Assembly (NCBI GenBank): GCA_002686755.1
Contig: NYYJ01000187.1
Span: forward strand, 1 to 34,378
DNA length: 34,378 nt
Direction: 5' to 3'
From: Verrucomicrobiales bacterium
GTDB taxonomy: Bacteria > Verrucomicrobiota > Verrucomicrobiia > Limisphaerales > UBA1096
In this document: positions 1-34,378 of the stretch, piece by piece
How positions within the stretch are numbered: position 1 is the stretch's first letter
How the letters are laid out: every line of letters starts with the position of its first letter
The notes under the pieces: generated by a model
Told to the model about the DNA's origin: nothing
The model's input: only the letters and a program-made list of their open reading frames with translations
The model's database searches: none
Position numbers and translations under genes: made by a program

Positions 1-10
1 GCAAACGCTA

Positions 11-41
11 CTGTGCTTGCCCAAGCACAGCCAGTTTTTTT
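11..41 (+). terminator. Intrinsic terminator of an upstream gene
   Basis: A near-perfect hairpin (CTGTGCTTG, two C, CAAGCACAG) is followed after four bases by seven T. This is the standard form of a rho-independent terminator for a plus-strand gene that ends before the window. The stem contains GCTTGCCCAAGC, a one-base variant of the palindrome that is repeated through the window. Confidence 0.7.
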
Positions 42-70
42 GCTCCACACCGTCCCGCTGGTTGCCATGC

Positions 71-82
71 GCTTGGCCAAGC
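71..82. repeat. HIP-like palindrome GCTTGGCCAAGC, intergenic
   Basis: A full 12-base copy 18 bases before the start codon of the thioredoxin-like gene, so probably in its leader. It is one of eight intergenic copies of the 10-base core in the window. Confidence 0.9.
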
Positions 83-99
83 TCTAATCTCCCGCCCGC

Positions 100-879
100 A
101 TGAACAGGTTGATCGTTCCCCGATGTCTTGCCGCAGCCATGATGCTCGCCACGGCCCTCGTTGCCCCGAGCCGCACCTTGGCCCAGCCCGAATCCCCGAA
201 GAAACCCGGCTCTCCCTGGCCGGAGTGGAAGCTGACCGATTTCCAGCCAAAGAGCCCAAGATTCAACGAGACTTACGGGCTGGAGCATTTTCGCGGCCGA
301 GTGACCTTCGTCGCCCTGCTCGCGACCTGGTGTGGGTTTTGCAAGACGCAGATCGAGAAAATGGAAGAGATGCGGAAAGAGTTCGCGGCCAACCGCATCA
401 AGGTCAATTTTGTCGTCGTCAACGTCGCTTCCGGGGAATCAGAACAAAATGAGTTCACCTCTCGCTGCAGCTTCCCTCTATTTCAGGACACCGAACTGGT
501 AGATGCGTTTGGACTTCACCAGGGAGGCAAGGATGACTACTATATTTACAACGAACGCGGTGAGTTGACGGACTTTTTCCCGTTCCGGGGAACACGCGCA
601 TCGGATCTCGCCTCCCCCGAGGGCTATGCGAACCTGAAGCAAGCCATCCTTGACGCGCCGTTCCAAAGCCGCTTGTCGGCGGAGACCGTGGCCGCCGTGA
701 CGATCGATGGCGTCGCGGGCCGCACCTACCGGATCGACTACAGCGAGGATCTCGGCGACAACAAAAACTGGAAGCCGCTGAAGACTGTCACCATCGACGC
801 CGACCAGTTTATTTATATCGATCTCGAGGCGACCCGCCTGCGCAAGCAACGCTTTTACCGGATCGAGGAAGTCCCGTGA
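100..879 (+). CDS. Secreted thioredoxin-like (TlpA/redoxin) protein with C-terminal beta domain
   Basis: A 259-residue exported protein. Residues 1-28 form a signal peptide with a hydrophobic Ala/Leu core and a TLAQ end. Residues about 45-185 read as a thioredoxin fold of the TlpA/ResA type, with the redox pair C78-G-F-C81 after a Trp, so it probably handles disulfides or reduction in the periplasm. Residues about 198-258 (from [16 protein letters not shown] to RFYRIEEVP) look like the short beta-rich tail module found at the end of many Verrucomicrobial and Planctomycetal secreted proteins; I cannot assign it a function. The stop overlaps the glpK start as GTGA, so the two are likely translationally coupled although no functional link is obvious. 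The ATG at 100 is chosen because it gives the signal peptide. Confidence 0.8.
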
Positions 880-2357
880 GCCGAAAAAAACATACCCTCG
901 CGCTGGACCAAGGAACGACCAGTTCTCGGGCGATTGTTTTTGATGCGCTTGGCCAAGCGGTGACAGTGGCGCAGCGGGAGTTACCGCAGATTTATCCCAA
1001 ACCGGGCTGGGTCGAGCACGACCCGGCTCTCATCTGGAAAACGCAACTCAGCACGGCCAAGCGCGCGCTGCGCCTGGCCAAGCTCTCCGCTGCCGACATC
1101 GCGGCAATCGGCATCACCAACCAGCGCGAGACCACCCTCGTTTGGGATCGCGACACCGGAAAGCCGACCGGCAATGCCATTGTCTGGCAGGATCGCCGTA
1201 CTGCGAACTTTTGCGACGCATTGCGCCGGGAGAAGGCCGACCGGCTGATCCGCCGCAAGACCGGGCTCGAACTGGACGCCTACTTCAGCGCAACCAAGAT
1301 TCGATGGCTGCTCCGCAACACCAAGGGCGCCTTGGCCAAGGCGCGCGCCGGCCGCTTGGCCTTTGGCACGGTCGACTCGTGGTTGATCTGGAACCTGACC
1401 GGCGGGAAGGCGCACCTCACCGATGCCACGAACGCCTCGCGGACGATGCTGTTCAACCTCCGCACCGGCGACTGGGACGACGAACTGCTGACGCTGTTCG
1501 GCATACCGCGATCCGTTTTGCCCAAGATTGTTTCATCCAGCGGGGTTGTTGGCGAAACGAGCGCGCTGGGCCAGGCGATCCCCATCGCCGGCATCGCTGG
1601 AGACCAGCATGCCGCGCTGTTCGGCCAATGCTGCCACCGACCCGGCATGGTCAAGAACACCTACGGCACCGGTTGCTTCATGCTGATGCACACTGGCAGC
1701 AAGCTGATGCCGTCCCGCAACCGACTGCTGACAACCGTCGCATGGAAGATCGGCGGCAAAACGGAGTACGCGCTGGAGGGCAGCGTCTTCATCGCCGGTG
1801 CCGTAACGCAATGGTTGCGTGACGAGTTGGGCATTATCAAGTCGTCGGCGGAGATTGAGCACTTGGCCAAGCGCGTGCCGGACAACGGCGGCGTCCACCT
1901 CGTGCCGGCTTTCACAGGACTGGGTGCGCCGCATTGGAACCCCCACGCGCGCGGCACCATCACCGGGCTGACCCGAGGCACGACCAAGGCACACCTCGCC
2001 CGGGCCGCGCTGGAGGGTATTGCCTATCAAGTGAGCGACATCCTCGCCGCGATGGAACGTGACGCCGGCACAAAGCTGCGCGAACTGCGCGTCGACGGCG
2101 GTGCCAGCGCCAATAACCTGCTGATGCAATTCCAGAGTGATCTGCTCGGGGTGCCGGTCATCCGCCCGGCCAACACTGAGTCGACTGCGCTCGGCGCCGC
2201 ATACCTCGCCGGCCTTGCCGCGGGTATATGGAAAAATAAACGCGACATCACTTCCCAATGGAGAGCCAAACGGCGATTCAAGCCAACGATGACTCCGGCC
2301 ACCCGCAACACGCTGCTTGCCGGGTGGAACCGCGCCCTGTCACAGGCCCAGCTATGA
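876..2357 (+). CDS. glpK: Glycerol kinase
   Basis: Phosphorylates glycerol to sn-glycerol 3-phosphate with ATP in the cytoplasm. At 493 residues it has the normal length for the FGGY kinase family. The phosphate-binding N-terminus [14 protein letters not shown] is at residues 10-23, the substrate region GWVEHDP and ITNQRETT follow, WQDRR comes next, and the second FGGY signature GLGAPHW lies at about 348-354 followed by ITGLTRGT. The ADP-site segment [14 protein letters not shown] is near the C-terminus. It starts at GTG 876, overlapping the previous stop. No glpF or glpD is adjacent. Three CTTGGCCAAG palindromes lie within it (947, 1331, 1862), read as ALGQA, ALAKA and HLAKR. Confidence 0.95.
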
Positions 2358-2452
2358 TGTTTTCGTGAACTGGTTTAGCGTTGAACCACAACAAACCAGC
2401 GATTGACTGCCGACATGGCCTAAGCGAAACGCCTGCACCCGCTATACGACCC

Positions 2453-4945
2453 ATGAAAATAGTGTTACTGACCATCCTCCTCTGCACACACTTGCAGGCC
2501 GCCGAGTTGCGCGGGCGCATTGTGGACTCCCAAACGGGCAGGCCCGTCGCCGCTCGAATTTATATTACGAACGGCCAAGGCGAATGGTTTTTCGCGGAAT
2601 CAGCGGCGGCCAAGGGCACTGCCTTCCGCTACGACAAGACGAACTGGTCCCAGAAGGAGTCGTTCGAGAAACACACCACCGTCTCGGCGCACCCGTTCCG
2701 GGCCGACCTCCCGCCGGGCGACTACACGGTCACGGTTGAGCGCGGCAAGGAGTACTTCAGCGAATCCAAATCGCTGTCGCTTGGCCAAGCGGATGTGCAA
2801 CTCGAAATCCGCCTGCGCCGCTGGATCGATTTGGGCGAGCGCGGATGGTTCTCCGGTGATACCCACATCCACCGCAGCCTCAATGAGTTGCCCAACGTCA
2901 TCCAGGCCGAGGACCTCAATGTATCGATGCCGCTGACCTACTGGGTGACGAAATCCGGCCTGCCACCCACGTCGGGCAACAAGAACATTGGCGGCGAGAT
3001 TCCGGACAGGCTGATCTCGGTCGATCCCACGCATGTCATCTGGCCGCGCAACACGGAGTATGAGATTTTCTCGGTGGGTCCGAGGCGGCACACGTTGGGA
3101 GCGCTGTTTTTCCTCAACCACACGTCGGTGTTCAACGAGGGCGTACCGCCGTGGGGACCGCTGGCCCGTCGCGCCCGGGCCGAGGGCGCGGTGTTTGACA
3201 TGGACAAACTCGACTGGCCGTTTTCGATGACGCTTCCCCACAGCACCGGCGCGCGCCTGTACGAGCTGGCCAACAACCACCTGTGGCGCACGAGATTCGC
3301 CTTCACCAAGTGGAACTCCCGTGCGCCGGGATTTCTTCAGCCCCCCAGCGGCAGCACCACCGGCAATGAGGAGGAATGGATGAATTACACGCTCGGACAA
3401 TATTACACGCTGCTCAATGCCGGGTTCGACCTCGTGCCAACCGCCGGGTCAGCCAACGGCGTCCATCCCGTGCCGGCTGGCTTCAGCCGCGTGTACGTGC
3501 ATCTGCCCGGCGGATTCAGCTACGAGGCCTGGCTGGACGGCCTCAAGCGCGGCCGCAGCTTCGTCACCACCGGGCCGATGTTGTTCGCCACAGTGAACGG
3601 GCAGCAACCCGGCTCCACACTGTCGCTTGGCCCTGGCGGCGGCGAACTGGCTGTCACCGGCGAGGTCGTGAGCGAAAAGCCGGTTGCGTTACTGGAAATC
3701 GTCGTCAACGGCCAACCGATGCTGAACGTTCGTTCCCAGCCGAAGGCCACGCCTTCAGGGGCGCGCCGAATGGCGTTCTCCGCCACGTTGCCAATCAAAA
3801 CCAGCGGCTGGGTGGCCGTTCGCTGTTACGAGGAGCGCCACGGCGGACGGCTGCGTTTTGCACACACCGGCCAATGGAGGATCGACGTTCCCGGCAAGCC
3901 ACTCCGCCCTTCACACGAGGAGAAGGAGTATCTGGTCGAGCGCGTGCAGGCAGAAATAGACCGGAGCAAAGGCATCGTTTCCGCAGCGGCCATGGGCGAA
4001 TACCAAGCGGCACTCGAGCATTATCAGGGCCTGGCCACAAGCGACCCGCCCACGCCGGAAGCTCGTCCGCCCAGGGACGATGGAGAGGCCAAGCGCTGGC
4101 TCCGGAACATGGTCACCCACCACCGGTACACAGCGCACGAGGTGCGCGCCGCCACCGGGCTGCCCTTGGCCAAGGTGCGGCAACAACTCGACGACTGGAA
4201 CATCGCTGAAACGCGCTTGGCCAAGCGCCCCGACAATGCCCCGCTGAAGGTGCTGCCGTATCCCGGCGGGCGGCATCCGCGTATCGGCTTCCTCAACGGC
4301 GCACTCGTACCCCAGCGCGAAACCAAGGTCAGCATCTTCGCGCCGTGGGATCCGCACAGCTACGCCGTGCTCGACGTCCCCGAAGCCATCTGGTCCAACC
4401 TCGGCCTCACCTACCTGGCCCACACGCACATCCCCACCATCTGGGACAAACAGGACAAATCACTCGAGCCACTCGAGTGGGAACACAACCCCGACGGCTC
4501 ACTTAGCCTGCTGCGGACATTGCCCAACGGCATCGCGATTGGCAGCCGGATCGCACCCGGCAACGAAGTCGTCCAGTTGAAGCTTTGGATTCGCAACGGT
4601 TCACCAGAAACAGTCACCGGCCTCCGCGCGCAGGTGTGCGTAATGCTCAAGGGCCTGCCCGGCTTCAACCAGCGTATCCGCGCCAACAAGATCATCGACG
4701 GCAACTGGGTGGCCTGCCGCGACGCCGACGGGCAACGGTGGGTCATCACCGGCTGGCAGCCGCTCCATCGCCCGTGGGAAAACCCGCCCGTGCCCTGCAT
4801 GCACGCCGCCCCCGCTTTCCCCGACTGTCCGCCCGGCCAAACCGTCGAGGCCATTGGCATCCTCGCCTTCCATGAAGGATCCGACGTCATGCTGCGCATC
4901 CGCGAACTCCAAACCAAGCATTTCGACCGGAACCAACCTGAGTAA
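2453..4945 (+). CDS. Secreted CehA/McbA-type metallohydrolase-like protein
   Basis: An 830-residue exported protein. The ATG at 2453 gives a clean signal peptide (MKIVLLTILLCTHLQAAE); an in-frame TTG at 2381 would add 24 residues before it and is less likely. Residues about 17-115 resemble a carboxypeptidase-regulatory beta domain (LRGRIVDSQTGRPVAARIY). A PHP-like metal-binding start follows, GDTHIH with H138 and H140, as in CehA/McbA-family hydrolases, and later LPHSTGA and a glycine-rich beta region. The last 230 or so residues (from LNGALVPQRETK) form a second domain I do not recognise. The natural substrate is unknown; carbaryl hydrolysis is known only for a few family members. Three palindromes lie inside (2779, 4165, 4215), the last two only 50 bases apart. 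Confidence 0.7.
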   Translation: MKIVLLTILLCTHLQAAELRGRIVDSQTGRPVAARIYITNGQGEWFFAESAAAKGTAFRYDKTNWSQKESFEKHTTVSAHPFRADLPPGDYTVTVERGKEYFSESKSLSLGQADVQLEIRLRRWIDLGERGWFSGDTHIHRSLNELPNVIQAEDLNVSMPLTYWVTKSGLPPTSGNKNIGGEIPDRLISVDPTHVIWPRNTEYEIFSVGPRRHTLGALFFLNHTSVFNEGVPPWGPLARRARAEGAVFDMDKLDWPFSMTLPHSTGARLYELANNHLWRTRFAFTKWNSRAPGFLQPPSGSTTGNEEEWMNYTLGQYYTLLNAGFDLVPTAGSANGVHPVPAGFSRVYVHLPGGFSYEAWLDGLKRGRSFVTTGPMLFATVNGQQPGSTLSLGPGGGELAVTGEVVSEKPVALLEIVVNGQPMLNVRSQPKATPSGARRMAFSATLPIKTSGWVAVRCYEERHGGRLRFAHTGQWRIDVPGKPLRPSHEEKEYLVERVQAEIDRSKGIVSAAAMGEYQAALEHYQGLATSDPPTPEARPPRDDGEAKRWLRNMVTHHRYTAHEVRAATGLPLAKVRQQLDDWNIAETRLAKRPDNAPLKVLPYPGGRHPRIGFLNGALVPQRETKVSIFAPWDPHSYAVLDVPEAIWSNLGLTYLAHTHIPTIWDKQDKSLEPLEWEHNPDGSLSLLRTLPNGIAIGSRIAPGNEVVQLKLWIRNGSPETVTGLRAQVCVMLKGLPGFNQRIRANKIIDGNWVACRDADGQRWVITGWQPLHRPWENPPVPCMHAAPAFPDCPPGQTVEAIGILAFHEGSDVMLRIRELQTKHFDRNQPE

Positions 4946-4950
4946 ACTTG

Positions 4951-5496
4951 ATGCTGCGCAAGATAACAACGGCTCAAGCCAAGCATTGGACGGTCAGCTT
5001 GCTGGCCTGCATGTTCATGCTTTCAAGCGCCTGCCGTTCACCGGATAAACCGCGCACGGCATCTGAAAACCATCTCGCCACATTAGACCGGATGGAGATT
5101 CTGGACTTGATCTCGCAATACAGCCACATGTGGGATGACAGGAATGCAAACAGTTGGGCAGACCTGTTTATCGACAGCGCCGAATGGAAATTCCATGCCG
5201 ACGGAGCTCCCAAGCGAACGATCAAAACAAAACAGGGACTCCTCAAGTTCGCCCGTGAACAACTCAGGGCATTCACCGAGCAAAGGATTCAAACACGCCA
5301 TCACCAGACCAACTCACTGTTCTCACGAAACCCGGATGGCTCGGTTCATGCCAAGACGGTGTTCTCTGTTGTTTGGCAGAAAACCGGAGATGCGGCTCCC
5401 AATCTGGTTCATTCAGGTGTGTATCGGGACATATTTGTGAAGACACCGGCTGGCTGGAAATTCAGCCGCCGCGAAGTCCATGTGGATCACGAATAG
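4951..5496 (+). CDS. SnoaL/NTF2-like lipoprotein
   Basis: A 181-residue protein with an N-terminal hydrophobic segment ending in a lipobox-like SSAC, then residues about 45-180 with the pattern of SnoaL/NTF2-fold proteins: an N-terminal helix with DLISQYSHMWDDRNANSWADLF, a beta sheet, and the closing W-x-F-S-R-R-E-V strand. Family members are enzymes or binding proteins of many kinds, so no substrate is inferred. It starts five bases after the preceding hydrolase stop, so the two likely form an operon. Its TAG stop directly abuts the stop of the opposite-strand gene (TAGCTA). A TTG three bases earlier is possible, but ATG 4951 is preferred. Confidence 0.65.
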   Translation: MLRKITTAQAKHWTVSLLACMFMLSSACRSPDKPRTASENHLATLDRMEILDLISQYSHMWDDRNANSWADLFIDSAEWKFHADGAPKRTIKTKQGLLKFAREQLRAFTEQRIQTRHHQTNSLFSRNPDGSVHAKTVFSVVWQKTGDAAPNLVHSGVYRDIFVKTPAGWKFSRREVHVDHE

Positions 5497-7992
5497 CTAC
5501 GGCGACTCCGCCGCGATGCGCTCGTAGGTTTTCAGCGCTCGATCATAGGCCGCCTTGGCCGCGGGACGCTCGGCGGGTTTGATGAAACGATGGCGATTGC
5601 GCCAGAGAATTTTTACTGACTCTGCGCACCACTGCGCGCTGGCGCGGGAGGCGCGGATGGGTTTTCCGGCCACCAGCACGTTCACCGGGTTGGTGTGCAA
5701 GTGCGGAAAATGTCGCAGGGCCACCCAGCTGCTGCGGGCGATCGCAACTTCAAATTTCAAATCATGGATCGCCCCATCGGCGGACACGATTTTCTTCGCA
5801 GCAACTTGGCCGTTCACGATCAACTCCACCAAACGCTCGCCGCCTTTCACGAATTTGCGGTGCCGCGGCGCGTGCAGGTTCACCGTGTCGCCGCTCATGC
5901 GTGTCCCGGCGGGCGGTTTGAGCAGGCCCTGCGCCACCGTCTCGGGCGTTTCCGGTGCGAAGGCGACCTTGGCCGTCACCGCCACGTTGCCCGGCTTGGC
6001 CAAGCGGACGTCATTTTCGCCCGGCGCTTGGCCTCCGACGTTGAACGCCAGCGCGTGCGCGTAACCGTCGCTCACATAAGATTGGCCGGCTCCGAGGCCG
6101 CGGCACCATTCGGCGAAGTTGAGTTTTTTCTTCGCGCCCAATTGCACGTACACGCGACCGGCGCCAACGCGGCGGCTGGACATGCACGGAAAATCCGTCT
6201 CGCCACTGAGCTTGAGCGGGAAGCCGCAGTTCATCAGGTGATACCACGTGTTCCATTCGGGGATCCGCGCGGTGTCCATCGCGCTGATGAAATCGCAAAC
6301 GCCCTCGGCCGTGCTCACAAAAATCTCCATCGCCCCACCGCCATTGAGCGCAGGGAGCGCGTAGTTCGGCAACGTGTCGGCGGCACGATTGGCACTGGCG
6401 GTCAGCTCCCCCTCGGTGAGCGCGCCGTTGCCGTCGGCATCCACCTTGGTGAAGGGTTCCGGCAACAGCCCCGGTGCCGCCTCGTCGCCGGTGAGCACGG
6501 TGTCCTCGTCCACGTTGAGCGTGCGCATCAGCCATTGGGCGGTGGCGGTGGGATTTACATGCAACGCAGAATGCGGATAGCCAGTCACGCCACCCTGTTC
6601 CTTGCACCAGCGCAGCACCGGCACCGTCCACGACGGCCAGCCCTCAGTCTTCGTGCCCTTCGAACCGGGGTAGGTTTGGTTTTTTAAATTGAGTAGACAC
6701 ACATGACCCAGCGCCGCCGAGCCGAAGCCGCTGATTTCCAAATCGTATTTCAGCAACGTCATCGGCTCGCTGACGCCATCGGCCAACGGCGAAAAATAAT
6801 CGCGTTGAAAATCAAAGCACGGCCCCCACGTGAGCACGCAGCCGACGTTGAGCCCCTCGCCTTTTACCTGTGCAAACATGTCGCCCGGCCGCACGCCCTG
6901 CGTTGGGCTGTCGTAATGCGAGCAGCCGGCGCCGTGGATGTGATGGTCGCCGCTGTAAAATCCGAACCGCACCGGGTTCACCCAGCGCTCCAGCCGGACT
7001 TTGATTTCCGCTGCGCCCTTGGCCGGCACGGTGACCGTCCGCGTGCGCACGCGATACTCCGGGCCACGCGAGCTTTCCATCGTGAACTTCCCCGGCGGCA
7101 GCAGCACCACGCCCCCGTCAGCGCGATAGATGTGCGGTTGAAAAAAGAAATCCGGGGCCAAGCGCTTGGCCTGCGGCGGGTACACGCGCCCGGCGGCATC
7201 GCGGAATTCCAGCCGCGCCGTGGTCGGTTGGCCATCCGCATCGCGCACATCTAGCTTCACTGCGCGCGCGGGCAGCACGTTGAAAAGCACCGGCACCTCG
7301 GCGCGAAAGCCGAGATCCTGCGTGCCTTGGCCGATATCAAACTGCAGTGTCGCCTCACGTTTGCCGGCCTCGTGGCTGTAAATCAACACAATGGCGTACT
7401 CCGCCTCCAAGCCGCTGAGGTTCGACTGCATCGGCGGTTTTCCAAACATCTCCACGGACAAAAAACGGCCCTTGTCGCCCTTCGTGTTTTCGTTGTCCTT
7501 CAACTCCGTTTGCGCCTGCCGCCGCAGGATGACCAGCGCCGCGCCGGAATACACCGGGCCCGCCTGCGGACTGCCCACGCGCACCGGCCGCGCCACGGTG
7601 GCGTCGTTGAGCACCTTCACAAGGAACGGTGTAAACCCGCCCTGCCGCAGCACCGCATTCGCCGGCCCGCGCTGCACCTTCACGCGCAACTCGGGGTTCA
7701 CCGACACGGCCACCAGCACGTGCGCATCGAGAATTGTTTGAATCGCAGCCGCATCGCGTTTGCCGATGGCGGCCTTGAGCGCTTTCACTTCCTTCGCCCC
7801 CAAGGGCGCCCCCAGAAAATCCAGCGCCTTGATCACTCGCGCCGCATTCGCCCCCAGCGGCTGGCCCTCAACCTTGACATAGAGTGGATTCGTTTGCGCT
7901 TGGCCAAGCGCCAGACACGCAGTCAACAAACCGATGGTCATCCCGTTCATTATCTGTCTAGCGAGACTGGCCGCGCGGGCATTGACCGTCAA
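5497..7992 (-). CDS. Secreted CehA/McbA-type protein with an EF-hand insertion
   Basis: An 831-residue exported protein. The TTG at 7992 is chosen because GGAGGGG lies seven bases upstream; an in-frame ATG at 7950 lacks such a site. The signal peptide ends in CLALGQAQ, encoded in part by a palindrome copy (7898). Residues about 20-330 are alpha then beta domains; the PHP-like metal motif GDHHIH is at residues 348-353. A canonical EF-hand calcium loop, DADGNGALTEGE, sits at about 518-529, inside the hydrolase part. The C-terminus ends in a helical region rich in Arg and Ala. It is a distant relative of the 2453-4945 gene but has a different architecture. Function is unknown; a secreted metal-dependent hydrolase is the best guess. 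Confidence 0.65.
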   Translation of the reverse strand: MTVNARAASLARQIMNGMTIGLLTACLALGQAQTNPLYVKVEGQPLGANAARVIKALDFLGAPLGAKEVKALKAAIGKRDAAAIQTILDAHVLVAVSVNPELRVKVQRGPANAVLRQGGFTPFLVKVLNDATVARPVRVGSPQAGPVYSGAALVILRRQAQTELKDNENTKGDKGRFLSVEMFGKPPMQSNLSGLEAEYAIVLIYSHEAGKREATLQFDIGQGTQDLGFRAEVPVLFNVLPARAVKLDVRDADGQPTTARLEFRDAAGRVYPPQAKRLAPDFFFQPHIYRADGGVVLLPPGKFTMESSRGPEYRVRTRTVTVPAKGAAEIKVRLERWVNPVRFGFYSGDHHIHGAGCSHYDSPTQGVRPGDMFAQVKGEGLNVGCVLTWGPCFDFQRDYFSPLADGVSEPMTLLKYDLEISGFGSAALGHVCLLNLKNQTYPGSKGTKTEGWPSWTVPVLRWCKEQGGVTGYPHSALHVNPTATAQWLMRTLNVDEDTVLTGDEAAPGLLPEPFTKVDADGNGALTEGELTASANRAADTLPNYALPALNGGGAMEIFVSTAEGVCDFISAMDTARIPEWNTWYHLMNCGFPLKLSGETDFPCMSSRRVGAGRVYVQLGAKKKLNFAEWCRGLGAGQSYVSDGYAHALAFNVGGQAPGENDVRLAKPGNVAVTAKVAFAPETPETVAQGLLKPPAGTRMSGDTVNLHAPRHRKFVKGGERLVELIVNGQVAAKKIVSADGAIHDLKFEVAIARSSWVALRHFPHLHTNPVNVLVAGKPIRASRASAQWCAESVKILWRNRHRFIKPAERPAAKAAYDRALKTYERIAAESP

Positions 7993-8093
7993 GTGGATTC
8001 CCCTCCGGTCACTGCCTCATTCCGTTGATGCTGGGTTTCACGATGAACTCCGATCCGCTTCATCACGGAACGGCACGACTTGCGCCAAAAAGC

Positions 8094-8273
8094 CTAGTCG
8101 GCGTTGGTATTCCGGATTTTTTCACGCCAGAAAGATCGGGCTTGCTCGTGATGGCGCAACACTTCCGCCAGTTGGGGTGCATCGGTGAGATTGGCCTTCA
8201 CGCGATCGATCCTCTCGTTCACCCGATTTTCGGCTTCACCAGATGCCCGCTGCCCAGTACGATTCCGCCTGAT
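8094..8273 (-). pseudogene. Possible gene remnant: 59-codon charged helical frame without a start
   Basis: The 295-base gap between two divergent genes holds a minus-strand frame open from a TAA (8274-8276) to a TAG (8094-8096). Its translation looks protein-like rather than random: a charged, amphipathic stretch such as ENRVNERIDRVKANLTDAP, then LAEVLRHHEQARSFWREK. There is no ATG, and the 5' side runs straight into the upstream region of the sulfatase. It could be the 3' end of a gene cut off by rearrangement. The plus strand also has an open frame here (8025-8291), less protein-like. The family is not recognised. Confidence 0.3.
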
Positions 8274-8287
8274 TTAAACCACATCTC

Positions 8288-9841
8288 ATGAAGCCGTACC
8301 GGACTTGCCTCTACCATGCGGCGCTTGGCCTCAGCCTGCTTGGCGCTTGGCCAAGCGCGGCGCTGCCCGATCATCAGGCCAAGCCGAATATCGTCCTCAT
8401 CCTCGCCGACGACCTCGGTTATGGCGATGTCAGCTGTTACAATTCAGAGGCCAAGGTATCCACCCCGAACATCGATCAGCTGGCCAGCTCGGGCATGCGA
8501 TTCACCGACGCCCACAGCCCCTCCACCGTCTGCACGCCGACGCGATACAGCCTGCTGACCGGTCGGATGGCTTTCCGCAACGGCATGAAAGGGGTGTTTA
8601 CCGGAGCCGGCGGGCCATGCCTCATCAAGGCGGATCGACTCACTCTTCCCGGCCTGCTCCGGAGCCAAGGCTACACGACCGCGATGTTCGGGAAATGGCA
8701 CGTCGGGATGACCTTTTACGACAAGGACGGAAAGGCCATCGACAAAAACGGGCTCGATGCGGTGAAGCGGATCGATTATTCGCAGCCGATCAGCGGCGGG
8801 CCGATTGACCGCGGGTTTGATCATTTTTTTGGCACCGCATGCTGCCCGACCACCGACTGGCTTTACGCCTACATCGATGGTGACAAAATCCCCGTACCGC
8901 CGACGCGCATCGTCGACCGCGAACCGCTGCCCAAGCACCCCTACTCCCGCGACAACCGCCCCGGCATGATCGCACCCGGCTTCGACCTTGAGGAGGTGGA
9001 CATGGTGTTCCTGCAAAAGAGCCTCGAGTTTCTGGAGTCGCACAAGAAGCAATCTCCGGACAAGCCGTTTTTCCTGTTCCACTCCGCGCAGGCGGTGCAC
9101 CTGCCCTCCTTTGCCGGGCGGGCGTTCAAGGGCAAAACCGGAGCCGGCCCGCACGGTGACTTCATCTTTGAACTCGACTATATCGTCGGCCGCTTGGCCA
9201 AAAAACTGGATCAGCTTGGCTACGGGGAAAACACGCTGCTGATCTTCACGAGCGACAACGGGCCGGAGGTGCCGACCGTCATAAACATGCGTAAAACCCA
9301 CCAGCACGACGGCGCCCGGCCGTGGCGCGGTGTCAAGCGCGACCAATGGGAGGGCGGCCACCGGGTGCCGTTCATCGCGCGGTGGCCGAAGCGGATTGAG
9401 GCCGGGAGCACCTCCGAGCAGACGATCTGTCTCACTGATCTGATGGCCACCTGCGCGACGCTGACTGGCACCACGATCCCGCGCGATGCCGCTGAGGACA
9501 GCTTTGACATTTTGCCCGCGCTGCTTGGCCAAGCCGGCGACAAGCCGATCCGCGAATACACGCTGCACCAGACGATCAGCCTGGCCTTGGCCATACGCCA
9601 TGGCGACTGGAAGTACCTCGACCACAAAGGCTCCGGCGGCAACAACTACGAGCGCAAAGGCGAATGGGGGTTGAAGCAATTCGCCCTGCCGGAACACGCG
9701 CCGGACGCGCCGGGCCAGCTTTACAACCTGGCAAACGACCCCGGCGAGACAACCAACCTGTACAACGAACACCCGAAAATCATAAAAATGCTCAAGGCCA
9801 AGCTGGAAGCATTCAAGACGGGCGGCCGCAGCGCCCCGTGA
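8288..9841 (+). CDS. Secreted type I sulfatase (arylsulfatase family)
   Basis: Hydrolyses a sulfate ester, probably on a polysaccharide, in the periplasm or outside the cell. The 517-residue protein has a signal peptide (residues 1-28), the N-terminal metal site IVLILADDLGYGD, and the sulfatase signature C82-T-P-T-R followed by YSLLTGR; C82 would be converted to formylglycine by an anaerobic or FGE-type maturase not present in this window. GKWHVG follows, then the C-terminal metal residues in FTSDNGPE and the second subdomain. Specificity cannot be read from the sequence. The signal peptide contains a palindrome copy (8345) read as GAWPSA; a second copy (9523) encodes LLGQAG. Confidence 0.9.
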   Translation: MKPYRTCLYHAALGLSLLGAWPSAALPDHQAKPNIVLILADDLGYGDVSCYNSEAKVSTPNIDQLASSGMRFTDAHSPSTVCTPTRYSLLTGRMAFRNGMKGVFTGAGGPCLIKADRLTLPGLLRSQGYTTAMFGKWHVGMTFYDKDGKAIDKNGLDAVKRIDYSQPISGGPIDRGFDHFFGTACCPTTDWLYAYIDGDKIPVPPTRIVDREPLPKHPYSRDNRPGMIAPGFDLEEVDMVFLQKSLEFLESHKKQSPDKPFFLFHSAQAVHLPSFAGRAFKGKTGAGPHGDFIFELDYIVGRLAKKLDQLGYGENTLLIFTSDNGPEVPTVINMRKTHQHDGARPWRGVKRDQWEGGHRVPFIARWPKRIEAGSTSEQTICLTDLMATCATLTGTTIPRDAAEDSFDILPALLGQAGDKPIREYTLHQTISLALAIRHGDWKYLDHKGSGGNNYERKGEWGLKQFALPEHAPDAPGQLYNLANDPGETTNLYNEHPKIIKMLKAKLEAFKTGGRSAP

Positions 9842-9872
9842 CGGCACACCGTCCGCTTGATTGGAGGGATGC

Positions 9873-11036
9873 TCAAAATTGAGGCACCACTCCATCCCCG
9901 GTCGGCGTGCCGGCGAGCAGCCAAGACAGGTTGAACTTGGCCACAGTGGAGCCGCCTTTCGGGCCGCCTTCGAAGTGTAGAAAAATCCAACCCTCCGTCC
10001 TCGTGCCCGGGCGGCCGGAGGTCATCGAGGAATATGCGCTTGGCCCGTCAAACACGAGACGCTTGACCGGCCAGGTCTTGCCGCCATCGAAACTCGCCCA
10101 GACCGTGATCTTTTCCCGCCGGGCGTTAGGGGTGTCGAGGTTGCTGAAAATCAAAATGTCCCGCCCTTGAACAGCGAGACGGGTCAGCCCGCCCATGCAG
10201 CCGTACGAGCGGTGTTGATGCCCATCCGGCAATGCCTCGATGATGTGCCAATCGCGCCAGGTTTGGCCACCGTCTTCGCTGTACGCCCCACGGCGCCGCG
10301 TGTTGTCCGGGCGCTTGTCCCAATGGATGCGGGAGTTGTAATAGATCGTGCCGTCGGATAACTCGGCAACACACGCTTCGCCGGTTCCGTTTTCCGGGAA
10401 CGGCTCACTCGTTCGCCATGTCGTCCCGCCGTCGTCGCTGTAGATCGCGTTGGTGAAGTGGTTTGGCCATTCTTCACGGCGGTTGCCCGCCGCATAGTTG
10501 CGCGATGGTCGAACCAGCCGGCCCGCATATTGCCCATGGCGCAGGGTGATGCCGTGGTCATTCATGTGCATCGACGGCATTCGCCCCTCGCTGTCGGGGT
10601 GGATCACGGTTTCCGATTTCCGCCAACTCCAGCCGTGGTCACTGCTCCGGTAAACGGCAAACGGTGCCGGGGGATGCCGCTCCTCGACGAACGCGAAAAT
10701 GTCGCCGCTGTTCTCATCAACAGTCACGCCCCCGCCCTGGAAACCGGGCTTGGCAACAATGATCTCAGGCCCCCAAGTTTTGCCGCTGTCCTCGCTGCGC
10801 CGGGCGACCACGCCGTCCGACCCCCAGACGGCGACGAGCGCACCATCCATCGCGACGACGATGTTCGGGAATCGTTGGTTTTTGAAAACCTGCTGAAGTT
10901 CGATCGAAGGCTCGCCAAGGTGAGGCCGCAGCCTCCCTTCGTTGGCTTTGTGGTCAAGCGGCAAACTGCAGCAACCGGAAACGAGTACGGCCATTGCAGC
11001 CGCGACGACAGGGGGGCGAGATATCCAATTCTTCAT
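9873..11036 (-). CDS. Sialidase-like lipoprotein (BNR/Asp-box propeller)
   Basis: A 387-residue protein with a lipobox LVSGC (C22) and five Asp-box motifs, SxDxGxTW type: SEDSGKTW (81-88), SSDHGWSW, SDDGGTTW, SEDGGQTW and SFDGGKTW. QRFPNIV at 54-60 sits where exo-sialidases have the Arg-Ile/Phe-Pro motif of the first active-site Arg. It therefore reads as a six-bladed sialidase-fold enzyme anchored to a membrane, removing sialic acid or a related sugar; a non-catalytic propeller is possible. The ATG at 11036 gives the signal peptide; the open frame runs further upstream but that part is intergenic. It is convergent with the sulfatase, 31 bases apart. Confidence 0.8.
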   Translation of the reverse strand: MKNWISRPPVVAAAMAVLVSGCCSLPLDHKANEGRLRPHLGEPSIELQQVFKNQRFPNIVVAMDGALVAVWGSDGVVARRSEDSGKTWGPEIIVAKPGFQGGGVTVDENSGDIFAFVEERHPPAPFAVYRSSDHGWSWRKSETVIHPDSEGRMPSMHMNDHGITLRHGQYAGRLVRPSRNYAAGNRREEWPNHFTNAIYSDDGGTTWRTSEPFPENGTGEACVAELSDGTIYYNSRIHWDKRPDNTRRRGAYSEDGGQTWRDWHIIEALPDGHQHRSYGCMGGLTRLAVQGRDILIFSNLDTPNARREKITVWASFDGGKTWPVKRLVFDGPSAYSSMTSGRPGTRTEGWIFLHFEGGPKGGSTVAKFNLSWLLAGTPTGDGVVPQF

Positions 11037-11078
11037 GCGGAAAACCGAAGAGTTGGGCAAAATCAAATCGAACGCGAC

Positions 11079-11106
11079 AAAAAAAACGTCCGCTTGGCCA
11101 AGCGGA
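11079..11106 (-). terminator. Intrinsic terminator built from the palindrome
   Basis: Read on the minus strand just after the TAG of the DUF885 gene, the 18-base perfect palindrome TCCGCTTGGCCAAGCGGA is followed by two bases and a run of eight T. It contains a full GCTTGGCCAAGC copy (11092-11103). This is a textbook rho-independent terminator for the gene at 11110-12921 and separates it from the sialidase gene. Confidence 0.75.
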
Positions 11107-11109
11107 GGA

Positions 11110-12921
11110 CTATTTGGCCTGCTCGGCAATCCAGTTGTTGATGCGTTGCTCGAGGATGCCAAGCGGCAGCGCACCGTTCCACAGGATTTCGTCGTGGAAG
11201 GATCGAATATCCAATTTGTCACCAAGCTTGGCCGTGGCCCGGGCGCGCAATTCCTTCAGTTTCAATTCGCCAAGCTTGTAGGCCAGCGCCTGGCCGGGCC
11301 AGACGATGTACCGATCCACCTCAACGCTGATGTCGTGCTCGGCTTTACCGGCGTTGGCCTTGAAGAAATCGATCGCCTGCTGACGCGACCAGCCCTTGGC
11401 ATGAAGGCCAGTGTCGACGACGAGCCGGATGGCCCGCCACATCTCGTAGGTCAACTGGCCGAACTTGGAATAGGGGTCGGTGTAAAAACCCATCTCTTCG
11501 CCGAGACTCTCGGAATACAACCCCCACCCCTCGACGTAGCCGGTGTAGCGTCCGTATTTACGGAACTCCGGCAGACCGTCAATCTCGTCGGCGATGGCCA
11601 ACTGCAGGTGGTGCCCGGGCACGGCCTCGTGCAGCGCAAGCGCCTCCATCTCCCACTTCGGCCGCGACTTCAGGTCGTAGGTGTTGGCAAAGAAAAAACC
11701 GGCGCGGCCAGCGTCGTTGGAGCCGGGTTGATAGTAGGCCGTGGTGACCGATTTTTCGATGTACGCCGGCACCGGGATCACACCATAAGGCTGGCGAGGC
11801 AGCTTGCGAAACAGCTTAGGCAACTCAGGGTCGGCCCGCTTGCAGATGTCCCGGTATCCGGCGAGCAACCCGTCGGCGGTTTCATAGTAAAACTGCGGGT
11901 CGGTCCTGAGAAACTCGAAGAAATCGTGGAGGCCGCCCTCGAAGCCGACCTGTTTGCGGATGGCCTCCATCTCGGCGCGGATGCGTTTGACCTCGCGCAG
12001 GCCGATGCCGTGAATCTCGTCCGGGCTGAGCGTCGTGGTGGTGTAATGCTTAATCTGGTAATCGTACCACGCAAGGCCGTTGGGCAACGCGCTGCGTCCC
12101 ACCGTTTCGCGGCAATTCGGGACATACTCGTCACGCAGAAACGCATGCAGCCGCTTTAGTGCCGGCCGCACCGCATCGGTATAGACCGCCTTGGCCGCCT
12201 CGGTCAGTCGCGCCTGCTCCGCATCCGGAATGGTGACTGGGAATTTCCTGAACTTGGCCAGCATCGGCGTGGTCAACGGGCCGTCGTGCAGATGCCCGGT
12301 CACCTGGTCAGGCAATGTGCGCAACGGCACTTTCGGGGGCACGATGCCTCGGGATGCCCCCTCCTGCAGCAACTCGATTGTTTGATCAACCAACGCGGGG
12401 ATGCCGCCCAGCCGCGCCAATATGTCGTCGTAGTCATTTGCCTTGGCTGCCGGCATCATGGCGATCATCGACGGCACATCCCGCGGCAGGCCATCCATCT
12501 GGTTTATGGCGAGGTACTCGGCGGGGAACTGCTGCCGCTCGACCGCCATCTCGGCGTTGCGCCGAAATAGGTCGTAATTCAATCGGTTGGCCTCGTTCAA
12601 CTTGGCCCGGTCGATGGAGAGGGTCGCCTCGAGCGTCAGCCGCGCTACCACCTTTGCCTCGGCGATGGCTTCAAGCGATAAGTCGCTCCAGCGATGATTC
12701 TGCCCGGGATAACCGCGCCACGTCGCCGCTTCCGGCGAGGCGATCATCCGGTATTTCCAGTTGGCATCGAATAAGCGCCAAAGCCGGCCATCGGCGTCCG
12801 ATTGGCCCTTGACTGCGATGATGTCTGTGCATTGTTCGCTGTAGCGATCGCTGTTCTCATCCGCTTGGCCAAGCGGGAACGCAACCGCGAACAAAACAGA
12901 GAGAGTGACAATGCGAATCAT
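11110..12921 (-). CDS. DUF885 zinc-peptidase-like secreted protein
   Basis: A 603-residue exported protein of the DUF885 family. The motif H431-E-A-V-P-G-H-H438 is the expected zinc-binding stretch of this family, which resembles helical metallopeptidases; the substrate is unknown. The surrounding sequence (GFFFANTYDLKSRPKWEMEALALHEA and the GYVEGWGLYSE that follows) is typical. The ATG at 12921 gives the signal peptide MIRIVTLSVLFAVAFPLGQA, whose cleavage end is encoded by a palindrome copy (12863); the frame is open 36 codons further upstream without a convincing start. It is transcribed alone and ends in the palindrome-based terminator. Confidence 0.8.
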   Translation of the reverse strand: MIRIVTLSVLFAVAFPLGQADENSDRYSEQCTDIIAVKGQSDADGRLWRLFDANWKYRMIASPEAATWRGYPGQNHRWSDLSLEAIAEAKVVARLTLEATLSIDRAKLNEANRLNYDLFRRNAEMAVERQQFPAEYLAINQMDGLPRDVPSMIAMMPAAKANDYDDILARLGGIPALVDQTIELLQEGASRGIVPPKVPLRTLPDQVTGHLHDGPLTTPMLAKFRKFPVTIPDAEQARLTEAAKAVYTDAVRPALKRLHAFLRDEYVPNCRETVGRSALPNGLAWYDYQIKHYTTTTLSPDEIHGIGLREVKRIRAEMEAIRKQVGFEGGLHDFFEFLRTDPQFYYETADGLLAGYRDICKRADPELPKLFRKLPRQPYGVIPVPAYIEKSVTTAYYQPGSNDAGRAGFFFANTYDLKSRPKWEMEALALHEAVPGHHLQLAIADEIDGLPEFRKYGRYTGYVEGWGLYSESLGEEMGFYTDPYSKFGQLTYEMWRAIRLVVDTGLHAKGWSRQQAIDFFKANAGKAEHDISVEVDRYIVWPGQALAYKLGELKLKELRARATAKLGDKLDIRSFHDEILWNGALPLGILEQRINNWIAEQAK

Positions 12922-12939
12922 GGCGGCGCAGTTGTACCA

Positions 12940-12950
12940 CTTGGCCAAGC
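12940..12950. repeat. HIP-like palindrome CTTGGCCAAGC, intergenic
   Basis: A copy 19 bases upstream of the DUF885 start codon, in the divergent promoter region shared with the EboD-like gene. Confidence 0.9.
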
Positions 12951-12978
12951 GGAGGGAAACCCCCATGACCTTCTCCAA

Positions 12979-12990
12979 GCTTGGCCAAGC
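12979..12990. repeat. HIP-like palindrome GCTTGGCCAAGC, intergenic
   Basis: A full copy in the same divergent intergenic region, 28 bases past the previous one. An in-frame TTG at 12981 that would extend the next gene lies inside this repeat, which argues against that start. Confidence 0.85.
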
Positions 12991-13043
12991 GCACCGAAAT
13001 AACTGGCATTTCAATCCCAGTCGCCGCACTTTTCCCTGACGCA

Positions 13044-14237
13044 GTGAACATCATTGAACGACAGATCGACGTGACCTACCGGCATCAGGTGCGGTTCACT
13101 CACGATGTGTTTTCCACGGCCAATCTGACGCTCCGCGATACCATCGCGGATCAAGCGACCGCCCAAGTCCACAGAGTGCTGACGGTGATGGACGAGGCGA
13201 TGTGCCGTGCCCAACCCGGTTTGGTTGATCAGGTGCGGGCGTACTTCGACCGGCACGGCGACCGCTTGAAACTGGTTTGCGATCCCATGCAGTTCGAGGG
13301 AGGCGAACGGACGAAGAATTCCTATTTCCACGTCTCCGAGATTCACTCCAAGATCGAGATGCACCACATCGACCGGCACAGCTATGTAATCGCGGTCGGC
13401 GGTGGCGCGCTGCTGGACATGGCCGGCTTGGCCTCGGCAACCGCGCACCGGGGCGTGCGCCATGTGCGCATTCCCTCCACGACACTCAGCCAGGCCGACT
13501 CCGGCGTGGGCGTGAAAAACGGGATCAACGCCTTTGGCAAAAAGAATTTCATCGGCGCGTTCGCCCCGCCGTTCGCGGTGATCAACGACTTCGATCTTCT
13601 CGCCTCGCTCAACGATCGGGATAAGCGCAACGGTTTCGTCGAGGCAGTCAAAGTGGCTCTTATCCGGGATCGGGCGTTCTTTGAATGGATCGAGAGCCAA
13701 GCCGATGCACTCGCGTCGTTCGATCCCGCACCGATGCAACGGCTGATAAGGCGTTGTGCCGAGTTGCACATCGACCACATTGCCACCTCGGGCGACCCGT
13801 TCGAGTTCGGCTCGGCCCGGCCGCTCGACTTCGGCCATTGGGCCGCCCACAAGCTGGAGCAACTCTCCGAGTACCGCATTCGCCACGGCGAAGCGGTCGC
13901 CATTGGCGTCGCGCTGGATGTCCTTTACGCCCGCCGGATCGGGCATCTTTCCTGTGAAGCTGCAGATCGAATTCTCTCCCTGCTTGAGCGGCTTGGCTTT
14001 GAACTGTTCGCCAACGAAATGCTGCACGAGGACGAGTCCGGAACGCTGCAGGTTATCAATGGGCTGGAGGAGTTTCGGGAACACCTTGGCGGCGACCTGA
14101 CGATCACCCTGCTTCGTGAACTTGGCCAAGGTATTGAGGTGCACGAGATGAATCTCCCGCTCGTCATCGAGTCGATCTACGAACTTCGCGACCGCCAAGC
14201 CGACCGCGAGCAATCAGTCATCCCCGCCCGGGCCTGA
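13044..14237 (+). CDS. eboD: EboD-like 3-dehydroquinate-synthase-fold sugar-phosphate cyclase
   Basis: A 397-residue cyclase of the dehydroquinate synthase superfamily. GGGALLDMAG (NAD-binding), PSTTLSQADSGVGVKNGINAFGKK in two pieces, GFVEAVKVALIRD, DFGHWAAHKLE and RHGEAVAIGVALD carry the expected metal and substrate residues (Glu of FVEAVK, His of GHW, His of RHGEA). The N-terminal pattern V-x-Y-R-H-Q-V-R-F-T-H-D-V-F is like EboD proteins of ebo clusters rather than housekeeping AroB. GTG 13044 is chosen because the family pattern begins just after it; neither it nor TTG 12981 has a clear ribosome binding site. The product is unknown. It lies 11 bases from the next gene, its usual ebo partner. 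A palindrome copy at 14121 encodes ELGQG. Confidence 0.75.
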   Translation: MNIIERQIDVTYRHQVRFTHDVFSTANLTLRDTIADQATAQVHRVLTVMDEAMCRAQPGLVDQVRAYFDRHGDRLKLVCDPMQFEGGERTKNSYFHVSEIHSKIEMHHIDRHSYVIAVGGGALLDMAGLASATAHRGVRHVRIPSTTLSQADSGVGVKNGINAFGKKNFIGAFAPPFAVINDFDLLASLNDRDKRNGFVEAVKVALIRDRAFFEWIESQADALASFDPAPMQRLIRRCAELHIDHIATSGDPFEFGSARPLDFGHWAAHKLEQLSEYRIRHGEAVAIGVALDVLYARRIGHLSCEAADRILSLLERLGFELFANEMLHEDESGTLQVINGLEEFREHLGGDLTITLLRELGQGIEVHEMNLPLVIESIYELRDRQADREQSVIPARA

Positions 14238-14248
14238 CCTTCGTCGCC

Positions 14249-15643
14249 GTGAATCGCACCGCCGTTCTCAACGTCGTCGGGCTGACCCAGCGGCACATTG
14301 GCCCGAACACCCCGGCAATCGCCCGGTTTCTCTCGCTTGGCCAAGCGGCGCTCATCGATCCCGCTTTTCCCGCCGTAACCTGCACGGCGCAGTCCAACTA
14401 TCTCACCGGTGAACAGCCCGGCGAACACGGCATCGTCGGCAACGGCTGGTACAACCATGAGCTGGCCGAGGTCACATTTTGGAAACAGCCGAACCAGACC
14501 GTGCAAGCACCCAAGCTGTGGCACGAGCTCCGCTTGGCCAACGGCGACTTCACCTGCGCGTCGATGTTTTGGTGGTTCAACATGTACGCCGACGTGAATT
14601 GGTCGGCAACTCCGCGCCCGATTTATCCCGCCGACGGCAGCAAGCATTTCGATATTTACACCTGGCCGTACGAATTGCGGTCGGCTCTAAAGTCGGAGCT
14701 TGGCGAATTCCCCTTCCCCACGTTTTGGGGCCCGATGGCCGGCCGCCAAACACCCGCCGGCAAACCAGAGGCGATCAGCGAATGGATCGCCCACGCGGCC
14801 AAATGGATCGAGCAAAAGCAGCAACCGACGCTGAATCTCGTCTACCTCCCGCACTTGGATTACAACCTGCAGCGCATTGGCCCAACGCATCCGGAAATTG
14901 CAAACGACCTGCGGCGCATCGACCGGATCGTCGGCGGACTGATCGGTTTTTTTGAAGAGCGCGGCGTGCAGGTTGTTCTGCTTTCCGAGTACGGCATCAC
15001 GGCGGTCGAGCAGCCAATTCACCTCAACCGATCGTTCCGCGAACGCGGCTGGCTGGCCATCAAGGAGGAACTAGGCCTTGAGCGACTCGACTGCGGGAAT
15101 AGCCGTGCGTTTGCCGTGGCCGACCACCAAGTCGCTCACGTTTACATCAACGACAAGTCGATCGAGAATCAGGTTCGCAGCCTGCTCGACAGCACGGACG
15201 GCGTTGCAGCGGTTTGGGGCCAAGCGGAGAAACAGGCCAACGGCATCGACCATTCGCGTGCCGGCGATCTCATCGCCATCTCCGCAGAGAACACCTGGTT
15301 CAGCTACTACTACTGGCTGGATGACGCGGTGGCTCCGGACTTCGCACGGTGCGTCGATATCCACCGGAAGCCGGGCTACGACCCGGTGGAGTTGTTCACT
15401 GACCCGTCGCGCGGCTCGAAGGCTCGGATGATGTTCAAGCTTTTGAAGAAGAAACTCGGCTTCCGGATGCTGATGGATGTTGTCCCGCTGGACGCCTCGC
15501 TGGTTCGGGGCTCGCACGGCTGCCGGCCAAGCGATCCGGCGGACTGGCCCATCCTTATTTCAAAATCTGCCCAACTCGCGGCCGACACGATCAAATCGAC
15601 GGACGTGTACAGTGTGCTGCGCTCTCACATCGCAGGAAGCTGA
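14249..15643 (+). CDS. Alkaline-phosphatase-superfamily protein of ebo type (nucleotide pyrophosphatase/phosphodiesterase-like)
   Basis: A 464-residue protein starting at GTG 14249. VTCTAQSNYLTG places a Thr in the nucleophile position of type I phosphodiesterase/nucleotide pyrophosphatases, GEHGIVGNGWY follows, YLPHLDYNLQRIGP gives metal ligands, and RGSHG near the C-terminus gives the last His. The first metal Asp is replaced (LNVVGLTQ) and the usual S-D-H-G is S-E-Y-G, which to my memory is normal for the ebo-linked subgroup; activity may differ from classical members. There is no signal peptide. It probably forms an operon with the eboD-like gene. A palindrome at 14335 encodes LSLGQAA. 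Confidence 0.7.
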   Translation: MNRTAVLNVVGLTQRHIGPNTPAIARFLSLGQAALIDPAFPAVTCTAQSNYLTGEQPGEHGIVGNGWYNHELAEVTFWKQPNQTVQAPKLWHELRLANGDFTCASMFWWFNMYADVNWSATPRPIYPADGSKHFDIYTWPYELRSALKSELGEFPFPTFWGPMAGRQTPAGKPEAISEWIAHAAKWIEQKQQPTLNLVYLPHLDYNLQRIGPTHPEIANDLRRIDRIVGGLIGFFEERGVQVVLLSEYGITAVEQPIHLNRSFRERGWLAIKEELGLERLDCGNSRAFAVADHQVAHVYINDKSIENQVRSLLDSTDGVAAVWGQAEKQANGIDHSRAGDLIAISAENTWFSYYYWLDDAVAPDFARCVDIHRKPGYDPVELFTDPSRGSKARMMFKLLKKKLGFRMLMDVVPLDASLVRGSHGCRPSDPADWPILISKSAQLAADTIKSTDVYSVLRSHIAGS

Positions 15644-15649
15644 AACGGC

Positions 15650-15661
15650 GCTTGGCCAAGC
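15650..15661. repeat. HIP-like palindrome GCTTGGCCAAGC between convergent genes
   Basis: It fills most of the 26-base gap between two converging stop codons and is followed on the plus strand by eight more G. It can form a hairpin for transcripts from either side, but there is no strong T run, so a terminator role is only possible. Confidence 0.85.
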
Positions 15662-15669
15662 GGGGGGGG

Positions 15670-16020
15670 TCAAGTCTCGAACGAGTTGCCGCAGCCGCAC
15701 GACTGCTTGGCGTTCGGATTTTTGATCTTGAAGCCGGTATCATTGAGGTCGTCGTGGTAATCCACCACCGCCCCTCGCAGACAGCCGGCGCTGAAGTTGT
15801 CCACCAGCACGGTTTCGCCGAAAAACTCCAGTGCATGGTCGTCATCCCGTTTTTCGTCGAACACCATGCCGTACTGCAGGCCGCTACAGCCGCCTTCCTC
15901 GACGAAGATACGCAGCGTTTTGTCCGTGTTTTCCGGCTCCTTGGCCCGGACGATGCCCACTTGCCGAGCGGCATTCTCGGTCACCGTGATGACCGGTTCT
16001 GTTAATGTTTGTTCACTCAT
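15670..16020 (-). CDS. erpA: A-type iron-sulfur cluster carrier (ErpA/IscA family)
   Basis: A 116-residue cytoplasmic protein that receives and passes on Fe-S clusters to target apoproteins. The three conserved cysteines are present: C45 in EEGGCSGLQY, and C108 and C110 in SCGCGNSF, with the preceding GFKIKNPNA stretch. An extra Cys at position 80 (SAGCLRG) replaces the usual Tyr region and is not part of the standard set. No isc or suf genes are adjacent, so the symbol could equally be iscA or sufA; the assignment to the family is firm, the subfamily is not. Confidence 0.88.
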   Translation of the reverse strand: MSEQTLTEPVITVTENAARQVGIVRAKEPENTDKTLRIFVEEGGCSGLQYGMVFDEKRDDDHALEFFGETVLVDNFSAGCLRGAVVDYHDDLNDTGFKIKNPNAKQSCGCGNSFET

Positions 16021-16061
16021 CTCGCCCTAACGAAGCTACCCCTGCTTGCCGGCAGCGTCAA

Positions 16062-16072
16062 CTTGGCCAAGC
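16062..16072. repeat. HIP-like palindrome CTTGGCCAAGC, divergent region
   Basis: A copy in the 112-base gap between the divergent Fe-S carrier and nagB. It is followed by TATTTTT on the plus strand, but no plus-strand gene ends here. Confidence 0.9.
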
Positions 16073-16132
16073 GTATTTTTGCAGAAATCTTGAAATTAGC
16101 GCCAGTCCAAGCCACCTTGACCCGCCTGCTAT

Positions 16133-16915
16133 ATGAGCGCTCAACCTGTTAAAACATTTACAGCCGATTCCCTTCCCGTCCGCATTTATGCCACTGAAGC
16201 CGACATGGCCTCTGATGTCGCCCAGACCGTGCACGATTATCTCGTCGAGACCATCAAGCGTCAGGGCGATGCGACCGCCATACTAGCCACGGGCAATTCC
16301 CAGATTCAATTTCTCCGAAACCTCGTTGACCTAGGCGGGATTGACTGGAGCAAGATGACGCTGTTCCACATGGACGAATACCTCGGAGTCGACGAAAATC
16401 ACTCTGCTTGTTTTCGCCGATACATGCGTGAACGAGTCGAGAGTCAAGTCAACCCGAAGGTATTCCATTACCTCGGCGGCGATGCGCCCGAGCCGATCGC
16501 GGAGTGCGAGCGTTACGAGGCATTGCTCAAGGCGCAGCCGATCGACCTCTGCTGCATGGGGGTCGGCGAGAACGGCCACATCGCCTTCAACGATCCACCT
16601 GTGGCAAACTTTAATGATGAACGGTTGGTAAAAATCGTGGAGCTTGATGTCGCGTGCCGCATGCAGCAGGTCAACGAAGGGCACTTCCCCAACCTCGAAG
16701 CCGTACCGAAATATGCCCTGACCCTCACGGTGCCGGCGCTCTGCTCAGCGAAGAAAGTTATTTGTGTGGCGCCCGAAACACGGAAATCGAAACCGATCAA
16801 GGCTCTCATCGAAGGACCAATCAGCACGGATTGCCCGGCGTCCTACCTGCGGACCCAACCGCAGGCCACGCTTTACGTCGATACTGACTCAGCAAGCCTG
16901 CTGAAAAAAAACTGA
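16133..16915 (+). CDS. nagB: Glucosamine-6-phosphate deaminase
   Basis: Converts glucosamine 6-phosphate to fructose 6-phosphate and ammonia, feeding amino sugars into glycolysis. The 260-residue length fits the NagB family. ILATGNSQIQF is the phosphate-binding loop, FHMDEYLG (78-85) and GVGENGHIAFNDPP (143-156) carry the active-site Asp, Glu and His residues. The closely related 6-phosphogluconolactonase is less likely given HMDEYLG and GENGHIAFNDP. The start is ATG 16133 without a clear ribosome binding site. Its stop abuts that of the convergent gene (TGATCA). It fits with the sialidase and sulfatase nearby but is not in an operon with them. Confidence 0.88.
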   Translation: MSAQPVKTFTADSLPVRIYATEADMASDVAQTVHDYLVETIKRQGDATAILATGNSQIQFLRNLVDLGGIDWSKMTLFHMDEYLGVDENHSACFRRYMRERVESQVNPKVFHYLGGDAPEPIAECERYEALLKAQPIDLCCMGVGENGHIAFNDPPVANFNDERLVKIVELDVACRMQQVNEGHFPNLEAVPKYALTLTVPALCSAKKVICVAPETRKSKPIKALIEGPISTDCPASYLRTQPQATLYVDTDSASLLKKN

Positions 16916-17791
16916 TCAACCACCCGGCGGCACCGGCGGAAGAGGCGGACCGCCACCCGGCACAGGAGGCATCGGGCGCCCGTCCCGCGCACCGTCTCCA
17001 TTGGGCGCATCGTTCAACTGATCTTGAAACGGCAACGGCGGCATGGGAACGCCCTTGCTTTCCGCCAGATCCTTTTGATGGATCATTTCCAAGGCTTGGA
17101 CGGTCGGATCGCCCCCTTTCATGGGCGGCGGTGTCGGGTAAGTCCGCACACGACTGGGAACGGCACGGACCGACCTTGATGCACCAGACACACCGGAACG
17201 GCTGGAACCTCCCCTGGAGGAACTGACACCTGAGCGGGAACTGGTCGAACCCGAACTACGGCCGCTGGTCGGGCGCGAACTGCTGGATGAACGTGAGGGG
17301 GATCTTGATGAACTGGATGACCTCGCCTTGGACGACTTCGACGGGGCCTTGGCCACGGAGGTCTTGTAGGTATGCTCATCGTTCTTGAGACTTAACTCAA
17401 GCGGGCTTCCGTCCTTGATCAAGTTGACCGTGCCGGCTGCAGCATCGATGGCCGTGATCTCGATGGAGCCATCCTTGTCGCCCACGGGGAGTTGCAGGTA
17501 CTTCGTCTCGGGCGGCTTGGCGCTGGAATCGATCAACGCCAGACAGGCTTTCTCAACCCCCTTCAATCGGTAAATACCGGTGAACTTGAGGTTGAGTTCC
17601 TTCGGCGGCTCCGGCGGCGGGGCCTTTGACGGCGGCGGGGCGTCAGTCAGGTCAAAGGCGTTGCGATCGGTGATCGTCAGGTACGGGTTGGAGCCGCCTG
17701 TCGAGACTTTCGCCGCGGACAATCCGCCATGCATCAGGCCAAGCGCCCCCAGCACCGGGATTATCCTCGAAATTGCCCTTTTCTTCGGCAT
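16916..17791 (-). CDS. Exported low-complexity protein, possibly GspC/PilP-like
   Basis: A 291-residue protein from ATG 17791, which gives a signal peptide (MPKKRAISRIIPVLGALGLM); ATG 17812 and TTG 17821 are alternatives. After it come NPYLTITDRNAFDLTD and a Pro-rich linker, then a compact beta domain (about 55-145: LNLKFTGIYRLKG, KYLQLPVGDKDGS, VNLIKDGSPLELSLKND). The DRNAFDL plus small beta domain recalls the homology region of type II secretion GspC or pilus PilP proteins, but no secretion genes lie nearby. Residues about 150-215 are almost all Ser, Arg, Gly and Thr, and the C-terminus is Pro/Gly-rich, as in disordered linkers. Function is unknown. Confidence 0.6.
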   Translation of the reverse strand: MPKKRAISRIIPVLGALGLMHGGLSAAKVSTGGSNPYLTITDRNAFDLTDAPPPSKAPPPEPPKELNLKFTGIYRLKGVEKACLALIDSSAKPPETKYLQLPVGDKDGSIEITAIDAAAGTVNLIKDGSPLELSLKNDEHTYKTSVAKAPSKSSKARSSSSSRSPSRSSSSSRPTSGRSSGSTSSRSGVSSSRGGSSRSGVSGASRSVRAVPSRVRTYPTPPPMKGGDPTVQALEMIHQKDLAESKGVPMPPLPFQDQLNDAPNGDGARDGRPMPPVPGGGPPLPPVPPGG

Positions 17792-17842
17792 CACGGTCGG
17801 GTCAAACACCATGGGGCGCAAATGGTTGTGCCCGGCCGGCGA

Positions 17843-18868
17843 TTAATAGGCCGCCTGGGCGCCCTTGACGGTGCGTTTCCGCATCCACGGCATCATCGAG
17901 CGGAGGCGGGTTCCCACCTTCTCGATGTTGTGCTTCTCGCCGGCCTTGAGCAGCTTGTTGTACTGCTTGTAGCCACCTTTGTATTCGCGCACCCACGCCT
18001 TGGCAAATTTGCCGTTCTGGATGTTGGTGAGTGCCTCCTTCATTCGCTTCTTCACTCCAGAATCGATGATCTTCGGGCCTACCTTCACGTCGCCCCACTT
18101 GGCCGTCTCGGAGATGGAGAAACGCATGCCGCTGATGCCGGCCTCGTTAATCAGATCGACGATCAGCTTCAACTCGTGCAGGCACTCAAAATAAGCCATC
18201 TCCGGCTGGTAGCCGGCCTCAACCAGCACCTCGTAGCCGGCTTGAATCAACGCACTGGTGCCGCCGCAAAGGACGGTCTGCTCGCCAAACAGGTCGGTCT
18301 CCGTCTCCTCCTTGAAGGTGGTCTGGATAACCCCGGCGCGTGTGCCGCCGATGCCCTTGGCCCAGGCGAGCGCGATCTTCTTCGCCTGCCGGTCGGCATT
18401 CTGCTCGATGGCGATAAGACTGGGCACCCCCCTGCCCTCGACAAACTGGCGGCGGACGATGTGGCCCGGCCCCTTGGGTGCCACGAGGATGACGTTTACA
18501 TCCTTCGGCGGCACCACGGTTTTGAAGTGGACGGCGAAGCCGTGCGAGAAGAGCAAAGTCTTGCCCTTGGCCAAGTGCGGCGCGATGTCGTTCTTGTAGA
18601 CATCCGCCTGCCGCGTGTCCGGCACGGCAACGAAGATGACGTCGGCCCGCTTCACGGCCTCGGCGTTGGTGTACACCTTGAACCCTTTGCCCCGGGCCAC
18701 CTTGGCCGACTTGCTCCCCTTGTAGAGGCCGATGATGACGTTTACGCCGCTGTCCTTGAGGTTCAGCGCGTGCGCGTGGCCCTGCGAACCAAAGCCAAGC
18801 ACGGCCATGGTTTTGCCCTTGAGGACCTTCAGGTCCGCGTCCTTGTCGTGATATACTTTTGCTGCCAT
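17843..18868 (-). CDS. ilvC: Ketol-acid reductoisomerase
   Basis: NADPH-dependent isomerisation and reduction of acetolactate or acetohydroxybutyrate, the second step of branched-chain amino acid synthesis. The 341-residue length is the short class I form. The nucleotide-binding [13 protein letters not shown] is at residues 25-37, the catalytic region [11 protein letters not shown] follows, then [13 protein letters not shown] and the metal-binding [17 protein letters not shown]. It follows ilvN at 19 bases, so the two form an operon. A palindrome copy (18566) encodes HLAKGK. Confidence 0.95.
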
Positions 18869-18887
18869 GATTTTGGATTAAAAAAAA

Positions 18888-19361
18888 TTATTTGCGTGGC
18901 AGGGCCACCTTGCCGGTTCGGGTAAGTTCCTGCACTCCGAAGTTCTCCATCAAGCCGAGGAATTTTTCCACCTTGCTCTCGCTGCCGGTGATCTCGATTG
19001 TGAGGCTCTCCGGCTGCACGTCCACGATCTTGGCGCGGAAAATGTCGGTCACCTGCATCACCTCGGCACGGGATTGGGAATCCACCCCCACCCGAACCAT
19101 GACCAGTTCACGATCCACATACTCGCCGTCCCGGAAGTCCTGCACCTCGACTGAGTCGACCAATTTATTCAACTGTTGGACGATCTGGTCAAGGGTCGCG
19201 TCGTCGCCACGGGTGACGATCGTCATGCGCGACATGCTCGGGTCGTGCGTTGGCGCGACGTTGAGGGAGTCGATGTTGAAACCCCTGCCGCTAAACAGCC
19301 CGGCAACGCGTGTCAGCACGCCGAACTTGTTTTGAACCAGCACTGAAATGGTGTGTCGCAT
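18888..19361 (-). CDS. ilvN: Acetolactate synthase small (regulatory) subunit
   Basis: Regulatory subunit that gives acetolactate synthase its valine feedback control. At 157 residues it has the usual size for the short form. The N-terminal ACT domain is clear: HTISVLVQNKFGVLTRVAGLF, then GRGFNIDSLNVAPTHDPSMS with the ligand loop, and the C-terminal domain ends in GVQELTRTGKVAL. The large subunit gene, usually directly upstream, is absent; the upstream neighbour is flagellar. ilvH is a synonymous name. The leader carries a tandem palindrome. Confidence 0.93.
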   Translation of the reverse strand: MRHTISVLVQNKFGVLTRVAGLFSGRGFNIDSLNVAPTHDPSMSRMTIVTRGDDATLDQIVQQLNKLVDSVEVQDFRDGEYVDRELVMVRVGVDSQSRAEVMQVTDIFRAKIVDVQPESLTIEITGSESKVEKFLGLMENFGVQELTRTGKVALPRK

Positions 19362-19373
19362 GGTTGCGTGATC

Positions 19374-19397
19374 GCTTGCCCAAGCGCTTGGCCAAGC
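19374..19397. repeat. Tandem palindrome pair in the ilvN leader
   Basis: A variant GCTTGCCCAAGC (19374-19385) is directly followed by a full GCTTGGCCAAGC (19386-19397), 12 bases before the ilvN start. Each unit can fold as a hairpin in the leader RNA, close enough to the start codon to affect translation. Confidence 0.85.
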
Positions 19398-19403
19398 GCA
19401 GGA

Positions 19404-19421
19404 AGCCCGGAAAACCGGGCG
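19404..19421. repeat. Stem-loop GCCCGG-AAAA-CCGGGC in ilvN upstream region
   Basis: A perfect six-base stem with a four-base loop between the FlgN/FliT-like gene and ilvN. The element AAAACCGGG recurs once about 30 bases further on. No T run follows, so a terminator role is not supported. Confidence 0.5.
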
Positions 19422-19479
19422 GAGAAGCTAGGCCAAGCGGAAAACCGGGTCAATCCGTTTTTCCGAAACCGGCCCCGAA

Positions 19480-19869
19480 TCAGGTGCTGGCTTCCCAGTG
19501 GACGGGGGAAAGCCGCCGGGCATAAGCGCCCTGCACGCGGCGAAGGGTCGTCCGGGTCTGCGACTGGGTTTCCGCCTCGGCCTTGAGTGCTCCCATGCGC
19601 CGGAGTAACAGCTGGTTGCTCTCTTGATTCATCGCCATGATCTCCGAGACCGCCTGTTTGACCGGCTCCGCAGCGGCATGGCATGACACCTCTCCGTCGG
19701 GAAGCGGCTCGAGTTCATCGATCCGTTGGCGGAGCAACTGCTTTTCATCCTGAACCTGCTCCACCCTGGAAAAATCGCCCTCAGTGACCGCCTGCTGCTC
19801 CACTCTGGAAAGCTCCTTTAGCTTGTCGAGCAACCCGAGTAACTGGCTTCGTTGATCCATCAGTGGCAT
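19480..19869 (-). CDS. FlgN/FliT-like flagellar export chaperone (tentative)
   Basis: A 129-residue protein, almost entirely helical and charged (LLDKLKELSRVEQQAVTEGD, EKQLLRQRIDELE), with a short C-terminal segment. Its size, coiled-coil character and position three bases after fliS fit the FlgN or FliT class of chaperones that guard filament and cap subunits before export. Sequence similarity in this class is poor, so the call rests mainly on context. The ATG at 19869 is used; a second one at 19860 is possible. Confidence 0.5.
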   Translation of the reverse strand: MPLMDQRSQLLGLLDKLKELSRVEQQAVTEGDFSRVEQVQDEKQLLRQRIDELEPLPDGEVSCHAAAEPVKQAVSEIMAMNQESNQLLLRRMGALKAEAETQSQTRTTLRRVQGAYARRLSPVHWEAST

Positions 19870-19872
19870 CGG

Positions 19873-20364
19873 CTAGCCGGAAAGGTCCAGTGTGCCGACC
19901 TCGCCGGACGGCTCGGGCTGCTGCTCAGCAGCGACGCCCTTGATTTCCCGTTGCACCATCTCGTCCCAAGCGTTGCGAATGACCATCACCCGGTCGTAAA
20001 TCTCGTCGATGGGCTCCTGTTTTTTTTCCATGTTGGCCTCCTGCAGACGGCGGTCAAAATAATCGTATAGCCCGCTCATGGTCTCCCCGAACTCGTTGGA
20101 TTTCTCCACGTCAAGGCTGGAACGCAACTCGCGGATGATGGCCTGGGCTTTCTGTAGGTTCTCGTTGATTGTCTGGTGATACTCAACGGGATCCTGGATG
20201 CTGAATCCGCCCCGGGCGTTGTTCAGGAAACGGAGGATACCGTCGTAGAGCATGAGCACCAAATCGGCTGGAGAGGAGGTATTGACCGAGGTGCTCTTGT
20301 AGGCACTCGCCTTGGCGTACGGGTTTGCCGGCTCACTACTCCCTGTTTTGGCGTAGGGGTTCAT
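19873..20364 (-). CDS. fliS: Flagellar protein FliS, flagellin chaperone
   Basis: Binds flagellin in the cytoplasm and stops it polymerising before export. The 163-residue protein contains the family core YKSTSVNTSSPADLVLMLYD followed by GILRFL, and four helices with LRSSLDVEKSNEF and GLYDYFDRRLQEAN. The N-terminus holds two copies of NPYAK (residues 2-6 and 14-18), an addition in front of the usual start, and the tail is about 20 residues longer than typical. It lies in the fliD operon. Confidence 0.88.
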   Translation of the reverse strand: MNPYAKTGSSEPANPYAKASAYKSTSVNTSSPADLVLMLYDGILRFLNNARGGFSIQDPVEYHQTINENLQKAQAIIRELRSSLDVEKSNEFGETMSGLYDYFDRRLQEANMEKKQEPIDEIYDRVMVIRNAWDEMVQREIKGVAAEQQPEPSGEVGTLDLSG

Positions 20365-20391
20365 AAAAAACAGGCGGGGTTGGCGCGGGGC

Positions 20392-20676
20392 TCAGCGGTG
20401 CTCCACCCGGCCGCTGGCGAGGCGCTTGGCAACGTAGTCCATCGCCTTGTCGGGATCGTACCCACCGGCCGCCTCCTGCCGGAGGATGGCTGCCTTGCGC
20501 GCCGCAAACTCCGACTCGACCTGCTTTTGTGCCTCCTCGGCCTTGCCGGCTCCAATGTCGAGTATGTCCTTGGCGAGCAAGCCCTTCGCCTTGGCCTGCG
20601 TTGTCCCGGCCGCCGAACGGCTCGCGTCGGCCGGCTGGGCCCGTGAGGGATGGTTTATCCTGTCTATAGCTGACAT
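20392..20676 (-). CDS. FlgM-like anti-sigma-28 candidate
   Basis: A 94-residue protein with a disordered, Ala/Ser-rich first half and a C-terminal part ARKAAILRQEAAGGYDPDKA that ends MDYVAKRL. The spacing of charged R-K, I-L, G-G-Y-D/P and the last helix resembles the sigma-binding region of FlgM (R-x-x-x-V-x-x-L-R-x-x-I-x-x-G-x-Y-x-V). Length and place in a flagellar operon agree. The match is by eye and FlgM is poorly conserved; it could instead be a lineage-specific flagellar protein. Confidence 0.4.
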   Translation of the reverse strand: MSAIDRINHPSRAQPADASRSAAGTTQAKAKGLLAKDILDIGAGKAEEAQKQVESEFAARKAAILRQEAAGGYDPDKAMDYVAKRLASGRVEHR

Positions 20677-20697
20677 GTTGATGATGCGTTTGTCCTG

Positions 20698-21513
20698 TTA
20701 TCGTCTCGAAAACAATCTTTTGAAAAAGCCTCCCTGCGCCCTCATCCTTGGGCCGGCCGTGTCGACGCCAGCGAAGGCGCCGCCGGGAGAGAGGCGGCTC
20801 ATCGTGGCGACGACCGCCTCGGCCGTGTAACGCCCAAAACGGCGCGGGGAATTGAGCAGCCCGAGTTCCGCATCCAGTTCCGGGTCGGACAAGCCGTTCT
20901 TGATGGCGTTCCGCTTGGCAGAATTGATCACTGACTTTTGCCCTGCATTGAACACGTCGTCGAGTTCCCAAACAACGCTGCCATTGTTGCTTTCCGGGCT
21001 CAGGTGCACAAGCCCCATTCTCCAGCCGATGCTCAACGGGGGATACGGTTGATACACCGTCAAGTGACTGAACAAAACGCCCTGGCAATCGTATTCGCGA
21101 GTGATTTTCTCGATGAAATCAACCGGTAGCTCGTCGATCATCCGCCAGGCGGGCCGCCCGGTCAACTGCCCCATCTTGGTCGCTGGAACATAGACCACCT
21201 CGAACAACCCCGACTTGGCGATCTCGGCCTGCATGAATTCCTGGAGCATCTGCCTCCCGGACTGGTGCTCGACGGTGTTCAATGCGGAGGTCATCGGCAA
21301 CAGGGCCACGCGACGCATGTCAGCCGGCATGACCCCGTCGGCGAGGTTGTAGTTGGCCGGCTTGTGGAACGGCCCGATGACGGTTCCCGGATTCTTGATC
21401 GAAGCCGTCCTGCATCCGCCCAAGCCGAAAGCCAACACCAGCATCATCGCCGCTTGGCCAAGCGCTTGGCTTATGCCTGCGACTCCCCGTTTCTGTCTCA
21501 ATTCCATGCTCAT
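20698..21513 (-). CDS. Flagellar-operon lipoprotein, FlgO/CsgG-like
   Basis: A 271-residue protein with a signal peptide and lipobox GLGGC (about residue 34). After it, RRVALLPMTSALNTVEHQSG and LQEFMQAEIAKSGLFEVVYV resemble the start of CsgG/FlgO-type outer-membrane lipoproteins, in which a strand-helix unit sets up a small periplasmic domain. Location between fliD and fliS suggests a role in the flagellum's passage through the outer membrane, which is inference. A palindrome copy (21452), followed by a further half copy, encodes SQALGQAAM within the signal peptide region. The start is ATG 21513, with another ATG at 21507. Confidence 0.55.
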   Translation of the reverse strand: MSMELRQKRGVAGISQALGQAAMMLVLAFGLGGCRTASIKNPGTVIGPFHKPANYNLADGVMPADMRRVALLPMTSALNTVEHQSGRQMLQEFMQAEIAKSGLFEVVYVPATKMGQLTGRPAWRMIDELPVDFIEKITREYDCQGVLFSHLTVYQPYPPLSIGWRMGLVHLSPESNNGSVVWELDDVFNAGQKSVINSAKRNAIKNGLSDPELDAELGLLNSPRRFGRYTAEAVVATMSRLSPGGAFAGVDTAGPRMRAQGGFFKRLFSRR

Positions 21514-21524
21514 TGCTGTTCGTC

Positions 21525-24377
21525 TTATCCTCCGAATCGTTTCATCAAAAACTGCATCTCCTGGTTGGTCTTGGACTGTGCCTGCTCCATCTCGACAAAG
21601 CTGCGGGTCAACTGTTCCTTGGTGTATTGCACCCGCTTCTCGAGTTCAACAATGTTCTTGTCGATGCGGTCAATCTCCTTGGTGTAATTGTCCCGGTGAT
21701 CCACGAGCGCGCCCTCCGTCCCGTAGATGTCCCCCAGCAACAGCGCGGTGTAATCCTCCATCACCTCGGCCATGCCCTCCTCCGTCTGGTAATCCGCCGT
21801 GGCACCGGCAACACCGGCCTGCGTCTCCTCCGTGGCGAAGAACTTCTCAAGATCCCCCATCTTCTCCCGGAGGATGGTGTCAAGGGTGCTCTCATCTGTC
21901 AGCGAGATCTGGTTGTCATACCCGTTGCCAGTGAACCCAAGGTCGCTCAACCGGTCTAAATTGCTGCCCGTCCCTGTGATCTCCCCCATCGTTTTCTGCC
22001 GCAGTTCCGCCGCAATCTCGCTGACCAGCCGGTCATTGGAGAGCCTCCCGGCCGTCACTTTCCCGTCGGAATCAGTCGTCACCGAGGTGTGCATCCCGAT
22101 CAGCGACTGGGTCTTGCTGATTTGACCGATGAAATCTTTGACCGCCTGTTTAACCTTGTCGGTGTCAGCAGACACGGTCACCGAGAGTGACGGAGGTCCC
22201 GCCCCGAGAATGTACTGATCACCTGTGCCGGCCCCGGTGATATCCACTGCGTTGCTCCCCGCCGTGGCGTCGGTCGAGGAGGTGTGGAGGGAGATTCGCG
22301 AGCCGGACAATGCGCGGACGTAATAGCCCGTCTTGGAAGACACCCCCCCCATTAGTGTTGCCGGCGTGTACAGTCGCACAATATCACCGGTGGCCAAACC
22401 GTGGGAGTCTCTAGTGGTGATGACGTTGTTAGAGGTATCAATGGCGTCAACTCGAACCCCCGATCCGGTGACTTCCCCCGTAACGGACAAGCCGGAAACA
22501 CCGGAACTGTCCTCCGTGATTGTGTTGGAATGACTCGTCAGGATGTCCCCACCGTTCAGCGAGTAGAGAATGTCGTTGCCCCGGCTCAGGAAGCCTTGGT
22601 CGCCTTCCTCCGTGTTCGTGACGTCACTGTCCCAATACCCGGTCAATGACGTGCTCGAGGCCCCGGCGGCGGCCGTTAGGGTGAGCTTGGCCCCGTTCGC
22701 AAAATGAAATACCTGTCCTGATTGAAACGCCTCCGAGCGGCTTACGGTCGCCTCGCCATTGGTGAGATCGTGGGACAAGGCCCCCGTGAGCGTGGTGGCC
22801 CCCGAGGCGGGATCCGCCGTCAACGTCAGGATGCCGCCGTTGGCAAACCGGATGCGATCCCCCGTCGTGAAATTCTCCGAGTTGCTACCCACTGTGATGC
22901 TCTGCACAAGATAGCCCACCTCGTCATCGGCCAGCGCTCCGCCTGAAAGCGTCCCGGTGAGCGTCGTGGCGCTGGCAGCGGCATCCGCCGACAGCGTGAA
23001 CAGCGTGCCGTTACCGAACCGGATCACGTCCCCGTTGCTCAACTCCGCGCCGAGCGAGTCCACCGTCAGCGAGGTCGCCCCGTTGGAATACCCGGACGAA
23101 TAATTAATCTGCACCGACTTCGCCGTTGTCGAGGCACTCGCGGACAGGCTGGTCGGCGAGGATATGCTGAATGTGCCTGATTTATACCCAGTCTCGTCGT
23201 TGGTCAGAGTGGCGCCGCTAAGGGTGCCGTAGAGTGTCGTTGCCCCGGAACTGGCGTTGGCACTCAAGGTTAAGATCCCGCCATTCTCAAAATACAACAC
23301 ATCCCCACTGCTTAATGACGCGCCGGTTGCATCCACAGTAACGCCGCTGGATCTATAATCCCCCGTCGCGTATCCAGCTGTGTTGTTGATGCTAACTGAC
23401 GTGCTGGCGGACTGGTTGCTACTAGCCTTGATTGGCTCAGAAACCAGTTTAGCCGCCTGCAGAAAATTGCCCTGCACATCCTCGAGGCTGATCCCGATGT
23501 CGCCTGTCGTGTTGTTGGTCAGCAGGAATCGGTCGTTCACCCCGTCATACCCGGCCACCACCCCGCCGCCGGACTGGGTGATCGACGCCAGGATCGCCCC
23601 CACCGTGTCACTGCTGGACCAGGTGACCGTTTCCCCGTTGACACGGAAACTGCCGGAGCTGCCAACCAGCGTCGTGTTGAAGTTAGCATCTGACAACGCC
23701 GAGGCCTGGCTGATGCCGCCCAGCTTGAAACTGCTGACCACCGAACTGGTGCCGTTGTTGTTCAGCCTGGACGCGACCAGGAAATTGCTCGAGTCGTTGG
23801 AGCTGCCCAGCAACACGGTCTTGCCCGAACTGGAACTGAGCGTGATTTTGTCCGTGGAGGAATTGTACGAGATCGAAAGGTCCGAGTCGGCCGTGGTGAC
23901 CTTGGTGAAAATCGTCGTCAACGTGTCATCCTTTTCCACCGTGATCACCTCATCATTGATCGTGAACGTGCCGGTGGTGATGCCCACGCCGAAACCGTTG
24001 CCGGCGAGCGCGGCGCTTGTATCCACCGACTTGCCTGCATCCGCCCCTCCCTTTTGAATCCCCGTGGTGGCTTTCTGGAACAACTCAAAATTATACGTTC
24101 CCAACGCCGCCCCTGCCGAAACTGAAGCGCTCCCGATCGATGTGTCCGAGACGGATGCATTTCGGGATTGATAAAGATCACTGTCCTTCAACACCTTTGA
24201 CTTGGACTGGAGCGATCCCAGCTCATCTTTAATTAGCCCGAGGATTCGATTTTTCTCCGAAACCTCGAGTTGCTCCCGCTGGGCGCGCCGCTGCGGAGCC
24301 CGCTCCACGTCAACCAACTGGTCCACGACCGATTTCCAGTCGAATCCCGACGCCAATCCTGACAAGGCCAATTCCAT
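21525..24377 (-). CDS. fliD: Flagellar cap protein FliD (HAP2) with extra internal repeats
   Basis: Forms the cap on the filament tip that folds incoming flagellin. The N-terminus (LALSGLASGFDWKSVVDQLV) and the C-terminal coiled region (YTKEIDRIDKNIVELEKRVQ) are typical. At 950 residues it is far longer than the common 450-700. The extra length is mostly four divergent copies of an approximately 50-residue beta unit at about 344-398, 436-490, 491-543 and 546-595, sharing GD-(V/R)-x-x-F-x-NG-x-x-x-TL(S/T)A and a following ATTL-x-G. They probably form surface domains on the cap. No CTTGGCCAAG copy occurs in this 2.85 kb gene. It heads a five-gene flagellar operon. Confidence 0.88.
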   Translation of the reverse strand: MELALSGLASGFDWKSVVDQLVDVERAPQRRAQREQLEVSEKNRILGLIKDELGSLQSKSKVLKDSDLYQSRNASVSDTSIGSASVSAGAALGTYNFELFQKATTGIQKGGADAGKSVDTSAALAGNGFGVGITTGTFTINDEVITVEKDDTLTTIFTKVTTADSDLSISYNSSTDKITLSSSSGKTVLLGSSNDSSNFLVASRLNNNGTSSVVSSFKLGGISQASALSDANFNTTLVGSSGSFRVNGETVTWSSSDTVGAILASITQSGGGVVAGYDGVNDRFLLTNNTTGDIGISLEDVQGNFLQAAKLVSEPIKASSNQSASTSVSINNTAGYATGDYRSSGVTVDATGASLSSGDVLYFENGGILTLSANASSGATTLYGTLSGATLTNDETGYKSGTFSISSPTSLSASASTTAKSVQINYSSGYSNGATSLTVDSLGAELSNGDVIRFGNGTLFTLSADAAASATTLTGTLSGGALADDEVGYLVQSITVGSNSENFTTGDRIRFANGGILTLTADPASGATTLTGALSHDLTNGEATVSRSEAFQSGQVFHFANGAKLTLTAAAGASSTSLTGYWDSDVTNTEEGDQGFLSRGNDILYSLNGGDILTSHSNTITEDSSGVSGLSVTGEVTGSGVRVDAIDTSNNVITTRDSHGLATGDIVRLYTPATLMGGVSSKTGYYVRALSGSRISLHTSSTDATAGSNAVDITGAGTGDQYILGAGPPSLSVTVSADTDKVKQAVKDFIGQISKTQSLIGMHTSVTTDSDGKVTAGRLSNDRLVSEIAAELRQKTMGEITGTGSNLDRLSDLGFTGNGYDNQISLTDESTLDTILREKMGDLEKFFATEETQAGVAGATADYQTEEGMAEVMEDYTALLLGDIYGTEGALVDHRDNYTKEIDRIDKNIVELEKRVQYTKEQLTRSFVEMEQAQSKTNQEMQFLMKRFGG

Positions 24378-24508
24378 CTTTTCCCGTTAAAACCTACAAA
24401 AAACCGGTCATCCAAAAGCAACTAATATGCCTAAATCGGGCCGTTCCACCTAAAAAAGAAGGTAACTCTTTTATTCTCATTGCCTTGGCCGCAGCTCTGG
24501 AGCCTGTA

Positions 24509-26155
24509 ATGTCGCGGCGGTTCGCTATGGAAACCGAGCAAAACAGCCCAACGAAACGCCCCACCCGCTGGTGGCCTGCTGTTGTTATCCTCATCAGCTT
24601 TTTCCTCGCCTTGATCGTCATTCGGTCCACCGGTGACGACAACCAACAATTCCAGGTGCTTTGGACGTTAAGCGCGATCCTCATCTCAACCATCCTACTT
24701 GTCTCTTGGGCATTGTTCCTCTCCCGCTTGGCCAAGCGCATCCGCTTGGTCATTTTGGGTGGCTTGGTTGGCGCGGGCGTCCTGTTCGGAACCTGTTTCC
24801 GCTTTAGCCAGTTCAGCGGCAACATGGTTCCATTATTCGAATGGCGTTGGGCCAAGCGCACCCTCCCCACGACAGAAGGCCAACCGATTGAGCCAAGCGC
24901 CGAGCCGTCGCTTGACCCATTGGCTAGGCTCTCGTTTCCGCAGTTCCTCGGGCCAAGCCGGGACTGCCACGTGCCCGGCCCCGAGTTGGCCGATGACTGG
25001 GATGCGGAACCGCCCAAGTCACTATGGCGGCAACCAATCGGCGCGGCTTGGTCTGGCTTCGCCATTGCCGGCCACCGCGCCGTCACACAGGAGCAACGCG
25101 ACGAACTCGAGGCGGTTGCGTGCTACGACATTCGCACCGGCACCCTGCTCTGGCTGCATACTTATCCTGGTCGATACAAGACCGCCATCGCCGGCGAGGG
25201 GCCGCGCGCGACTCCGACGATCCACGACGGGCGGGTCTATGCGCTCGGTGCCACCGGCACGCTTAACTGCCTTGACCTGCCCACCGGCAAGCCGGTCTGG
25301 CAGCGCATCATCCCGGCCGACGCCGGGTTGAAACTCGACGCTCCCGTAGACCAAAGCGGCCTGTCGGGCAACCGAAACAAATCGAAGGAATGGGGCTACG
25401 CCAGTTCGCCATTGATCGTGAACGGCCGCGTTGTCGTCAGCGCCGGCGGAGAGGATGGCCGCTCACTCCTCGCCTACGACACAACCACCGGCGAACCGGC
25501 ATGGACCGGGGGCGACAGCCGCGCCGGATACAGTTCCGCGCGCTTGGCCAAGCTGCACGGCGAGTCTCAGATTCTCATTTTCAACCAGAACGGCTTGGCC
25601 GCCCACGCGCCCGGCGACGGCTCGGTTCAGTGGGAATTTGAATGGGACGTCGGCTACCCGCACGTGTCAATGCCGGTCACCCTCCCGGGCAACCGAATCC
25701 TGGTCAGCCTCGGCTACGGCCAAGGCAGCAAACTGCTCCAGGTCGATGCTGATGACGGTCGTTTTTCAGCGAGTGAACTGTGGAAATCGATCCGGATGAA
25801 GGCAAAATTCACCAATCTCGTTTTTCACAACGGCCATTTTTTTGGTCTGGATGACGGGATGTTCGCATGTATCGACGCCGAACGCGGCCGCCGCAAATGG
25901 AAGGATGGCCGTTACGGGCACGGGCAAATCCTGCTTCGCGGTGGGCACATTCTCGTCATGGCGGAAAACGGCGACGTCGTCCTGCTCGAGGCCAACCCCG
26001 AACGGCACGTCGAGTTGACTCGGTTCGCCGCGCTGGACGGTAAGACGTGGAACCCTCCGGCACTCGCGAATGACTACCTGCTCGTGCGCAACCACCGCGA
26101 GGCTGCCTGCTACCGGCTCCCGTCGGCCAAGCCTGCCGAATCCGCCGCGCAATGA
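24509..26155 (+). CDS. Membrane-anchored PQQ-like beta-propeller protein
   Basis: A 548-residue protein starting at ATG 24509, six bases after GGAG; ATG 24527 is an alternative. It begins with three hydrophobic segments (about 21-40, 48-71, 79-98), then a propeller of PQQ/BamB type with repeated blades such as ACYDIRTGTLLWLHTYP, LNCLDLPTGKPVWQRI and LLAYDTTTGEPAWTGG. Propellers of this kind either bind PQQ as dehydrogenases or serve as scaffolds; the residues that would decide are not evident, so binding or scaffold roles are as likely. It overlaps the next gene by four bases (ATGA). Palindrome copies (24726, 25542) encode SRLAKRI and ARLAKLH. Confidence 0.7.
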   Translation: MSRRFAMETEQNSPTKRPTRWWPAVVILISFFLALIVIRSTGDDNQQFQVLWTLSAILISTILLVSWALFLSRLAKRIRLVILGGLVGAGVLFGTCFRFSQFSGNMVPLFEWRWAKRTLPTTEGQPIEPSAEPSLDPLARLSFPQFLGPSRDCHVPGPELADDWDAEPPKSLWRQPIGAAWSGFAIAGHRAVTQEQRDELEAVACYDIRTGTLLWLHTYPGRYKTAIAGEGPRATPTIHDGRVYALGATGTLNCLDLPTGKPVWQRIIPADAGLKLDAPVDQSGLSGNRNKSKEWGYASSPLIVNGRVVVSAGGEDGRSLLAYDTTTGEPAWTGGDSRAGYSSARLAKLHGESQILIFNQNGLAAHAPGDGSVQWEFEWDVGYPHVSMPVTLPGNRILVSLGYGQGSKLLQVDADDGRFSASELWKSIRMKAKFTNLVFHNGHFFGLDDGMFACIDAERGRRKWKDGRYGHGQILLRGGHILVMAENGDVVLLEANPERHVELTRFAALDGKTWNPPALANDYLLVRNHREAACYRLPSAKPAESAAQ

Positions 26156-26784
26156 AGGAAGACTACGTGCGACGAAAGGAGCGCTGGGCAAAAAAAATGT
26201 CCGGCAAGGAGAAGCCGGTCCGCCCCAGCGCAGGCCGTCTCCCGCCCGGTCAACATGAGGCCAGCAATTTCCCCGTGCTCGACCTAGGCGTGCATCCGGA
26301 AATTCCGCTCGGCGAATGGACGCTCAAGATTCACGGCGAAGTCGAAAACCCTGTCACGCTCGACTGGGAACAGTTTACGGCGCTACCACAATTTAACGAC
26401 GTGAGCGACTTTCACTGCGTCACGACCTGGAGCCAGTTCGACATGGAGTTTTCCGGCGTCGCGTTCTTCACGCTGGCCGAACTCGTGCGGCCGAAGCCAA
26501 GCGCCACGCACCTCTTTTTCACCGGCTACGATGACTACACGACAAACACCCCGCTCGACGCCTGCATGGATGACGACGTGATGGTCGCCCACTCATGGAA
26601 CGGCCAACCGTTGACCCTCGAACACGGCGGCCCGGCGCGCATGATCATCCCCAAGCTGTACGCGTGGAAGGGGGCGAAGTTTATCCGGGAAATCAACTTC
26701 CGCGACCACGACGAGCTGGGTTTTTGGGAACAGCGCGGCTACTCGAACAGCGCCGACCCGTTCACCGAGGATCGCTTTGCCTGA
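26152..26784 (+). CDS. Molybdopterin-dependent oxidoreductase of sulfite oxidase fold
   Basis: A 210-residue protein. DFHCVTTWSQFD places C89 as the ligand of the molybdenum in the sulfite oxidase/YedY fold; VLDLGVHPEIPLGEWTLKIHG, PLTLEHGGPARMIIPKLYAWKGAK and FWEQRGY are hallmarks of this short stand-alone class. It has no signal peptide and none of the dimerisation or heme domains of the full enzymes, so it probably acts in the cytoplasm with an unknown acceptor and substrate. It is coupled to the propeller gene upstream, which may hint at an electron-transfer pairing. Confidence 0.8.
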   Translation: MKEDYVRRKERWAKKMSGKEKPVRPSAGRLPPGQHEASNFPVLDLGVHPEIPLGEWTLKIHGEVENPVTLDWEQFTALPQFNDVSDFHCVTTWSQFDMEFSGVAFFTLAELVRPKPSATHLFFTGYDDYTTNTPLDACMDDDVMVAHSWNGQPLTLEHGGPARMIIPKLYAWKGAKFIREINFRDHDELGFWEQRGYSNSADPFTEDRFA

Positions 26785-26796
26785 ACTTGGCCAAGT
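26785..26796. repeat. HIP-like palindrome ACTTGGCCAAGT between convergent genes
   Basis: It fills 12 of the 15 bases between two converging stop codons. A hairpin terminator is possible but no T run follows in either direction. Confidence 0.85.
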
Positions 26797-26799
26797 AAA

Positions 26800-28614
26800 T
26801 CAGGCGGACTCAAGGACGAGAGGTGCAGGAAGCACCATGGCGTCGATTTCGGCAGCTAATGTATCCAATTGACTCAGAAAATTCTCCCGGCCCTTGGCAA
26901 CCAGATTATCGGCTTGCCCCCTGTAGTACTCGATACCATCCAGTAAGTTGAGCTTGTAACCCTCGAAGTACTCACGTGTCTGGTTCGACAACTTCAACCG
27001 TACGCGCTCGACTTCCTCGGCCATGTATTCCATATATAGCTTCAACTCGTTGACAAACATGTTCGGTCTATTTTTCCCTCTTAGTAGATCAATGCGACCA
27101 TAAATGTGATCCACCATTTCGCTAAAGCTTGAAACCTTGTCAAAAAAGCGGGCGTTTGGTCCCACACATACGTTTAGTTTTGAGTTGGTGGGCAAGTTCA
27201 TCACCTTCAACGCCGGGGCAGACAGATCAAAACAGATGCAGGCCCGGTCAGTGGTTTCCTGAACATGCGCTGCCTTCTGTTCTTCGCTCAAATCGTCCCT
27301 CTCGTTAATCTCCTTGATTTTCAAGGTCTGATAGGCAGTTGATGATCGGCAAATAGGCTTCTTGGCGAATTCGGTGTTGAATTTAAGATACCTGTGAGGG
27401 CAGATGCTCCCCGCCTTGCCATCAGCAATGCGTTTGCGGCGATAGTCTTCACTTTCCGATGTTAGCAGATTCCAGAACGGTATCCCAAGAGGCGACGAGC
27501 GGGTAAGCTTGATTTCTTTTTCGCCTGCCGCACAAACCTTCTCAAGGTGCTCATTGTCTATCCTCACCACCTCGGGAACCAGTAAAAATGGTGAACCCCA
27601 GCCCGTGGCGTCGGCTTCGTAGTATTTGAGAATGGCGTCATGCTCCGCATGCGTCCCCACGCCGCCCTGCACGGTAAACCTATGGGATGGTGGCTCGCCA
27701 ATCTCGCGGTTCGTCTTTGCAAGAGCAGCCTCATACAACGGGAAAAGGATCTCGATCAATTCCAAGCGACGCTCCTTGAACTCTTTCAGGATGGGTCCCA
27801 TTAGCATCCCCTGAGTGGCAAAAGCATGACCCCCACAGTTTAACCCGGATTCAAACCGCCATTCCGAGACCCAAATTCCTTTTTTGGCAAGAAAGCGGCC
27901 CTGTATCGCGGCACTACGATAGTCGCTCACCTTCAGGACAATCTGTTTTTTAATTTCTCCTGATGAATCCGGGAAAAAGTCAGGGTATTTGGCGATGGCT
28001 CCATAAAGACGGGGATTCATTCCAGCAGAGAAAATGACGCTACTTTGAAGGTCGCTTTCGGCGAACCCCTTCAAGCCGGTCAGCGCGTCTGTCTTGTCAG
28101 GATCGAGTATGCGATTGTCAACACGGTCAAGAGTGCAATCGACCTTCGTCATTAAGTTGACGTCGATTCGGCCGGGTTTAATGAGGAGACGCAACTCATC
28201 TTGTTGACGTTTTTTGTGCTCCATGTCGGTTTCAGCCTTCATGGCATCGTACGCACACTTGAGTTGTCCCTCGGGCAAAAGAGTGAAGTAGCGGGTGATG
28301 TCCTCTTCAGTCTCGAATGGTTGCTGACGAAGAATCTCAAACTGGTCTTTTACAATCAGATTTAACTGGTTGAGGTAGGCGGTGATCCTTCTGGCGCGGT
28401 GGTCTCCACTGCCGCCTGCTATTTCCTCATATTGGACACCATACTCCTTGCAGTGATACTCACGCACACGCTCAATCATCTCATCATCACACAGGCTGAG
28501 TACACTGTGGATGCCAAAACGCGCCACTTTCAGGCATGTATCAATAGAGAAGCCAGTGCCCATCACCGGGATGTGAAAGCTATGGGGTTCTGCACTGGTA
28601 ACGGAAAAGCTCAA
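26800..28614 (-). CDS. Uncharacterised 604-residue protein, possibly TIM-barrel-like
   Basis: Not assigned to a named family. The TTG at 28614 is chosen because AGGAG lies close upstream (gattacaggagattaa). HIPVMGTGFSIDT opens the protein; GLNCGGHAFATQG (about 257-269), VQGGVGT (about 315-321) and TGWGSPFLLVPE recall phosphate or flavin loops of TIM-barrel enzymes such as glutamate synthase or nitronate monooxygenase. Cysteines in SICPHRY (about 405) and ACICFDLSAPA (about 456) may bind metal or an Fe-S cluster. The C-terminal 90 residues are helical. GC content is visibly lower than the neighbours (about 45% in a sampled line) and no palindrome copies occur, which suggests later arrival by transfer. 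Confidence 0.6.
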   Translation of the reverse strand: MSFSVTSAEPHSFHIPVMGTGFSIDTCLKVARFGIHSVLSLCDDEMIERVREYHCKEYGVQYEEIAGGSGDHRARRITAYLNQLNLIVKDQFEILRQQPFETEEDITRYFTLLPEGQLKCAYDAMKAETDMEHKKRQQDELRLLIKPGRIDVNLMTKVDCTLDRVDNRILDPDKTDALTGLKGFAESDLQSSVIFSAGMNPRLYGAIAKYPDFFPDSSGEIKKQIVLKVSDYRSAAIQGRFLAKKGIWVSEWRFESGLNCGGHAFATQGMLMGPILKEFKERRLELIEILFPLYEAALAKTNREIGEPPSHRFTVQGGVGTHAEHDAILKYYEADATGWGSPFLLVPEVVRIDNEHLEKVCAAGEKEIKLTRSSPLGIPFWNLLTSESEDYRRKRIADGKAGSICPHRYLKFNTEFAKKPICRSSTAYQTLKIKEINERDDLSEEQKAAHVQETTDRACICFDLSAPALKVMNLPTNSKLNVCVGPNARFFDKVSSFSEMVDHIYGRIDLLRGKNRPNMFVNELKLYMEYMAEEVERVRLKLSNQTREYFEGYKLNLLDGIEYYRGQADNLVAKGRENFLSQLDTLAAEIDAMVLPAPLVLESA

Positions 28615-28738
28615 TTAATCTCCTGTAATCTTCTGTTTCAAAAAATTTGAGTTGATTCTAACAACAAACCAAAAAACGAGATTGCCCGACTCTCCTATCC
28701 TGTCAAGTTCCGCAACAGACCCACTTCACCGACATCCA

Positions 28739-30172
28739 CTAGGCCAAAATGCCGTCGATGATCTTCGGCGCCTCCTCGGGGCCGATGAGGCGGTTATCCA
28801 GCCCCTGATAACGGTAACTGAACGTAAACGGATCGATCCCGAGCAGGTGCAGAATGGTCGCCTGCAAATCGTGTACGTGCACCGGATCCTTGGCCACAGT
28901 ATAGCCCAATTCATCCGTCTCACCGTAGGTGGTGCCGTGTTGCAGTCCGCCGCCGGCCATCCAGACGGTGAAGCAGTCCGGATGATGATCGCGGCCGAGA
29001 AACTTCGAGCCGTTGCGCTCCTCGTTCATCGCGGTGCGGCCGAATTCGCCGCCCCAAACCACGAGTGTCTCGTCCAGCAGCCCCCGCTGCTTGAGATCCC
29101 GCAATAGCGCCGTGACCGACTTGTCATTGGAGGCGCATTTCCTCGGCAGTTCCTTGATGAGATCGTTGCTGGCGCCGGTGCCGTGGAAGTCCCAGCCCCA
29201 GTCAAACAACTGCACGTAGCGCACCCCCTGCTCCACCAACCGGCGGGCGAGCAGGCAGTTGTTGGCAAAGGAGGCCTTGCCGGGCTGCGCGCCGTACTGC
29301 TCCAGCGTGGCCGGCGTTTCGCGGCCGATGTCCATCACCTCCGGCACGCTGATCTGCATACGGTACGCCAGTTCGAACTGGTTGATGCGCGTCAACGTCT
29401 CCGGGTCGCCGATCTCGCGGTACTCCTGCTCGTTGAGTTTTCGGAGCGCGTCGAGACTCCGGCGGCGAACATCGCGGCTCATGCCTTTCGGGTTGGAGAC
29501 GTACAGGATCGGGTCGCCGGTGCTGCGGCATTGCACGCCCTGAAAGACCGAAGGCAGGTAGCCACTTCCCCACAGGCTCTTGCCGCCGGACGGGTCGGTT
29601 CCGCTGGAGATCAGGACCACGAAGCCGGGCAGGTTCGCGTTCTCGGAACCAAGCCCGTAGGTGATCCACGATCCCATCGAGGCCGCTCCGTTGCGGGGCG
29701 AACCGGTGTAGAGCAGCATCTGCGCGGGTGCGTGGTTGAATTGGTCGGTGTACATCGACTTCACGAACGTGAGGTCATCCGCCATCGTCGGCAACGTGGG
29801 GTACATGTTACTGATCCACTGCCCGTTCTGCCCGTGTTGCCTGAATGTGTGCGGCGAGCCGAGTAGCTTCGGATGCCCCTTGATAAACGGCAGTCGCCGT
29901 CCCTCGATAAACTCCTTCGGGCACGGCTTCATGTTCAGCTCGTTGAGCTTCGGTTTGTAGTCGAACAAATCCAGCTGCGGCGGCGAACCGGCCATGTGCA
30001 GGTAGATCACGTTCTTGACCTTGGCCCCCGTCCGCGGGGTGCGTGGGTCGAGCGGATTCGCCGCCGCCCCGCCCATCAACGAACCAAGCGCCAGCGAGCC
30101 AAGTCCCACCTGGCAGCGCCGTAAAAAATGTCGCCGCGTGATGAACTGCGCTTGCGCGTCGTGCAGATTCAT
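28739..30172 (-). CDS. DUF1501 domain secreted protein
   Basis: A 477-residue protein of the DUF1501 family, in the alkaline-phosphatase/sulfatase superfamily. The Tat signal RRHFLRR near residue 13 precedes a hydrophobic stretch, so it is exported folded. Typical segments include NVIYLHMAGSPPQLDLFDYKP, FDWGWDFHG, VVWGGEFGRTAMNE, GRDHHPDCFTVWMAGGG and the C-terminal DLQATILHLLGID. Biochemical function is not established for the family. It follows the DUF1553 partner gene at 22 bases, the common Planctomycetal and Verrucomicrobial pair. Confidence 0.88.
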   Translation of the reverse strand: MNLHDAQAQFITRRHFLRRCQVGLGSLALGSLMGGAAANPLDPRTPRTGAKVKNVIYLHMAGSPPQLDLFDYKPKLNELNMKPCPKEFIEGRRLPFIKGHPKLLGSPHTFRQHGQNGQWISNMYPTLPTMADDLTFVKSMYTDQFNHAPAQMLLYTGSPRNGAASMGSWITYGLGSENANLPGFVVLISSGTDPSGGKSLWGSGYLPSVFQGVQCRSTGDPILYVSNPKGMSRDVRRRSLDALRKLNEQEYREIGDPETLTRINQFELAYRMQISVPEVMDIGRETPATLEQYGAQPGKASFANNCLLARRLVEQGVRYVQLFDWGWDFHGTGASNDLIKELPRKCASNDKSVTALLRDLKQRGLLDETLVVWGGEFGRTAMNEERNGSKFLGRDHHPDCFTVWMAGGGLQHGTTYGETDELGYTVAKDPVHVHDLQATILHLLGIDPFTFSYRYQGLDNRLIGPEEAPKIIDGILA

Positions 30173-30194
30173 TTTCTTAAAAAACAGTCCATGC

Positions 30195-33100
30195 TCAACC
30201 CTTCATCAATATGGCGTCCAGGTTCAACAACACGTTTGCCACCACTGTCCACGCCGCCATCTCCGGAAATGCCGCCCCGTCCGGAACCGGCACGGTTTCG
30301 CCGAACAGCGCCTTCGCCCCAGTGGACTCCTGACGGTAGTGGGCCAGTTCACTCTCAAATAAGTCTCGGATCGCGGCCAAGCGGCTGGCCTCGACCGGCT
30401 TGGCCAAGGTGAGGCGCAGGGCAAACTTCAACCGCTCATCCGTCGATCCGCCGCCCTCAGCGTAAATTCGCCATGCCAATGCCCGGGCAAACTCGACGTA
30501 CGCCTCGTCGTTGAGGGTGACGAACGACTGCAGTGGCGTATTCGTCCGGATTCGCCGCACGGCGCAAATTTCCCGGCTCGGCGCGTCGAAAGTGGCCATC
30601 GACGGATACGGCACGGTTCGCCGGAGAAAGGTGTAAAACCCGCGTCGATACCGATCCTCTCCCTGGCTGGTTGCCCAGTTGCGCTGCCCATTGAACGCCG
30701 CCTGCCACAAGTTTGGCGGCTGCGGTGGGTAGACGGATGGCCCGTGCATTTTCACGCTCCCCAGTCCGCTCAACGCCAGCGCCTGGTCGCGCACCATCTC
30801 CGCCTCGAGCCGGAACCGTGGCCCGCGGCCCAGTCGGATGTTGCGCGGATCGCGCTTGGCCAAGCGGCCCCGCACCTTGGCCGACTGCCGGTACGTCGCC
30901 GAGGTCACCATCGTCTTGAGCAACTGCTTGACGTCCCAGCCGCCGTCGCGGAACTCGACCGCCAGCCAGTCGAGCAGTTCCGGGTGGTCGGGCAGGTTGC
31001 CCTGCGTCCCGAAATCCTCCTCCGTGTCAAGCAGACCGCGCCCGAACAACTGCGCCCAAAAGCGATTCACCGCCACGCGTGCCGTCAGCGGGTTGTCCGG
31101 CTGCATCAACCACCGCGCCACCCCCATGCGGTCAAGCGGCGTGCCGTCGGCCGGCGCGTGGAACGAAGCCGGAAACCCGGCCTGCACGACGTCTCCCTTG
31201 CTCAAAAAACTCCCCTTCACCATCAGGTACGTCTCTCGGCGCTTGGCCAAGGGGCGCTCGCGCATGTACGGCGTCGTGACGATCGAGTCGCTGACTTTTT
31301 TGCGATCCTTGCGCTTGGCCTCAATCGACTTGCGAACCGGCTCCAGTTCGCTGGCAAATGTCCGGTAATGCGCGGCGATTTTCTCCGCCTGCGCCGAGGT
31401 CCGTTTGGCCTCCTCAATCAGCAGCACCGGCAGGATGGCCTCCGGAAAATCAACTCCCTCGACGTCAAAATAAAATCCGCTCTTTTTATCGTGGTTAACG
31501 ATCTTCACCAGCAACTCGCTCTCGCCCTTGGGCAGGCTCACGCTTACCGATTCCTGTCCCGCCTTGGCTTCGCGCTTTGTTTTTTTCGACAATATCTCCC
31601 TGCCATTGACCCACGCCTTGATGCTGTCGCCGCTGCCCAGCGTCAGGCGCTGTGTCCCCGCGATCGCCGCCGTGATCTTGCGCCGCAAATAGACCGCCGA
31701 GTGATCCCCCGCCTCAAGCGTATGCACGGTGTCATCAACCCACTCCGGCTTGCTCACCCATTCCGTCTTGACTGATGCATCGGCTCCGGTTCGCGTAAAG
31801 ACCTGCACCTCGGCCAGTGACAAAATCGGCGTCTTGCGACTGTCCAGCGGCAGCAGTTCGATCCGCACATACGACACGTTGGCGTCAGTCTCGATTGGGA
31901 TGGCAAATCCCTCATCCGGCTTGGGATGGCCTTTGCCATTCTCGAACAAGTCTGTCTCGTGCAGGGAGTTGCGATCGGCATCCAGCGCCGACACCCGAAA
32001 TGCCGAGAGTCGTTCCGGGATCTCCGCCCGGTTCCAGATCACCACCTGCGTCAAGTCGGTCGGCTCGGCCAACGCCACCTCCCACCACGGTTCCTTGTCG
32101 TCCGGGTTGTTGGTGTGAGTCACGGTTCCGTCTTCAAACTTGCCGGAGGTGTTGCCGTCGATCGCCCGCTTGGCCGGGGCATCATGCGACGTGGAGGATT
32201 GCCGGGCCTTGCCTCGCAACGCGACGTTTTCACCGATGGCCAAGCGTTCCGGTGCAAACGCCTTGGCGAAAGCATCGTCAAAATCGTTCCCCTCGAACGG
32301 CCCGCTAATCTCCCAAACGGACCGTTTCGGCTCCGGCTTGGCCAAGTCACGCAACGACCGCAGCTCCCAGGCACGCTGGCCCTTGGCCAAGGCCGGCGTC
32401 GGCTCGTTGAGTTTGGCCTGCAACGCCTTTATTTCGTCGTCGATGGAGGCCAGGCGCTGGGTTTGTTCCTCGCTCGGGTACGGCAGACGCGGGGAGTCAT
32501 CGCCCCGGTCGGCATCCTCTGTCTGGTTGAACATCGCGTAAAACTGGTAGTACTCCTTCTGCGTGATCGGGTCGTACTTGTGCGAATGGCACTTGGCACA
32601 GCCCATCGTAAGTCCCATCCAAACCTGCATGGTCGTGTCCACCCGGTCGCGCACTGCTTCCACCCGAAACTCCTCGTCGTCGGTGCCACCCTCGGTGTTG
32701 GTCTTTGTGTTGCGATGAAACGCTGTGGCGAGCAACTGGTCGCGGGACGGCTCTGGCAACAGGTCGCCGGCCAGTTGCTCGATGGTGAACTGGTTGTACG
32801 GCATGTTTTGGTTAAAGGCGTCGATCACCCAGTCGCGGTATTTCCAAATGACGCGGAGCGGGTCTGAGCCGTAGCCGGCGGAATCGGCGTAGCGCGCGAC
32901 ATCGAGCCAAAGGCGCGCCCACCGTTCGCCGTAAGCCGGCCGGGACAACAGGTCGTCGATGAGCAATTCATAAGCGTTTGCCCGCTTGTCGTTCACGAAC
33001 GCCTCGACCTCGGCCGGGGTCGGAGGCAGCCCGCTCAGGTCAAGCGACAACCGGCGGATCAGGACATGGCGCTGTGCCTCTGGGCTCGGCCGATCCCCGG

Positions 33101-33584
33101 TTGCCTCCAGTCCGGAAAGGATAAATTGATCGATACCGTTCCGCACCCACACGCTTTCGACAACCCCGGGCAGAGCCGGCCGAACCGGCGGGCTGAACGC
33201 CCAGTGCCGGGCGTAGGGCGCCCCCTGGTCAATCCATTTGCCGATGAGTTCGATCTCGGCCGGGGACAGTGCATGGGAAGATTCCTCCGGCGGCATCCGG
33301 TCGTCGGGATCGTCGGTGGTGATTCGGGCATACAACTCGCTCGCGGCTCGGTCGCCGGAAACGATCGCCGGGATTCCGTCATGCTCGGCAACAGCACCTT
33401 CGCGGACATCGAGTCGCAGATCAGCCTTGCGCGCCTCTTCGTCCGGGCCGTGGCAGGCGAAACAACTCCGCGAAAACACCGGCCTGATATCCCGGTTATA
33501 ATCGATCGACTCGCTAGCCAACGCTTGGCCAACGGTAAAAACACCGACCAAGCCGAACCCACAACTGAACAATCCGTTTCTCAT
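30195..33584 (-). CDS. Cytochrome-c-like protein with DUF1549, F5/8C-like and DUF1553 domains
   Basis: A 1129-residue exported protein; ATG 33584 gives the signal peptide (the frame is open further). Near the N-terminus SRSCFACHGPDEE is the heme-attachment motif of the planctomycete cytochrome C domain. The DUF1549 region follows (PYNQFTIEQLAGDLLPEP, then MGCAKCHSHKYDP with a second CxxCH). A central discoidin-like carbohydrate-binding module (SSTSHDAPAKRAIDGN, EPWWEVALAEPTDLTQVVIW) comes next, then the C-terminal DUF1553 (PLTARVAVNRFWAQLFGRGL, PLQSFVTLNDEAYVEFARAL). It is thought, not proven, to act in polysaccharide or electron-transfer processes with its DUF1501 partner. Five palindrome copies lie within it. 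Confidence 0.88.
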   Translation of the reverse strand: MRNGLFSCGFGLVGVFTVGQALASESIDYNRDIRPVFSRSCFACHGPDEEARKADLRLDVREGAVAEHDGIPAIVSGDRAASELYARITTDDPDDRMPPEESSHALSPAEIELIGKWIDQGAPYARHWAFSPPVRPALPGVVESVWVRNGIDQFILSGLEATGDRPSPEAQRHVLIRRLSLDLSGLPPTPAEVEAFVNDKRANAYELLIDDLLSRPAYGERWARLWLDVARYADSAGYGSDPLRVIWKYRDWVIDAFNQNMPYNQFTIEQLAGDLLPEPSRDQLLATAFHRNTKTNTEGGTDDEEFRVEAVRDRVDTTMQVWMGLTMGCAKCHSHKYDPITQKEYYQFYAMFNQTEDADRGDDSPRLPYPSEEQTQRLASIDDEIKALQAKLNEPTPALAKGQRAWELRSLRDLAKPEPKRSVWEISGPFEGNDFDDAFAKAFAPERLAIGENVALRGKARQSSTSHDAPAKRAIDGNTSGKFEDGTVTHTNNPDDKEPWWEVALAEPTDLTQVVIWNRAEIPERLSAFRVSALDADRNSLHETDLFENGKGHPKPDEGFAIPIETDANVSYVRIELLPLDSRKTPILSLAEVQVFTRTGADASVKTEWVSKPEWVDDTVHTLEAGDHSAVYLRRKITAAIAGTQRLTLGSGDSIKAWVNGREILSKKTKREAKAGQESVSVSLPKGESELLVKIVNHDKKSGFYFDVEGVDFPEAILPVLLIEEAKRTSAQAEKIAAHYRTFASELEPVRKSIEAKRKDRKKVSDSIVTTPYMRERPLAKRRETYLMVKGSFLSKGDVVQAGFPASFHAPADGTPLDRMGVARWLMQPDNPLTARVAVNRFWAQLFGRGLLDTEEDFGTQGNLPDHPELLDWLAVEFRDGGWDVKQLLKTMVTSATYRQSAKVRGRLAKRDPRNIRLGRGPRFRLEAEMVRDQALALSGLGSVKMHGPSVYPPQPPNLWQAAFNGQRNWATSQGEDRYRRGFYTFLRRTVPYPSMATFDAPSREICAVRRIRTNTPLQSFVTLNDEAYVEFARALAWRIYAEGGGSTDERLKFALRLTLAKPVEASRLAAIRDLFESELAHYRQESTGAKALFGETVPVPDGAAFPEMAAWTVVANVLLNLDAILMKG

Positions 33585-33739
33585 CCGCAAGCAAATGCTC
33601 GCTCCGTTGCTACCCCAAGAACAGCTGCTGCGCCACCTCTTTTTCAAACAAAAAACCAACGATTGTTGCCTTGGACGAACGAAATGACTTTCAAAAAAGC
33701 GAATCCAAAGCTATATGTTCCGCCGCCCTCGCGGCTTGG

Positions 33740-33815
33740 GCCAGTTTAGCTCAGTTGGTAGAGCACTCGATTTGTAATCGAACGGTCGTCGGTTCGAGTC
33801 CGACAACTGGCTCCA
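33740..33815 (+). tRNA. tRNA-Thr (anticodon TGT)
   Basis: A 76-base gene ending in encoded CCA. The acceptor stem GCCAGTT pairs with AACTGGC, the D arm is GCTC...GAGC with GTTGGT loop, the anticodon loop is TTTGTAA giving TGT, and the T arm contains GTTCGAG. It reads ACA and other Thr codons. The discriminator base is T. The 3' side is followed by a disturbed region. Confidence 0.95.
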
Positions 33816-33942
33816 TCTCGCCCTCCTCCTCCCTACAGTACTTTGCCAAGCGCTCGGCCGGGAGAGCACCCTTCCCAAAATCCAACCGTCCCAAACAGCT
33901 GTCCGCTTTGCCGGGATTAAGCTTTTGTGGCTTGGCGGGTGC

Positions 33943-34029
33943 ATGAGCAGTCATCTCGACTTATTGCGTCAATACACCAACATCGTTGCCGACACCGGCG
34001 ATTTTGAATCCATCCGCGAATACACCCCG
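33943..34029 (+). pseudogene. Transaldolase 5' remnant
   Basis: The first 29 codons read like the start of a transaldolase: SSHLDLLRQYTNIVADTGDF then ESIREYTP. In a complete gene this is followed by an E/Q-D-A-T-T-N-P-S stretch with the start of the barrel; here the frame instead enters methyltransferase-like sequence. The joint lies at about 34030. It looks like the 5' end of a housekeeping gene cut or duplicated by recombination. Confidence 0.6.
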
Positions 34030-34292
34030 CTGGAGGACGATGCCAACAACGTCAACCCATCGGCCAAGCGGATGAAGACGCTTGTATCGTCGACCAAGGG
34101 ATCCGGGATGAAACTGAACCCGAACTGGGTGGAACAGCTGATGGGATTGCCAGCCGGCTGGACGCAACTCCCGACCCACTGGTCAACCGGGTAGATCGCC
34201 TTCGGCTGCTTGGCAACGGAGTGGTCAATCAAACCGCGGCCAAGGCATTTGCAGCACTGTCCGCGCGCTTGGCCAAGCACTTGAAGATTTAA
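34030..34292 (+). pseudogene. Cytosine-methyltransferase 3' remnant, frameshifted
   Basis: Codons 30-83 of the same frame give EDDANNVNPSAKRM and KLNPNWVEQLMGLPAGWTQL, a motif near the end of phage-type DNA methyltransferases. The frame then stops at 34192-34194, but the adjacent frame continues from about 34172 as DPLVNRVDRLRLLGNGVVNQ and ends at TAA 34290-34292. RLRxLGNGVVxQ is conserved motif X of C5 cytosine methyltransferases. The two halves belong together, so a frameshift of one base (or two) lies between about 34162 and 34175. Everything upstream of the tail (motifs I-VIII) is missing. A palindrome copy (34267) encodes RLAKHL. Confidence 0.65.
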
Positions 34293-34300
34293 CCGCAACC

Positions 34301-34327
34301 GGTGCCAGGTACGGAACGACTGACACC
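34301..34327. repeat. REP-like imperfect inverted repeat
   Basis: GGTGCCAG and CTGACACC pair in 7 of 8 positions around an 11-base loop, just past the methyltransferase remnant. A short hairpin of this kind resembles REP elements moved by REP-associated transposases, but no transposase is seen within the window. Confidence 0.4.
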
Positions 34328-34344
34328 AACCTCGGACTAGGTTG
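34326..34344. repeat. Short hairpin CAACCT/AGGTTG
   Basis: A six-base stem (CAACCT and AGGTTG) with a six-base loop follows the previous repeat with a T/G-rich tail. It could be a weak terminator for a disrupted gene or part of a mobile-element end. No firm role. Confidence 0.3.
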
Positions 34345-34378
34345 ATGTTGTTGTTTGTTAAGAAAAACGAACGGCGAC

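Follow-up and report, generated by a model that had tools for sequence, protein, structure and literature searches.

Helically phased copies of an iterated palindrome in marine Verrucomicrobiota: possible sites of an oligomeric DNA-binding protein

To our knowledge, the function of highly iterated palindromes, of which HIP1 is an example, has been an open question since the 1990s. Helical phasing at short spacings is the classic requirement for the bridging of two sites by protein, and a loss of phasing at about 160 bp is expected when proteins bound at two sites make contact over a short loop or wrap, as is established for loop-forming repressors and for Lrp-type proteins. Each HIP-bearing cyanobacterial genome possesses methyltransferases predicted to recognise part of the HIP (Elhai, 2015; PMC4390886). 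Uptake signal sequences form a second class of abundant genomic words, described as evenly spaced and as originating by point mutation (PMC7811141, PMC1939737, PMC2346458), and the uptake motifs considered in one of these studies are non-palindromic (PMC1939737).

The palindrome described here was recognised in a stretch of 34,378 nucleotides (hereafter the window), which is contig C187 of a 3.5-Mb metagenome-assembled genome (MAG) that is 87% complete. An exact count gives 31 copies of the core CTTGGCCAAG and 19 of the full 12-mer GCTTGGCCAAGC, the same numbers as in a preliminary description of this DNA; the positions given there are real, though many lie one base low, as the start of the 12-mer was reported (e.g., 71 for the core that begins at 72). 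Across the whole genome 2619 cores are found against 16 copies of the reversed control word, which rules out a regional artefact, and within 350 kb of the genome the core exceeds expectation 281-fold under an order-2 and 108-fold under an order-3 Markov model. The real motif is a longer palindrome of 14-16 bp, SCGCTTGGCCAAGCGS, the consensus of which was read from the flanks of TTGGCCAA. There are 116 copies of its exact 14-mer in 350 kb, against none in a third-order simulation; this result, together with the order-2 and order-3 ratios, rules out Markov composition as the cause. Perfect copies of the 14-mer are slightly commoner than copies with one mismatch; few changes are tolerated in the inner CTTGG/CCAAG and many at the outer positions, and the half-site CGCTTGG is in excess by itself (728 vs. 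109 expected). The motif is therefore what the preliminary description had taken it to be, a highly iterated palindrome far above chance, not confined to one region and comparable in abundance to HIP1, occurring genome-wide on the order of once per kb. The HIP1 word itself, GCGATCGC, has an observed-to-expected ratio of 1.2 in the same genome and hence is not over-represented. The earlier author knew of no previous description, and our literature searches, whether for the motif itself or for iterated palindromes with phasing, likewise found nothing relevant.

Placement with respect to genes was assessed with gene calls from a simple model of our own. The window copies are read as LAK (14), LGQ (8) or in a WP frame (2), and seven are intergenic; an earlier tally agrees for LGQ and differs by one for the others (13 LAK, 1 WP, 8 intergenic). 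Copies in the LGQ frame include the exact 14-mers at 948-957 (within the FGGY kinase gene, 876-2357), 2780-2789 and 7899-7908 (~90 nt from the start of gene 5497-7992 on the minus strand), as well as the cores at 9524-9533 (inside a sulfatase gene) and 14121-14130. Those in the LAK frame include 1331-1340, 1862-1871, 5995-6004, 18566-18575, 24727-24736 (an exact 14-mer) and 25543-25552. The exact 14-mer at 8346-8355 lies in a WP frame near the start of the sulfatase gene and is kept in most aligned relatives, and two further exact copies, at 14336-14345 and 21453-21462, are close to the starts of genes 14249-15643 and 20698-21513 (minus strand), respectively. The core at 30399-30408 is inside a PSCyt/PSD1 gene, followed by the exact 14-mer at 30855-30864 and the core at 31242-31251. 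Intergenic copies are found at 72-81 (one mismatch in the 14-mer), 16062-16071, 19387-19396 (exact 14-mer) and 34268-34277. Others stand at the very ends of genes: the exact 14-mer at 11093-11102 is directly downstream of the DUF885 gene (11110-13029, minus strand), that at 15651-15660 is 8 nt past the stop codon of gene 14249-15643 and is retained in many relatives despite indels in its flanks, and the core at 26786-26795 directly follows the stop codon of gene 26152-26784.

Genome-wide, coding copies are mostly in the LAK (325) and LGQ (203) frames, and the corresponding tripeptides are found 576 times against 126 expected (4.6-fold) and 345 times against 81 expected (4.3-fold). The motif therefore biases protein sequence, and a protein-driven motif is ruled out, in line with the earlier argument that protein selection is no explanation. 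An intergenic enrichment, previously put at sixfold, is real but amounts to ~2.2-fold overall (1.50 vs. 0.68 per kb). Only within the 40 bp after stop codons does it reach ~7-fold (4.9 cores per kb vs. 0.63-0.76 in gene bodies and ends), with 1.6 per kb in the first 100 nt of genes and 1.15 in other intergenic DNA. Most of the post-stop sites printed lack a T tract directly 3' of the site, on which ground an intrinsic transcription terminator was rejected.

The sites are also arranged with respect to one another. Pair correlation reveals clustering below ~160 bp and depletion at 400-1200 bp, and the depletion survives a null that preserves gene-position classes (z = -5.1 at 600-800 bp), which removes gene structure as the cause of the spacing. 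Held-out contigs of the same genome behave alike, with z = +8.9 for the clustering of sites at 10-150 bp and z = -4.3 for their depletion at 400-1000 bp; some of the spacing tests excluded eight contigs that are almost devoid of sites. The mean distance from one cluster to the next is 1.4 kb (about 1-1.6 kb), with a coefficient of variation of 0.75 vs. 0.83 for random placement. At a linkage distance of 200 bp, 530 of the 721 clusters consist of a single core, and pairing of full cores is therefore not obligatory; half-sites may serve as partners of single cores.

Within clusters, neighbouring cores 15-160 bp apart are separated by whole helical turns of 10.5 bp. In the window, the cores at 4165-4174 and 4216-4225 (the latter an exact 14-mer) are 51 bp or 4.86 turns apart; a cluster of three comprises the exact 14-mer at 12864-12873, the core at 12940-12949 (76 bp, 7.24 turns) and the core at 12980-12989, which is 40 bp from the second and 116 bp (11.05 turns) from the first; and the cores at 32337-32346 and 32382-32391 are 45 bp apart. 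Pooled neighbour pairs (n = 195) give R = 0.38 and nR2 = 28 (p ~1e-12), with a best period of 10.4. When the data are split both parts have the same phase (nR2 of 17.8 and 10.5), an agreement that is consistent rather than fully independent, since the pooled data had already included the smaller part. Pairs at 100-160 bp are as strongly phased as the whole (R = 0.42), and the signal is gone beyond 160 bp. It is found for pairs within a gene (R = 0.33) and for mixed pairs outside a single gene (R = 0.56); the 12 pairs in which neither site lies within a called gene agree in phase, though they are marginal when taken alone (p = 0.05). Not one of 5000 jitters that preserve position modulo 3 reaches the observed value, and control tripeptides not coded by the motif have no phasing (n = 280, R = 0.04). 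As the frame, tripeptide and mod-3-preserving controls are all without phasing, a protein-driven origin of the phasing is ruled out. Phased RNA hairpins were set aside by argument only, a period of 10.5 fitting B-DNA and not the 11 of A-form.

An independent test, with period (10.5) and distances (102-132 bp) fixed beforehand, was made in two other species, G015 and G010. Among the matches listed there are 75 pairs, of which 71 fall in in-phase bands (20 at 102-106, 27 at 112-118 and 24 at 121-127 bp) and four in troughs (one at 107-111, two at 119-120 and one at 128-132 bp), with R = 0.48 and nR2 = 17.5; the band edges were taken from the histogram, and the Rayleigh statistic is independent of them. 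In each of the 10 genomes searched, pairs at 102-132 bp exceed the random expectation by a factor of 1.35-2.6. Neighbouring sites are thus in helical register at short range, as expected of architectural sites, and the relation between them is a phased one of two sites on the same face of the helix. A genome-wide phased arrangement of palindromes did not turn up in the literature searched.

Weaker sites take part in the same arrangement. Isolated copies of the half-site GCTTGGC are in phase with full cores (729 pairs, R = 0.23, nR2 = 37), sites with three or four mismatches are phased and 1.4-1.6 times enriched near cores, and the enrichment of the half-site GCTTGG reaches ~200 bp with no marked orientation bias. 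None of eight control words is enriched near cores, and in the half-site phase test CTGGTG alone of the eight is moderately raised (nR2 5.3). Given these phased half-sites and imperfect sites near cores, the functional unit appears to be a group of sites, strong as well as weak, that share one face of the helix. Such a signal might in principle require no dedicated protein, as GGCC steps bend DNA and amphipathic helices impart a periodicity of 10-11 bp to coding DNA, and phased GGCC wedges or protein-helix periodicity could give a signal at ~10-11 bp. This intrinsic origin in curvature or composition we consider highly implausible: the phasing depends on a specific half-site, holds at 100-160 bp and extends to pairs of which one or both sites lie outside called genes, the tripeptide and most word controls are flat, and a 14-bp palindrome is unnecessary for bending.

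The obvious model for an iterated palindrome is that of HIP1, in which an orphan DNA methyltransferase would modify part of the palindrome, whose copies would be created and kept by methylation-directed mismatch repair or some related process. Much about the motif is in keeping with this, as it is palindromic, GC-rich, present about once per kb, spread by point mutation and replaced or lost in some relatives, the same pattern as in the alternate HIPs (Elhai, 2015; PMC4390886). The link with methylation on which the preliminary description had speculated finds no support in the genomes at hand. Among five Pfam families searched in 21 genomes, no DNA methyltransferase is conserved in the genus: PF00145 has a match in one genome, PF01555, PF02086 and PF07669 in none, and PF02384 has three marginal matches at the cut-off. 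The searches themselves worked, since control genomes gave matches. The families expected to supply a matching enzyme are therefore absent or sporadic although most of the 21 genomes are motif-rich, which runs counter to the rule of a matching methyltransferase in every HIP genome, though an enzyme of some other type may be present. Moreover, HIP1 on a 350-kb stretch of Trichormus variabilis plasmid A (224 sites) has neither phasing (31 pairs, R = 0.06) nor mid-range depletion, a modest control, as it consists of one plasmid with few pairs. We accordingly regard a HIP1-like process as improbable.

The distribution of the motif is narrow. The genus is here a database grouping of genomes of 40-60% GC from uncultured marine Verrucomicrobiota, and the genomes compared are incomplete MAGs. 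In 17 of its 20 other genomes the motif is dense, and in three of low GC it is near chance; core counts range from 41 to 3274, the three genomes near 40% GC having 41-57 each. In 37 genomes from other families of the order there are 0-39 cores, like the control, and elsewhere in the class (285 genomes) each genome has 0-7 copies of the 12-mer, apart from G297 with 13. We rejected G297 as a motif-bearing outgroup, and contamination or transfer is the likelier source of its sites because they sit mostly in a few contigs that were picked for having them. Relatives of one window protein (74-86% protein identity) come from marine Verrucomicrobia MAGs, Pedosphaera- and Limisphaerales-like ones among them, and nearly all of their loci have the motif; it is absent from matching loci of more distant Opitutus-like and unrelated genomes. 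No alternate palindrome was found in the sequence sampled from motif-poor relatives. A phage-borne origin was also considered and rejected, as IMG/VR contigs with the 14-mer, among the matches listed, have one site each in the stretch examined.

Where the motif is dense, its sites are maintained. In alignments of orthologous windows from motif-dense relatives, identity is 94.6% in cores and 73.6% in flanks, and 59% of cores are intact vs. 17.8% of composition-matched 10-mers at 80% overall identity; the advantage of core over flank vanishes in motif-poor relatives (67% vs. 69%), a group with only 10 sites. Comparison of homologous genes, a check proposed earlier, indicates that copies change mainly by point mutation, with 73 losses by substitution and six by gaps, and an insertion element is ruled out, gains and losses being mainly substitutions. 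This in-place conservation bears on a further alternative, namely that a two-site enzyme (a synapsis-type nuclease, recombinase or repair factor) acts only on phased pairs and has no main architectural role. Such an enzyme would fit the short-range phasing and explain the pairing as well, but the sites are strongly conserved in place, insertions or rearrangements are absent at most of them, and no restriction-type methyltransferase partner appeared in the five Pfam families across the 21 genomes. We think it quite unlikely.

DNA uptake is the main rival explanation, in which the palindrome would be a self-recognition motif for natural transformation, built up by uptake bias and recombination. 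The motif combines evolution by point mutation with non-coding enrichment, as do DNA uptake sequences; it is genus-specific, present ~1 per kb, rich between genes and at gene starts, and more evenly spaced than random, and the same traits of abundance, point mutation, placement and even spacing have been described for the uptake sequences USS and DUS (PMC7811141, PMC2346458). ComEC has a match in nine of the 21 incomplete MAGs and in none of the four motif-poorest (p = 0.04), which lends slight weight to the uptake process that the preliminary description had raised as speculation. This association is lost once motif-poor genomes are removed (p = 0.32), however, and G006 (88% complete) has dense, conserved sites without a ComEC match. 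The motif is palindromic, unlike the uptake motifs of PMC1939737, and no report of helical phasing in uptake sequences or models was found in the literature searched; the phasing points elsewhere. Uptake is, in our view, a doubtful explanation, though likelier than the other alternatives.

Because the phasing ends near 160 bp, we propose instead, with a probability of roughly 0.58, that SCGCTTGGCCAAGCGS is the site of an oligomeric, sequence-specific DNA-binding protein that bridges or wraps phased sites and so gives rise to a sequence-programmed nucleoid. We infer the protein that reads the sites, its oligomerisation and its main role in chromosome architecture; the phasing by itself would fit some other process that involves two sites, synapsis or uptake for example, as well as it fits architecture. 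Two subunits of the putative protein would each read one CGCTTGG half-site, and the protein would oligomerise, so that complexes on the same face up to ~160 bp apart could bridge the intervening DNA, loop it or wrap it. The partners bridged would include half-sites as well as full sites on the same helix face, and such clusters, every 1-1.6 kb along the chromosome, would produce a sequence-programmed nucleoid architecture. The tolerant flanks, near-invariant core and frequent half-sites, as sequence features, would favour recognition by a protein. Three genomes of the genus are nearly without sites, which counts against an architectural reading. A candidate binder, suggested by analogy, is a protein of the Lrp/AsnC family, the one family of possible binders looked for, which is found in 17 of the 21 genomes, mostly as a single gene; two of these genomes are motif-poor, and the protein is therefore a candidate by analogy only.

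The palindrome thus extends iterated palindromes beyond the cyanobacteria and does so without the expected methyltransferase, and its spacing carries the direct physical mark of contact between two sites on a single face of the DNA. What was a statistical oddity now makes a biochemical prediction that can be tested. Should this be confirmed, it would mean that a bacterium's nucleoid is organised by a programme written in its sequence, and one strong enough to bias proteins genome-wide.

Like HIP1 and the alternate HIPs (PMC4390886), the motif is a GC-rich palindrome iterated genome-wide at about one per kb, lineage-specific, with copies gained and lost by point mutation. Unlike HIP1, it comes with no conserved methyltransferase, has a longer site of 14-16 bp plus half-sites, and forms clusters phased at 10.5 bp with a mid-range depletion, both absent from HIP1 in the Trichormus plasmid. 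With Haemophilus USS and Neisseria DUS it shares abundance, restriction to a genus, a bias to intergenic DNA and gene termini, point-mutation origin and even spacing, from which its palindromic form, its clustering and helical phasing within 160 bp and its only weak association with ComEC set it apart. In the literature searched we found no comparable genome-wide site programme for proteins of the Lrp/AsnC or SeqA type. What may be present, at slightly less than even odds, is a chromatin-like programme of thousands of identical palindromes and half-sites on one face, grouped in stretches of at most ~160 bp that recur at 1.4-kb intervals, with a putative oligomeric reader, independent of methylation, fast-evolving and lost in sister lineages. 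It resembles Lrp/AsnC and SeqA, where oligomers wrap or bridge sites that are palindromic or paired and share one face of the helix; unlike in those systems, the sites here are long, nearly identical, and number in the thousands, evenly spread over the chromosome.

The core, the 10-bp centre of the iterated palindrome, occurs at a mean density of 0.75 per kb across the window's own genome (G000), and six contigs of that assembly, each 7-20 kb in length as read, hold none at all (C21, C25, C26, C37, C122 and C133; stretches L227, L231, L232, L243, L248 and L259). These six are probably mis-binned DNA or recent acquisitions. In G297, a genome of a different family within the same order, a few contigs bear the motif (stretches L272, L274 and L276), with 8 cores in 18.7 kb on contig C51 (L274); the source of these contigs is probably the present genus, by contamination or gene transfer. 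The palindrome could be used as a marker for binning.

Within the database genus itself, the motif is almost absent from G001, G005 and G019 (L022-L036), whose GC content is 40-42% as against 60% in the window's genome. In the alignments of G001 and G005, with G020, the motif positions show no extra constraint.

In the sample of the window's own genome (350 kb), copies overlapping at an offset of exactly 12 bp (CGCTTGGCCAAGCGCTTGGCCAAG) are in strong excess, as is the inverse palindrome CCAAGCGCTTGG, with 30 copies. The window, which belongs to an uncultured marine verrucomicrobial genome, carries a FliD-like flagellar cap gene (21525-24377) and a PSCyt/PSD1-type gene (30195-33659).

Of the genomes in the genus, G008 alone has a C5 DNA methyltransferase, a lone 517-aa frame at C53:508-1560 (L021).

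Follow-up and report, generated by a model that had tools for sequence, protein, structure and literature searches.

How did the first 29 codons of a transaldolase gene (tal), lying just past a tRNA-Thr gene, come to run in frame into the tail of a C5 cytosine methyltransferase? The arrangement is found at the end of contig C187 of a metagenome-assembled genome (3.50 Mb, 87% complete); the window analysed here is this entire contig of 34,378 nucleotides. The original prediction, made by inspection of the sequence, saw in it the scar of an excised or decayed island. We consider it probable that one captured phage segment replaced most of tal, beside but independently of the tRNA gene. The features at the end of the window are as follows.

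33740-33815, forward strand: intact tRNA-Thr gene, anticodon TGT (ARAGORN; Rfam, 70.2 bits)
33943-34029, forward strand: 5' stub of tal, 29 codons (MSSHLDLLRQYTNIVADTGDFESIREYTP), with the ATG at 33943
34027-34030, forward strand: left joint, CCGC, common to tal and the phage gene according to alignments
34031-34293, forward strand: 3' end of a phage C5 methyltransferase gene in frame A, with motif X and the TAA stop at 34291-34293
34114-34164, forward strand: motif IX-like stretch LNPNWVEQLMGLPAGWT in frame B, in frame with the tal stub, with a TAG stop at 34192-34194
34197-34226, forward strand: motif X-like stretch RLRLLGNGVV in frame A
about 34315-34355, forward strand: hairpin 3' of the methyltransferase end, with the same sequence in L037
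34378: end of contig C187; contig C79 carries the other phage end together with the 3' remnant of tal

The tRNA gene and the in-frame run of 29 tal codons into the methyltransferase tail were both confirmed by ARAGORN, Rfam and alignments. Up to position 34034, the window displays 79%–89% DNA identity to intact tal genes of the same genus; compared with the orthologue of G007, which encodes 323 aa and matches PF00923 (2.3e-96), 79 of the 87 nt of the stub are identical and 8 differ. From position ~34027, the window matches instead the methyltransferase 3' end of L037 (92% over 355 bp) and viral contig L117 (89% over 190 bp), in which the N-terminal part of the methyltransferase matches PF00145 (1.3e-33). 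The last ~112 bp are identical to L037 and the remainder is ~88%–90% identical. The switch from tal to phage takes place in frame at CCGC, and phage-type sequence then reaches the contig end. What remains of the methyltransferase lacks the catalytic N-terminal part with motifs I–VIII, and Pfam searches with the fusion ORF and its halves, pieces too short for the purpose, gave no relevant match. The DNA of the tail has no match in phage and plasmid records, and the sequence 3' of the methyltransferase end has no exact match in viral contigs; among 388 genomes of the phylum, the tail matched itself and a single 29-bp stretch in one other genome. No overlap extending the window was found in C79, the first 6 kb of C32 or the first 20 kb of 60 other contigs.

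In the phages to which this sequence leads, the genes follow the order terminase, portal-position gene, small gene, cargo locus and, where the contig continues, scaffold-position gene; the terminase and the major head protein were assigned by PHROGs, and 'portal' and 'scaffold' are names by position only. In L117 the cargo locus holds the methyltransferase, in L218 an ankyrin gene on the reverse strand and in L317 an ankyrin cluster; in L214 it is empty. In chromosomal copies, too, this locus is taken up by methyltransferase or ankyrin genes. In L037, from a metagenome-assembled genome named Kiritimatiellia, the methyltransferase end, the hairpin, a Nif11-like gene and an ankyrin end stand in a row. 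The order methyltransferase, ankyrin, scaffold-position gene is a composite, because it is drawn from several sequences; the methyltransferase and the scaffold-position gene occur together on none of the phage contigs compared. Ankyphages are phages carrying ankyrin-repeat genes as cargo, and the phages considered here resemble them in gene content; a point of difference is that the present cargo locus also turns up in host chromosomes together with head-gene stubs. Within L037, the gene between the methyltransferase end and the ankyrin end (1581-1865, reverse strand) encodes a Nif11 domain (Pfam, 6e-8), and a stretch just before the methyltransferase end (861-906, minus strand) looks by eye like the 3' half of a tRNA, with no complete tRNA reported there by ARAGORN.

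The second half of tal was found in the window's own genome, on contig C79, by searching with the right-hand neighbour gene of tal in G008.

L213 15054-15399: phage sequence on C79, 92% identical to viral contig L218
L213 from ~15399 onward: tal 3' remnant on C79 (AEKLAEGIRRFAADTGKLDSFLSQS, after a one-base frame disturbance)

The remnant adjoins the conserved HEAT/cytochrome gene that is the right-hand neighbour of tal. The phage piece contains the first ~72 codons of the scaffold-position gene, which in L214 is the gene just before that for the major head protein, and a reverse-strand ankyrin gene directly precedes it. Between the left end of C79 and the phage piece lie 15 kb of ordinary, non-phage genes, which are syntenic elsewhere in relatives; one gene of the contig (12036-13988) is found next to an ankyrin gene in G011 as well, and a MenC/SUI1/ankyrin neighbourhood was seen in that genome. 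The two tal halves are not joined on any one contig. Two contigs, each bearing one tal end and the same phage region in matching orientation, are strong evidence against a simple chimera and, since the C79 remnant abuts phage DNA of the gene next to the cargo locus, one phage segment most likely replaced tal codons ~30–286.

Comparison with relatives places this event within a broader history of the locus. In G007, G011 and G017, a reverse-strand PSD1/cytochrome gene, tRNA-Thr, tal and a reverse-strand HEAT/cytochrome gene follow one another. In G006, tal still follows the tRNA but is interrupted by frame breaks, and in G016 the tRNA is separated by 1.7 kb from an intact tal. The closest relative at this locus, G008, has a deletion that starts just past the tRNA and spares the last ~75 codons of tal, and in G009 the tRNA is followed by ~5 kb of other genes before a tal 3' remnant is reached. 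The tal locus is thus disrupted differently in three species (L199, L200 and the window with L213). Synteny across relatives, proposed by the original prediction as a check, proved clean, which makes the state of the window derived. The 87%-complete genome has no PF00923 match and retains only the 29-codon stub and the C79 remnant of tal, and no C5 methyltransferase domain was detected elsewhere in it; the search for intact copies of the two genes, likewise proposed, thus returned none in this genome, and yielded the missing 3' part of tal. The view of a broken tal joined to a phage-derived second part, and of the locus as a scar, is supported. The three unlike scars in the window's genome, G008 and G009 indicate that tal was lost in three species by different events, which suggests that transaldolase is dispensable in these species.

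RLRLLGNGVV and LNPNWVEQLMGLPAGWT lie in different frames, as had been described, but the accompanying reading of this frameshift as damage does not hold. In the fetched loci, WVExLMGxPxGWT and RLRLLGNGVV are in different frames, offset by 2 mod 3, in 99 out of 99 motif pairs (including a few overlapping copies of one contig), so that the offset is the normal state of the family and not decay. The second frame contains, in 51 phage genes, a mean of 1.5 stops against 6.6 expected under synonymous shuffling. The codon-position signal also switches frame: before ~34170, 10 of the 14 differences between the window and L037 are at third positions of frame B, and after this point 11 of the 15 are at third positions of frame A. 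These patterns fit phage methyltransferase genes that would encode two overlapping polypeptides, and the subunits of M.EcoHK31I, a two-polypeptide C5 methyltransferase, are encoded in overlapping frames. In that enzyme, motif IX alone is carried by the smaller polypeptide, apart from motifs I–VIII and X (PMC3404938). Similarly, the motif IX-like and motif X stretches of the phage genes never share one frame; unlike M.EcoHK31I, the phage genes are known by sequence alone, and the window retains just the last ~90 codons. The marine phage C5 methyltransferase genes (L117, L238-L314) have another long open frame, in which WPTP and LNPxWVExLMG are conserved and which is under selection according to the codon-position evidence; they form a large set of candidate M.EcoHK31I-like two-polypeptide methyltransferases.

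The hairpin downstream of the methyltransferase end had been described as REP-like. It is present in a single copy in the genome and hence is not a REP element, and 28 of 200 shuffled versions fold as well (z −1.25); at most, it is perhaps terminator-like. A different repeat, the palindrome CTTGGCCAAG, occurs 31 times in the window (for example, at 71-82, 947-958 and 34267-34278) and 745 times in 964 kb of the genome, and resembles the HIP1 palindrome of cyanobacteria; GCTTGGCCAAGC is found 19 times in the window versus 0.01 expected. CTTGGCCAAG is absent from phages L214, L218 and L117. The captured tail contains one copy of it, close to where the perfect match to L037 starts.

The same phage region has entered chromosomes of the genus at three sites, counting tal, and is complete at one of them. 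In G014, it lies in one piece between two chromosomal genes; it begins at about codon 480 in the portal-position gene and breaks off near codon 200 of the scaffold-position gene. G013 carries the same insertion, degraded by an internal deletion. G006 and G008 share a fragment of the region at another site, downstream of a LysE-family gene. The coordinates of the head region fragments with ankyrin genes at the two sites other than tal are L233 4104-9648, L234 3537-4120, L235 5674-6134 and L236 7229-7342. A complete portal-position gene was not found in the genus genomes searched, and the window's genome has no portal-position gene; besides the captured segment, the ~0.96 Mb sampled of that genome contain no other phage head genes. 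Only the ends of the cargo locus were seen there, and no complete prophage with head, tail and integration genes was found. Tentatively, the cargo locus with stubs of both flanking head genes could be a unit captured repeatedly into host chromosomes, with homology between the ankyrin genes of phage and chromosome perhaps serving as the anchor, and tal as one landing site; we hold this for possible rather than likely.

The proximity of the scar to tRNA-Thr, together with the other genes found between tRNA and tal in G009 and G016, recalls an island integrated at the 3' end of the tRNA gene, and the original prediction had pointed to the tRNA as the integration site. However, the tRNA is intact, the breakpoint falls inside tal, at codon 29 and ~210 bp past the tRNA gene, the ancestral gene order of the genus already places tal after the tRNA, and no direct repeat of the tRNA 3' end is present in the window end or at the G009 and G016 loci. 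The sole other stretch with similarity (35 bp, 89%) is at the start of contig C32, where it is cut by the contig end. No integrase was evident in the ORF lists of the window end and of C79. An insertion inside tal next to an intact tRNA, with no 3'-end repeat found nearby, leaves a tRNA-targeted island unsupported, and we regard it as highly improbable; because relatives hold pieces of the same viral region elsewhere, repeated capture of viral cargo is the likelier history. A chimeric contig end, produced during library preparation or assembly, deserves little more credence. The joint is 350 bp from the end of a contig in a metagenome assembly, and the abrupt rise to full identity with L037 over the last ~112 bp is of the kind that an artefact could leave, but C79 independently has the tal 3' remnant attached to the same phage region, the orientation of which matches, no tal was detected elsewhere in the window's genome, and related species share inherited inserts of the same region.

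It is also conceivable, if rather unlikely, that a whole temperate phage integrated in tal and then decayed, the cargo region being kept, perhaps by selection. The position of the phage piece inside tal would accord with such a course, the ankyrin and methyltransferase cargo genes could be selected, and G013 demonstrates that an insert of this kind does decay internally. Against it, the two ends of the G014 insert fall within two head genes, and chromosomal genes follow immediately on either side; none of the copies was seen to be flanked by an integrase or another phage gene, and the genus genomes searched have no full portal-position gene.

Capture of a single phage segment thus remains the reading that we favour, given that both stubs abut phage DNA and that orientation and composite phage gene order agree. 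A stretch of phage DNA, reaching from near the end of the methyltransferase, probably through an ankyrin cargo gene, to ~72 codons into the following head-region gene, would have been joined into tal, leaving the 29-codon 5' stub and a 3' remnant of ~35 codons in place of the full gene, and C187 and C79 would flank this one original insertion. The joining would have proceeded by illegitimate recombination at few shared bases, with no involvement of an integrase, and the loss of tal may have been tolerated because the gene is dispensable here. The halves may later have been parted by exchange between ankyrin gene copies, or been misassembled within ankyrin repeats; either would look the same.

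At the left joint, CCGC alone is exact, and the right joint displays short, partly decayed similarity; the ~4 nt of microhomology could be due to chance. Short shared P-x-E-D and N-P-S stretches had been suggested to guide the recombination. The likeness is visible at the joint, but at the joints neither the methyltransferase nor the scaffold-position gene aligns significantly with tal, and the best local DNA alignment of tal with the methyltransferase scores 23, versus a shuffle mean of 23.7, and lies away from the joint. The lack of significant local alignment speaks against homology-guided joining at these motifs. Judging from the sequences, double illegitimate recombination at microhomology would be the most likely route. 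Reportedly, such recombination was described by Hulter and Wackernagel in 2008 during natural transformation, with a foreign segment replacing a recipient segment at joints of short or no homology. The present case is similar in that a foreign segment appears to have been swapped in for a tal segment with little homology at the joints, and differs from that system in that the replacement is deduced from sequence alone.

Through the captured DNA, a genus without cultured members is linked to a group of phages, and the locus itself shows that a central-metabolism gene was lost repeatedly, each time in a different way. Collectively, the inserts suggest that one small region of the phage genome makes its way into host chromosomes at several sites, unaccompanied by the remainder of the phage. 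In this way, ankyrin genes may be transferred between phage and host, a route that can be put to the test.
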